Positions 1 through 64,000 of a stretch of DNA of 64,000 bases are shown here, one piece after another. The notes beneath the pieces are model-generated. The model was not told the origin of the DNA. It did not search any database and saw only the letters and a list, made by a program, of their open reading frames with translations. The first letter of the stretch is position 1, and each line of letters opens with the position of its first letter. The DNA is taken from the NCBI RefSeq assembly GCF_036711975.1, contig NC_091976.1:25048001-25112000 (forward strand). Direction: 5' to 3'. A program made the translations under genes and the position numbers. This stretch comes from Onthophagus taurus. Lineage: Eukaryota; Arthropoda; Insecta; Coleoptera; Scarabaeidae.

Positions 1-627
1 TTGGTTTTTCTTGTGTTAGGTATTCAGATCTTAAGTGTCTGATTAGACCGTAGTAGGTTTTGTTTGCTTTTTCCTGTCCATCGCCTCCTACCTCAGTTCA
101 CTACACCCTCTTAGCATGTGTTCCAACGTCTCAAAATCTTCTCTACACAGCCTACACCATCAACAGATACTTTGGCAGTTCCTCTGTCACTATCTCCCTT
201 CCTGTATCTGTGACTTTCTTTCCTCTCTCTGTATTTCTCTGTCCCTATTCCTCAGTTCTCCGACTCCTCTATTGTCGAACTAGTTAATATCCCACTCTCC
301 TATAATATCCTTCTCTATCTCCCCGTCCATATATCAACTTCCTCTTCTTGATTTCCCTCCAGCACTTTCCCAGAATCCTACAATGCGGTCTTCCTTCTAT
401 CCTTTCCTCGTACTTCACTGCTCTTCTCTCTTACTGCATCTACCTTAACCTCCTCCCGCACAACATACTCTGGAGTCTCTCTCGCCAACCCTAGTATTCA
501 TCTCTAATACATTGTTTGCACATCCTCCAGCAATCCTTGTTGTCTTTATCCCTATACTTATGCCGTAAATCATTGCGCTCCTCACCAAGCCCTCAAACAT
601 AACCCTTCTTTTTCCCACATCCCACAT
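1..627 (-). pseudogene. Decayed non-LTR retrotransposon (LINE), C-terminal end of ORF2
   Basis: Read on the minus strand this stretch gives pieces typical of the C-terminal end of an insect LINE polyprotein. GLVRSAMIYG near 560-590 matches the post-RT 'LVRSVLLYGAEIW' type block. ETPEYVVREE is readable around 460-490 and EHMLRGC around 100-120. The pieces are in different frames and carry stops, so the copy is dead. The family (R1/jockey-like, with a C-terminal tail common in ant and beetle elements) is named from recalled motif similarity only. It continues off the left edge. The CT-rich plus strand contains open frames that are shadows of this element. Confidence 0.6.
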
Positions 628-779
628 CTTTTTCTCAAAAATTCTTGGGGCGTTTTTGAGGTGATTGGGGCGAAGAGCCGAGGGTGTGGAGATGGGGGAG
701 AAGGGTAGAGGGTTTTGGGTGTATACATGTATTGTAAAATATTAAAAATTATAAACAATAAACGCTTACTGTTATTAGT
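628..779 (+). repeat. Short LINE 3'-tail-like segment
   Basis: A G-rich stretch (650-710) is followed by an AT-rich run with AATAAA at about 758-763, resembling the 3' end of a plus-strand LINE. It lies between two minus-strand LINE pieces. There is no coding content. Assignment is weak. Confidence 0.25.
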
Positions 780-1300
780 AAAGTTTTGGTTTTGTTTGCT
801 TCTTTTTACTTCATCGCAGATGTTGTCATCTGCATTAAGAAGTGAACCCAGATATACAAATTATTTCACATCCAAGATGTTGTAGTTTTCGATTGTTAGG
901 TTTTGCGATTGTCTTGGGCTATTGGTGTGCATGTATTTTGTCGTTGTTGGGTTCATTCTTAAACTACTCAGTTTGTGTTGCTCTATATATAAGGTTGTGG
1001 TTTAAGAATGAACCCAACAAAGACAAAATACATGCAAGAGTGTACAGGACTCTTGCTCATGATTGAGCCCCTTATGTTTATATCTGCTTTTCTTATAACT
1101 TTTTCAAGGATCATGTTGAAAAGTATGCATGACAATGCATTTCACTGTCGTAGATCTTCCAACTTTAAAATGTTGTGTTGTCTCTTTTTGAATTCTCACT
1201 GTGCTTTCCAACCTCAGTGTCTCCCTTGTTAGTGAGACAATCTCTTGATATCCTATAGTAAGCGCTTTCAAAGCAGATTTTAACACTATTTAACACAATT
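780..1300 (-). pseudogene. Decayed LINE reverse transcriptase fragment with internal fold-back
   Basis: Minus-strand translation of about 1290-1040 reads through the RT palm blocks that surround the 'GLRQGDALS..LFN..LEK.IR' motif; here the degraded text includes VRIQKETTQHFKVG and LEKVIRKADINIRG. The downstream block, minus strand 966-790, reads MNPTTTKYM and then FVYLGSLLNADDNICDEVK, the usual 'N..KTKYM..FVYLGSLL' region. The YADD segment that should lie between is missing and replaced by an inverted copy of the KTKYM block. There are in-frame stops. It is a fossil; the exact LINE clade is not determined. Confidence 0.65.
929..1035. repeat. 36-nt inverted repeat inside the LINE fossil
   Basis: Bases 929-964 and 1000-1035 are reverse complements over 36 nt with one mismatch, separated by 35 nt. 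Both arms encode the LINE MNPTxTKYM block in opposite orientation. A further short hairpin (GCAAGAGT / ACTCTTGC) follows at 1033-1055. Confidence 0.85.
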
Positions 1301-2117
1301 TTCGTTATACTACACTAAATCACTAGAATTAAGTCGATTATTTCTCATAAGAACTGATTTTTTCAATCGAAATGCGTATTAAATAGTAGAAATTGAGAAA
1401 AAAAGTGATAAATCAGAAAAATTAAAATACAAAAAGTGACATAGTTGATTACACAGTTGATTGGTCATTGCCAACCTCAAAAAATAAAAATAACTGAGGT
1501 TATTTCAGTGAATAGAATTGTTTATAACAATTTGTTTAAAAAACTTTGTTTATAGAAAAATGGATTAATTTAAATAAAATAAGTAAATAAAAATTGGCTT
1601 GTTTTAAAATCTTTATTTAGTATTATCAACTTATGTTGTAGTGAAATTTGGGTTGCATACATTCGAGTTAATTGAAGATTTTAGATTAATGTTAATAAAT
1701 TTGTATAATTCAAACATTCTCAGCAACAAAATTAATGATACATCTCAGATATTTCTTTTTTTTCCATTTAATAAAATTATAAAAGAATTTGTATTTCACT
1801 CTCTTATTATTAAAAAAATAATTTTATTGATAAAAAATTAAAAAAAAACTTAAAGTACGTTAATAAAGCTTTAGTAAATTAAATTTAGTGTTTAAAAACA
1901 GTTTTCTCATTCATTATTGTGGTCTCATTGATTCCCTCCCACCCAAACTACTAGAAGAGGAGTGGTTGAAGAGGATTGGTTCCTCCTCTACTCTTTTACA
2001 GGTATAAGTTCGAACCCGTTATATTTTTGAGTTTAGTCTGCAAATGTCTTTGCTTTTGACACCACATAGTTCTCAAAAAAACCATCCCAAAGTGTGATCG
2101 AAGTTTACGTATTAAAC
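1301..2117. other. AT-rich intergenic and upstream region of bZIP gene 1
   Basis: There is no credible gene. The stretch is strongly AT-rich to about 1900; the 1920-2117 part is less so and would hold the promoter and leader of the bZIP gene that starts at 2118. I see no clear TATA box. Confidence 0.5.
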
Positions 2118-2774
2118 ATGGAGTATTTTGGATACAACCCCAACATTTTTGCAATCAAACAAGATTTACCATTAAATTTGGCCTCGAAAAAAGAAGCAAT
2201 TCGTTATCATCCCTACGAAAACGTTTATTCCCAAGAATGTTTTCAAGAAATAAGTGTTAAAAAATCTCCGAGTTATACCTCAGATTCCGAAAGCTTCGTT
2301 TCGTCTTCATCTCACGAACGATTAAGTTTATCGCCACTTAATAATGGATTGGATATTGATTATCAACGTTTTCGTGAAGAACATTTATCTAAGTTACCTC
2401 AAAAAATCATTTCTAATCACAACATGAGAAGAATTGGTCAATCGATCGGTCATCATCATCAACAAATCGATCCGAGCTATAAAGAAAAACGAGAAAAGAA
2501 TAATTTAGCCGCGAAAAAATCGAGGGATGCCAGAAAACTACGCGAAGATGAGATGGTCCTGAGATGTGCTTTCTTAGAAAGTGAACTCATGAAATCATCG
2601 TTGACAAGAAAACAACACAAGATTTGTATCGAAGAAGAAAATGAAACTTTAAAGAAATTGGACCTTGTTATTTCGCAACAAACCGAATCGATTAATGAGT
2701 TTCAAAAATTAATTTTCCAATTAAAATCGAATAATAATAATTATGGGAGCCATAGTAGTGGGTTATCGATTTAA
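2118..2774 (+). CDS. bZIP transcription factor, giant/PAR family (paralogue 1)
   Basis: The gene encodes a 218-residue intronless nuclear bZIP protein, likely a sequence-specific repressor or activator. The basic region is at about residues 121-145, with [20 protein letters not shown] holding the N-x-A-A-x-S-R DNA-contact pattern. A leucine-zipper coiled coil follows from about 152, with an extended Gln/Asn-rich C-terminus. Near the N-terminus PLNLA (18-22) is a decayed form of the PLDLS (CtBP-binding) motif seen in its paralogue at 16607. A Y..FR....L.KL....SN.NMRR block precedes the basic region in this protein and in that paralogue. The ATG at 2118 is chosen because MEYFGYN aligns with MYFYGGE of the paralogue; the frame upstream starts only with GTG. 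AATAAA lies at 2938-2943. Its sister is the 16607 gene rather than the 5786 gene. Orthology to Drosophila giant itself is not proven. Confidence 0.85.
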   Translation: MEYFGYNPNIFAIKQDLPLNLASKKEAIRYHPYENVYSQECFQEISVKKSPSYTSDSESFVSSSSHERLSLSPLNNGLDIDYQRFREEHLSKLPQKIISNHNMRRIGQSIGHHHQQIDPSYKEKREKNNLAAKKSRDARKLREDEMVLRCAFLESELMKSSLTRKQHKICIEEENETLKKLDLVISQQTESINEFQKLIFQLKSNNNNYGSHSSGLSI

Positions 2775-3052
2775 AAACGTTCTATTTTAGTTAAATGTTA
2801 TTGTATTTATTTGATGATTTATAATTTATTTCGAAGAAAATTTTATTTTCTTTAGTCTGAGTTTTTGTGATCTTTAGTTTGTAATTTTTAACGATTAAGA
2901 TTTAGGGTTAATGTTATTTATGTATTTGAAGAGTGTTAATAAATCGTATTGAAAAATATCTTTATGTTTTACTACATTTTCTTAGAATTTACACAAATTT
3001 ATTAATTTTCTTGAGGTTGTGGAGCTTTATTCTTGCATTTTCGTGCTTATCA
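2775..3052 (+). other. 3' UTR of bZIP gene 1 and spacer to tRNA
   Basis: An AT-rich 3' UTR runs to the AATAAA at 2938-2943, followed by an AT-rich spacer of about 100 bp before the tRNA. Nothing else is visible. Confidence 0.55.
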
Positions 3053-3125
3053 GCCCGGCTAGCTCAGTCGGTAGAGCATGAGACTCTTAATCTCAGGGTC
3101 GTGGGTTCGAGCCCCACGTTGGGCG
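3053..3125 (+). tRNA. tRNA-Lys (anticodon CTT)
   Basis: A 73-nt cloverleaf. The acceptor stem pairs GCCCGGC with the 3' end around 3117-3125 (including a G-T type pair). The D-loop contains AGCTCAGTCGGTAGAGC (A box). The anticodon arm TGAGA-CTCTTAA-TCTCA has anticodon CTT at 3086-3088, decoding AAG (Lys). The T arm GTGGG-TTCGAGC-CCCAC holds the B box GGTTCGAGCCC. A TTTT run at 3132-3135 can stop Pol III. CCA is not encoded, as expected for eukaryotes. It appears to be a functional gene. A copy of its 3' flank, without the tRNA, lies inverted at 6880-7005. Confidence 0.96.
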
Positions 3126-3250
3126 TTAACGTTTTGCGTTTAACAAAAATTATTTTGTATTGTTAAAGAAATGTTAATGCACGTGTCGAAAAATCTTTTT
3201 TATTGTATAACCTGAAACAAAGACGTAAATGTTTCTTCGATAATAAAGTA
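3126..3250 (+). repeat. tRNA 3' flank, duplicated in inverted orientation at 6880-7005
   Basis: The sequence from just after the tRNA to about 3245 matches the reverse complement of about 6885-7005. Shared landmarks are ATTGTTAAAGAAATGTTAA, GCACGTG, TTTTTTATTGTA, and the block ending TTCTTCGATAATAAAGTAG. It then runs into the interspersed 'AGATCCAGTATGCAATGG' family, which also occurs at about 9765-9820. Confidence 0.7.
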
Positions 3251-3455
3251 GTAGAAGTTACATACAGCATACGTGGCATTTAGATCCAGTATGCAATGGT
3301 TGATTCTGATTGAGTCTTTATTTACTCGTATTTACTCTTAGTAACTTAGTTTTGCACAATGGGCCAATTTTAAACCTAAATTATAAACCAATAACTAGAT
3401 CCTGGAATTATCCATTATATACTAGATTTAATTGCCAGGTATATATGCCATCTGG
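3251..3455. repeat. Interspersed 'GATACTGGAATC'-type repeat, LINE target site
   Basis: AGAAGTTACATACAGCATAC (3250-3269) and the following bases match about 9768-9820 in direct orientation. The repeat continues to 3455, where a LINE is inserted, and resumes at 4687. It is non-coding. Confidence 0.6.
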
Positions 3456-4686
3456 CAGCTAATCACAGGCGCTATGAGATCTACACCTACGATTGCAATG
3501 GAGACTATGTTAAACGTGCTGCCCCTAGATATTTTTATCAGGGAGGTGGCCGTGATGGCATTGCTTCGGTTGCGATCAGTAAATGAAAAGCAGGTTGTTA
3601 AAATGGGAATAGTCCGGAGCAAGCTCTGGAGTGAGGCTGTTAGTAAACAACCCCTCCTTAAAGCTCGCACAGACTACATTACACCTACTTTCTTAGGCAA
3701 GCCACACTTTGGCATTGAAACGATACCCCAGAGCAACTCAAGCTCGGGCAAAACGCTGACCATCTACACTGATGGATCAAAGAAGGCTGGAGGTTCCGGA
3801 GCGGGAATCTTCTCGCACGATCTCCAGCTGCACCTTTCCACTTCGTTAGGATCGTATTGCACGACTGCTCAAGCCGAATTAATTGCTATAAACATAGCAG
3901 CCGATGCGATTATCGACTCCAAAAAAGTCGGCAGAAACGTTGTAATCTGTACTGATAGCAGACAGGCTATGCTGGCGGTTGGCAGGCATCATACTGCATC
4001 ATCGTTGGTGAAGTCCTGTCGGCAATCACTCGAAGAGGCAAACGTATATAACAACGTCACGATAAAATGGCGAAAAGGACACATCGGAATTAAAGGACAT
4101 GATCATGCGGACAGGTTGGCGAAACGGGCGGCTAACAAGTCACCGATCTCCCCTGAACCGTTTGTACCACTAGCTGTTAATACAGCATCAAAACTGATAA
4201 ACTCCATCTCCCACCGAGCTTTTTGCGATAGATGGGATGGGACAGCAGTAGGTGCCTTTGCTAAGAAAACTCTGCTCTACCCTGACCGGAAGACATCCAC
4301 TCAGTTTCTGGGAAAATCGAAAAGTGACTTGAGGCTTCTCACCCACTTCCTGACCGGACACTGCAGGTTACGTAAGCACATGTTTTACATGAAGCTGGCG
4401 AATACACCCCTCTGTAGAGGGTGTGAAATGGAAGACGAGACGGTAAGTCATATTGTTTGTGACTGTCCAAACCTCGTGTACTTAAGGGAATCTATTTTCG
4501 GAGTACCATGGCTCCAAATTTCGGATATAAGGAACATACCTTTCTGTTCTATATTAACGTTCACGAAAAGATTGGGCTGGTTTTCTGACCCTTGAATGAA
4601 CAGTAAATTGTGGGGACGTACAAAGGGTCCGCTGGGGCCTAAGTGCTGTGAGTAACTCACCCCCACGTGAAACTACATACATATAC
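3456..4686 (+). mobile_element. 5'-truncated LINE with RNase H domain and zinc-binding tail
   Basis: Coding sequence in one frame from 3456 to the stop at 4593-4595 gives the C-terminal ~380 residues of a LINE ORF2 (I/jockey-like, RNase H-bearing). It starts in the GAMRSTPT..L..PLDIFIREVA linker after RT. RNase H follows with YTDGSK (Asp codon 3771), AQAELIAI (Glu), CTDSRQA (Asp) and HADRLAKRA (Asp), so all four catalytic acidic residues are present. After that come TGHCRLRKH and a CRGC...H..C.C zinc motif. A 90-nt 3' UTR ends in a TACATACATATA-like tail. An 11-bp target duplication ATGCCATCTGG flanks it (3445-3455 and 4687-4697). The EN and RT domains are missing, so it cannot act alone. Confidence 0.9.
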
Positions 4687-5190
4687 ATGCCATCTGGATA
4701 CTGGAACCAATTCCTATACTACAGTTCTTACCTCCATGGAACCTGCATTTATGTTTTCTATATTGAAACCAGTCATTCCATAATGACTTAGATGCAGTAT
4801 CCATATACTGCATCTAATACGTAGATACTAGCATCTACACTATATACTGGAATCATCCGCTAGATACTGTATCTAATTACTATGTACACTCAATATAATT
4901 TCTAGGTACTGAAGTCAACCACTGCAGTCAGTAACTTTGTTACTTACACTCCAACATCTTTCAATAATCCTTGGCTAACATCTGGATACTGGAACCAATT
5001 CCTATACTGCAGTTCTTACCTCCATGGAAATTGCATTTATGTTTTCTATATTGAAACCATTCACTATGGATACTGCATCTGATAAGTAGATACTAGAATC
5101 TACTCTAAATACTGGAATTTACACTCAATATAATTTCTAGGTACTGAAGTCAACCTACATCTTTCAATAATCTTTGGCTCAGAGATGTGT
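4687..5190. repeat. Two direct copies of interspersed repeat
   Basis: About 4690-4920 and 4978-5155 are direct copies: both run CATCTGGATACTGGAACC, then CAGTTCTTACCTCCATGGAA, then GTTTTCTATATTGAAACC, and end near TTTCTAGGTACTGAAGTCAA. A third copy lies inverted at about 7395-7570. It is non-coding, probably a DNA-transposon derivative; the family is unknown. Confidence 0.75.
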
Positions 5191-5785
5191 TAATAATTTC
5201 TATAAATATATGTACTTCTATCTAATTTAGGTTACTTTTATCTACCAACTCTGCAAACACAAAGATATCAAAAAGCTTCCAAATGAATAATAAAATTTAC
5301 CAGAAAAAGTAGAGAGACTAAGAGATTAATGATTTTATAAATTTTAGATACTCAACCCCGTAAAATCACCGTAAAACACCGTAAAATTTAAAACATTGAC
5401 TTTGCTCATTAACGAAACATGATGAACGATGAAGAAAACTGTTAACGGTGTGGCATTTCTTTTCTAAATCTTCTTCGAAGGTAACAAGTTGCAAGTTTAC
5501 GTTTAACTCTTTTGTTGTCAACTCTTCTTTAAGCCTTTCCTTCGTTTGCGAATACTGACCCTTTAACTACCTGTTTCCATTTTTCCTTTGTGCAAATAAA
5601 CGGAGTAAATTTTAAATTTTATTTATTTAACTTTATTCTTAAAACCTAAAATTTTTCCTTAACGGTAATCACAATTTACGATAAGATATAAAAAAAATGT
5701 AAATTCAAAAACTTTTAAGCGATAATAAACATGCAAAAAGCATGCATCATCTAAAAAAAATTCCGAGATAATAATAAAGAAATAA
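5191..5785. other. Spacer and 3' UTR of giant-like gene
   Basis: No gene. On the minus strand it is the 3' side of the 5786 bZIP gene. TTTATT (reverse AATAAA) occurs at about 5618-5629, giving a 3' UTR of roughly 160 nt. Confidence 0.5.
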
Positions 5786-6310
5786 TTAACACTTTAATTT
5801 TAGTAATTCTTTCTTTAAATCGTTCACTTCGCAACTTAACTTCCAATTTTGTTGTTCTAAAAACGCACACCTAATCGCGATTTCATCTTCTTTGGCTCTT
5901 CGCGCGTCCCTCGATCTCTTCGCGGCTTCGTTATTTTTTCTCCGTTTTTCCAAATAAATTGGGTCGTCATCACCGGAACCGTTTTTGCTGTGATTATTTC
6001 GTTTCATGTTTTTATTGGTGTAGTTCATCTGTGCTTCGCCCATCATCCCCTTTCGAAATTCAACGTACTCTTGAGATGAATAAACACTTCCTAGGTAAAT
6101 CGCCAAAGAGGACGCCGAAGTAATCGAAAATGAATCCTTTTTATACGCTTTAAACGGCCGTGTTAATTTTGATGATATAATTGATGGTGAGATATCGATT
6201 GTGGAAGATGATGGTTGTTGTAAAGATGATTCTTCGTTGATTGTTGCTTTATTTTTTGGGGTGTATTTGGAAATACTTAGATCTAAAATTGAGTCTTCGG
6301 GTTCTTTCAT
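5786..6310 (-). CDS. gt: bZIP transcription factor, giant-like (paralogue 2)
   Basis: A 174-residue intronless protein and the most canonical bZIP of the three. The basic region [20 protein letters not shown] is at 121-140, and a perfect heptad zipper follows with L151, L158, L165 and L172. It stops right after the zipper, as giant proteins do. Upstream, [10 protein letters not shown] (51-60) and YVEFRKGMM...NMKRN are blocks shared with the 16607 paralogue. ILDLSISK (8-15) resembles a CtBP-binding PxDLS motif. In flies giant is a gap-gene repressor of trunk segmentation; such a role here is inferred from family. The symbol is offered because of the domain pattern and the nearby tko gene (giant and tko are neighbours in Drosophila). 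It is much shorter than the Drosophila protein. The ATG follows an A-rich leader. Confidence 0.85.
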
Positions 6311-6879
6311 TTTTTTTAAATTTTGTGTTATGGTTAGGTTCGAGGTTCGAATTGAACTGTTCGTTACTTTTGATTGCGCATATTCAACTTGGAAGTGGGC
6401 TAATCTAAGTTGTGCTTTATGTACGTGCTAAATAGATTATCATTAAATTTTCCATATAAATCAGTTCAAATTTAGTTGTTGGTAATCAAGTGATTTTAAG
6501 AAAAAATTAATTAGTTAATCGAGTTAATTTTTTTTCTTAGAAATGTTATGTAAATCAATATCGCGTTTTCTTTGGGAATTTGCAACAAAATTTGTTTAAA
6601 AAAAAATAGGTAGCGAAATGTCGTTAACTAAAAAGTGGATCGTAAATTTTAAATTTTGGCTACCGCTTCCAAAAAACCCATATTATACGACCCTTAGTCA
6701 TAAATCGACAGTAAACAGGTAGCCCGTAGACTGTTTTTTATGGTTTTATTGGGGCAATTGATTTCGCCAACAAGTTACCTTCTAAAAAAAATCGCACAAT
6801 GTATAGTTTTTTTTTTCTCTTTTTAGAAGCAGTCATTATAAAGGGGCTCCGCTACCCTTGCGAAATATTTACGGTTTTA
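6311..6879. other. Upstream region of the giant-like gene
   Basis: No coding content. Homopolymer-rich sequence. Any promoter for the minus-strand bZIP gene at 5786-6310 must lie here, but I cannot point to a TATA box. Confidence 0.45.
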
Positions 6880-7020
6880 CCTACTTTATTATCGAAGAAA
6901 CCATTTACATCTTTGTTTCAGAGTGTACAATAAAAAAAAACTTTCGGCACGTGCTTTAACATTTCTTTAACAATGCAAAATGATTTTTGTTTTAGATCTG
7001 TTTCAAATCATTTTGTAATG
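6880..7020 (-). repeat. Inverted copy of the tRNA-Lys 3' flank
   Basis: The reverse complement matches 3126-3250. The match stops where the tRNA body would begin, so there is no tRNA here. Confidence 0.7.
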
Positions 7021-7189
7021 GAATTATGCACCGAATCGGGGTTGTAATCGTTATAGAAACTGCGTGTAACTTTTCCATACCGCAAGAAGTCGTATGGAAT
7101 CTACCATTAGCAACTATGTAGGTACTAGAATTATACGCTAGAATTCTGGAATCATTCATTGGATATTGTACTTAATTATTATATTTATA

Positions 7190-7740
7190 TACTGTGTCTC
7201 TAGCATTTTGATACTGGAAGCAAGCAGTAAATATTAGTACTAATCACCGTGCAAACTTTATACAAGTTTTGCATAGTGAAACCAGGGTCCATAGATAATC
7301 AAGACTTTATTAATCTCTTAGTCTCTGGGCTTTTCTGTAAATTTTATTATAAATTATGATAGAAGTATATTTATTTATATTTATATTGAGTGTACTTAGT
7401 ATCTTAGTATACAGTATCTAGTATCTATGATTCCAGTATTTAGGGTAGATTCTAGTATCTACTTATCAGATGCAGTATCCAAAGTGAATGGTTTCAATAT
7501 AGAAAACATAAATGCAGGTTCTATGGAGGTAAGAACTGCAGTATAGAAATTGCTTCCAGTATCCAGAAGTTAAATACAGTATACATAGCATTTATGGAAG
7601 ATTCCAGTCTAGTTAATGTTTCCAGTTGTTGTGTCTTTATTATCTATGGGCATTGGTTTTATTGTGCAAAACTTAGATAAAGTTTGCACGGTGATTAGTA
7701 CTAACATTTACTGCTTGTTTCCAGTATCTAACTGCTAGAC
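7190..7740. repeat. Fold-back repeat, arms ~110 bp
   Basis: Bases ~7205-7330 and the reverse complement of ~7605-7735 match closely: both contain AAGCAGTAAAT, TTAGTACTAATCACCGTGCA, AACTTTAT, AGTTTTGCA and CCATAGATAAT. The spacer holds an inverted copy of the 4981-5130 repeat (GGTTTCAATATAGAAAACAT at about 7480-7500). Confidence 0.8.
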
Positions 7741-9640
7741 TAGTTTTCATAAACAACTATTCCAGGAATTTTTAATCTTTCATCTTTTTCCACATTTTTG
7801 TATTAACCGAAAATGTTAGTTTTATTTCAATATCATTTTTCTCCAAATTTTTCAAATACAACCCAACGACTGTTATATATCAATCGAAAGAGAAATCTTT
7901 GCAGTTTAATTAGAGATAAATCTTATTTCTTAGTTTTCAGAAACAACGGTTTCACGAATTTTTAAACTTTAATTTTTTTCGAAATTTTTGTATTAAGCGA
8001 AAATGTTAGTTTTATTTCAATATACTTTTTCTCAAAATTTTTCAAATACAACCCAACGACTGTTATATATCAATCGAAAGAGAAATCTTTGCACTTTAAT
8101 TAGAGATAAATCTCATTTCTTAGTTATCATAAACAACTCTTCTAGGAATTTTTAAACTTTCATCTTTTTTGACATTTTTGTATTAACCGAAAATGTTAGT
8201 TTTGTTTCAATATTATTTTTCTCAAAATTTTTCAAATACAACCCAACGACTGTTATATATCAATTGAAAGAGAAATCTTTGCACTTTAATTAGAGATAAA
8301 TCTCATTTCTTAGTTTTCAGAAACAACGATAACACGAATTTTTAAACTTCCATTATTTTCGACATTTTTGTATTAAGTGAAAATGTTAGTTTTATTTCAA
8401 TATCATTTTTCTCAAAATTTTTCAAATACAACCCAACGACTGTTATATATCAATTGATAGAGAAATCTTTGCACTTTAATTAGAGATAAATCTCATTTCT
8501 TAGTTTTCAGAAACAACGCTACGAAAAATTTTTAAATTTTCTTCTTTTTCGAGGTTTTAGTATTAACCGTAAATGTTAGTTTTATTTCAATATCAATTTT
8601 CTCCAAATTTTTCAAATACAACCCAACGATTGTTATATATCAATCGAAAGAGAAATCTTTGAGCCTTAATTAAAGATTAATCTCATTTCTTAGTTTCCAG
8701 AAACAACGCTACCACGAATTTTTAAAGTTTCATTTTTTTCGAAATTTTTATATTAAGCGAAAATGTTAGTTTTATTTCAATATCATTTTTTTCCAAAATT
8801 TTTAAATACAACCCAACGATTGTTATATATCAATCAAAAGAGAAATCTTTGCACTTTAATTAGAGATAAATCTCATTTCTTAGTTTTCAGAAACAACGCA
8901 ACGAAAAATTTTTAAATTTTCTTCTTTTTCGAGGTTTTTGTATTAACCGAAAATGTTAGTTTTATTTCAATATCAATTTTCTCCAAATTTTTCAAATATA
9001 ACCCAACGACTGTTATATATCAATTGAAAGAGAAATCTTTGTACTTTAATTAGAGATAAATCTCATTTCTTAGTTTTCAGAAACAACGCTACGACAAATT
9101 TTTAAACTTTCATTATTTTCGACATTTTTGTCTTAAGCGAAAATGTTAGTTTTGTTTCAATATCATTTTTCTAAAAATTTTTTAAATATAACCCAACGAT
9201 TGTTATATATCAATCGAAAGAGAAATCTTTGAGCCTTAATTAAAGATTAAACTCATTTCTTAGTTTTTAGAAACAACGATAACACGAATTTTTAAACTTC
9301 CATTATTTTCGACATTTTTGTATTAAGTGAAAATGTTAGTTTTATTTCAATATCATTTTTCTCCAAATTTTTTAAATACAACCCAACGACTGTTATATAT
9401 CAATTGAAAGAGAAATCTTTGTACTTTAATTAGAGATAAATCTCATTTCTTAGTTTTCAGAAACAATGCTACGACAAATTTTTAAACTTTCATTATTTTC
9501 GACATTTTTGTATTAAGTGAAAATGTTAGTTTTATTTCAATATCATTTTTCTCCAAATTTTTTAAATACAACCCAACGATTGTTATATACCAATCGAAAG
9601 AGAAATCTTCGAACTTTAATTAGAGATAAATCTCATTTCT
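7741..9640. repeat. 190-bp tandem repeat, ten head-to-tail copies
   Basis: The string ACCCAACGA(C/T) recurs at 7861, 8051, 8241, 8431, 8621, 8811, 9001, 9191, 9381 and 9571, exactly 190 bp apart each time. Each unit carries AAATGTTAGTTTTATTTCAA, TGTTATATATCAAT and TTAGAGATAAATCT. There are point changes but no length change. Variants recur in patterns: the GCTACGAAAAA/GCAACGAAAAA type in units starting near 8501 and 8881, the GATAACACGAA type near 8311 and 9261. This points to amplification in multi-unit blocks. The array stops sharply at 9641-9650. No conserved reading frame. Confidence 0.95.
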
Positions 9641-9685
9641 CAGTTTCCATAGCGATTACAACCCTGATTAAGTGCTTAATTTCAG

Positions 9686-9870
9686 TATACAATGATTGAT
9701 TCCAGTATCTAGTGGATGATTCCAATATCTAATTCTTGGGTTTAGTATCAATTGGTGTCATTATTCAGAAGTTACATACAGTATGCATGGCAATTAGATC
9801 TAGTATATCTAGTATACAATGGATAATATCAGTATCTAGTTATTGGGGCTGGTTTTAGTATGCAAAAAAT
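9686..9870. repeat. Interspersed repeat, same family as 3250-3300
   Basis: AGAAGTTACATACAGTATGC at about 9768 and the 'TCCAGTATCTAG' text repeat the family seen at 3250 and 4700-5150. Confidence 0.6.
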
Positions 9871-12800
9871 ATGACAATTAGTTCTTACTTCATATTTGAT
9901 TGTCTCCACCATTAATTTTTATACCGTTTTTTAAGGGCTACCATTGTCAAAATCGATCATGGATTTATACAGGTTTTTCCAGTAACTTTCGACTTCCAAC
10001 AATCAAAGATCAAAAGTTTCCAGCCTCTTTGTACTTAAAGTTGTAACTTTGCCAATGTTATTCTTTTTGAACATTATCTATGTCTCATTATGTTTAATTT
10101 ATTTACATGATTAATAAATAATAAATGAAAATCAATGAATGATTTTTTTCTCAGTACCATATAAAAATGCGATAAAGTTGAAAACACCACTTAAAAATAA
10201 AAAAGGTTGAAACAAAAAAAAATGGGTCAGCTTCTGGATTTACTTTTGGAAACTTCTTGGAAACCGACTAAAAAAGTAGAAAAAAAAGCATAAAAAAGTA
10301 ATAAAATTTTATTATCGGCGACGAAAGTGCTTGCACTTTTTTTGCGACTTTATTTAACACAATTGAAAACCATCCCTCAGTAATAACTTAAGAAAAACGT
10401 TCGAGTCTATTTTTAGGAAACCGAAACAATAGGCGAAATCCTAAAAGTATTTACTAAAAGGATTGCAAAAAGAAAAGGGGGTGGTTTTTGTCAAGTTGTC
10501 TTCTTACGCAAATCCTCCATAGCAGGTAAACTAGCAGTCATCGACCACCAACATTTTTACTTACAAAAATAAAAATCATTTTTTTGATGAAATAACAAAA
10601 ATAAATCCTTATCTAGTTAGAAATCTTTATGATTATTTTTTTTCTGGGTGGTCACCGCTATTTCTAGCTGTAAAATCCAGGATATAATAAAATACCCCAG
10701 TTTAACCCTTTCAAGGGCCAGGTGACACAAAATCTTAAAGGGTTCTTCCCACACACAACCCCACATAATGCGCGGTAAACAACCGCTACCGATTGTCCAT
10801 TGGTTGCAGAAAGATTTTAAACGGTCCGTTGCCTTCTTATAAACGTCACGAAAAATCCTTCCGTTTACGACTCAATATAACAATTTTTGTAGGCGATCGA
10901 ATTACAAGAAGACGACCACCGTTACGGTTCCAGAAATTTCCGAAATCTTTTCTGCAAACACCCCATATCTTATGGCGTGAACAAAGATTACTGATGAAAT
11001 AAGTATGTAAAGAAGAAACAATAACAAGGAGATTATTTTGTTATTCAAGATTAGTAACAGTTATGTAAGGTTTAAGATGAACGAAACGGCGTGGATTTCA
11101 CAGATTATTTACCAAAAAATTAAGGAACTTTTCTTTAAGGAGCTGTGACGAAAAAACTAACGGAAACGTTTTCTTTAGTCATTAAATTTTTTTCAATGGT
11201 GGTTGGTTTTCGTAATAATTAGAGGTTTCAAAAAATAATTTGTGGTGTTTTTATTAAAGCTTTACTGTATTGGTCAATTATTAGTCACCCTAAAACTCAC
11301 GTCATCCCTTCTGATGACACAACCAACCCTTTTCCTCTTCCGCAAATCACACATTTCTGGGGAGGAAATATTCCCTATTGATCGCAAATAACAATAAAAC
11401 TTAATGAATATTGAAGGGGTTTTTCGAAAGAATAAATTTCTAGGAAAGAAAAATTGCAAAAAACGTTATACGCAACAGTTTGGAACAATTTGCTTTTCAA
11501 GGAAACTCGTTGACAAATGGAGTAAGATTCTTTTACAAAAGAGTTAATGGTTTTCGGGAGCTTTTTGTCTCGAAAAGTCATTTATAACATTTACCACACC
11601 GCCGAAGATTCAAAAACAAATTTTTAGGATAAAAAAAAAATGTATTTGTTATAAAATTTAAAGAAATAAACAGTCCAGATGGTTTTTAAAACCGGACAAT
11701 GAGACAACTGCCACCGGAAATATGAAAAGATGATAATCTCTCCCAAAAATTTTCGTTTATTAATGCTGATGGGTTTTTGCTGAAACTCACGTCAGAGACG
11801 AGGTTTTCGAATGGAAGTGACAGACTTGGACAATAGTCAAACGGAATAAGTGTAATCCCGAGATTATGATCTCGTCACAAAAACCGAAAACGACACAGAG
11901 ACGTATTTAGCACCATTAAAAATGAAATCCCTATTATTTTTATTACGGTTATTTATGATTCTGTTGAGTTAATGTTACCATTTTAAATTAATGTTTTAAA
12001 AAAAGAATTTTGATTTAACTTAATATTTAGTGTTCAGTTAAAATTTTAGTTAAACTTTTAAATCCGACCCTGTTTTTACCCTTTTTAGTGGTAAAGGAGC
12101 AGGTGGTCCAGAATATGGACACTGTCCACGGTGACACATGAATAGAACTGACCACAATGGGTTGCTCATATCACGGTATATTGCATTTTTTTTAAAGTAA
12201 ACCTCTAAAAACTTTCGTTCGTTTTTATCAACTTAAATTCGTTATTAATTTTAGTTGCGGAAATAGAAAAGCAAAAAATTTTTAAATTACTAAATCGGGG
12301 TCAAATCAAATAACGGGTATTGACCTATTTTGACCCTTTTTCAGTGTGCCAGGTGACAGATGCACTTTGGCGAGGGTGTTCCCACACAAACAATCCATAA
12401 TGTGGGGCGAATGAAGACCACCGAATACATCCCTTGAGTTCCGTATTCCGTTGCTCTTTTATCCGCAATACAGTTTTGAACAGCTTTTGTATCATAGGGA
12501 TCAAGGTCAAAGAAGGATATATAACGGGATGCAAGAAGGATTAGTGGAAAAGGGGAAAAATTGTAATGTAATAAGTTATGTTATAATAAAGAGTATTCTA
12601 AAAATTTTATAAATAACATAATTCGTTTATTATGTTATTATTATGTTATTATGTATTCTGTTTATTTTTGCAAGATTAACATTTGTTTATATCTTGTTGG
12701 CTTAATATAATGTCTGAAACAACACAATGGGAAGAATGGAAGCTCGACTAAATCATCTAAACAATATTTTTTGTAGGATGTGATGCAGTTCGTAAATAGT

Positions 12801-13304
12801 TTTCACGAAATTTAAAGCACATTTTTTGGGAAATTTGCTTATTAACACCGAATAAGATAGTATTTAAAACTTACTGAACCTAGATAACAACCATCTAAGG
12901 AATTAATTATCATAGAAAAGGATTAATGAATGAAATGGAGGGAGATCCAAACCTAAACTTTTTTAAGAGTATTCTTCTTTATACTTTTACTTAAAGTATA
13001 TCATGAATAGAAGATTTACATTGCCAATACTGCAGATTGGAAACTATGTTGCAAAAAGCTGAAAAAACAGCGAATCTTTGATAAATTCTTCTGGTGATAC
13101 ATTATCAATCATGATGTCTGTTATTAGTATTAGTAGCAGCCTCTCTTCAACATACCAGCTTTATGGTAATAACTGTGTCGATTTTTTCGTGGTAAGCGAA
13201 TACTAAGAAATATCGTTGTCAAAACATTTTTATTTTTACATCACTGATACTGAAGTTATCCTGGCGATAAAAATGGTTGTTCTGAAAGATCCTCATTTAC
13301 CACT
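9871..13304. other. Long non-coding spacer between bZIP genes
   Basis: No gene is supported; open frames here are short and featureless. Two blocks resemble each other: about 10700-10785 and 12330-12405. Both contain CCAGGTGACA, then TTCCCACACA and a CCATAATG/CACATAATG motif. They could be old repeat copies or duplicated regulatory DNA of the bZIP cluster. Confidence 0.4.
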
Positions 13305-14900
13305 GATGCTGATATGGCACGAAATAGTATCAATGAAGATCTGGGAGAGTCACACCAAGAGATAGTAAATTAACAATAATGCGTTTAGTGCCAAAACAGG
13401 GATCACTTTCCTTGAGGCATAAACGATTTTAAGCCTGCAAGCTGATGTTAAAACAGCTATTCATAAAAATAGCCCAACCCTCAACAATTAGTTATCAACG
13501 AACAAACAGATAGAGTAAAATATCTGGGGATTCATTTGGATACAAGACTCACTTGGAAATATCATATCAACTTGAAGCTAAATAAAGCTTATGGGAGACT
13601 AGCTGAATTATATAGTATCATAAACAGGAAATTTTCCCTTAAACCTGAATGCACTATTCTAATTTACACCTCGTTAATTCGCCCAATGGTGATGTACGCC
13701 TGTGAAATATGGGGAATCAAATCGGAAAAAGTTGTGTGCACTACAAAATAAGATACTTAGAATAGCTGTGGAAGGCGAATGGTTTATCACAACCAAGCAA
13801 CTACACAACGAATTGGGCTTTAAAACGATTCAAGAGTTTATTTCAACGAAAATCAAAAAGTTCCACGAATGATTACACATGTTCACATCAACAGAACTCT
13901 ATAATTTGGGCGGAAGAAATATTCACAGGCGATTGCAACGGATATTATCCCAAGATCTATACTTATTGTAAATTATTTTTCCTGTAATCCAACCCAACCC
14001 AAGCCAACTCAACGCAACCCACAAGGTGGTTAGGAGAGCGAAGGCGAAATAAATAAAGATAACCCAAGCTATCCAAGCTGCACTAAATATATCAAAATTA
14101 CATGGAAATTGCAACACCAAGAGGTGCTAAGAATTTTTTCATCAAACTTGACAGGAACGTTTCACTACTAAAATTAATAATGGGTCAGTTATAGGCTTTC
14201 CAACTTTTAGTAGCAACTGTTTATAAGATTATCGATTTCCTCTTGAGCCATTATATACAAGCAACTTGTAATTCGCAATGTAGGACTTGTAGAGTCTACG
14301 GAGGATGCAAAAAATTTGTCAATTCCCTTACTTACTGGAAAAATGAGTGTTCCAACCGTATGAAGAAATAAAAAAAAATATGAGGTTCTATCACTTTACC
14401 CTCATGTGGTTGGAGGTTCATATTGTCTGGGAGAAATGCTTACTCCCACAAGTTATAGCAACTCATATCATAATTTACCATACGTTGCCCATATTTTCGT
14501 CATCGTTACGGTCATCATGCATCTTAAAACAGAATCAGAATTCATCACTACTTTATGCCACTCTAGGATCGTGTAATTATCTCCACCAGACCAAACGTCG
14601 TTGTAGGTGGTGAATTCATAATATGAGACGAAATAGCATCAATGAAAATCTGGGGGAGGCACATCAAGAGATAGTAAATTAACAATATTGCGTTTTGTGC
14701 CAAAACAGGGATCACTCTCGTTTCTTAGTATACATTTTGAGGAATGCACGATTTTAAGCCTGCAAGTTTGCTGTTAAAACAGCTGTCATAAAAATAACCC
14801 AAGCTATCCAAGCTGCCCTAAATATATTAAGTGACATGAAAATCGTAACACCTCTTGGTGTTGCGAAGAATTTTTTCATCAAACTTGCCAGAAAACTTAA
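13305..14900. repeat. Duplicated unclassified repeat, one copy split by a LINE
   Basis: About 13310-13476 plus 14055-14160 corresponds to about 14620-14895. Both copies contain AGATAGTAAATTAACAATA, GCCAAAACAGGGATCACT, CGATTTTAAGCCTGCAAG, then AACCCAAGCTATCCAAGCTG and AAGAATTTTTTCATCAAACT. The first copy is interrupted by a LINE fragment; the second keeps the joined site at about 14795-14810. No protein is recognised. Confidence 0.75.
13477..14054 (+). mobile_element. 5'-truncated jockey-type LINE fragment
   Basis: Translation gives the C-terminal post-RT region: VKYLGIHLDTRLTWKYHIN, then LIRPMVMYACEIWG, close to the 36566-39122 element (YLGVYLDQRLTWKYHIN, LIRPIVTYACPVW). There are several stops and one internal frame shift. 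The flanks AAAAATAGCCCA (13465-13476) and AAAGATAACCCA (14055-14066) look like a diverged target duplication. The uninterrupted repeat at about 14800 confirms the insertion. It is an older, dead relative of the jockey copy further right. Confidence 0.75.
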
Positions 14901-14929
14901 TATTGCACTATCACTACAACTAATACAAG

Positions 14930-15195
14930 ACCTAGAACTAGAATCATTCGGGTTTAGCCGTCTTGAGAGACGTGCGGCTAAAGCCGAATGTTTCTAGTTC
15001 TCGGTTTAGTGTTAGTTGTAGGTTTATACAAGCACTATTGTTAGAACTAACACAAGACTTAGAACTAGGTAGGTCTAGTGTTAGTTCTAGTTTTAGTCCA
15101 ATAAAAATATGCAACATAGTAATATCTTATGTTAACTAACGCTACCTACCATTGTCACTTGAACTAACATTAGACCTAGAACTAGAAGCATTCAG
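14930..15195. repeat. Palindromic repeat family (TAGCCG-TCTTGAGAGACGTG-CGGCTA), copy 1
   Basis: A central hairpin at about 14947-14992 has arms CATTCGGGTTTAGCCG and CGGCTAAAGCCGAATG (one mismatch). Both sides are flanked by repeats of ACTAACACTAGACCTAGAACTAG or its complement. The flanking text recurs several times to 15190. Other copies lie at 41895-41955, 43180-43400, 61500-61610 and, degenerate, near 63440-63600. Confidence 0.8.
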
Positions 15196-16015
15196 ACATG
15201 TTGCATTTTATGTGGGACAAAGTAAATAGGTATGCGAAATATATTTTTGTATATTGCATTTTAAGTAAAATTTACTGTATATTTTTCAAAATGTAAATTA
15301 AAAGAAAAAATACGTTATAAGGACAGGTGGTAGTAGTTTTCTCGAAAACCTTCAAACCATCATCTCCCAGAAGTTACCCAAAAATTATACTGGTAACCCG
15401 TTATATCCGCGAAAGAATGGAACGAAACTAGGCCCACATTATATACAGTTATTAGGCCGAACAAACGACAGAGACATCAATCACGACAAAGCTTTAACAC
15501 AAAGCTTCGTCTTCGAGGGACTCTTGGGAAAAGTAAACCACGACAGTCGACAGAAAAAGGCTTAACAATAACTCTCATATTTGTATGGATGTATGACAAG
15601 TGACATATTTGAACGAAACTGCGTACTCTTTTTTGCAACAAAACTTTAAAAGAAAACTTTAAAATGTGTCGATGTTCTTTTAAAAGTAATAATTCGATTG
15701 CGATCAATCTTGATTTTTGAGATGTATTTTGATATGAAACTTTCTTTTCCAAGTAAAACACGCAATTTTACTTAAAAATCGTCTGACAATGAATAGAAAG
15801 GGGGTGAAATATCTTCTCTTAGCTTTCTCCTTTCTTTTTAAACGGAATTAGGTGAATGTCATCGTGTTGAGAAAGAAAAAAAACGGTTCCTTTTTTTTGT
15901 TGTTGATGCCCAGGTTGTCACCAGAAAAGGGTCATAAATTAGAAGAGGATTTTTTTAAAAGATGCCACGCGTTTTGAAATTTTTATTCAATTTAAACTAC
16001 TTCTTAAAAACACAG
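15196..16015. other. Spacer downstream of tko
   Basis: Nothing convincing is coded. TTTATT at 15982-15987 (reverse AATAAA) is a fitting poly(A) signal for tko, some 30 nt past its stop. Confidence 0.45.
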
Positions 16016-16359
16016 TTATAATTTTCTTGGTATTACATGTCCTAAATCATATTTTCCCCTAACACACTTTAATTTAACCCCGGGGCAATCTTGAACTCTT
16101 CCAACTTGACACAGGACGATGTTGTGTTCTTGTAAAGTGTGTCCAATTCCGGGAATATAAGCAACCATTTCTTTCCCATTCGTTAATCGAACGAGGACGC
16201 ATTTCCGGTTCGCCGAATTCGGTTTTTTCGGCTTTTTGATTAAAGTTTTTAAAATGATTCCTTTCATAAAAGGATTACCATCCAATGGGTTTTTTGAGGG
16301 ACGATCTTTCATTCTCGGTCCCGATTTTAACATTTTTCTTAACGAAGACATTGTTCGCT
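16016..16359 (-). CDS. tko: Mitochondrial small-subunit ribosomal protein uS12m, exon 2 (technical knockout)
   Basis: Exon 2 encodes most of mRpS12, the decoding-site protein of the mitochondrial 28S subunit. Recognised strings are [34 protein letters not shown] and LQEHNIVL, followed by [20 protein letters not shown], the universal uS12 core (the PNSA and PGVKLK loops). The acceptor TTTATTTTCAG precedes 16359. Exon 1 lies at 21562-21637; the split codon joins as GAG, and the join gives a 139-residue protein, about the length of the fly protein. Together they form a 5.6-kb gene whose 5.2-kb intron contains a bZIP gene on the same strand. Start from exon 1, not from the internal ATG at 16351. 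Nuclear-encoded, imported; the N-terminus of exon 1 is the likely presequence. Confidence 0.95.
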
Positions 16360-16606
16360 CTGAAAATAAACAAATTACGCAAATAACGAGTTATTACTTA
16401 ATTGAAATATAAATAAAACGTTTATTGTGTTTTAATGGGATTCAAATTAGGTTTTTAGTTAAAGAATTTTGATGTTAACTTTAAGTTGACGTAATATTTT
16501 TGAGTTCTTTCAAGGTTAAAGAAATCGGAATTAAAATAAAACTTTCATATATTTATTTAAAATAATCTATTTACAATATTTTATTATACATCAAAATTTA
16601 CACTTT
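16360..16606. other. tko intron, 3' part, and 3' UTR of the nested bZIP gene
   Basis: AT-rich. The poly(A)-type signal TTTATT at 16580-16585 fits the minus-strand bZIP gene that ends at 16607. Confidence 0.5.
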
Positions 16607-17245
16607 TTATCTTAGTTTGTTTAAATTATTTAATTCGTAGAAATAAACTTGTTTCAATTGATCTAATCTTTCGTTTTGCTGCGAAACCAAAAATTTTTTT
16701 TCCTCAATTTTACCCCGAATGTTCTGTAAAACAACGTTGTCTTGGTCAATTAACGTTTTTAGCTTGATTAATTCTGCTTCTAAGAACGCGACGCGTATCG
16801 TTAGCTCATCTTCGCGTAATTTTCGCGCATCCCTCGATCTTTTTGCGGCTAAATTATTTTTTTCTCTTTTTTCTCGATAAAGTGGGTCCTCGTTTTGTTT
16901 CCAATGATTCGTTCGGCGCATATTTTGATTCGATGAGGTTCTCGGGCGTAATTTAGCCAAACTAACAGATCGAAATTTTTGATATTTTTCTTCCATCGTT
17001 TCAGCATCATCTTCAGCCACATTTAATGGTAACATACTCATAATCGATAACGGATTTCTTTGGTACGCTTTAAATGGTCTTACTTCAATCGAATTTGAAT
17101 CTAAATTAGTAATTTCTTGATTGTCGGGTTTTGTTTCGGTTTTTTCGACGGGTTCTGGAGTGGTTTCTTTTTTTCTTGATAAATCCAAAGGGATATCTTG
17201 GGATTCATTTTTAACTTGTACTAATTCACCACCGTAAAAATACAT
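16607..17245 (-). CDS. bZIP transcription factor, giant/PAR family (paralogue 3), nested in tko intron
   Basis: A 212-residue intronless protein. [10 protein letters not shown] contains a perfect PLDLS CtBP-binding motif at 19-23, the corepressor contact used by short-range repressors such as giant and Kruppel. [14 protein letters not shown] (56-69) is shared with paralogue 2. The block [13 protein letters not shown]...SNQNMRR is shared with paralogue 1. The basic region is at 124-144 ([20 protein letters not shown]) with a coiled coil from 155 on; heptad leucines are less regular than in paralogue 2. A C-terminal extension [12 protein letters not shown] pairs with ISQQTESINEFQK of paralogue 1, so these two are sisters. 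The ATG at 17245 is preferred over an upstream in-frame TTG. It lies wholly inside the tko intron, same strand. Role in embryonic patterning is inferred only. Confidence 0.87.
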
Positions 17246-17744
17246 TTTGTCTTTAATCGTTTGCAATGTTGCAATGAAAGGTCAGTTTACGACTGACCTT
17301 GGTAAAGATGTTTTGGCAATTTTACCGATGTTTTGACCAGGTTTTTGGGTAGAGAGAGAAAGAGGGTGGTGTCTCATCGGTCATTTCTTCGACCAATCGT
17401 TGACAATAACTCCTCCCACTATTTTTAGACTATTTCCTGTTATAATGGTGATAGGGATGGTGAGACTTTTTGGTATAACAACAAAAATAATAATTTAAAA
17501 TAAATCACATTTCAATCAATTTGGTATGAAGTCTATAATTAAATTGATATGGTATACATTCAACTTTCTTGCGTATTTATAAGGTACAAAGAGAGTGTGC
17601 AGAACATTTTAACTGCCTATTTCTCTATTTTCTGGACAAAGGAACATTCTTATTATTCCTATTCTTATGAGGAAAAATTAATGTGTAACAAAAGTTAGGA
17701 CGAACAACAAGGGGACAGAAACATCCAAGTTTACGTAAAAAATG
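17246..17744. other. Upstream region of nested bZIP gene (within tko intron)
   Basis: Non-coding. It would carry the promoter of the minus-strand bZIP gene. No TATA box is evident. Confidence 0.4.
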
Positions 17745-19600
17745 GAAACAGATATAAACTTTTTTTTTGTCAAGCCTTATGTTTGGACTTTACTTCGCAG
17801 ATATAGAGAATTAGCTCTGTGCCCATCTCTTGAGCGGTCGTCTATACATGCATATTCTGGCAAATCACCTCTCATCCATTCTTTCATGCTCCTTTCTCCA
17901 TTTCACTACATCTTGTATGTTACATCTCTCTCTGATAAAGGTGCTGGTCTGCCTATCACGCAGTGTCATATTCAACATAGATCTTACTCTTTCATCTCCA
18001 TCATCCTCATCCTCTGTTTAGTCTTCTTTGTTTCTGCTATCGTCTCGGTACCATATGTTAGTATGGGTCGTACCATGGCTTTATATATTTTCCTTTTCTA
18101 CTAGTGGTTCGCACGAGACCAACCAGACGAGATTTTCATAAAGTCTTGTCTCGTCGATGAACTACTAAGTCTTATATCAAGTCTCGTTTCTCGTACGAGA
18201 GTCTCATAAAAGTATCGAAATCTCGTCATGCATAATCTTATTGTTTCACTGCAATGAGGAATTCTTCAATACTTGCTATAACGTAAGAGTCGGAAGAAAG
18301 AATTACAGCCCTCAACCCTGTCGGTCGCAAATGATTTTGTTTTTCACCCAATCGTTTAGGCATAACAAACATCGCGCAGATTTATTATTAAGGCGATTTC
18401 GATGTTTTCTTATAGTTAATGCAGCACGTGAGAATAATCTTTCCGCCGGGACTGAAGTAGCCGGTATGCTTAAGAGATCTCGTGTCATTAAACTTAAAAT
18501 AGGAAATTCAGAAGCCTGAATTTTCCACCATTATAATATATCTGTGTCTGTATTACACCGAGGTATAGAATAATATTTTTGAAGCTCCTGCATCCATTCT
18601 CCTTCGAAAGGCGTAGGATTTGGATTTACTGCATACCAAAATCAATTACAAAATCCGACTTTTCTACTCTAGAATCTTCTCGTTCCTCCAATGCCGCCGC
18701 TACTTTCGAATGTTGGCCTTCTGATTAATGGAAATAGGCTTTGTATACATAATATAACGTATTTGTATCTTCAAACTTCTATCTTATGCCGCGAATCGAG
18801 AATTAAAACTGCAGCATAAATCTGCTTTAATGTTTTGTTTCTCGCAGCCTGAAAACTAACAATAAGCTGCTCTTCGACAGCGTTTCAATGTACCTTTCGG
18901 TCCCATGCAAATATTTTGCTCTCAATATGATTTATTAGTATATTAATACATACAACCACCATAGGTAATTTGACGTACTTCATTCCTCCGAGTTTCTTGG
19001 AAAGTATTTGAAAGTTGACTAGTAATTTATGCACTTCTTCTAGCAATATCCATTCCTTGCCCTCAAGAGAATCATTTAAATCAACAACATTTTGACACAA
19101 TGCACTAAGTCCATGTACCTACCTTCAAGAGGTACTTTCAACATTACTGGAATTTCAGCGTGTAGATACGAAAATATTTACAGAAATATTGCAAATATTA
19201 TTTGCAGAAATACTTACCAGCGAGACTCTCGTACGAGACGCAAGACCTCATGCACGAGACCATGCGAGACTCTCGTACGCACCACTATTTTCTACGCATG
19301 TATTTGTTCCGCCATATAGTGTCCTTTAGACAGTCTGCCACTTGTGTCGCTGTTGTAACTTGTGCTTCCTTACATAGCTCTCGATAGCTTGTAATTTCTA
19401 CACCTAGATATTTAACATGCGTAACTTCTTCTATTATAGAGTCTTGAACTTGTAGTTAATAATAATAATAATAAACCATTTATTGATATTCAATTACAAA
19501 ATCAAGCTAAGTTTGCGTCTTGGTTCTTTGGATATTACCATACATTTTGTTTTCTCCGTTGATATTTATATATTGTAACTTTCCTACACATAGACTAAAT
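17745..19600 (-). pseudogene. RTE-type LINE fragment, split by a hAT element
   Basis: On the minus strand, before and after the hAT insertion, one reads parts of an RTE-clade RT C-terminal region. About 19600-19510 gives STEKTKCMVISKEPRRK. About 19445-19296 gives IIEEVTHVKYLGVEITSY and TIWRNKYMR. Past the hAT, about 18090-17770 gives AMVRPILTYGTETIAE, LRDRQTSTFIRERCNIQDVV and KWRKEHERMDER. Stops and frame changes are frequent. A 45-bp piece at about 19457-19502 ending in (ATT)n-type repeats interrupts it and looks like a tiny LINE tail. It sits inside the tko intron. Confidence 0.75.
18102..19287 (-). mobile_element. hAT transposon, decayed, with intact 8-bp target duplication
   Basis: The ends are TAGTGGTTCGCACGAGA (18102-18118) and, inverted, TCTCGTACGCACCACTA (19271-19287): 17-bp terminal repeats with two mismatches. 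TTTTCTAC flanks both ends (18094-18101 and 19288-19295), the 8-bp duplication that defines hAT. Subterminal runs of CTCGTACGAGA-type motifs occur at both ends. The remaining coding piece, minus strand 19100-18885, reads WILLEEVHKLLVNFQILSKK and then LGGMKYVKLPMVVV, the region before the dimerisation part of hAT transposases. The rest is degenerate, so it is non-autonomous. Confidence 0.9.
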
Positions 19601-20720
19601 TTGGTAACCCGCGCAGCAGAGAGAAATCAATATTCCTTGATGAGAAAGTATCGACACTATAGCATTAAAAGAAAATAATGATAATGAATGTACTGATTGT
19701 GACATAAGGTCTTTAAAAGGTTCAACCTCGGAATCCTGCTTGATTTATGTATTAGGACTGCCTCTCTTGCGGGTTCCAAAAACTGTTTGGTGCAAAATGT
19801 GCTTTGGGACTTCCTCGTCATCCATCCTTTCTAGATGTCCGAGCCAACCTTAACCTATTGATTTTGATTATGAATGTACTGTTTGTGACTGTTGTGATTT
19901 GATTAGAAAAGTACCACAAGAATTATCTTTGATCGCCGTGGACCTATGGGTAGAAAATCGATTGGCTGAACCTAACAAGGTCGAAGATCAGGGGTTGGAG
20001 ACAACAAGCGCGGGATGAACAAGGTTGGAAGGAACTGTTGAAAGATCCAACGAGCTTTAGAGCTATAATGATTAATAACTGCCTTGTATTGAGTCATTTC
20101 ACGTATAATATCGTCAAAAAAAAGTGTTTATGATAAAATATTCAGAGATTCCTAGATGCAATCAAATAGTCTTGGTCCTTAAAAGGTTTTTGAAGAGCTC
20201 ATCATCATCATTGGCACCACAACCCCTGGTGGATCTTGACCTGTTCTAGGATCAGCTTCCACTCTCTTGTATCTCGTGCGTTAGCCTTCCCGGTTCTAAC
20301 TCCCAGCATTTTTACACCTTCTTCCACCTGGTCTTTATATCTACTTCTAGGTCTGCCTCTCTTGCCGGTTCCAAAAACTGTTTGGTGCAAAATTAGCTTT
20401 GGGACTTCCCCGTCATCCATCCTTTCTAGATGGCCGAACCAACCTTAACCTATTGATTTTGATTATGAATGTACTGATTGTGACATACCAGAACATTTGG
20501 AATTAATCAAACTGCAAACGTTGAGATGGATTAGAAAAGTACCACAAGAATTATCTTTGATCGCAGCGCCGTGGATCTATGAATAGAAAATCGATTGGCT
20601 GAACCTAAGATGGTCGAAGATCAGGGGTTGGAAACAACACGCGAGGTTGGAAGGAACCACCTTAACCTATTGATTTTGATGGATTGTACAATATTCGGTT
20701 CTTCATAGAGCCGATACAAC
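19601..20720. pseudogene. Mosaic of LINE 3'-terminal coding fragments
   Basis: Minus strand 20420-20208 reads RMDDGEVPKLILHQTVFG, then KRGRPRSRYKDQVEEGVKML and TREWKLILEQVKIHQGL, a C-terminal LINE tail. An inverted or repeated piece of the same lies at about 19755-19840. Plus strand about 19980-20045 reads GWRQQARDEQGWKELLKD from a similar tail of another copy, repeated near 20610-20660. The text CTTAACCTATTGATTTTGAT occurs three times (about 19850, 20440, 20662). These are rearranged fossils in the tko intron. Confidence 0.6.
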
Positions 20721-20851
20721 TAAAAAATGTAACGCGTTCTTTGAAGAGCTCTTGCTGATACTAATATTAGAAGGTCTTATTTAGGAGCTTCAGCATTGAT
20801 CTTCATCATCCTCTAAAATGATCTTTGTCTTAATTTGGTTTTACACCATGC

Positions 20852-21140
20852 TAATTAATTATCGTAACCCACGTGACCTGTGTAATATTGGCTGCATATC
20901 TCAATATGTAGTGGTAGCTTCGATAATTTTAAATTTGTTGTGATTGTCGTACGCTTTGCGAGTTTCCGTATTTTCTTTGTTCTTTAACCGTTTTAGCTTC
21001 CTTTATATTTTTCGAAACAGTTCTTTACTATCGTTGTTTCTAGCGGTTGCTTTATGCGGTAAGTCAATAAACAAATCAAAATAACCACTACTTTACAATC
21101 TGTGATATTGGTTGCATACTTTGGGTACGATAATTAATTA
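20852..21140. repeat. Short element with ~19-bp inverted ends
   Basis: TAATTAATTATCGTAACCCA (20852-20871) is inverted at 21122-21140 (TGGGTACGATAATTAATTA), followed inward by a second matching pair around TGTAATATTGG / GATATTGG. It is probably a MITE of ~290 bp in the tko intron. Family unknown. Confidence 0.5.
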
Positions 21141-21561
21141 ACACACTGTATCTTTGTACTATTCTTCTCTCTTATTACTTAATTCTGCTCCGCTAGATTC
21201 CCTGGAAATTAATCCCATCTTTTTGGGATCCACTAAGTTCGTTTTTGTACAATCTTAATTTGTATAAACTTAATTTTTATGTTATACATCAATATCTTTT
21301 CGGGTATCCACATATAGGCAACTCATTTAACACATAATTTTTTTTAATTAAATTAAACTTTATTTTAGATTAAAAACTTTTATTATTACTTAAACTACCG
21401 TTATTTCACGATCATAATTTATATCTAAAAAACATAATAAATTGCATTTATTTAAATTTTTGCGATATTAACCCTTTTGAATCCCATTTGACATTTCATA
21501 TAAAATCGTAAAAATTATTTAAAAAATTAAACTTAAATTAAGAACAAAAAACAGTACTCAC

Positions 21562-21637
21562 CTTGAATATCCATAAAGTTATTTGTAACCAAATTAATCG
21601 GCTGAATTTTATTGACTAAACCCCTCAACATGTTCAT
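21562..21637 (-). CDS. tko: tko exon 1 (mitochondrial uS12m N-terminus)
   Basis: The exon has 76 nt: 25 codons beginning MNMLRGLVNKIQPINLV plus one base, ending CAAG before a consensus donor GTGAGT (21561-21556). Its split codon continues in exon 2 at 16359 as GAG. The Arg/Lys-bearing, Ser/Asn-rich start without acidic residues suits a mitochondrial targeting peptide and resembles the short N-terminus of the fly protein. Confidence 0.9.
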
Positions 21638-22111
21638 CCTCAAATCTCTTTAGAAATACAAATGAGTTTATATAACTAATAATGTGTTTGCTTCTTTAAA
21701 CTTAAACAAATACTCTCATTAAACTCATTAATTATTACCTTTAACTCAAAATATATCTTTTAAGAAAGAAAATAATATAAAATTTGTTAGGTTATGTTCA
21801 CTTTGACATAAAATGAATGTACATAACTTAACTTAAAGAATTGTACGTGTAATTTAGGTTGCCTATATAGAGGTTGATTTGAAAATTTGTTAAGAATAAA
21901 AAAATTTTTTATTATAAAAATGTGAATAAACGTTTAAGCAAGAAATAATAATTATTATAATAATGTTACATAATAAGATAATAATTATTTTTTGCATAGA
22001 CAAATTATGAATTGTTTTTAAAATGCTTTGACATAAAAATATCTTTACAACTACTAATTAGAAAGTATTCAGGTCAAAAAAACCAGATAGATGTTTAATA
22101 AAACCTCAAAA
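21638..22111. other. Divergent promoter region between tko and the His-rich gene
   Basis: A 0.54-kb AT-rich gap separates two divergently transcribed ATGs. Nothing is coded. tko shows no TATA box here, as usual for housekeeping genes; the right-hand gene has one at 22112. Confidence 0.5.
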
Positions 22112-22117
22112 TATAAA
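22112..22117 (+). promoter_or_regulatory. TATA box of His-rich secreted protein gene
   Basis: TATAAA 69 nt upstream of the ATG at 22181, leaving room for a short leader with the start site about 30 nt downstream. Confidence 0.55.
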
Positions 22118-22180
22118 CACAAACTCGTTCGAACTGCTCAAGAACGCGAGCGTCGAAAGTGACATAGTTCCCGAGACGAG

Positions 22181-22687
22181 ATGCGTGTATCTTTTTGCAA
22201 GGTATTACATATAATTGGCTTATTATAATCTAAGATGCTAATTTGCAAGATTTCCAAACCGATTTTCAAGTAGCATTTTTGTTTCGTTTTACAGTTCGTT
22301 TTATTACTGGTAATCGTTTATTTGAACCGAGTTGTTGGTTTAGAACACGGACACGCTTCTCTTGAAGAGGTCTACCACACCTTTCACGACGTCCCAGTTT
22401 TAAAGATAAAAAAATCTGTCACAAAAATACATCACGGGGGCGGTAATAATTTTAGGGACGAATGGATTCCGGGCCACGTAGAACATCACGCTTTTATTCC
22501 CGGTCATGTTCATCACGTTTTGATTCCGACTGCTGGAGTTTTAGTGACGACGCAGCACCATTCGCATCCGGATAGTCACGTTAATGTTTTTAAGAGTCAT
22601 ATTGGAGGGTTTGGAGTTGGATTGGATAATGGGGGGCATGGTGCAGGGCATGGATTTCATGTTTGGACTGCTTATAGTTTAAGATAG
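22181..22687 (+). CDS. Secreted His/Gly-rich protein (cuticle- or matrix-like)
   Basis: Two exons: 22181-22201 (MRVSFCK) and 22295-22687, with a 93-nt intron (GTATTA...TTTTACAG), phase 0. The joined 137-residue protein starts with a signal peptide: MRVSFCK, then FVLLLVIVYLNRVVG. The mature part is rich in His and Gly: VEHHAFIPGHVHHVLIP, HHSHPDSHVNVF and GGHGAGHGFHVW. There is no chitin-binding R&R consensus and no cysteine framework. His-rich secreted proteins are found in insect cuticle and can bind metals, but the function is unknown. The tiny first exon that splits the signal peptide is the arrangement common in insect cuticular protein genes and is shared with the next two genes. Confidence 0.8.
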
Positions 22688-23768
22688 ATTTGTTATTGTG
22701 ATTAATAAGAATACATTATTAATATGGATACGATTCGATCAATTTTGGTTTATTTTAATTTTCTACTTGGTTGTACGCTTTACATATGACGCGTTATGTG
22801 AAAGTTATCGAAGGAATTTTTTTAATATTATTCATCACGTCGTTATCTTTTGTGGAGTACAAGATTTCTTTTCTCGTGTGTATGTATTAGCTGCGATAAA
22901 ATTTTACGAAATGGCGCGAGCGTAAAAATTCAATATCGTAGTGAAATGCATCGCACGTTAATTTTAAAAAGAGGAAATACTCCGTTGGAGCAATGCACTC
23001 GAGAGAAGGAGGATCTGAAGCGTAACACATCCACATTCTGCGCTACGTTGCGCACCTCTACACGGAATAATACCTCGTCTTTTTCCTCTTTCAATATCGT
23101 TCATTTAATCCGGAATAAAAATTTTCTTTTGATCCCAAAAGAATAAAACGAAAGCGACGTTAAAAAATGAGCAAAATAAATTTTGAAACTTTCTTCTTGC
23201 TCGCTTTTATGTTAACCGCTTCTTGAATCGTATCCAGAGTTAAAACTCTCTTCGGGGTGTGGTCACCGCCGTGACCCAAGAAAACACGTTACGCAATGGA
23301 AAAAATTAGTGAAAAGCGAAATCGCCGACAATGGCACATGGATTTTGCTCTGATTGAAGCAATTAGAAAGTTTGTTCACAAACACAATTTGTGCTAAATG
23401 GATATTACCGTCAACGGAAAAGTTCAAAACAAAAAAAAATAGCAAAGTGTACTACATCATTGCGACTTTTACACTAAAGCTAAAAATTATGGGCTATAAA
23501 AAAATTCATACTGAGGTCCTTTTATGGCCGAGAGTAAAAACCTGTGTTCACCGAAAATTGCTCGTAATTATATTTACGTTAGAACGCAAAAGGGTGAAAG
23601 CGAAATGGTTAAGATTAGTGTTTAATAAAAGATAACGTTTATTAGAAGAAAAATGTATTGTTCCGAAAATTATTGCTTTTTAAGACTAAAATGTATAAAA
23701 ATTGAAAATAAAATGTTTTAAACTTAATATTTACAGTACCATATACATAACCGAAATTTCTTTTTGAT
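22688..23768. other. Spacer between secreted-protein genes
   Basis: I find no supported gene; open frames are short and of random character. The left end is the 3' UTR of the His-rich gene, the right end (from about 23650) the 3' UTR of the minus-strand Gly/Tyr-rich gene. Confidence 0.5.
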
Positions 23769-24159
23769 TTAGTACCATCCATGACCATATACATAACCCA
23801 AACCATGTCCTAATCCAAAACTCGAATAAGAATACGATGGATAATAATAACCGTGTCCGAAACCACCTCCGTAATATTTTGAATAATACGGAGAATGATA
23901 TCCGTAAGAATATGGGTATCCATAACCAAACCCATAACCTCCATATCCCCCATATCCTCCATAACCTCCATATCCACCATACCCCCCATAACCACCATAT
24001 AAAAGACCACGCTTAGCGATCTTTTTATCTTGGATTAATTCTTCATCCTCAGCAAAAATCACCAAAACGAAACAAAACAGCAACAAACCCTACACGAATT
24101 TTGAATTAATTTAATTTAAATTAAATGATTTAAAATCTTACCAAAAATGTTTTGTACAT
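23769..24159 (-). CDS. Secreted Gly/Tyr-rich repeat protein
   Basis: Exon 1 is 24142-24159 (MYKTFL) and exon 2 is 23769-24089; a 52-nt intron (GTAAGA...GTGTAG) in phase 0 splits the signal peptide, MYKTFLGLLLFCFVLVIFA, followed by EDEELIQDKKIAKR and GLLYGGYGGYGGYGG. The 112-residue product has seven or more GGY repeats, then Tyr/Ser/Gly/Pro-rich sequence with a GHGWY end. The KKIAKR stretch is a possible dibasic cleavage site that would release the GY-rich chain. Such proteins are cuticle structural components in insects; GY-rich antimicrobial-type peptides have a similar layout. The GGY run is coded by near-identical 9-nt units, so length polymorphism is likely. Function is inferred. Confidence 0.85.
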
Positions 24160-24227
24160 CTTGAACACTTAGGGTTATTTTTCAACTTAGAAATAGCTTC
24201 TAAAGTATTCAATTTAAACTCAACACT

Positions 24228-24235
24228 TATATACA
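24228..24235 (-). promoter_or_regulatory. TATA box of Gly/Tyr-rich gene
   Basis: The minus strand reads GTATATAAG here, about 70 nt upstream of the ATG at 24159. Confidence 0.6.
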
Positions 24236-24239
24236 TATT

Positions 24240-24929
24240 ACGTTTGAAGGTAAAACATCCCTTCCTCTTATTGCGACATAGTTTAAGGTTAAAAGGAAGC
24301 AACAAGGGGGCCATTGTCTACAAAACTTTGCGTGTCTAGGAGTAATTTTTTTAATCATTGTCATAAGGCCGGGGTATGAAATTGAGTCAAAGTGCGTATT
24401 TGTTGCAATATTTGCGGTGACCAGAAATTGACCTTAACCCGACGGGTCATTAAGTATGGATAGAAAAAGTTTTAAAAGAGGTAAAGAGGTGAGTTTTAAT
24501 TATTAATAATCTTTAAATCGTTATATCCCAGTGATTCTATTAATTATAAGAGAGTTATTGCCCTAAAAAAAAATTACAAATACATTTATTTATTTGTGCA
24601 GGTTGGATTGGTGATTTTTTAATTATAAACTTAAAACAATCACTTCTTTATCGTTATATCATGATATTATGCTAAATACTAGGTTAATAAGCCTCTTTGT
24701 TTTCGTTATAAACAAGAATGTCATTGACTTGAGGTCGTTTTTAATTGGTGTTGTTGTTAACATATCTTTATGTTTTTTTTTCTTATTTATTCTCATTATA
24801 ATTTTATTTAAGAAAAACAAATTACGGACCTGTTTTCTGAATTTTTTCATTAAAAAAAGGATACTTTAGTTAATAATTCCACAAGGATCCCTCAAGAAAT
24901 GAATATTATAACGAATTTTGAATAAAAAT
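24240..24929. other. Spacer left of the inverted satellite
   Basis: No gene is supported. AT-rich; repeat-like AATTAATAATT text begins towards 24870. Confidence 0.45.
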
Positions 24930-27030
24930 TGTAACCTCGAAAATTTCATTAAAATTTCAAAAATTTATTTCTCAAAAACTAAAAGTGATTTTTCAAAACG
25001 GTTTGGTTCATTGGAAAAAGGACACTTTAATTAATAATTTGAGAAAATTTCATGCTCATATTCCCAGAAATGAATTTTATACGAATTTTTAAAACTTAAT
25101 CGGCGAAGATTAGAAAATTCGATAAAATTGTCGATCATTTCAAAAATTTATTTCTCAATAACCAAAAACGATTTTTCAAAACGGCCTTTTTCATTAAAAA
25201 GAGGATGCTTTAATTAATAATTGGTGATACTTTAACAAGGATCCTTCAAGAAATTAATTTTATAACGAATTTTAAAAATTATCGATTAAAATTTCAAAAA
25301 CTTGTTTCTCAAAAACTAAAAGTGATTTTTCAAAACGGTTTGGTTTGTTGGAAAGAAGACACTTTTATTAATAATTTGAAAAAATTTTATACTCATACTC
25401 CAAAAAATGGGTTTTATACAAATTTAAGAAACAAATTCGATTTTAAGGATGTTTTTAAATTTTTAATGATTAAGTTTAAAAATGGATGGAAACTCGGTTT
25501 TTTGGAAAATTATTTTGAAACTCTCACCGTTTATTAATTAAAGCGTTCCCTTCTTAGAAATCAAGTCCGTTTTGAAAAATCTCTATTCGTTTTTGAGATA
25601 TTAATTTTTAAATCCAATTCGACTATGAAAATATTTTTAAATTGTTATTGATTAAATTTAAAAATGGGTGGAAAATCGGTTTTTTGGAAAATTATATTGA
25701 AACTCTCACCGTTTATTAATTAAAGCGTTGCCTTTTTAGAAATCAAGCCCGTTTTGAAAAATCTCTATCCGTTTTTGAGATATTAATTCTTATATCCAAT
25801 TCGATTTTGAGGAAATTTTTAAATGATTGTTGATCAAGTTTAAAAATGTGTGGAAAATCGGTCTTTTGGAAAATTGTTTTAAAACTCTCACTGTTTATTA
25901 ACTAACTCATCCCCTTTTTAGAAATAAAGTCCGTTTTGAAAAGTCTCCTTTCGTTTTTGAAATATTAATTCTTAAGTCTAATTCGGTTTTGAGAATTTTT
26001 AAATTGTTTGTTTGGAAAATTATTTTGAAACTCTCACCGTTTATTAACTAAAGCATCCCATTTTTAGAAATCAAGTCCGTTTTGAAAAATCTCTTTTCGT
26101 TTTTGAGATATTAATTCTTAAATATAATTCGATTTTAAGGGTGTTTTTACATTTTTATCGATTCAGTTTAATAATTTGTGAAAAATCGTTTCTTTGGAAA
26201 ATTAGTATCAACTTTTGACCGTTTATTAATTAAAGCGTCCCCTTTTCAGTAGTCAAGTCCATTTTGAAAAATCTCTTATCGTTTTTGAGATATTAATTGT
26301 TAAATCCAAATCGATTTTGAGAATTTTTAAATTGTTATTGATTAAGTTTAAAAATTTGTGGAAAATCGATTTTTTGGAAAATTATTATGAAACTCTCACC
26401 GTTTATTAATTAAAGCATCCCCTTTTTAGAAATCACGTCCGTTTTGAAAAGTCTCTTTTCGTTTTTGAAATATTAATTGTTAAATCCAATTCGATTTTGA
26501 GGATATTTTTAAAGTGTTATGGATTAAGTTTAAAACTGGGTGGAAAATCGGTTTTTTGGAAAATTATTTTGAAACTCTCACCGTTTATAAATTAAAGCGT
26601 TCCCTTTTTAGAAATCAAATCCGTTTTGAAAAATCTCTATTCGTTTTTGAGATATTCGTCTTTTAATTTAATTCGATTTAAAGGATATTTTGAAATTTAT
26701 ATGGATTAAGTTTAAAAATGTGTGGAAAATCGGTTCTTTGGAAAATTGTTTTAAAACTCTCATCGTATATTAATTAAAGCATCCCCTTTTTAGAAATCAA
26801 GTCCGTTTTGAAAAATCTCTTTTCGTTTTTGAGATATTAATTCTTAAATATAATTCGATTTTAAGGGTGTTTTTACATTTTTATCGATTCAGTTTAATAA
26901 TTTGTGAAAAATCGTTTTTTCGGAAAATTAGTATCAACTTTTGACCGTTTATTAATTAAAGCATCCCCTTTTCAGTAGTCAAGTCCATTTTGAAAAATCT
27001 CTTTTCGTTTTTGAGATATTAATTTTCTAA
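24930..27030. repeat. ~182-bp satellite with an orientation switch
   Basis: From about 25540 to 27030 the units read ...TCACCGTTTATTAATTAAAG, CCCCTTTTTAGAAATCAAGT, CCGTTTTGAAAAATCTC, TTTTCGTTTTTGAGATATTA. The TCCGTTTTGAAAA core recurs at 25565, 25747, 25929, 26075, 26257, 26437, 26619, 26801 and 26983, mostly 180-182 bp apart with one unit shortened to 146. From about 24930 to 25390 the same unit runs in reverse complement (TCTCAAAAACTAAAAGTGAT, TTTTCAAAACGG) at about 24998, 25181 and 25335. The switch lies at about 25390-25540. Units near 26140-26260 and 26870-26990 are nearly identical, suggesting block duplication. Confidence 0.9.
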
Positions 27031-27889
27031 TGAATTTATAACGAGTTTATCAATAAACATTGATTTTGTCTATGAACACTAACATTTATATTTAAATGTG
27101 TTACATCCGCTGTCCGTTCTAACGAATTCCGTTATATTGAGATTTTACTGAATCCCAAAAGAGAGTATGCTCTACATTCCTAATATGATATTCTTTTATC
27201 GAGACGAAAGCGACATCGCCTTTTTAAAGAAAGTCAATTTCTTTTTGAACCCAACAAAAAAATCGTGTTAATATATATTAATAGTCTCTAAAACAAAGTG
27301 GAAGGTGAAGTTGAAAATCCTTTTACATTATTTTTTTATAGCATTTGAGACCGGAAACGTTCATTTTCAGAAAAAAGACTTTCTTGGTAACTTGAACTTT
27401 CAGCTGGAGTTCAGTTTTCGAAGTGAAAGAGAAGAGGTGATTAGCTCAAACCCATTAAGGTCCTACCAATTTATTTGCGGTGAAGGTAACGGACCAATAT
27501 AAAAGGGTTAACCAACGACGGACATTCAACTTTCATCCTATCGTTGTGGAAAACAATGCAACGATGCGTGAATGGTACATTGACTGTACGAAATCGTCGA
27601 AAAGATCCACATACTTTCTAATTCCTTTGCAAATTTTCAATGTTAATAAAGTTCTAATTCGTCATGGTATTGAATATTTTTTAATAATACTTATTGAAAA
27701 TTATTTCAATATAATAAAATCTATTTTTAAATCATTTATGAAACGAGTTGAATTTAATTAATTCGAAAATAATTATTTTAAATTATTACAATCTATAAAT
27801 TTTAAATGTTTAATACATATGGACGTTCTAAATAAAATCATCAATTTAGTTACCCCACGAAGAACTTTGGAGAAAGGTAGGAAGTGGCT
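27031..27889. other. Upstream region of the Gln-rich gene
   Basis: No supported gene. It ends at a strong TATA box. Confidence 0.45.
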
Positions 27890-27897
27890 TATATATA
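27890..27897 (+). promoter_or_regulatory. TATA box of Gln-rich secreted protein gene
   Basis: TATATATA, 61 nt before the ATG at 27958; a start site near 27920 would leave a ~35-nt leader. Confidence 0.65.
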
Positions 27898-27957
27898 GTA
27901 CAAACCAGAACGTTGTCTTCATTCTTCTCCTGCTGCTGTACGAGTTCTCGCGAAAAG

Positions 27958-28496
27958 ATGAAAGTTTCCGTCGTGAGTGTTTTGCCAAAAAAAAAAAAGT
28001 TTGAGAAAGTTTTGAAAATTAATTCTTTCAGGTGCTCTTGGTAACCTTCTTCGGGATCAGCTTTGCTGCGGATCAACACAAACGGGGATCCGAGGAATAC
28101 AATTCAAGTACGGGAAAACCTGCATCTTCTTCAGCCCAAGAAACGACATCAACCCAAGATGGTGGCAAGTACCCGCAACAACCTAGTTATGTTTTCCAGA
28201 GTAAAGCACAAACTTATACTCCACCACAATTTAATTACATCGTACCACAAACTTATAAATATATTCCTCAACCGAATTTGGCACAGATAACTTATGTCCC
28301 ACAACAATCTCAATCTCAACAGTTACAACATCAACAGTTACAAAATCAACAATTACAATCTCAACAATTACAATCCCAACAATTACATGACCGATTACAA
28401 AAACAGCAACAAGTTTATCAACCTGCACAACAAACCGTTCAATATGCGACGTTACAAAACTCAGCTGCTATTAAAACAGTTCCTGCTCCACAAAAG
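27958..28496 (+). CDS. Secreted Gln/Tyr/Pro-rich protein, exons 1-2
   Basis: Exon 1 (27958-27972, MKVSV) joins exon 2 (28032-28496) across a 59-nt intron, GTGAGT...TTTCAG, phase 0. The signal peptide is MKVSVVLLVTFFGISFA, and the mature chain starts near ADQHKRGSEEYNSS. Ser/Thr-rich sequence follows, then QFNYIVPQTYKYIPQPN and an array of five QQLQ(S/H/N) pentapeptide-like repeats at about 28310-28390. The exon ends PAPQK at a GTAATG donor. With exon 3 at 31553 the whole protein is 365 residues. It resembles extracellular, Gln-rich structural proteins of insect cuticle or secretions; there is no catalytic or chitin-binding motif. Alternative frames here are shadows caused by the repetitive CAA codons. 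Confidence 0.85.
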
Positions 28497-31400
28497 GTAA
28501 TGTGTTTTACAAAATAATGAATCCTTTCTCTTTTTTTAACGATACTTAAACGGCAATCGGCATCTTTTAGAAAGTTAATTAAAAGCATCTGGTTAAATAA
28601 TTACTTGACAATCATAATGATTACTCAAGAGAAACGTATTTATTAATAGAAATTGAAATAAATTCTAAAACAATAATTAGGATGCATGTATTAATTTAAA
28701 AATACAAAATCATGTTATAATTTATTTATACATATAATTAATACCGGAAAATTTATCCTCATACTATAATTTATTGCAAGCTCTAACGCTAATTTATTTT
28801 CATCGATAATTATAATGAATTTTTAATTATAAAATGTATTATGATACCCCCATAATATTAAATCTTTTTAAAATTTTCACTCGATCGCTTCTTGAAATTG
28901 ATCCGCATTCGCAAATTTTATAAATAGTCTACGGCATAAATTAATTTTTGCAGCGATTCCAAATTACAAGATCATTTAACTTGTATAACTTAACTTGTAA
29001 CGAGTTGTATTCAAGTTTGCAGATTATTCTGGACTAATTATCAAGTTGAGGAATGAGGTTCACAAATTCGTTTACTAATGTTTATGTAGTAATTCATTTT
29101 TCAATACAATTTTTGCAAACAATACTAAACACGCCGTAGAAAGTGACGTATTTACAAGATAAGGCAATTTTATGCTAGATTTCTTGGTTGGGCGATGTTG
29201 TTTTGGATCTTTGTGCTACATCCCATGCTACAAGAAGTCAACTCCAGTCAATTTTTTGGATGTTGAGAGGTCGTACAAAATTCACAATCTACCAATGGTG
29301 TTCTGTCAAACGTTTCCAAAAACATACGACAATTTTGATTCTTTAGATATGATTGCTAATGATACAGCAACCATTTTTAGCCATTTTCAAAATACTTTAA
29401 TTTTTTTTGAGTTTCAACAGAATTTATAAGATGTGGTAGTTAATAAATGTTTACACCTGAATATGCAGAAGCAGTCCGCTTTTTAGTTTGGTGAAAAAGA
29501 CTGCATCATGTCTCTATCAGGCCTGTGTCAATACAGCATCCAGGAGGAATGCATAAAATCATCTTTATTAAATCTCCATCAAATCCTTGAGGACTACATC
29601 AAATCACCATGACTTATGCTTTCATCAAGACAAATTCAACTCCTTGCCAGAACCTTCCATCATCTGCATTATTCCTACAAAACCCCTTCAGCCTGTTTCT
29701 ATCAAGTTAAGTCTTCATCAACTATGCCCCAAAACTGTGTTAACCATCTACAGGGTCTGCATCAAAACGGCTGAATGAAGTATTCACCTTATTTCTACCA
29801 AATTAAGTCTGCACAGAGTCAAAATTCCACCAAGACTGCATCATATCTCTGTCAGATATACATCAAAACTCTTCCTACATTGTTTTTTATTAAATATACA
29901 TCAAGTATTTGACGTCTCCAATATGGCTTTCACTTTATTACTACTTCGGCCAAGTATACTTCAAGACTCCAGCAAGGTTGCGTCTATATCTACATATCTA
30001 CATCGAGTTTCCATCAAAATTATATATTCATACAATGACATGTAAGTTTTAATGACTTGAACCTTTCTACAAACAAATTTTCAAAATGAAACCTGAATCT
30101 CTATGCGTTTAGACTGGATTCCAAAACTCTGCCTAAATTAAAATTTAGATATCTTTGCAATGAGGTTGATTGAATCTTTTTGGAAACTAATATTAAATCA
30201 CGGTATGAATTTTTATGCAATTAGGTACTTGAAAAACCATTCTAAATGGTTTCCAAGGTTTTTGTCAAACCTTCATTGCATCCAAATACTTGAATTTTCC
30301 TGCAAATGGATTTTCAAACTGAAACCTAAATTTCTATGCATTTAGAAACTTGAGTAATGCTTCAAATTGGTTTCCAAAATGTTTTCAACCTAAAATAAAA
30401 ATTTATTTAGATATTTATTTACAAAGAACAGTGTAAATCCTCATTACAACCTAATCTACAAAAACATCTTGTTCATTTTATTATGTATTGCCGTTTTTTC
30501 TTTACTTATTTTGAAGGAATCTTCTCCCCTCACTCGACTTCAAGTCACATCATTATCACGTTATCTCTACAAAATGTCTTCATCATATTTCTATCAAGAT
30601 AAGTGTCCATCATCTTGCACCTAGACTGTATTAAATATCTATATTGTCTGCATCAAAACGGTATTTAGTACAGATGCATATCGTCCTTATCAAGCTTGTC
30701 AAGCTTGGCTATCAAGTCAAGTTTGCACACAGACATCAAAACTCTTCCTACATTGTTTTTTATTAAATATAGACCAAATTTTTGACATCTGCATTAATTC
30801 TCCATTATGCCTTTGACTTTATTATTACCTCGACCAAATATACTTCAAGCCTCTATCATGCTCATAATAAACTACATTGTCTTTGATGCAGACAACTCTG
30901 TATACTTAATATTTAACCTAACACATCATTGCTAAGTCAAATTCGTACATAGTTAAAACTCCAAGTAGGTTGCGTCTATATCTATATTGAGTTTATATCA
31001 AAATTACATATTAATACAATGAGATGTATGAAAGTATTAATGACTTAAATCTTTCTGCAAAAGAATTTTCAAGGTAAAACCTGAATTTCTATGCGTTTAG
31101 ATTGGTTTCCAAAACTCTGCCTACATTAAAATTTAGATTTCTTTGCAATGAGGTTGATAGTATCTTTCTAGACATTAATACTAAACCGGGGCATAAATTT
31201 TTATGCAATTAGTTACTCAAATAATCATTCTAAATGGTTTCTAAGATTTTTGCCAAATTGAAACATAAACTTCATTAGCATTTATGTCTTAAATGTTCCT
31301 GCAAACGAAATTTCAAACTGAAATATGAATTTCTATGCATTTAGACACTTGAGTAATTCTTCAAACTGTTTTCCAAACTTTCTTCAACCTAAAATTTAAG

Positions 31401-31552
31401 TAATTTTGTAGCCAGAGAGATATGAATTGTTCTGCAAACTGATATTAAGAATTACATAACTATGTAGTTATTTCAATTATTATTTTTTTAAACTTGGGCT
31501 TATACTTAATTGCAATAAAACACTCGAATTAAATTGATCTGTTTAATTTTAG
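28497..31552 (+). repeat. 3-kb intron of the Gln-rich gene with an internal tandem duplication
   Basis: A segment is present twice in direct orientation, about 29860-30400 and 30734-31400. Landmarks are CATCAAAACTCTTCCTACAT (29861 and 30734), CTATGCGTTTAGA, CAAAACTCTGCCTA and TCTTTGCAATGAGGTTGAT. Offsets range from 873 to 988 bp because of indels. Within each unit, ~25-60 bp motifs with CATCAA and CTTGAA are loosely reiterated. There is no coding potential. Confidence 0.75.
30408..30545. repeat. ~125-bp dispersed repeat, copy 1 (intronic)
   Basis: TTATTTACAAAGAACAGT through GAAGGAATCTTCTCCCC matches 32833-32958 with few differences, in the same orientation. Origin unknown. Confidence 0.75.
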
Positions 31553-32170
31553 TTGACTTACACACATGAGCAACATCAAGTCTCGACTCAACAACAGCAA
31601 CAACAACACCATCCGATTCAATATTCCTCAGCAGCTGATGTTTCCAGTTTTAAATTTCAAAGTCCTCTGGTTACTTATTCAAACCTAGGAGTTTTGCAAC
31701 AATCGATTGGAAAAGGAGCCGAACAACCATCATCAAGACAATTTCCTCATCAAACTGCCCAACAAACTTACCAAGTACCAACTCACCATCAATCAGCTCA
31801 GCAACAACCAGCCCAGCCACAACAACAACAACAACAAACTTATTATCAACAACCTCAATTTGTTTATAAACCAGGAAAAGTCGAACTTCCTCAAGTAACG
31901 TATCCAAGTCAACAAGAAAAATTGCAAATTTATAGCCAAGCGCCGCAAACGTTCCAAACGGCGTCAAAACAACCTCAGCAAGTTGTTTATCAACAGGTGG
32001 GGACACCGAAACAGGCGGCTTCTATTCCGCAACAGCTCGTTTACGCCGTCCCACAACAATACACTGTGCAATATGTCCAACAGGAAGCGCATAGTGTCCC
32101 ACAGCCGCAATATGTAAACGCTCCACAGTATCAGTACGTACAGGGTTATCACCAACAAATAGCTGAATAA
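31553..32170 (+). CDS. Secreted Gln/Tyr/Pro-rich protein, exon 3
   Basis: The exon starts after a TTTAATTTTAG acceptor in phase 0 (LTYTHEQHQVS) and ends at TAA, 32168-32170. It gives 205 residues dominated by Gln with regular Tyr, Val and Pro: QQPAQPQQQQQQTYYQQP, QFVYKPGKVELPQVTYPSQQ and a C-terminal run of YV/QY pairs such as QYTVQYVQQEAHSVPQPQ. The Y-V-P-Q rhythm continues that of exon 2, supporting the join. The 3' UTR is T-rich. The frame cannot be initiated internally, so this is an exon and not a separate gene. Confidence 0.85.
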   Translation: MTYTHEQHQVSTQQQQQQHHPIQYSSAADVSSFKFQSPLVTYSNLGVLQQSIGKGAEQPSSRQFPHQTAQQTYQVPTHHQSAQQQPAQPQQQQQQTYYQQPQFVYKPGKVELPQVTYPSQQEKLQIYSQAPQTFQTASKQPQQVVYQQVGTPKQAASIPQQLVYAVPQQYTVQYVQQEAHSVPQPQYVNAPQYQYVQGYHQQIAE

Positions 32171-33308
32171 TTAAGAGTAAAACGATTTTTTTTTTAGTTT
32201 TTTTTTATTGTAAATAAGTGTTGTGAGTAATTGTAACCTAGTCTTTAATATTTTTTTCCTTCTGTGCTGATTAATTATAGTCAATGATTTTTTTTGTATT
32301 AAAATGCTGAGAATTTAAGAAATTTAGCTTTATTTTACAACAATTTGATAGTTTCTCCACAGCATCTGATCCTATTTTTTTTTATAATACAATACTATAT
32401 TACAAGTATTACATTTAAGTAATCGAGAGAATAAGCGTAAGTTTTCACGAATTAAATTAATTAATTCTCCGGTGCGGTTTTAATTTCAAACGTTTTCCAA
32501 ATTTGTGTTGCATTGTAAAATTGGGGGCTCGTTGATATTTTACAATATAACACTATCGAATCCATTAAAATATCTTAAATTATTATTAATATCGTATGTT
32601 CAATAAAAATTATTTTCGATTTGAAATTTTTATTGAACATATTTGAACAACAATTTTTAAAATGTCGTTGAGGAAATGTACAAAAAATGAGGTATGAAAA
32701 CGGTTTTTACGTTTTTTCTTTTTTTGATAGATTTTATTATTTTAATTCATCTAATACTGTATGCACGACACTTTTTAGTGTTTATTCTATTTATTCATAA
32801 AGAGGAGCCGGGATTTATAATAATTTAAAGATTTATTTACAAAGAACAGTATAAAACCTCTTTACAACCTAATCTACAAAAACATCTTGTTCATTTTATT
32901 ATGTATTGCCGTTTTTTCTTTGCTTATTTCGAAGGAATCTTCTCCCCACACTCGCCTTGATAACAAAACTTATTAACAAATTCATGATATGTTCTTAATA
33001 AATTCGTGTCAGTTTTTTTCTTTTTTTATTTGATAAAACAATTAATTAACAGCAATTTTTTTAACATCTTAACAACGAAATAAATCCCTTTATCAATCAT
33101 TGGACTACTTAGGTACACAGGTTCTCTATTGTATTTATAATTCTTTAGCGAATAGTTATTTAATTTTTGAGCAAAAATTATTAAATCATAACATTTATAA
33201 TAATAAATCTAAAAAGTTGAGATGTTGCAATATCTGAATAGATTGTCCATCCCAACTTACTTAGATTTATTATTATTTACTAAAGATTACATTGGAAGCT
33301 TTTTAATT
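32171..33308. other. Spacer between Gln-rich gene and Dop2R
   Basis: AT-rich, with no gene. The second copy of the 125-bp dispersed repeat is at 32833-32958. Confidence 0.5.
32833..32958. repeat. ~125-bp dispersed repeat, copy 2
   Basis: Near-identical to 30408-30545 (shared GTATTGCCGTTTTTTCTTT and TCTACAAAAACATCTTG). The two copies flank exon 3 of the Gln-rich gene. Confidence 0.75.
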
Positions 33309-35424
33309 TTAAGTTGTCCAACACATTAATTTCTTGAAGGCTTTTCTGAATTCGGGGTTGAAAATGGTGTAGATAACTGGGTTGACGAAGCTGTTCATGT
33401 AACCTAGCCAAGTTGTCAATAAAAAAGCTGCAACTCCCGGTTGACAATTCAAGCCCAATTTGCTGCACATTGCGTCCATGATATTGCACGTGAAGAATGG
33501 GACCCAACATATTAAGAAAACGCCTGCGAAAGTCATAAATTTTTTATCAGCGTTTGTGTTATCGCGAAAATGTGAAGCGAGGGAAATGGATTAAAAAAAA
33601 ATACCGTTTTACTCTACACTAAAGGCTACGGTTATTAAAATTCATAAATCATCATACCGAGTACAATGGCAAGCGTTTTCGTCGCTTTCCGCTCCTTTCT
33701 CGCGCTCGATTTCTCCCTCTTTTTCTTACTGGCTTTGTTCACCTTGTATATTGTAAACCTGGCGCCGGCGGTCGCTTTTCGCTCCTTCTTCGACCCTGTT
33801 GATCGCGCCGATCCTGAATTTACTCCGGTTACCGCGGTCCTTTATCAACAAAAATATCTCATCTTCCAAAATTTCAAATCAAAAATAACCCGCTCACCTC
33901 ATTTCAGTATCCGGGGCCGCCCCATTTCGTTTTGCCGCCTGTAAAAGTTTACTTCTTCGTGGACTTTCCGGAAGTACGGTTTCGGTTTGACTCGGAGCGT
34001 AACCGGAGTCGTTATTGCCATTCGGATCCGCTAACGTAGCCGGAGAAGTTAAGGTTGCAATGGTCGGTATCCTGTAATTGAAAGTGATGTTTTAAAACAT
34101 TTTGGTTATGAAGAGCAAAAATCGATTTCGAGACGTGGATCCACCTCTTAGAGAAACGATGATGAGCACGGATAATAGCTCTCGGGAATCTCATCAAGGG
34201 AATAATTGAATTGCAAATAGCGAGCGAGAGAACTCTGACATTTCTCACCCCCAAACGTTTCCGTATATACAGGGTGAATTTGAATTTGTTATTAATATAA
34301 GAAGTTATTTCTTACGTGGCTTCTTCAGCAACCGTTGTTAAAATGAATTCTGTGCTTTTATCGTTGGAGATAACGTGGCAGTCGACTTCTGGACCATCAT
34401 CGTCTTCATCTCCCGACCCAGATCCGGTGTTTGTAGCCGGTTCTTCCACCGTGGTCGGCCCCAAAGTCGTTTCGGCCAATTTTCTTGTGTTGGCCACGTT
34501 TTCTATCACAGATCCCGGCTTGATTTCGTGCGGTAAAGGTTTCCTACTCATTTTCGCTTGTAAAGCTCTTTTTCTCAAAGCCTAAATTAACATTAAATCA
34601 AAAATTAACCGAATAACATTACAACTTCTTCGGGTTCCTAACCTTAAAGATATTGTAATATAGAAAAACCATAATAATGCAAGGAATGTAGAAAGATGAG
34701 AGGCTTGAGTAGATTATAAAGTCGCTATTGTAGAAAAGGCAGGCGTCTGCAACGCGATCGGGGGTATTATTGAGGCCGAGAACAATTGGGGATCCAATGG
34801 CAGCCGATATTACCCAAACCAAAGCGATCGTAAGCCATACTCTTCTATTGTTCTTATGTTTGGCGTATTTAATAGGTTGCGTAACTGCTATATACCTTAA
34901 AAAAGAAATTTTATTAATAAAGCTTTGGGGTCATTTCATGAATAAAATAACAAAGTGGTTATTTTTTATTCCTGGAAAAACAAAATTCAAAATAAAATTG
35001 AAATACCGCAGCTCAATTCGTGTTTTTGCCAAAATGAGATCGTTAAAAACAAACCAAGCCAAAAAAAATTAAATAATAGTGAAATCATCAATCCAAAAAA
35101 ATAATCCGTTGTTTTTATCGTTCGCAAAACTCTTAAACGCAACATTAGTTAGGTTGGGGTGGTCGTGAATTTATGTTGCGCAATTAATCTTTTTGGGGGA
35201 GACGTGGGGAATTCGCAGATGCCGAGGGTTTAATACCAATTTCGGTACTAACGATATGGTCTAAAGGAACAATTCTAGACTTCCATTAACAATAATTGCC
35301 GTCGATAAACTTACCTATCTATCGATATTGCAACCAAATTAAAAATTGACGAAGTGGAACAGGTAACGTCCATGGCGATGTAGAAATCGCAAACGAATCC
35401 CGGCAGACCCCAAGTTCCGTGAAC
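33309..35424 (-). CDS. Dop2R: D2-like dopamine receptor, C-terminal six exons
   Basis: Class A amine GPCR coupled through Gi/o, plasma membrane. Exons in transcript order: 35315-35424, 34643-34895, 34316-34581, 33898-34071, 33658-33839, 33309-33523; all junctions keep frame with GT..AG ends. TM3 reads CDFYIAMDVTCSTSSIFNL (the Asp that binds the amine), then ISIDRYIAVTQPIKYAK (DRY motif, codon split by an intron). TM4-TM5 read VWVISAAIGSPIVLG and SDFIIYSSLSSFYIPCIIMV, with the catechol-binding serines. A long third loop rich in Pro, Glu and Thr spans exons 3-5 and ends KERKATKTLAIVL. TM6 is VFLICWVPFF, TM7 LGYMNSFVNPVIYTIF, and the tail FRKAFKKLMCWTT has a palmitoylatable Cys. A very short tail with a long loop 3 is the D2 signature. 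TM1-TM2 and the N-terminus are not in the window, presumably to the right across a large intron. Confidence 0.93.
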
Positions 35425-36333
35425 CTGGAAAATCCGAGTTAGTCATAAGTTAAATTGAAACTCTTTGTATGGATATAATTAAACTAACTTAAACTAACTT
35501 TATTAGTAAGATTTTTTGAGGTCAATCGATTTCGTATCTACGTGAACGTTTTAAGAATTATATCCTGCTAGTAACAAAGACGTCAGACCCTTGTCATCGG
35601 CAGAGTTCATATTTTTCTCTTTAAGAACTGAAAATTTTGCATTTCCCTTATCTTTTTAGTTTTATTAAAGCAATTTTTGCGACTTCATTTCTGATAATGT
35701 GGTTTGGTGAGGATGCATCAACTTACTATAAAAGCATTCTTTTCGTTGAGATAGACAAGGAAATGATGGAAAACGATACCTTTGTACGCTGGGTTTATGG
35801 AGCATAAACTCGTTTGTAGGGTTTTAATAAAATCGAACAAGCCGACCTGTCCATTGTGCCGATATCGAGAATCAATTTGTTATTGCGAAGCACCTCGAGG
35901 CATCTTTGATCGTAGCGAATTCGATATGTTTTAGAAGGCTACATAAATTAAAGAACACAAAACAAGAGTTTCTGAAAAGTGTATTTGTTTAGATTAAAAA
36001 TAAATTGATAAAATTTTCAGGTTTAAAATGAGTTGAAATTGGGTTTTAATTTTTTTTAATACATACTAGCGCGTATACCTGTTATCTAGTTTTCGTAAAA
36101 TACGTTTTAAATTTCCTCTAGTGGTACTTTAAAATTGGAAAACCCATGGAAAAATAAAAGTTCAAGACCGACTCGAGGGTTGTTTTAATTAAAACTGGGA
36201 AAAACCTCTTCTGATTCCGACCAGAATTGAACAAACAATGGAAATTATAGGGATTTTTATTAAAGGTGAATTAATAAAGGACGCGAAAATGAACAAAAAT
36301 TTCCATAATTAATCTTTTCTATTACAGTATAAC
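35425..36333. other. Likely Dop2R intron
   Basis: No exon or repeat is recognised. It should be intronic to the minus-strand receptor gene, whose upstream exons are not seen. Confidence 0.45.
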
Positions 36334-36405
36334 CTCGATGTAACAGATCCCGTTATAACAGAGAATCCAATGAGTGCGGGAAGTTAGCCCCCATTTTACA
36401 ATTTT
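36334..36405. repeat. Tigger/pogo-like terminal segment
   Basis: CAGTATAACCTCGATGTAAC follows a TA dinucleotide, then CCCGTTATAACAGAGAATCC, the style of pogo/Tigger ends. A 26-nt block, GAGTGC through GTTAGCCCCCATTTT (~36375-36402), recurs inverted at about 41105-41130 with two differences. It is probably a remnant or MITE end; the other end has not been found. Confidence 0.4.
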
Positions 36406-36565
36406 TAAATTTTTCATTGTTCTAGATTGTTCTAGAGTTGTTCTATATTGTTCCAAAGCGGCAAATAGAAAAAATAAAAACTTGGCGAGAAAAACCGAAA
36501 AAACCGTTTTTTTTGACATTTTTTGAAAAATCAGATTTTCCTAGTTGTTCTAATTATTGTTGTAG

Positions 36566-39122
36566 GAATTACTGTTAATCTCGAAAATAAAACTAAGTTA
36601 AGAATTATATGTGCTTATAAACAGCCAAATATCAAACTAGATAAAAAAGACTTTGAAATAATGTTTAACTCATCAATACCAACCATAGTAATAGGAGATT
36701 TAAATAGTAAAAACCAAATTTGGGGATGTAGAGCCAACAATCCTAGCGGTCAAATCCTAAACAACATCCTTACTGATGTAGGGTTACTCATCCACGCACC
36801 TGATGAATACACCTATTACCCGTATAGAAATGATCATCAACCAGATATCTTAGACGTACTAGTTACGAAACTGATATCATTGCCTATTGAACAAACAGTA
36901 ATCCACGAATTAAATTCAGATCATCTACCGATTATAATAACAATAGCTCGTAAACCTAAATTTAAAAGTATCAGGCCCAGGTTAATATATGGAATAGTGG
37001 ATTGGGAACAATTCAGAGAAGAAGTAGTAAAAGTAAGAATACCGATAAACAATATAATAACGCCTTCTGACATAGACAATAACTTGAGGATTCTTACCAA
37101 TAAAATATGTACATCTGTACGTAGTAGCTTCAAGCCCACCAAAACATCTACTAATTCTAATCACTACATTCCTCCATCTTACATTATTCAACTGATTAAA
37201 CAAAAAAGTCGTGTAAGAAGAGAATGGCAGAGACACGTGATCCAGCTATTAAAAGAGAACTTAACTATTTAACTCACCAATTTACTAACGAACTAAATAA
37301 ACATCGAATAGATACTTACAATAATTTAATAGAAAATATTAAGACGAATGATCCGGTAATGTGGAAAACAACGAAAAGAATTATCAAAAAAAGCGAACCT
37401 ATGCCAACATTAACTTATCAAGGAAATAGTTACAGTACAGATGCTGAGAAAGCCACAGGTTTTTCAAACTATCTAGAGAAAACATTCACTCCACAATTCT
37501 CAAAAGCTAGCTTTTCATTCACAAATAAAATTCGACAGCATGTAGAAACTAATCTTCCTGTTAACAATAGTACCATAGATCATGTAACACCAGAAGAACT
37601 GCAAACGCTTATCAAAAAGTTACCAATTAAAAAAGCTCCTGGCCACGACCTCATTCCCAATGCTGTGATAAAAAATCTACCGAATAAGACTTTAAATATA
37701 TTAAGTTCCATCTTCAATATGTGTATGAATATGGGATATTTTCCTAAAACATGGAAAGAGGCTGAAATATTAATGTTTAAGAAACCCGGGAAAAATAAAC
37801 GAAATCTTGAAAACTATAGACCAATTAGCTTGCTTCCAACCTTGGGTAAACTTTTCGAAAAACTGATTTTTGAACGCTTACGACCCAAAATCACAATCAT
37901 ACCTAACATCCAATATGGTTTTACACCTGGTCACTCAACAGTACATCAGCTAACAAGAGTAGTCGAGATAATAGAAAGAGGGTACGAAAATAAACAGTAC
38001 ACAACAGCTGCGTTCTTAGACATATCTAAAGCCTTTGATTCAGTATGGCTATATGGCTTAATCTATAAGGTCCTGAAAACTAACATTCCGGAATACCTTA
38101 AAGCATTAATTTACTCATTTCTTGAAGATAGAAAATTTTGCGTTAGAGTGAATGCTTATACATCGGAATCAAAACCCATCAAGTCAGGAGTTCCGCAGGG
38201 CAGCGTTCTCTCACCTCTTCTATTTAATATCTGCTTACATGATATTCCAATTCACGAAAATGAGCAAAAAGCATTATTTGCAGACGACATGGTTATCATA
38301 ACGCAAAATGAAAACCAGGAACAATCTATCAAAGATCTGCAAATTTCAATTAATGAAATTAATAGGTGGCTGTCAACATGGTGTTTCCACTTAAATCCCA
38401 GTAAGTGTGAGGCCAAGATATTCACTCTTAGACAAGTCAAAAATCCCACGATGATAACAATAGATGATCATCATTTAAATTGGAATCCGAAAGATAGCGC
38501 AGTTAAATATCTGGGTGTTTACTTGGACCAAAGGCTCACATGGAAGTACCATATTAACAAAAAACTAAACGAAGCATACGTCAGATTACACGAACAATAC
38601 CCTATCATTAATAGAAGATCAAAATTAAAAATTGAATGTGCAGTGCTACTTTATAAATCATTAATAAGACCTATAGTAACATATGCATGCCCAGTTTGGA
38701 GTTCATCAGCTAAAGCAAACATCAACAAAATCCAAATTCTGCAAAACAAAATATTAAGAATAGCTGTAGATGCGCCGTGGTTTGTGCGGAATTCGCAAAT
38801 ACATGAAGAATTGCATATAGAAACGATCAATGAACATATTAACAAAACAACGAGGAAATATCTGGAAAATTTGCAAAAGTGTCCAAGTGCACGCAGTCAT
38901 CACCTGGGAGAGCTAGGAATCCATACTCGACTAAAAAGAAAACTTCCCCAAGACAACCTGGCTGAAGAAGATATTCTAATAAACAGTGAATAGTTTCAGG
39001 AAGACATTTGTTTCCCACGTATCATTGTGAAACCACCTTATTATATTATAAAAACCATGAAAGAACATTGTAATGTTGAGCTGGTTATTGTTGATATTAA
39101 AAAAAAAAAAAAAAAAAAAAAG
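36566..39122 (+). mobile_element. Jockey-type LINE, 5'-truncated, nearly intact RT, poly(A)
   Basis: The element begins inside the AP endonuclease domain (LRIICAYKQP; GDLNSKNQIWGC; HELNSDHLPI with the catalytic SDH). It continues in another frame from about 37230 into the reverse transcriptase: KKAPGHDLIPN; NYRPISLLPTLGKLFEK; AFLDISKAFDSVW (catalytic Asp); SGVPQGSVLSPLLFN; LFADDMVII (the FADD form of YADD); YLGVYLDQRLTWKYHIN; stop at 38991-38993. The frame break near 37230 fits loss of a single base. A ~105-nt 3' UTR leads to a pure A run at 39099-39121. A 12-bp target duplication TTATTGTTGTAG flanks it (36554-36565 and 39123-39134). The clean tail, duplication and single lesion mark a young insertion. 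ORF1 is absent. Confidence 0.93.
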
Positions 39123-39134
39123 TTATTGTTGTAG

Positions 39135-40585
39135 AAAATCTAAATTATGGGATACATCATTACGAAGTTATAACTAAAAATAGCTTTGGCTGCAAAAATT
39201 TAAACCATAGTTTTTCTATTTTCAATTCCATATTAGAACAACTCTATAAAGGACACTTTACTCTATAAAAATTAAAGTTTTTGAAAGTTTCAGTCAGTAA
39301 TTCTTGCGTCAGCGGTTTTAAATTACACAATAACAATTAAAAAATATATAACGATCTAAAATAACTCAAACTTTGCTGATTCAAATTGTTCTAGGTGTGT
39401 TTTACGTTTAAACTAGGGAAAAAACAGGTTTTTTGGTTACACGGACATTAATTTTGCAAAATCATATCTCCTAAAAATACAGCAAAATGCAGACCTAAAA
39501 AGAAAAATAATAAATCAACAAATGAATAATCCCACTATTCGATCAGCAAACAAAAATACACTACACAAAAACCAAAAACTAAATATCTCTGTGTCCCACC
39601 CACACAGAGATATATTTATATATACTATATTCATTAAAACAACTAATAACAGTTTATGGAAAAATCGCTGAGACGGGTTATTGCTATTTTTTTTCTGAAT
39701 TTGATACCGCCAAAATTAATATTAGCTACATAACAAAATTTTCGAGAAATATTGTCATAAAGTTTCATGATTTTCCATTCATTGGAGGTAGAAAAATAGC
39801 AGTAGGGCTACTGCTGCGTAACCATGGCAACCAGTTGTTTCAGATACTTTATTAAGACAATGATAAATTTTTGATATTTGAAACTGTTGATAGAAGATAA
39901 GATTTAGTAAAGAAACCACCGACTTTACTGAAGAAGAGATATATTAAAAAACAAGTTTCGTAAGACACGCTTGAAATGCACGAATTCAAGTTGAAAAACG
40001 AGTGGCGAAGCCACGAGTTTTTTAATGAATGAGTGCTTTAAGTCTTACGAAACGTGGTTTTTATGCTACTTTTGTAATTCGCGTTTTTATCCTTTTTCTT
40101 TAACAAGAATAAAATAAATTTTGACAATGTAGGGAAATAGGTATGTAGCAGTTGGTAACACCGCAACACATAAAATAGAAATTTGAATTGACAATTAGAA
40201 ATTGTCAAAACACAAAATGTATTCACCTGAAAAAAATGTTTCATGTACACCTCCCAAAATAAGAGAAATTAATCAGAGTTCAATGTCCTCATCATTGTGG
40301 ACCTGCTAAGAACGTGTTTAAACATCCATAGACAAAAATTGTCACATTGACAACTAGCAACATTAACGACCCAATGTCACCAACTTGAACTGGTTCCATA
40401 AAATGTTACTAAAATCTCATTACAGCATCGGATGCTGTAAGGAGTCTCATTGCAGCACCCGTTTGAGTACTGTAATAGCTTTCATTACCGTCGCGAGTTA
40501 CAAAAAATATGTTAAAAATGTAATAGATTAATTACAAAATTTTACAGTTACACTCTCTAACAAAAGTTATTCAGTTAAACACACA
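39135..40585. other. Non-coding spacer with a fold-back element
   Basis: No gene is supported. It contains the hairpin element listed at 39954-40053; the rest is AT-rich. Confidence 0.45.
39954..40053. repeat. Small palindromic element
   Basis: AGTTTCGTAAGAC (39954-39966) is inverted at 40042-40053 (GTCTTACGAAAC). Centrally, AAAAACGAGTGGCG-AAGCCACGAGTTTTTT folds on itself at about 39993-40021. It is about 100 bp long, consistent with a MITE remnant. Confidence 0.6.
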
Positions 40586-40960
40586 ATGATGCTAACCATG
40601 GTAGATGGAAATGTCTGCAATGCTATTACAGGCACTACTTCTACCATGAGATGTTATATCTGTGGTTTAACCTCAAAAGATTTTAATTATTTAAACATAA
40701 AAACAGTAGATAAAACGGAGGCACTTGGTTTTTTTTGGTCTTTCTGTATTACATGCCCGAATTTGAATCGATTTTACATCTTTCTTACAAGTTACCTGTA
40801 AAGAAATGGCAAATAAAGTTAGAGACTGAGATAGCTGTAGTAAAGAAAAGAAAAACAGAAATGGCAACACGAGTAAGAGATTTCTTTCGGACCATGAGCT
40901 AGCAGCAGAAATTACAGGAGTTGATGATAACTTAATATATAGGTTAAAAGTAATCCTGGA
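40586..40960 (+). pseudogene. Transposase-like fragment with CxxCG motif
   Basis: The first frame reads MVDGNVCNAITGTTSTMRCY and ICGLTSKDFNYL, a zinc-type C-x2-C block. After frame changes one can read KWQIKLETEIAVVKK and HELAAEITGVDDNLIYRLK, then VILETISSGFRNA. I associate this ordered set (DG.VCNA...CYICG..., ITGVD..LIYRLK.ILE.ISSG) with a transposase-derived family scattered through insect genomes, perhaps Transib/RAG1-like. The family name is uncertain and based on memory. At least two frameshifts, so non-functional. Confidence 0.4.
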
Positions 40961-41724
40961 AACCATCTCGAGTGGATTTAGAAATGCGACCAAATATGCC
41001 AAAAAAATTTTGGAAGTTTTTTGAAAAAATTTTTGACGTTTCGGATGCCATGTTGCAACCTTCTTCAGAAACAACTTCAAAGTTCGGTTTTTATTTTTAA
41101 AAACCAAAAAATGGGGGCTAACTTTCTGCACTCGAATCCAACTCGGGTTAACCAGTAACTTCCTGTCTACTTTCTTAGCTGATATCTTCCTTATTGTTAG
41201 ATATAGCGAAAAACTAAATGCACCATTTGAAAGCTTAATTGTTTCTCTATCTAAAACCGTCTGTCGATAAGTTGATACTAAGATCAATAAAAAATGAAAA
41301 ATACCGCTCTGTACTTAAAATAGTTTAAAATCACCAAATTTCAAGCTTTTGTGGAATTGGTATCAAACCGAATTTAAAAAAACTGTTATCACAATCAGAA
41401 AGAGCGCTCCTTCAAATATCTTAATCGGGGTTTTCGTCGATCAATATCTATTGACGTCATGCTTAAATCACCCTTAATATACATCCTTACACGCAGAAAC
41501 GCTTCATTGCTCTTCATCTAAACAATTTTCTTATTTGATAAGGAGAAAACTCTGGAACTATATCAATCTTGACGAAAATTTTCTGCTCTTTCTAATGGTG
41601 TACAATACGCGGCGATCACGTTTGCACAAACACTTTTTTGGCCAAAAACTACTACCTACATTACTACTATAGGGAGCAAATACGAAACACAATTGAAAAA
41701 AAATAATGAGAAAACTCAAGGACA
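40961..41724. other. Repeat-like spacer
   Basis: Contains GACGTTTC at 41035-41042 and CTTCTTCAG at 41060-41068, a phrase recurrent in animal repetitive DNA, plus the inverted Tigger-like block at about 41105-41150. The 198-codon minus-strand open frame across 40691-41287 has no recognisable features and overlaps this repeat debris. Confidence 0.4.
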
Positions 41725-41860
41725 CTGCTTGCATTGCGCAGAAAAGATACAGATATAACCTGTAAAAAGTGTGGTCAATACATCCACAGAGACTGTTGCC
41801 CAGCAAAACTTTTACTAAACAAAACAAGTCAACTATATTTTTGTGAATTATGTTCATAAA
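41725..41860 (+). pseudogene. Possible piggyBac-type cysteine-rich C-terminal domain
   Basis: Reads GHCLHCAEK in one frame and, one frame over, KDTDITCKKCGQYIHRDCCP, then LYFCELCS and stop. The C-x2-C...C-x2-C..H..C...C-x2-C spacing resembles the C-terminal zinc domain of piggyBac transposases; no DDD core is found upstream. One frameshift splits it. Identification is tentative. Confidence 0.35.
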
Positions 41861-41894
41861 TTATAAAACACAATTTAATAAAACAAACTAATAA

Positions 41895-41955
41895 GTTTAG
41901 CCGTCTTGAGAGACCCGAATATTTCTAGTTCTCGGTTTAGTGTTAGTTCTACTCA
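41895..41955. repeat. Palindromic repeat family, copy 2 (left of the LINE)
   Basis: TTTAGCCGTCTTGAGAGAC followed by CCGAATATTTCTAGTTCTCG and TTTAGTGTTAGTTCTA, the right half of the family seen at 14930, with one arm truncated. Confidence 0.65.
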
Positions 41956-41959
41956 TACG

Positions 41960-43176
41960 TTCTACTCATACATTTTACGCATACTTGGACCAAAATAATT
42001 TATTGCACCCTCATCAGTTTGGCTTTCGAAGGGGTAGGTGCACTTCTGATGAGGTAGTTAAATATGTGAATATCTGTCTTGACAGCTTTGAAAAGCGTGA
42101 ATACTGTATGTCATTGTTTTTGGCCTTGTCTCGTTCATTGGATACAGTTTCTCATCCCATTCTTATTGATAAATTTCGCAATGTTTATAATTTTGATAAC
42201 AAAAGTGCTGCTTTAATCCCATCTTATTTGTCCGGCAGAACGCAACAGGTGACTTGTGATGACAGTCAAGTGACATCGGAAAGAGTTACTTTGACTAGGG
42301 GTGTTCCACAGGGTTCTATCCTTGGTCCTCTTTTATTTTTGATGTTTTTCAATGACTTTCCGTATTATTTTAGGGATATTGACTGTTTATTATATGCTCA
42401 CGATCCCACTTTGATTATCCGAAGCAATGAAGCTGAAGAGGTCATTCAAAGATCAGAATTGGTTCTAGATAGAGCACGTAAATGGTGTATCGCGAATGAG
42501 TTGTGTTTGAATGATGGGAAAACAGTCAGAATGATATTAAGTCAGAGAAATTTTAATTTTATTAATTTTGGTAATTCGTCGTTTGGCAAATTCTTAAGAG
42601 TTCACATAACCACTCTAATATTGAAATTCGATCATCATGTTGACGTTATAAGTAAGAAAATTTCAAAAAACATCTTTTTGCTACGAAACCTTATTGTCAA
42701 GGTGGAACTAAAAGTAGTAAAAACCGCTTACTTCGCGCTTATACAAAGCCATATATCTTATGCTATTTTAGCGTGGGGAAACATTCCCGCTAGCAAACGG
42801 GTCTTTAACTTGTGGTGTAGGGCTCTAAGAGTTGTGGGAGGCCTGGGATACAGTGAGGACTGCCGACACATGTTCGTGCGTTTAGGCGTTCTAACTCTGC
42901 CTTCTATTTATATACTAAATTGTATATTTGTTAAGAAAATAGTAGAAACGCGGGAAAAATAGTTCTTGCCGAATCTGTTTTAGAAGTCGAATAGAAAATA
43001 AAAGCCGAAGTACTTTTAACGAACATATCTATTCGAAAATAACAGAATTGTAAATATTTAACACTGAAAATTGAAAGCGAAACTTTGTTGCACATTTACA
43101 TTAAATGTGAACCTGTAAGTTGATCTGACGAGTGTAAGAGAACTATCTTATAGCACAATAAAGATTATGATTATGT
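41960..43176 (+). pseudogene. LINE reverse transcriptase fragment with mutated catalytic site
   Basis: A long open frame (stop at 42960-42962) covers the RT from LLHPHQFGFRRGRCTSDEVV through RGVPQGSILGPLLF, KWCIANELCLN and HISYAILAWGN to a CR1/Kiri-like C-terminal end (RALRVVGGLGYSEDCRHMF). The first catalytic block reads LFLALSRSLDTVSH where D.S.AFD is expected, and the second reads LLYAHD instead of YADD, so key Asp residues are gone. A 3' UTR with AATAAAGATTATGATTATG ends near 43176. It cannot polymerise. It lies between two pieces of the palindromic repeat family. Confidence 0.8.
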
Positions 43177-43179
43177 TAG

Positions 43180-43400
43180 TTTTTTACTAGCGCTATCACT
43201 AGAACTAACACAAGACCAAAAACTAGAATCATTCGGGTTTAGCCGTCTTGAGAGACGTGCGGCTAAACCCGAATGTTTCTAGTTCTAAGTCTAGTGTTAG
43301 CTCTAGTTTTAATTGTTATTCAGAGTTAGATTGTTGTATATTTTTCATTAGACTAGAATTAACACTAGACCTAGAACTAGAAACAGTCTAGTGATAGCTC
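43180..43400. repeat. Palindromic repeat family, copy 3
   Basis: A perfect 16-bp hairpin CATTCGGGTTTAGCCG / CGGCTAAACCCGAATG around a 14-nt loop (TCTTGAGAGACGTG) at about 43230-43275, extended by imperfect arms of ACTAACAC...CTAGAA type to about 150 bp. The flanking motif recurs to 43400. Confidence 0.85.
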
Positions 43401-46400
43401 TAGTTTCAAAAATGATCTTGAAACACTTTTATATAGAATTCTAATAATGATAAAAGTAAATATTTTTTCAATATTAAATTATAAATATATAAACATAAAA
43501 AGTTAATTTCATGAAATTGCGTTATAACGCGCCGTAGTACCGCTTTTCTTTCAAGTTTTCCTGTTGCATTTCTCTTGGTAGAGGGGCAATCTAATTGCGT
43601 CGTTTCAAATGTCAAATTAGCATAAATAATCCGACTCTGTGCCGTTTTCTTCCTTAGTTAGCCCTTATTTTATTGCGGCCTTTGACGACGAAAATTAACT
43701 AAACGACACGAAGAGAGAGAATCGTCCAATTTCATTTCGCGTCCAAATGGGTATATACGGAAAATTCGGAACTGAAATTTTATCGCGAGATAAAATGAGG
43801 GACTTGTTTACGAACGAAATTAACCGCTTTGACGAAAATTTATTGGCATTTGTGCGAAATTTCGCAAAGGCGGTGTGCGCGCCGTTTCAGGATCACTTCA
43901 ATTAATTACTTGCGTCAATTATGCATGCGGCTGCACGCGTACGAGCCTTTGAGCTCGTAATGGAAATCAAATCGCTCAGATAGTTACTACCACTCTCTCG
44001 TATTTTGAAGCCAACATCATATCACGATATAATTGTAACACAGCAACCGCACCGCGCGAATATTTCAGAATGTAAAGTGAATTAAAATTTAATCAAATTG
44101 CTGACATAAACGATGATGCTTGTTAGTTTTTTTAAACAATTACAAAGTAAAATAAATGGAAGAACTTGTAATCGATATTGTTTAATACTAGAACTTGATA
44201 TTGGCACGTGCGCGCTCCTACATTGTTTTAGACGTCAAAAGCAGCGACGCCGAAGACTCCAACAACGAGACAGATTGACCGGCGTTAAATTTTCTTTTCA
44301 AGAAAACCGGAACAAAAGCGTAACTCAAGTTACCAACTCCTCTTTTCTACCCGTTATGTGCTCTAGGTGCTAACGCAGTTGGGAACTGCAATAAAACTGA
44401 ATTTTATCGCCCGCGTTCCCCTATAATTCATCGAATTAAGTTTTAAACCGATTTTACGGCTTTCGTTAGCCTCTCCCCGCTCTCCCGAAGAATCGATACC
44501 GCGAGGAGCAAACAAAATACTTTTCCGGCGAATGCATACCGAGCATACTTTGCAAAGTAACCAGAAACCAATTTATACGAACCTCCCTCCAACCCTGGAG
44601 ATATTGCAGCTAGCAGAGAGTAGAACAAAGGGGGTCTATGTTTGCCTCGAGAACTGGGAAGCGAGCTTTAACTAACTTCGCGGACAAGTTTTGCACGAAA
44701 TCTGTATAAGGGAAACCATCAAAGAAACGAACCAGTTAAGATGAAGTTACGTTTTTGATCAAATTGGTGAAATTAATTGAGTTTCACATGCTACAATTAA
44801 CATTTCAAAGAGATGTTAAAGATTTTTTATAGCACGGCGTTATATTAAAAAGGAATCATAACTTTTTTGACCCCAACTGTGCTCGTGTCCCCATTTAATC
44901 GATAGTCCCCCCTTTGTACCGGGTTTCACACAATGGTTTCCGGGATCTTATTTCCCGTAACAATGGTAAACGTCAACAATTGAAGTCCCAGGCTAATCGG
45001 AGTCTACAATGAGACATCTATCTCTTGAAGACGGGTGACGTGCTCCTCGCAGGTATTAGTTTCTTCGAGCACAATCGAGGATGATGATGATGATATCGGA
45101 GAGTCGAGGCCAGCTTTCAAACGCGAATTAATTTCCCACGGGGGTCCACTGTCATACGTAGATGATGCCGATACACGGACAGACTCTAGCTAGAGCTTCG
45201 TATCTTGTCCGATTTAAGTTGATCCGTTAATATGGCAGATCGATCTGACAGTTCAATTTTGCAACCCTTATCCAACCCCTTCCAGATAACTTTAACTTCT
45301 TCCTCGGAAATTTGCCGACCGTAATAAAAAAAATCTTAAATTTGAATCGCCTCTCCATAGATAACTTTTTATGTGTTTAACCAAAAACAATCAATAATTA
45401 AACCTAAAAATATTTAAATTTTCAGTTTGTTGTGAATGTTAAAACGATATTAAACCAGGGATTAACCTTTGCAATTAAAACTTTGCGCGAACATGTTTCC
45501 AAACTAGAATTTCTACGTCGAAATAATTCATTAAATCGAATTATTCACCGCACCCGGCTAACTACATATTTCATTATTGAAGTAAGTACGAAAATGAAAT
45601 AAAATAACACCAATAAAAAGCCCTCCCCTTCTTATAATATTAACATTGTCATCGTTCCAAAGGGATCCTTTTGTTTCTTTTGTATGTTAAAGTAAAGCGG
45701 ATCCATTCCCTAAGAACACAGTTCCCATGCATAATTTTCACTTTAAGCTTACATTCACCCTTTTCTTCACCCCTCCCATGTCCTTTTACCAACCTAACTA
45801 TGTGTGCCAAGTTTCGAGCTTGAATTTATTGCACAATTTTCTCCGTTAATTTAACACCTTAAAAGTTTCATTTGCCTTTTCCGTCCTTATCAGCTAACTA
45901 ACATAGCTTTACAAAACTAGTTTCTTTTATTATACTTTTGTCAAAGTTGTAATAGAATACCTCTCTTTATTTAAGAATTCATTTACATGAAATTTATGAA
46001 TTAGTATAACTTAGTTTAATTCACTTTGTAATTTTTAATGCTTTGTACATATTTCTAGTTTAGGAAGATAAAGCCTAGGAATAAGTGATAGTTATATAGG
46101 CAAGTTTTTGAGTTAAAACTTCTTTGATAATTACTGCCATGCTGCTAATGTGATGAAAATTTCATCATGTATAGAAACCAACACGTATCAAGTAGATAAC
46201 CTGAGAGAATAGCAACAAGAATTAGTATTTTTAAGATGTTTCCAAAGATTAAGATGTTATGTGTCCATAAAATTACAACCATAAGATAACCTTAATACTT
46301 AAATTTTTGCTACAAGTTGGTACAAAAAGATGGAATACCCATCTGATCTAAGAGCTAAGTGTTTCTGATCATTTTCTTCCATCTCAATCAAAAAGGAATG

Positions 46401-47379
46401 TTTAATACAGGTACAATAAGAGATAATAGATGATTACTTATGACCAAGAGAGATTTAGAAGAGGAAGCAGATCTATAGATACTATTAATAATTGTGGCAT
46501 GAATATTGGAAAATTTTTCTAAAAAGATTCTTTCCTTTTTATCTATCAGGACGAAAATATTTCGAAACTTGCCTCCTTAAAAACCAGATCTTGATCTATA
46601 ATGCCGCAATTATAATAATTTTATGTCTTCGATGATCTACCATAATATAAAATAAATCATTAATTGTCACTGGTGGATATCGAAGCAACGTAATTTTATT
46701 AAGTTGACAATACCAATGTGTACTTTATATAAGCTGACAAGGCAAAGGTTCTAAAATCTAACCTTCAAAGATAGTGTTCATTATCAGAAATTTGTTAGAG
46801 ACTCAATTAATCAATGGAGTCTGTCTACATTTTAGGGCTGATTCCAAACTTTTCTTTTTCATATGATTTTTCCACCTAAGTTGCCCAGAGACACGCAGGT
46901 ACTTGATGTTATTCTCATATGGGAGTTTAACTAGTTTATATTTATCTTCCAGTTTTTGGTCTACTCGAGTATTTGAGTAATATGAGTTCGATATTTCTCT
47001 CCATTATCTATAGTGCACCTTATAGTGCGCCTTGAGGCACATCTTCTTGTTTATCTCTGATGGATTTGGGATGTACGATATCTCTGCATATTACTTAGGG
47101 AGCATTTTGTTTTGTTTGTGTATCATGCCAAATATTGTTAAAGCCTTGTGCGACAACTAGTAACAATTATATTATATCGTGAAATCGGTGCTACACAACG
47201 AGGTGTATTTCAATTAATATAAATCAATCTCTTAATATACTTGACTTCCTAATAGATCAAGTGCATAGAATTAGCACTTGATCTATTAGGTGCTTACGCC
47301 TGAATCCAAATTGATAATCTGCGATATTTATAGTCATTTTTTAGACTTATGCTAACAAAATAAATCTTCTGCCAGTACT
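43401..47379. other. Non-repetitive, non-coding region
   Basis: I see no gene. Parts (43650-45300) are less AT-rich than the surroundings and could hold regulatory DNA or unrecognised UTR exons, but there is no protein homology. A short GAT microsatellite is at about 45079-45095. If Dop2R extends to the right, this could be its intron. Confidence 0.4.
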
Positions 47380-47686
47380 ATCTAGTTCTCTATTAATGGT
47401 GTCTATTCTTCTATTAGCAGTACTTTAGAAGTGTTTGACAAGGAAGGTTTAGTCTTCTATTGGCAGTGTCTTGCTTTGTGTCTTTGACAGCAGTATCAAG
47501 TCTTCTGTAGCATCATATAAGATTGTATTATCAGTGTCTAGTCTTCCAATATCAGTATTTAGTCTTTTACAAGGAAGTTCTAGTCTTATATTGGTAGTCT
47601 CTTACCGTCTGGCAGCAGTATCTACTCTACCATTATTGTATCTAGCCCTTTGATAGCAGTATCAAGTCTTCCGAGAGCAGTATATA
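47380..47686. repeat. Minisatellite: 'AGTCTTCTATTAGCAGTATCT' units, left part
   Basis: Loose ~22-28 bp units (TAGTCTTC, 8-12 nt, AGCAGTATC). It continues at 48590-48870 after a LINE insertion. The same unit set is found at 50940-51370 and 51835-51939/53762-53999. Confidence 0.8.
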
Positions 47687-48585
47687 ATAATAATAATGCA
47701 ATTTATTAACCCTCGAAAATGTTTTACATATAAATCACTTTACATAATAAAGAAAAATAAGAAGGTTAATTAGGTAGCCAGGTCCCCTGGCTCCTATGTT
47801 CTATAACAAATAATCCATAACAGCGCAAAAAATATATATATATAACTGAGTATAATAAGGAAAACTAATTCAATCTTGTCTGTCGCTCACATAGATACCG
47901 TCTGTATTTAATTTTAAAATTTGACACGTTCAACACTTTTAATGGGCGAGGAAGGGTGCTCCAAAAAACTGTGATGCCGTATGTAAATGAATTCCGAAAA
48001 GCAGTCGACGCGTGACGTGGCACCGTAGGTGAATCTTTTCTGCGGATATTGTCATTATGTACATCAGTACGATAGGTTATTTTATTACTTAAATAAACAG
48101 GAATTTTGTCTTTTAAGATTTTGAAATAAACTACTCCTCTATGTAGAGTATTATGCATATTCAGCCAACCACACTCCGCCAATTTATGTGAAACTCTCTG
48201 ATATTTTTGTATGCCATAAATCAGTCTGAGGCAGCTATTTCTGGACATACTGCACCCTTCTTTGATTTTCTTTAGTTAAGCAGGGACCATACACCGAATC
48301 ACAGTGGTTGAAATGAGATAAAATCGATGCATCAGTTAATAATCGTTTACTGTCTGCATTTAACACGTGTCGATACGGATAAAGAGATTTCAAGATATAA
48401 TAAGATTTTTGTAATAGTTTATTTATGTGTGTATTAAATTTTAAATCATTGTCTATAAACAGACCCAAATTTTTAACGAAATCCACGTGCTGTAATTTCT
48501 GATAACCTACACTAATTTTATCATATTATTAAGAATATCACTAACAGATTTGATATGTGGCCATGTGCCTCAGAAGCACTATAGA
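47687..48585 (-). mobile_element. 5'-truncated LINE fragment (RT C-terminal part)
   Basis: The minus strand reads HVDFVKNLGLFIDNDLKFNT, HINKLLQKSYYILKSLYPYR and LTKENQRRVQYVQK; then, one frame over from about 48245, NSCLRLIYGIQKYQRVSHKL and FWSTLPRPLKVLNVSNFK. This is the conserved C-terminal region after RT in CR1/jockey-like elements. The 3' tail is (ATT)n, seen as TAATAATAAT at 47686-47697. The frame break looks like one base. AGTATATA (47679-47686) and AGTGATATA (48586-48594) are probable target duplications. Sister minisatellite copies at 51165 and 53825 show the empty site (GCAGTATATGAGCTTCAATT). Confidence 0.8.
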
Positions 48586-48589
48586 AGTG

Positions 48590-48870
48590 ATATAACTTCT
48601 ATTACCAGTGTCTAGTTCTATAAGTAGTATTTAGTCGTCTAACAGCAGTATAAAGTGTATTGCTTGTAATTCTGCAAGCAGGTTTAGTCTTCTATGAGCA
48701 GTCTGTACTCTTCAATTAGCGCTATCTAGGCTTTTTCCAGCATTATGTAGTTCTGTAAGCAATAAATAGCTTGCTCCAAGTAACATCTGATCATCCAATA
48801 ATAGTACCTATTTTTTTGCCAGCTCTATCCAGCCTTCTGCAGGGAGTCGCCAGTTTTCTGCTAACAATAT
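48590..48870. repeat. Minisatellite, right part
   Basis: ATTACCAGTGTCTAGTTCTA and later units equal those at 51175-51370 and 53835-53999. Confidence 0.75.
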
Positions 48871-50454
48871 CTTTCCTTCTATAAGCAATAGCAATTTGTT
48901 TCAATCGGGTAATGTTTGTACATAAACTAGAGTAATATCTTTTCATTTCTATCAAAGTTTCTAAATTACTCGTAATTCAAGTTAGTAATTTTTAATAATA
49001 TTAATTGTATTTTAGTTTGATACTTATCTTGTAGATGATTTTAATTGAATCCCTTTTCCTGGATGTGTCAATACTAATTTATTTTAATTACGTTGTTCAG
49101 GTATAACTGGTAAGGGTTGGTTTTGAAAGCTTAATGCGGGGTGGTATCAGAGAAAGGGAAGTGAACGGGACGCTTTGTAATGAATACAATCCCAAGTATA
49201 TCCGCGGAGACACGGAGGCTGGGGCGAAAGCCCCGGCCTTATACTGATGGTGCTCCGCCTGACCTGTATTACCGGATTTAATTACATTAACATAGATATA
49301 ACTTTGGCTTGCATAGACAAGCGTATTCATGCATTGGCCTGCCCCAAAAACGAAAAAAAAATCAATAAAACTGAATCAAAATTCTTTTTAAAATAAGAAT
49401 AACAAAAAAAAAGAAAATTTTGGTTCAGGTTTCAATTTAACCACAGATCATCTTTAAAGAACTAAAGTTGTCTTTGAAAGAGGATGAGTCGGTAGTCCCC
49501 GTGGGATATGTGTTTGAGGCTGAAGGGCATACACTCGTACATCTAAAAGGCAAATACGGGTCTTGCATTCTGGGGTTAGTTTGTTGAAGTTTTGGGGTTA
49601 GGCGAGTGTCAACGCTGCCGCCTCTGCTTTCTCTCTCTCCCTTACGTTAATTTATGAGCCAAATTTTGCGAGCCCCGTTTGGGATAACGCGCTGATTTAA
49701 TGTTGATAGCCCCGGCTACGAGGATCAAGGGATGTTCGAACATTTCCTACACGGTGCCTACTCGATTTATTGATGTTTGTTTTATCTGTGTAAACCTACA
49801 TCGATTAGTTATGCGAAATTACAGTGATTTCAATCATTTCAAAATCTCGATTCGAACGTTAAATTTAAAGTTAATGCAAATCATTTTTGTGATTCAAAGA
49901 AAATTGTGTAACCGAAAAGAGACGACCTAAAAACTCGTTCGGGTGAATTATGCAGCGGTGCACCTGAGTAGACGCGTGTTTGTCTTTTAGCAGAAATTGC
50001 GGGTAAAAGAAAGTTTGGAAGAGGACGAATTTGATCCAAATCCACGTTACCACGATAAAATACGACCGAAATTTCCCCGAAATCGTTTCAAACGAAATCA
50101 GATTAAGTTTTAATACTTTGCAAAGTTAAATAATTATGAATTATACTGAAATGTATCTTACCGGTGCTTTTTATTTTTGTGTTATCTTTTTAATTTATTC
50201 GCAGCAGGGAATCTGTTAAGCGCATTTCGGTACAATATAAATGAGGGAGTGAATTTTGGTAACGTTTATTATTCAGTCGGATCCGGGTTGTACGTAATCC
50301 ACTTTGCACGGTCACATCCTTCCTGTGTGTGGTTCTACCCTGGTTTGGAAATTATTCATAAGTTTTAAGCTTGTCTAATGAAATCTGGTCGTTACAAAAT
50401 ATAGTGAAAAAGAAAAAGAATTGGAGCACATTGTTTTAATTTTAGGCAAATTCA
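48871..50454. other. Non-coding region
   Basis: No gene is supported. A GC hairpin, GGGGCGAAAGCCCC, occurs at about 49212-49225. The segment is otherwise unremarkable. Confidence 0.4.
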
Positions 50455-53400
50455 ATCGTCCGTGAAATTGCCACAGCAGACGGAAGAGTAAAGGCGTTTT
50501 TCATTCCGCCCCCTTTAAGTATCCGGAGCACTTCAGCCACGAGTCGTCAACGAACAAAAGTCAACGTGAAAGCTTCGCCTGCGTTGAAGAGGTTTGAAAT
50601 TTACGTTTATTCAGATTCAAAAATTAATGTTTTCCTCGCAATAAAAATCTTGTGTTAAAATTATTTCTGAGATATTTTTAATAGTATATTTCATATTTTG
50701 TATTCGTTTTCGTTAATTTAATGGATCCCTTTGTTGGCGTAATGAAAAAGAGAGACGACTGATGGGCGACCACAAAGAGTACAAAATACCTAATTACCAC
50801 AACTTTAACTAGCACAATGGGATCTATGGGCAGAATTCTTTCGCGTTTATTCGGGGCACATCAATTTATGATCCCCTGAGGATTCATATCTCTACAATAT
50901 CTCTACAATAATCTCTAAATAGAGAGATTAGATTGGAGAGCCTTCTATTGGTACTGTCTTACTTTGTGTCTTTGATAGTAGTATCAAGTCTTCTGCTACC
51001 ATTATGTAAGCTTCTATTGTTAGTATCTAGTCTTTCATTAGCAGTAGTTAGTCTTCTATAAAGAAGATGTACTCTTCTATTGGTAGTGTCTTACCGTGTG
51101 GCAGCAGTCTACCATTAATTATTAGCCCTTTGATAGCAGTATTAAGTCTTCTGGAAGCAGTATATGAGCTTCAATTACCAGTGTCTAGTTCTATAGCAGT
51201 ATTTAGTCCTCTAAAAGCAGTATAAAGTGTATTGCTTGTAGTATCTAGACTTCTACATGCAGGTTTAGTCTTCTATGAGCAGTGTGTATTTTTCAATTAG
51301 CGCTATCTAGACGTTTGCCAGCACTATATAGTATTCTGCAAGCTATAAATAGCTTGCTCCAAGTCATCCAGTAGGTAGTACCCAGTTCAATCCTCCATGA
51401 AATTGCCACAGCAGACGAAAGAGTAACGGCATTTTTCATTTTCAGTATTCGGAGCACTTCAGCAACGAGTCGGCAACGTGAAAGCTTCGTCTGCTTTGAA
51501 GAAGTTTGAAATTTATTCAAATTCAAAAATTAATGTTTTCCTTGCAATAAAAATCTTGTGTTAAAATTATTTCTGAGATATTTTTAATAGTATATTTCAT
51601 ATTTTGTATTCGTTTTCGTTAATTTAATGGATCCCTTTGTTGACGTAATGGAAAAGAAAGATCACTGATGGGCGACCACAAAGAGTACAAAATACCTAAT
51701 TACCACAACTTTAACTAGCACAATGGGATCTATGGGCAGAATTTTTTCGCGTTTATTCGGGGCACATCAGTTTATGATCCCCTGAGGATTCATATCTCTA
51801 CAATAATCTCTAAATAGAGAGATTAGATTAGAGAGCCTTCTATTGGTAGTGTCTAGTCTTTCATTAGCAGTAGTTAGTCTTCTATAAGGAAGACGTAGTC
51901 TTCTATTGGTAGTCTCTTACCGTGTGGCAGCAGTCTACTAATAATAATAATTCACTTTATTGCCCAACAAAGATCAATTACAGGACAATATTACAAGAAA
52001 AAAAGAAAATATGAAATAACACGTGTTATAAAACAAATATAATTCACATAAACACTCCTACACTATTATTGATTGTTAGTTAGTTTACACTTCCTCTGCA
52101 CCGGGGAGTTGGCTAAAACATTGTATCTGCAATTCCTCAAATACAACTGATTGGTACTACGTGTTGTACGCGTAGGGACCGCGAAAAAGATCCGCTACAA
52201 CAACCAACCACAATCCAATTCACCTTGCACTAACTTCTGCAAAATCTTGATACACTGGTCATCTCTTCGTACGTCTAATGCAGAAAAGTTGTAACGCCGC
52301 AGCAGGGATGCGTAATCCGTTCCACGAGCCGGGTATGATCCGTCCAGACGTAGAGACAAATATTTGAGAAACCTCCTCTGAATTCTCTCCAATATAAGTC
52401 TATGACACACCTATTGTGGCGATGAAATTACAGAGCCATATTCCAATTTGGACAATACAATGGTTAAAAATAGGGACTTGGAACCAAGCATCCTCGCTGC
52501 AGAAGGTGTAATATTTTCAATGTGCGGTACAAAAGACAATTTGCGGTCAAAAGTAACTCCCACATCCTTGATTATAGATAGTTTCTCAAGAAGAACACCT
52601 TTTATATAACAAGAAGATGGAAGAGGAGATAGCTTGCGTGTAAAACTAACCGCACCACACTTATTGGCGTCAATCTTTAGCTGATCCATTCCACCAAGAC
52701 GTCCAAGTCCAACTGAAGATTGAGAACATCGCGGTCCGAAAATATAGGTCGGAATAGTTTCAGATCATCCGCATAAGCTAGTACGCTTGATGAAAATTTG
52801 TCTAGAAGGTCATTCAAGAAGATAAGTAGGGGGCCTAGGTTTGAGCCCTGAGGAATACCAGACCTAGCTGTGAACTCCATAGACGCATAACCGTTGTAGT
52901 ACACATAATTTATACGACCTGATAGGTAAGAGGTAAATAGTTTCATAAACTTGGGAGATAAGCCAAAAGCACTAAGTTTATGCAAGAGGACGTCATGATG
53001 AATCAGTGTATACCACATCTACCTGACCGCCCCTATCCAGAGATTCACAAATCACCTCAGTAACTGATAAACCCATGTTGATATGGTGACACAAATGTAT
53101 ATGTAATGTATATGTATTGGATATCGGTCGATAATCAGTAATGTTACGTTCGCCATGTTTGAATACAGGAACAATGCGCGAGCGCTTCCAAAGTTTAGGA
53201 AACGAGCAAGTGCTTAAGGATATGTTAATTATTAATGAAGCGGAACTGCAAAAAAAAATGCAGGAAGATCATCATCACCAGCAGTAAATTTATTAGGTAA
53301 CCTTTTTAGGAAATGAAGAACTTCTTTTTCAGTGACATTGGCAACAAATACTGGAGGATACGTAGAGTGCATGTTATAAGTAGAGACACCAGAATATACT

Positions 53401-54360
53401 CTAGAGAATTGATTTGCAAAAGCATTAACTATTTTTCCAGGATTAGTGTAGGTGGACTTATCATCATTTTTCTAGGAAATCGGGAGGTCGTTGTTTTCTG
53501 TCTTTTATAACTCCAAAAGTTACGTTTATATTCCGCTGAATAGAAAGCACTATTGTTTCTCCTCCACTTCCTCCTATAATATTCTTTCAACTTTAGGAAC
53601 AAATAAATCCAAAATCTCATACAACTTTGTATAAAAAGCTCGCAGAGCATCATTTGCATTAACCTCCACATTTAGAAAAGACCAATCCGTCTAAAGTAAT
53701 TCATCATACAAGCTAGGAATGTTGGCTCTTCGAAAATTATAGCGATCGCCCCAAGACGGAAAGTCTACTCTACCATTAATTGTATTTAGCACTTTGATAG
53801 CAGTATCAAGTTTTTCGGGAGCAGTACATAAGCTTCAATTACCAGTGTCTAGTTCTATAAGCAGTATTTAGCCCTCTAACAGCAGTATAAAATGTATTGC
53901 TTGTAGTATCTAGACTTTCAATTAGCGCTATCTAGACGTATGCCAGCACTATCCAGTATTCTGCAAGCAATACATAGCTTGCTCCAAGTCATTCCGTAGG
54001 TAGTAGCCAGTTAATTCGTCCGTGAAATTGCCACAGCAGACGAAAGAGTAAAGGCATTTTTCATTTTAAGTATCCGGAGCACTTCAGCAACGAACAAAAG
54101 TCAACGTGAAAGCTCCGCTTACGTTGAAGAGGTTTGAAATTTTTTCAGATTCAAAAATTAATGTTTTCCTCGCAATAAAAATCTTATGTTAGAAGATATT
54201 TTTAAAAGTATATGTAATATTTTGTATTCGTTTTTGTTAATTTAATGGATCCCTTTGTCAGCGTAATGAAGAAGAGAGACGAGGGATGAGGGACCACAAA
54301 GAGTACAAAATACCTAATTACCACAACGTTAACCACCACAATGGGATCCATAATCAACTT
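50455..54360. repeat. Tandem segmental duplication, two and a half ~0.9-kb units
   Basis: GTGAAATTGCCACAGCAGAC-type text begins units at about 50462, 51400 and 54013. Each continues with AAAATTAATGTTTTCCTCGC, TTAATGGATCCCTTTGT, ACAAAGAGTACAAAATACCT and, in the first two, CAATGGGATCTATGGGCAGA and TTTATGATCCCCTGAGGATT, then the minisatellite. The third unit ends near 54360. The second unit carries a LINE insertion at 51940-53761; without it unit 2 is slightly shorter than unit 1. Copies remain very similar, so the duplications are recent. Confidence 0.88.
51940..53761 (-). mobile_element. LINE fragment with RT, inserted in the duplicated minisatellite
   Basis: The minus strand from ~53020 reads LIHHDVLLHKLSAFGLSPKF, FTSYLSGRINYVYYNG, SGIPQGSNLGPLLIFLNDL and VLAYADDLKLF (intact YADD), then KLKIDANKCGAVSFTRK after a frameshift at about 52680, and the C-terminal RIQRRFLKYLSLRLDGSYP. 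Traces of the region upstream of RT reach ~53700. The 3' end is an (ATT)n-type tail at 51940-51951. AGTCTACT flanks both ends (51932-51939 and 53762-53769), and the uninterrupted site is visible at ~51110. Frame breaks at ~52680 and ~52411, so it is dead. CR1/I-like; clade uncertain. Confidence 0.85.
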
Positions 54361-56390
54361 TACGCTTCCGAACCTATGGTCAAGGGTGCTTTTTCAGCGA
54401 TAAAGTACGCCGGCCGTGTTCACATTTCCAAAGGCATTAACATTTGTAGCGAATTGTACTAACTCAAAAGGGATATACACTGTTTTTGTTAATCTATTTA
54501 TGAGGGGAAAATGATTTTTTTTATTATTTTATTAAATTGAATTTCAATTTTATTCATTACACTTAATAAAAGTAACAAAAATATCTTTCATTTTACTTCG
54601 ACCTATCTTGTACATTGAATTGATAGTTTTCTACTTTGAACCGGGACTAAAACGAAATATACAACCGCATTCAATATTTTTATTTCATTACATCTCGAAA
54701 TTAATTTTAGGGAGCGTCGATGCCATCGCTTATACCGCAGATCGGATCCGGAACGAAGACGAGATTCAATTATATCGCAAAAAGCAACCGTTGCACGAAC
54801 ATCGTGTCTCTAACGATCAGAAATGATCATCTGTGGCGGAACGGAGTCTGCGCTCGATTCCTCTCCGAGGATCTCGTCTTTGCGGATGGAGAAATTTTAT
54901 TAGAATTCTCGACATACTCCAATAAGCGATCAAATTCCTCGACCCTCGTCTCACCTATTAAAAGGACGAGAGAAAACACATCATTGTTGATCGATGAATC
55001 CACGAAGACAATAATTTCGACGAGAATTCTGATTCAGACGTCATAGATGCGAAGATAACCCTCCAGTAAAAGGCAATTTGATTGAGTTTGCTGGAAGCAA
55101 TGGCAATTGGGGAGAAGTTTTTTCATTTTAAAACTTACGCGGGAACGTTTTCGGAGAAGTTTCACGGAATTTATCGGCATCCTATTGAAGGGGGTTGGAA
55201 AAGGGGCGATGAGGATATTACAATTTTTTCTTTCAACGATCGGAATGTTTTTTTGCTATTGAAATTTAAACCAACGTTGGTATCGTCGTCGTAGGGGAGA
55301 CGCAAAAATGTCAAACGAAGCAAATAAAAACGCGAAAGACAAAGAATGGCACGCGCAAAGTCGTTCGATTTTATTGTTTTTTTTTGCGATGGTATTCTAA
55401 TTTTAATGGATTCGACCGCCTTTTTTTCCTCTCTATCTGAATCAATTTACATTCGATAATCGAATAAACCGAAAATGTCTTGAAAAACCCAAAAAAGTCG
55501 ACCCATGTTGTATCAAATGGTGTTAAAGTTAAAGTGGCGACTCCATCAGATCCTTAATGAAGAGTCTTGTCTCATCCCAACGGCCACTTAGCTGGTGGAT
55601 ATCTTTCGTCACGTAAACTAACTAATTGCCGAATACTACGTGACAAGTTTTTTGACTCATACCATTTCGTAGCTTTGTATTGATAGCAAACAGTCTCTAA
55701 CTTTACCACAATTAATTAATAATTTGTTGGAGTTGCTCCCAATGAGCTAAGCGAAGCGTTTTTAAATTCAACATTGGATGATTACGACGAACCACCAATT
55801 AGGAAATGGGCGAAAGTTAGCACTTCGAAACTGTCGGGATCATCACAAAGAGAACAAAGGGAGTGCGAATTTAATATAGCTTGGGTTCGAATTAATAAAG
55901 TTGAAACTAAAATCTGAAAATCCGACTATTTTTTGGAGATGGATTTTAAAACTTTCTATGTAGATTAAAACATGGTTAGTATCATAAATATTTTGAAACG
56001 TGTTTGATTCTTAAACAAAATTAAATAAACCTTGTTTCTTTGCTGCGTTACGGAGTTCAAAAGGTCCAGCATAATGCACTTCTCAATGTAGGAATGGCCT
56101 TAAAGTAGTGTCTCGGGAAGCTGGAAGTTGACCCATGAGTTGTTGACTTTCTAACACTTAATGTATGGAGAACACAATACATCGTAAACAAAAATAACTA
56201 TCCAAAAATTACGACGAGTGAAAACTTTGGTTGCCTTAGAAACATTCGGATTTCCAATCACTTCCACTGGTAGATTATCCCGATTTCTGTGAATTTGGCA
56301 ACATCAGGGAGATTTTCACTGTGTAGAACAGGACATTTTGTAGACTGTAAGTCTGGATATCTCCACGTTTGATTTCGATTAAAACCTTTA
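54361..56390. other. Non-coding region with a possible unassigned exon
   Basis: After a good acceptor-like ATTAATTTTAG (54701-54711) a less AT-rich stretch 54712-55300 includes a 108-codon open frame and, in another frame, VDAIAYTADRIRNEDEIQLY ending at 54826. I recognise neither. Such composition could mark a UTR or terminal exon of an unknown gene. The remainder (55300-56390) shows nothing. Confidence 0.3.
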
Positions 56391-58083
56391 ATAATAATAA
56401 TAAATCCCTTTATTTCCGTAATGCTTCCATGTATAGAAAAGAGCCAAACAAAAGAACCTTTATAATTAAGTAAATAACATTAATTAATTAATTACAATAC
56501 CTATAAATTTACAAATTCAAATACAAAAATCTAGTACAAAATAAAAGATTTTAATAAACATATTTCTTAGTCGATTGAAATATTTTCGAGAAAAAAATCA
56601 TCTACCCTGTAAAAAGCTTTCGCGATTAAGAATTCTTTCAATCTTTTTTTAAATAAATGTAATAATTGTACAGTTTTATACAAAAATATAAAACACTTTT
56701 CTGTATTTTAGAATAATTAATCTTCGGTGGTTGTAAAAATAATCGTTCGGTGCCTCTCATTTGATGTTGATGTGATAATTCATATTTTGAGAAAAATTCA
56801 GGGTAATTAGTTATTACAAAAAGTGCACATTCTAGAATAAACAAACATGGAAACGTGACAATATTTTGTTCGGTGAAATGAGCTCTACATGAGTCACGCG
56901 GACCTAAACCGAAAACCGCTCGTACACTCTTCTTCTGAACGATGAAAGCACGTTCCGAAGTTACTGCATTTCCCCAGAAAATAACTCCATATCTCAAACG
57001 CGATTCAACACACGCATAATAAACACTTAAAGCGACTCTTTCACCTACACATCGTGACACTGTTCAAAGCGCAAAACATTTTCTGGATAAACTAGTTGTC
57101 AACCCATCAATGTGTTGACTCCAGGAAAGGTGGCAGTCCATCTTTAAACCCAGGAATGTTACCTCCTGTTGATAGGTGAGTAATTGTCCTCCAAACATTA
57201 TTTCCATCTCAGGTGTTTTATTTGTAAAAATCATAAAAGTTGATTTTGCTATATTGAGCTGTAGATTATTTCTGAACAATGATTCGTTTAGTTTTGTTAG
57301 ATTCTCTCTGGTCATTCTTAAGACCGCTTCCTCACTTTTTTCAGATATAACAGAAGTTGAATCATACGCAAATAATACCAGTAAATAATCAAGTACATCA
57401 GGCAAATCATTAATGTACAGAAGAAACAAGAAAGATCCCAAGACTGACCTCTGTGGTACACCCTGAAACACTTCCTTCCACTCAGACCTAACATCTCCTA
57501 GGGAATTGCTGTATGACATATGTCTTATTCAGAAGGATTTCATGATTCACACAGTCGAATGCTTTTGTTAGGTCCATAAAAATACAACCAGTGATATCCT
57601 TTTCATTGATAGCTGAAGTAATTTTATCAAGTATCTGTAAAATTATACGTGACGTTAATCGTCCTTTTATATACCCATTTTGGGTATCATTTAGTACTTT
57701 GCTTTTAATTACAATTACATTTTTGCAATATTTGATATCAACGCAATAGGACGATAGTTTGAAAAAACCGATCGATCCTCTTTCTTATACAATGGTTTAA
57801 TTACTGTTTTCTTAAGGCCCATAGAGAAGGACAAATTGATAACATTACTCAATGGTCCAGAGAGAACATCAGAAGAGAACTTCAATAAGGCCACCGGAAT
57901 CTCATCAAAGCCTACCGCCTCTGTATTATTTAAAGATTGTATTGTTTTTTGAACTTCTATTGCATCACTTAAATAAAATGCGAAAGTTTTAGATATTTGT
58001 AAGTTTCTTATTCTTAAGGGAACCGTATTAGAAATTTGTACACTATTTATAAAATATGCATTAGCAGCATTAAGTATATCTAT

Positions 58084-60271
58084 TTACAGATTTAAGCAAT
58101 ATGCTCAAAACTGTTCCGACATGTCCTACCAATGGGCTGCGGAAGACATTATAAGCACTGATACTGTGCTATCAATACCGTCAGATTTGCCGGAATCACT
58201 ATCAGTGATTAATGCTCGATACCAGATTGTACTGCCTGAGCGGCAGTCCTGGATCGAAAATGAAAATTCTCTGGTTCGGGCAGACATTTGCTTGTACACA
58301 GATGGATCAAAAACGCCTAAAGGGGTAGGCGCAGGAGTATACTGCCAGACACCTCGAATTAAGCAAGCCTACAGCCTGGGTACGTACTGTACTGTATTCC
58401 AGGCGGAAGTATTTGCTATTGACATGGGTGCTAAAATCCTTCTTGAAAGAGGGGTGAAGAACATGACAGTACGAATTTTCTCAGACAGTCAAGCCGCTCT
58501 CCAGGCGCTGCAAGCCGTGAAAACGGTGTCGGCTCTGGTTAATGATTGTAAGAGAACATTAAACACACTGAGTTGTGATAACAGAGTCTCTCTGATCTGG
58601 GTCCCGTGTCACTCTGGGGTTGCTGGCAATGAAGCGGCAGATAAGCTAGCAGGAGATGGCAGCGCTGAAGCGTTTGTGGGACCGGAACCAGCAGTTGGTG
58701 TATCATTTGCGATGGCCAAATATAGGATTGGACTGTGGGCTGAAGAGAGACTTCGCCTAGTGTGGACCAGTTCTCCTGGAATGAGACATGCTAAGGTGTT
58801 TATTAACATCGCCACTGTCAAACCAGGGAATATTTTAGGACTTGCCCGTAGTAGCATAAAAGTTCTAATGGGTGTTTTTACTGGGCACTGCCGATTAAAA
58901 GCACACCTCAACTTGTTGGGTTTAGCCGACGATGTTGAATGCCGACTATGTGCGGAGGAAGCAGAGACGGTTGAGCATGTTTTATGCCACTGCCTTGCCG
59001 TTAACCGTATCAGATTCTCGATTTTTGGGTCGCAGTTTATCTCCTCAAAAGATCTGAATGACCTTTCGCCGAGCAAGGTATTAATGTTCGTTAAGAGCAT
59101 TGGACTGCACGGTGAAATTTGATAATGATATCTATCGGGGTACAATAGATCCTTAGGGTCGCGGTGCAAGGTTGGTTGGTCCGCCTACCCGATATGTACA
59201 GGTAAACGTCGTTTTACGCCAGGGTTCCGTTCCAAGAGACACCGGCGTAAACAAAATCGGCGTAAAATGAACACAAATATAATGGACGGTATAAGGTTAG
59301 GTTCCATGTCAAAATTCTAAGAACAATCTAACATGTTTATTTAATACATATTCTATATATATTCCAATTTCATTTGCATAAGGTCGAACGGCAGCTGTGA
59401 CGCTTCTTTTAACATTTGCGCTTCGATTGTAATCCCCATCTATCTCAGAGAGCTCACATGTTAATCTTTCTATAGAGGAATGGATACGAATTAGATCATC
59501 CGTTTTTAGGATTTTCCTATCATTTTCTTTCTCATCCTCCTCTTCTTCTTCGGGATTTTCTGATTGAGGGCGATCATATGCCTCGATTAACTTTTCTAAT
59601 TCTTGATTTGAGAGTGGTTGATCATGCCCGTCTAACAGTTCGGTCACATCTTCAGTTGTTACGTCTTCGAATCCACATTCGCGTGTAAGCCTGATGTCCT
59701 CGTTTATGTTAATGTTATTTACCACTTCTACACTTGCACCTTGTATAAATCCAGGCAAAAGTTTACGTCAAACGCCGCTTAAACAATTGTTTGTCACTTC
59801 GTCCCAAACAGATTTTAGATTATTTATTCCTTTTAAAATGTCGTATGATCGCCAATAATCTTTGACGGTCCCATTGGAATTAGTATCTATCGCCTTAATC
59901 ATTGCTTTTAATGTTATGCGCAAATAATACACTTTAAAGGTAGAAATTACCCCTAATCCATGTGTTATAAAACGGAGATTGTGTTAGGGGGCATGTAAAT
60001 TACCTTGACGTCCAATTCCGTGTCTAAAGTTTCAAGATTTTCCTGATGTCCTAGGGCATTGTCTAATAGGAGGATTGCTTTCTTTGGAAGGTTATTTCGG
60101 TCACAAAATTTAAGCACAGTAGGGCAAAAATAATTTTTATACCAGTCTGTAAAAATCTCCTGTATGAATCTCCTGGGGAATCCCACGCCGGCGCCAACCG
60201 GCGTAATTGTGAATCGGCGTAAATCGAACCGGCGCAAAACGACGTTTACCTGTATTCGATGTAATGTAATG
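58084..60271 (+). mobile_element. RNase H-bearing LINE, 5'-truncated, hosting a Tigger element
   Basis: Coding runs in one frame from 58085 to the stop at 59120-59122. RNase H has LYTDGSK, FQAEVFAI, FSDSQAAL and WVPCHSGVAGNEAADKLA, so the catalytic acids are all present. The C-terminal FTGHCRLKAHL and CRLC...H..C.C zinc motif resemble the 3456 element, but identity is low: a different family of the same group. The 3' UTR is interrupted at 59199 by a Tigger transposon and ends in a TGTAATGTAA-type tail (60259-60271). A 13-bp target duplication TAAGTATATCTAT flanks the whole (58071-58083 and 60272-60284). EN and RT are absent. Confidence 0.92.
59199..60252 (-). mobile_element. Tigger/pogo transposon, internally deleted
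   Basis: The ends CAGGTAAACGTCGTTTTACG (59199-59218) and its inverted partner (60231-60252) form 22-bp terminal repeats with one mismatch, flanked by TA on both sides (59197-59198 and 60253-60254), the TA duplication of Tc1/mariner-pogo elements. The minus strand from 60237 carries the DDE transposase end: RFIQEIFTDWYKNYF, AILLLDNALGHQENLE (second catalytic Asp), VKVIYMPPNTISVL. It decays through stops, then an acidic C-terminal tail DVTELLDGHDQPLSNQELEK and EEEEEDE (59758-59309). The N-terminal DNA-binding half is deleted, since coding starts right at the terminal repeat. It sits in the 3' tail of the surrounding LINE. Confidence 0.92.
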
Positions 60272-60924
60272 TAAGTATATCTATATCATTTTCATACACT
60301 AGTCGAAATACGTTTAGAACAAAATAATTATTTGATTTTTTGCATCCCCTGAGTGCATTAATGGTTGTCCATGTAGCTTTAGCTTTATTTGACGCATTTT
60401 CAATATAGTTAGTATACGAAGCCTTTGTGATCTTTCAATTTCTGTCTTTAGGTACTGACAGAAATAACACTCCTTCATATAACTGCCTTTTAATGATTTC
60501 TTCTGTTAACCATGTTTTCACTTGTTGCTTATTTCTATATGGAGATGAAATATCAACAATTTTAAATTTGCTCCGTCTATCCAAACTATTTCGAATAATG
60601 CTCAAAAAATTATTAAAACAGTTTTCAGCACTTTACAAGTCTTTTATAAATGACCAATTTGTGGCATTCATACCATGATGATGTATGTGCGTTAATATGT
60701 CTCGATTTAGAAAATGTTTCTTTATTTTTGTTTTAATTTTTTCAATCCCACTATTGATTAAAAAGGATATCTCTTGCGTGTAGTGATCTGATAATGCAGA
60801 TACTAAAATTTTACTCTCATATGATTGAGATATTGTCAATTATAGTGCCGGATCGATTATCGTATCTCGATAGGGTTTCCAATAGTCTAAACAAAATTTT
60901 GTTTTGGATCCTTAAATTGATATT

Positions 60925-61185
60925 AACAAAATTAGCATCTAATTTAACATCAACTACGCAAAAGTAACAATCATCGAAATGATTCTTAGGCTCCATCCAG
61001 ATCATAGGAATACCAAAGTCTAATCCAGACTGTTCTCCTTTTTCCACAATCGTAACGACTCAACACAGGATTTACAAACTTTATGAGGAATCCATGATTT
61101 ATCTAGTTTGTCCATTTTTAAACCGAAATATTCAGCGTAAGTCTCCTCGACAAAGAAAAATCGGCGTTTCTATACTACTTGAATG
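60925..61185 (-). pseudogene. Fragment of an insect repeat-borne zinc-binding protein
   Basis: The minus strand reads FFVEETYAEYFGLKMDKLDK, SWIPHKVCKSCVESLRLWKK, GLDFGIPMIWMEPKNHFDDC, YFC. The C-x2-C...H-x2-DCYFC pattern is zf-AD-like, and I recall the same block in many uncharacterised, repeat-associated arthropod proteins. It is cut off where the CR1-like LINE begins (~60900) and has a frame shift near 61050. No function can be given. Confidence 0.5.
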
Positions 61186-61499
61186 TTAAATTCAAGTCAC
61201 TGGTCGTTGATGTGTAGTTATTATAGCCAGATTTCCGCTGAATGCGACATTTTTACCGATACCTGGTCATTCATTAACAATAAAATCATAGATCACTTCA
61301 CAATTATTAATCGCTAATATATCTTTTCGCCTTGATTGCCATTTATTATATGTACAATACTATTTTTCGATTTTGATATATTCACATATCTTACAATTGT
61401 TATCATTATCCTATTGTTTTTTTGTATAATATTACATTTATATTTTTTTTCTTTTTGTATTCCTATAATTGGGGACCTGTTGGAATACAGCATTTATTA
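61186..61499. other. AT-rich spacer
   Basis: Non-coding. It ends in CATTTATTATTATTA, a LINE-tail-like microsatellite, immediately before the palindromic repeat family. Confidence 0.4.
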
Positions 61500-61610
61500 T
61501 TATTAGATCTAGTGTTAGTTCTAGTTCTAGTTCAATAAAAATATAGACGTAGATCTAGAAACATTTGGGTTTAGCCATCTAAAAAGACACACCTAAACCG
61601 ATGAATAAAC
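61500..61610. repeat. Palindromic repeat family, copy 4
   Basis: CTAGTGTTAGTTCTAGTTCT and, further on, AGAAACATTTGGGTTTAGCC and CACCTAAACC: a diverged copy of the hairpin at 43230-43275. Confidence 0.65.
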
Positions 61611-64000
61611 CAATTAAACGTTGAAATTTATAGAGGAATTTTAAAATACGAAGAAACTTATTATTGCGGTTAATTAACACGAGAAAATGAACCATCGTCA
61701 TACATAATTGACTAATTAAAATAATTGGGCGATGATTGAGAGTTTTCGATGAAAATTTAATTATAAATTTCCAATTTTCGGTTTATAACTTCCGATTGTA
61801 GGTTTCGATCGTGTCTACTGAGTTGAATTAGCCGGAAGTAATCGCGAATTGGACTCCCAAATTTGACATTATTTAAATCGAACTAGTGAAAAGTAGGATT
61901 TAGTGCCATTGAATTTTCTCTGGTGGCAGCCGTTACCGAAGTGGAACTAATAATTCAACTTCAGTCGCCCTTTTGTTTCATTCTTCGTCTTTTCAGAATA
62001 AATTTCCGACTATAATGAAACGTTAAAAAAAGCGTTTGTTGCGAGCGTTGTTTGGCCTCGAATATTTTCTATCGGAAAGACAAAACCGAACGAGTCTTTG
62101 AATATATGCTGACCTTTATTCAAATTTTTCCCAAGCGCTGGTTTATTGAAAATTTATTGGGAAAATACTGTTTCTTTATTTGGTTGGAATGGAACGAGTT
62201 GTACGTTTATTGTCAATTTGTCTGTCTGCATATAAATTGTAATTTATAAATATATACTCTACAGTACATAGTAATAACCATTTAGGAACTTACTTCTTTA
62301 TTCATAACTTTCCGGCCGGTTCTCGGAAAATTTGCGGAGATATCAGCTTACATCAAAACTGCTTTCGTATAAATTTTAAATGATTTCCTGTCTCTTAGGA
62401 CCCCTTCCGAAAATGATACCCATCGCGAAAATTATTAATCGGTTTAACTATCGTTTGGGTTTAAGCTGCGGTATGTTTAACCATGCAACTACGGAATCAT
62501 CTCTTCAAAGAAAAGTTTTAAGAATAAATCTTCAAGGCGCGTCGTATCTCTGCCCCCCTTTAAACTTGCGGAAAACGTAATAGTTCTCCCCGCTTGTTTC
62601 AATAATTTAAGTGTGTTGTGTCAGCGAATGGTCTCCGTTGAAATTTATCGCTCTTCTAGAGAAGTTACAATTGATACAATCGAGAAACTATCCAATGTTT
62701 ACTTTAGAGGGGAGTTAGATAGAAAGTTTTAACTGAATCGGAATACCTTTCGGCTAGTTTAATTGAATTTATAGCTTAGGATTGGACACGATATTAAGAG
62801 ACAGTTTTAAAATTATATTTGAGTAAATAAATATGATATTGTAAATAAGTTCATTGAATATCATCAAATCATGTTTTGAAATAGCTATTTGTATTATAGA
62901 GACAAACTGATCTATCTGGTTGATTTAACTTACTCTAGACAATTTTAAAACACTCACAACTGGAGTGACTCGAAACAAATGGGGAAAAGTCTAATACAAA
63001 TCACAAACTTTTGCTTCAATATAAGTCAAATTACGCTGATTCAATTTATTCCTCGAAAAAGTTATTCTCTTTGTGCGAAGAAGCGTTTCCGATGCGAGAA
63101 TTGAAAAGCTCGATTTATTGGAAGTTCCTAAACCTTCTCCCACACCTATTTATCAACCTTGCAAAGATTATGTTAATTGGATACAATTTCGCCATCGCCA
63201 TGCATTAACGATTCTCTGCAGTGCAAAATAAAATAAAACACCTGAAAATGTGAACCAATTCAGTTAATTAAAAATTTATTAATTACAATTTGGGTAGAGC
63301 TTGGACAATCATGAATAATTGATATGAAAATCGCCGTTTAGCTATCGATTTTCAGCTCTCGGTGCTATTTTCCTCTAAATCTAAAAAAGGAATTGGTATT
63401 TAGCTAAAATAATTTTTGGGAGTGATTAAATAAATTCTAGATTTAGATTTAGAGTTGGTTCTACTTTTATATTATAACTCTTATTGCATAACTACAATTA
63501 AACAAAATCTTATACATTAACATTAAATATTAACTAAACTCGAATGTTTCTAGCTCTAATCTTAGTTTTAGTTTTAATTCAATAGTTAATTAACCGTACT
63601 AATACATTTCTTCTAATTTTCAGTTCCTCGTTTACGATTCCTTCTATAAATTTCAACGTTGAATTACTCCAATTTGGATCGTGGCGTTTCTTTCTATCAA
63701 AAAGGCACGCTTCGACTGTTCATTACGATATAATTTAGCCAATTAAAAGGAGTTATAATTAGGGGTAGCTTTTTGGATAGATCAAAGTGAATCGTAATCT
63801 TTTTTTTTGTAGAGTATTTTACGCATCCAAGAAGTTATTTTCGATTGGGTTACGTATCTAAATTGAAACCAACTCCACAGTAATGAAAAAATATGTCATT
63901 TACAATGTGTTGGAGACACGTAAGAAGATTGAAAACAACTCATGTTAAACAAATAAAATCTGACGCGCTCCACGTGTTCGGCCTGTTTATATCTGAAAAT
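61611..64000. other. Non-coding region to window end
   Basis: No gene is supported; open frames of 60-66 codons have no recognisable features. A degenerate stretch of the CTAG-rich repeat family lies at about 63440-63600 (CGAATGTTTCTAGCTCTAAT). The less AT-rich parts (61790-62060, 62300-62590) could be regulatory, possibly within a large Dop2R intron. Confidence 0.4.

Follow-up and report, generated by a model that had tools for sequence, protein, structure and literature searches.

A probable giant cluster beside tko in the beetle Onthophagus taurus, with one canonical copy and two sister copies of changed zipper

In a 64,000-nucleotide stretch of the Onthophagus taurus genome (the window; contig NC_091976.1, positions 25,048,001 to 25,112,000), we found three bZIP genes beside tko, one of them inside its intron. 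Considering identity, relatedness, and zippers together, the locus is probably a giant cluster in which gene 2 is the canonical copy and genes 1 and 3 are sister copies with a changed zipper. We propose that a giant locus, still adjoining its old neighbour tko, grew to three bZIP genes. The two sister copies would have retained most of the basic region and share an altered zipper, in which the buried Asn at core position a21 became Leu and the coiled coil went from four to eight heptads.

The gene giant is a textbook gap gene. With a canonical copy beside two copies of changed dimerisation interface, nature offers here a test of how repressors avoid mutual interference after duplication, and for the zipper Asn the prediction at the bench is a plain yes or no. 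Moreover, an entire gene sits in an intron of the gene for a mitochondrial ribosomal protein.

Cluster layout and family identity

The cluster comprises three intact bZIP ORFs, each in a single exon, within a span of 15.1 kb. The first-pass annotation described three intronless genes within 15 kb; number and span stand, and "intronless" holds for the ORFs only. Gene 1 (2118-2774, + strand, 218 aa) is a giant-type bZIP ORF with a derived zipper, gene 2 (5786-6310, − strand, 174 aa) is the canonical giant-type ORF with a four-heptad zipper, and gene 3 (16607-17245, − strand, 212 aa) is the giant-type ORF nested in the tko intron. The frame of gene 2 is open for 39 codons upstream of its first ATG.

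The tko (mRpS12) gene is on the − strand, like genes 2 and 3. Its coding exon 1 (21562-21637), presumed from its position only to encode a targeting peptide, and exon 2 (16016-16359; Ribosom_S12_S23, PF00164, 84.7 bits in Pfam) join in frame (21637-21562 plus 16359-16016) to give 139 aa. This protein has one strong match in the genome, and one further weak match (E 0.0013) on C3. The intron (16360-21561, 5,202 bp, GT...AG) wholly contains gene 3 on the same strand, as had been annotated. Directly 3' of gene 3, the intron has two AATAAA in its sense orientation (16552-16585, − strand; starts 16585 and 16557), which are motif matches only, as are the 9 AATAAA and 6 TATAAA of the intron in total. 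Gene 3 would have entered the intron when a duplicate arose upstream of gene 2 in direct orientation, and it may be served by a promoter and poly(A) signal of its own. Using tblastn of the three proteins on the window and the preceding 20 kb (E up to 1), we saw no extra or decayed copies; besides genes 1-3, there was one match (E 0.23), antisense within gene 1.

At the family level, all three genes matched PF07716 bZIP_2 (35.0, 55.9, and 48.9 bits for genes 1, 2, and 3; cut-off 22.3 bits). A whole-genome search with gene 3 retrieved gene 1 at E 1.0e-26 and gene 2 at E 8.3e-20, so their likeness is far above chance. In reciprocal searches, each gene retrieved the other two at E ≤1.4e-12, and the next match was a Pdp1-like exon (E 1e-6 to 4e-6). 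Genes 1-3 were the sole giant-type bZIPs detected in the 290.8-Mb genome, and whole-genome searches with them retrieved no better giant orthologue elsewhere. In the PDB, gene 3 matched 13 sequences (E ≤0.01), of C/EBP and NFIL3. A scan for TCAGG, the telomere repeat common in beetles, gave 0 matches, which carries no information on the order of the insect.

RPFKAY is common to gene 2 (6143-6160, − strand) and gene 3 (17063-17080, − strand) and absent from gene 1. An 11-residue stretch and SQQ are common to genes 1 and 3, and the PLDLS of gene 3 (17177-17191, − strand) reads PLNLA in gene 1. This is in line with the first-pass annotation, which had RPFKAY shared by genes 2 and 3, and a basic region and SQQ shared by genes 1 and 3. 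We take RPFKA(Y/F) before the bZIP and (N/K)MRR to be motifs of fly Giant, and the short zipper with Asn at a21 is presumably another of its features. Since genes 1 and 3 lack this short zipper and the Asn, gene 2 alone is filed, by its sequence, as giant proper, and genes 1 and 3 as giant-type paralogues. The PLDLS-like N-termini suggest CtBP-dependent repression, the mode known for Giant.

It seems very improbable that the cluster represents another family of PAR/CES-2 type that lies near tko by chance and is not giant. Within the PAR/CES-2/giant group, basic regions look alike throughout, and the fly Giant sequence used is provisional. However, separate relatives have their own loci elsewhere in the genome (a Pdp1-like exon on C1, a PAR-like exon on C3, and a vrille-like gene on C8), and the side on which tko adjoins agrees with Drosophila (PMC3852391). 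There, the genes flanking giant are CG32797 and tko, with tko upstream by the primer numbering of that paper (PMC3852391). As far as that source describes the fly locus, the giant-tko adjacency is conserved microsynteny, tko lying upstream of gene 2 as of fly giant, which agrees with the neighbourhood proposed in the first reading. This suggests that the linkage predates the split of flies and the Onthophagus taurus lineage.

Relatedness of the three genes and age of the duplication

The phylogeny kept genes 1-3 in one giant-type group, as proposed before, rather than in unrelated bZIP clades. In the own-genome tree, built with 7 of the 18 bZIP_2 matches over the cut-off, they grouped together (90/97, an unstarred branch) and apart from the Pdp1, vrille, C/EBP, and C3 PAR-like genes of this insect, with genes 1 and 3 paired (90/95). 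The other 11 matches, omitted from the trees, include another C/EBP-like exon as well as CREB, ATF, Jun, and Xbp1 types (named by eye). A ten-row tree, which adds provisional sequences of fly Giant and HLF, and the PDB NFIL3, joined genes 1-3 with Giant (83/84, also unstarred), paired genes 1 and 3 (100/99), and placed genes 1-3 together apart from fly Giant, weakly (73/80). The trees had 89 and 97 columns, and the program warned of long branches (C/EBP, vrille, and C3 PAR-like). In the own-genome tree, a constraint joining genes 1 and 3 to Pdp1 was rejected (p-AU 0.018), and one joining genes 2 and 3 was not (p-AU 0.107). At the level of sequence, genes 1 and 3 are sisters and gene 2 is canonical, the same order that had been read from their motifs.

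Outside the bZIP, the N-terminal half of gene 3 matched those of gene 1 (z 13.5) and gene 2 (z 11.6), with 0/1000 shuffles each; the halves of genes 1 and 2 presented no match above chance (z 0.8, 221/1000 shuffles). For the 41-codon bZIP core, dS by NG86 was computable for two pairs: genes 1 and 3 (dN 0.199, dS 1.334, dN/dS ~0.15) and genes 2 and 3 (dN 0.336, dS 1.061). Two other candidates were discarded. NNLAAKRSR is not private to genes 1 and 3: the C1 Pdp1-like exon has it too and, since that exon carries NNLAA, the residue is no mark of their sisterhood. The other was a recent conversion event linking genes 1 and 3, which match over 75 bp at 88%: identical codons among same-residue codons of the 40-codon core were 21/31 (genes 1 and 3), 17/26 (genes 2 and 3), and 13/25 (genes 1 and 2), and thus showed no marked excess.

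The first-pass annotation also read the cluster as a lineage-specific expansion. This part is not established: the grouping of genes 1-3 apart from fly Giant is in its favour but weak, and a ten-row constraint placing gene 2 with the provisional fly Giant, apart from genes 1 and 3, was not rejected (p-AU 0.241). Thus, the first duplication could predate the fly split, with later loss. Genes 1 and 3 would then derive from an ancient giant-like paralogue lost in flies (perhaps renamed elsewhere), and we would be looking at retention instead of expansion, a history that we consider less likely than not. Gene 2 is indeed distant from genes 1 and 3, at 34 and 40% across the alignment and, in the best local stretch, 41 and 43%. 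However, besides the best ten-row tree, the published record leans the other way: Table 2 of PMC9632033 lists one giant each for Tribolium, Apis (honeybee), and Drosophila (the gene being absent from two hemipterans in that paper), and PMC5132259, at least in its account of two beetle transcriptomes, gives giant merely as "present" while noting other duplicates. Among the open-access matches listed, judged by title and start of abstract, none announced giant paralogues in insects, which is weak evidence. The local clustering suits tandem duplication, yet an old cluster would look alike.

The zippers of genes 1 and 3

The most informative change at the locus, missed in the first-pass annotation, is the altered zipper that these two genes share. 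Position a21, the second a position of the zipper, is Leu in gene 1 (2586-2588, + strand) and gene 3 (16769-16771, − strand), and Asn in gene 2 (5846-5848, − strand). Asn is found there in 13 of the 16 readable zippers of the genome, gene 2 included; the exceptions are genes 1 and 3 and a Crebl2-like gene with Val. The vrille-like gene and C/EBP retain Asn. For the Pdp1-like and C3 PAR-like genes, no zipper exon was found in ~10 kb beyond each (simple pattern, open frames of at least 25 codons), and these two are therefore outside the count of 16.

Zipper length differs too, with eight heptads in genes 1 and 3 and four in gene 2. In the extension, which comprises residues 32-66 after the basic-region Arg (gene 1, 2619-2723, + strand; gene 3, 16634-16738, − strand), the a positions are hydrophobic in 5/5 cases in each gene (shuffle p 0.003 and 0.006). 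AlphaFold predicts a single helix reaching residue 213 in gene 1 (119-213) and 211 in gene 3 (121-211). Only 4/8 d positions are hydrophobic in each of the two long zippers, and the gene 1 core contains S24, R28, H31, and E38. Between genes 1 and 3, the dN of the extension (0.907) does not fall below its dS (0.845), and hence purifying selection is not visible there.

According to the interaction data described in PMC4335062, a-a' pairs of Asn with Leu, Ile, or Val are rare in binders and very frequent in non-binders, Asn-Leu pairs strongly destabilise bZIP dimers, and an Asn mismatch counts much less at coiled-coil ends. The Leu at a21 would hinder the pairing of genes 1 and 3 with gene 2, an insulation step for which we see the case as evenly balanced; charged g-e' pairs, taken alone, would permit 1:2 and 2:3 (net +3 each). 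We infer that the zipper change may bar genes 1 and 3 from dimers with gene 2 and with further bZIPs that bear the Asn (vrille, for example); thus insulated, they would repress through the same class of site. Genes 1 and 3 perhaps pair with each other, and their active form would be homodimers or a 1:3 heterodimer. Auto-regulation was considered and dropped: the 64-kb window contains 2 TTACGTAA sites, against ~2.5 expected by arithmetic, and 2 RTTAYRTAAY.

Genes 1 and 3 might function mainly as an obligate 1:3 heterodimer, as halves of one factor, which we regard as conceivable though doubtful. The g-e' pairs of 1:3 would give net +4 without repulsion, compared with net +2 for 1:1 and net 0 for 3:3, the latter with repulsions K41-K46 and R55-K60. 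Core R28, E38, K45, and E66 would face a hydrophobic residue in the heterodimer and themselves in homodimers, and H31 would be opposite D31. However, any two unlike zippers tend to score better as a heterodimer, and homodimers could still form. By arithmetic, the polar core sites (5/17 in gene 1, 4/17 in gene 3) coincide at 2 positions against 1.2 expected, so an extra complementarity of the 1:3 core was discarded as not above chance. A fuller version is less likely: the copies would be obligate heterodimer halves born in a gap-gene locus, where, once giant had been duplicated, loss of the Asn insulated the pair from giant and from all other bZIPs with this Asn, and core residues of opposed charge then joined them. 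The lineage would thereby have gained a second, independent repressor that acts on giant's sites and is driven by the same enhancers, gene 3 being transcribed from inside tko.

Even less probable, in our judgement, is that genes 1 and/or 3 are decaying duplicates without a current role, whose zipper changes are drift. The polar core of gene 1, the high dN of the extension, and the lack of RPFKAY and replacement of PLDLS in gene 1 would fit decay, but the ORFs are intact (218 and 212 codons), the bZIP core keeps its low dN/dS between genes 1 and 3, and the extension a positions are hydrophobic throughout in both.

Comparison with known systems

Read as a giant cluster, the locus has the bZIP_2 family in common with Drosophila giant (gt) and its single-copy Tribolium and Apis orthologues, here with three copies instead of one. 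In both fly and beetle, tko adjoins upstream, as far as the fly locus is described (PMC3852391). Gene 2 would be like fly giant in its Asn a21 and short zipper, and RPFKA(Y/F), present in genes 2 and 3, and (N/K)MRR would be further motifs in common. The differences are the Leu a21 and eight-heptad zipper of genes 1 and 3, and the location of gene 3 inside the tko intron.

Other insect gap genes have extra copies too, such as the knirps family, tailless –twice in Callosobruchus– and orthodenticle (PMC9632033, PMC5132259). The zipper changes are a feature of the giant cluster here, not encountered for those genes in what these papers describe. PAR bZIP (Pdp1/HLF), vrille/NFIL3, and C/EBP proteins are alike in basic region and register; they differ in having their own genes elsewhere in this genome, the vrille-like gene and C/EBP with Asn at a21.

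Finally, a complete gene within the intron of an unrelated gene, on the same strand, is a common arrangement in insects. Gene 3 is alike in this respect; here, however, the host tko and the guest family were already neighbours, so the nesting can stem from local duplication.

Gene structures and surrounding sequence

At the locus level, open reading frames and a spliced model of tko (mRpS12) confirmed the first-pass annotation of three clustered bZIP genes, with the third inside a tko intron on the same strand. Genes 1 (2118-2774, plus strand, 218 aa), 2 (5786-6310, minus strand, 174 aa) and 3 (16607-17245, minus strand, 212 aa) alike exceeded the cut-off of the Pfam bZIP_2 model. Exons 1 (21637-21562) and 2 (16359-16016) of tko lie on the minus strand, together with a Pfam S12 family match (16019-16351). 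The model is in frame (139 aa), presents consensus donor and acceptor, and its intron of 5,202 bp encloses gene 3. In the genome searched (290,825,966 bases, 33 contigs), tko had one strong match and a weak second one (E 0.0013) on another contig. The window itself corresponds to 25048001-25112000 of contig C11. A search for the telomere repeat TCAGG gave 0 matches, which carries no weight for or against a beetle origin.

A TATAAA lies 336 bases 5' of the gene 3 ATG, and AATAAA occurs 22 and 50 bases past the stop of this gene. These motifs would allow gene 3 to be an independent unit, and the AATAAA would place poly(A) signals within the tko intron. Since that intron is A+T-rich, with six TATAAA and nine AATAAA in total, they prove little alone.

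Several other features were found in and near the window. A tRNA-Lys (CTT; 3053-3125, plus strand) lies directly downstream of gene 1. Between genes 1 and 2, an RNase H domain is encoded in an open frame (3432-4592, plus strand) that probably represents the tail of a non-LTR element. Inverted repeat copies stand on either side of gene 2 (4691-5118 and 7199-7739; 143 bp at 94%); the genome search gave six matches, half of them local and the other three elsewhere at 71-75%, and thus this repeat is nearly private to the locus. Another inverted repeat of 93 bp (87%) is found downstream of gene 1 and the tRNA (3142-3234) and upstream of gene 2 (6899-6991). Between genes 2 and 3, a tandem array (7741-9750) holds ten copies of a 190-bp unit, whose relatives are dispersed on many contigs (at least 122 matches, with the best 40 of 613 candidates scored). 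Candidate hAT-type DNA transposon remnants were judged by eye in the tko intron (18200-19200, minus strand). Further along are a rhodopsin-family GPCR in two pieces (33312-34930, minus strand), by eye dopamine D2-like, and a 597-aa open frame (37200-38990, plus strand) in which a reverse transcriptase domain is recognised.

Relationships among the three genes

In whole-genome searches, the protein of each gene retrieved the other two at E 1.4e-12 or better, and the next match was a Pdp1-like exon on contig C1 (E 1e-6 to 4e-6). The bZIP_2 model gave 27 matches, 18 above the cut-off, including genes that we assign by eye to the vrille-like, C/EBP, Jun, CREB and ATF types, as well as another PAR-like exon, on contig C3.

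Two trees were built, both carrying long-branch warnings. The own-genome tree used 7 of the 18 (genes 1-3, Pdp1-like, C3 PAR-like, vrille-like and C/EBP); the larger one added fly Giant and human HLF, both as provisional sequences, and NFIL3 from the PDB. As the first reading had proposed, genes 1-3 grouped together, split off by one branch (90/97) in the former, and joined the provisional Giant (83/84) in the latter, where they stood apart from it at 73/80. Grouping genes 1 and 3 with Pdp1 was rejected in the own-genome tree (p-AU 0.018). In line with the proposed order of duplication, genes 1 and 3 were sisters in both trees (90/95 and 100/99); the alternative of genes 2 and 3 together was not rejected in the own-genome tree (p-AU 0.107). 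In the larger tree, joining the provisional Giant to gene 3 was rejected (p-AU 0.002) and joining it to gene 2 was not (p-AU 0.241).

The resemblance extends outside the bZIP domain, since the N-terminal half of gene 3 matches those of gene 1 (z 13.5) and gene 2 (z 11.6), both exceeding all 1000 shuffles; genes 1 and 2 had no N-terminal match beyond 1000 shuffles (z 0.8). Gene 3 also carries the RPFKAY block as in gene 2 and the zipper as in gene 1; therefore, it is a bridge between them.

Altered zippers and predicted dimers

With the Arg of the SR in the basic region taken as position 0, the first heptads of genes 1 and 3 align to gene 2 without gaps. Residue 21 (a21), the second a position of the zipper, is Asn in gene 2 and Leu in genes 1 and 3. 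Among the 16 of 18 zippers above the cut-off that reach a21, Asn occupies 13, Leu those of genes 1 and 3, and Val that of a Crebl2-like gene; the Pdp1-like exon, with its donor before a21, and the C3 PAR-like exon end earlier.

The gene 2 zipper stops after four heptads, and those of genes 1 and 3 continue past this point in unchanged register to eight. Hydrophobic residues occupy 7/8 and 8/8 of their a positions, respectively, and 4/8 d positions in each. In the extension (residues 32-66), all five a positions are hydrophobic in both genes (p 0.003 and 0.006 by shuffling; 0.002 and 0.027 for a and d jointly). AlphaFold, given alignments of three sequences only, predicted a single helix in gene 3 (residues 121-211) and gene 1 (119-213), with mean pLDDT of 70.2 and 68.3, and above 90 across most of both helices.

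For the 41-codon core (NG86), dN and dS were 0.199 and 1.334 between genes 1 and 3, and 0.336 and 1.061 between genes 2 and 3; dS was not computable for genes 1 and 2. In the extension (dN 0.907, dS 0.845), purifying selection was not visible from dN/dS, the heptad pattern excepted.

Net charged g-e' pairs were +6 for 2:2, +4 for 1:3, +3 for 1:2 and 2:3, +2 for 1:1 and 0 for 3:3. Electrostatics alone is insufficient to separate genes 1 or 3 from gene 2, because 1:2 and 2:3 still reach +3. It is the mismatch of Asn with Leu across the a-a' pair, of a kind very frequent in non-binders and rare in binders (PMC4335062), that argues against their pairing with gene 2; the same study finds an Asn mismatch far less important towards the ends of a coiled coil. 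A preference for 1:3 is no more than suggested by these sequences. Most likely, with a largely unchanged basic region, the three proteins would bind the same class of site, gene 2 would act as the canonical repressor, and genes 1 and 3 would form no dimers with it. As candidate CtBP-binding motifs, PLDLS (gene 3), ILDLS (gene 2) and PLNLA (gene 1) show resemblance to the known one.

Comparison with giant in other insects

Altogether, the locus is a genuine giant cluster in a fitting position, and two of its copies are altered. In PMC9632033 (Table 2), Drosophila, Apis and Tribolium have one giant each and two hemipterans have none listed; PMC5132259 gives giant as 'present' in two beetles. In searches of the open-access literature for copies of giant or for the gene in beetles, none of the papers listed announced giant paralogues.

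The adjacency of tko is independent support for the identity as giant. About 11-16 kb before the window, RpL9-like (Ribosomal_L6 domain) and ABC transporter genes (4517-5254 and 7929-8837 of the preceding stretch, L036, minus strand) are possible further synteny markers. The neighbours of Drosophila gt are CG32797 and tko, according to PMC3852391, whose numbered PCR regions start at CG32797 (1), pass the gt promoter (4) and a region 6 kb upstream (9), and reach tko at 13; by this order, tko is upstream of gt. Here, tko and gene 2 share the minus strand, and tko lies upstream. The suggested giant-tko microsynteny is borne out, with tko on the upstream side in both Drosophila and Onthophagus taurus.
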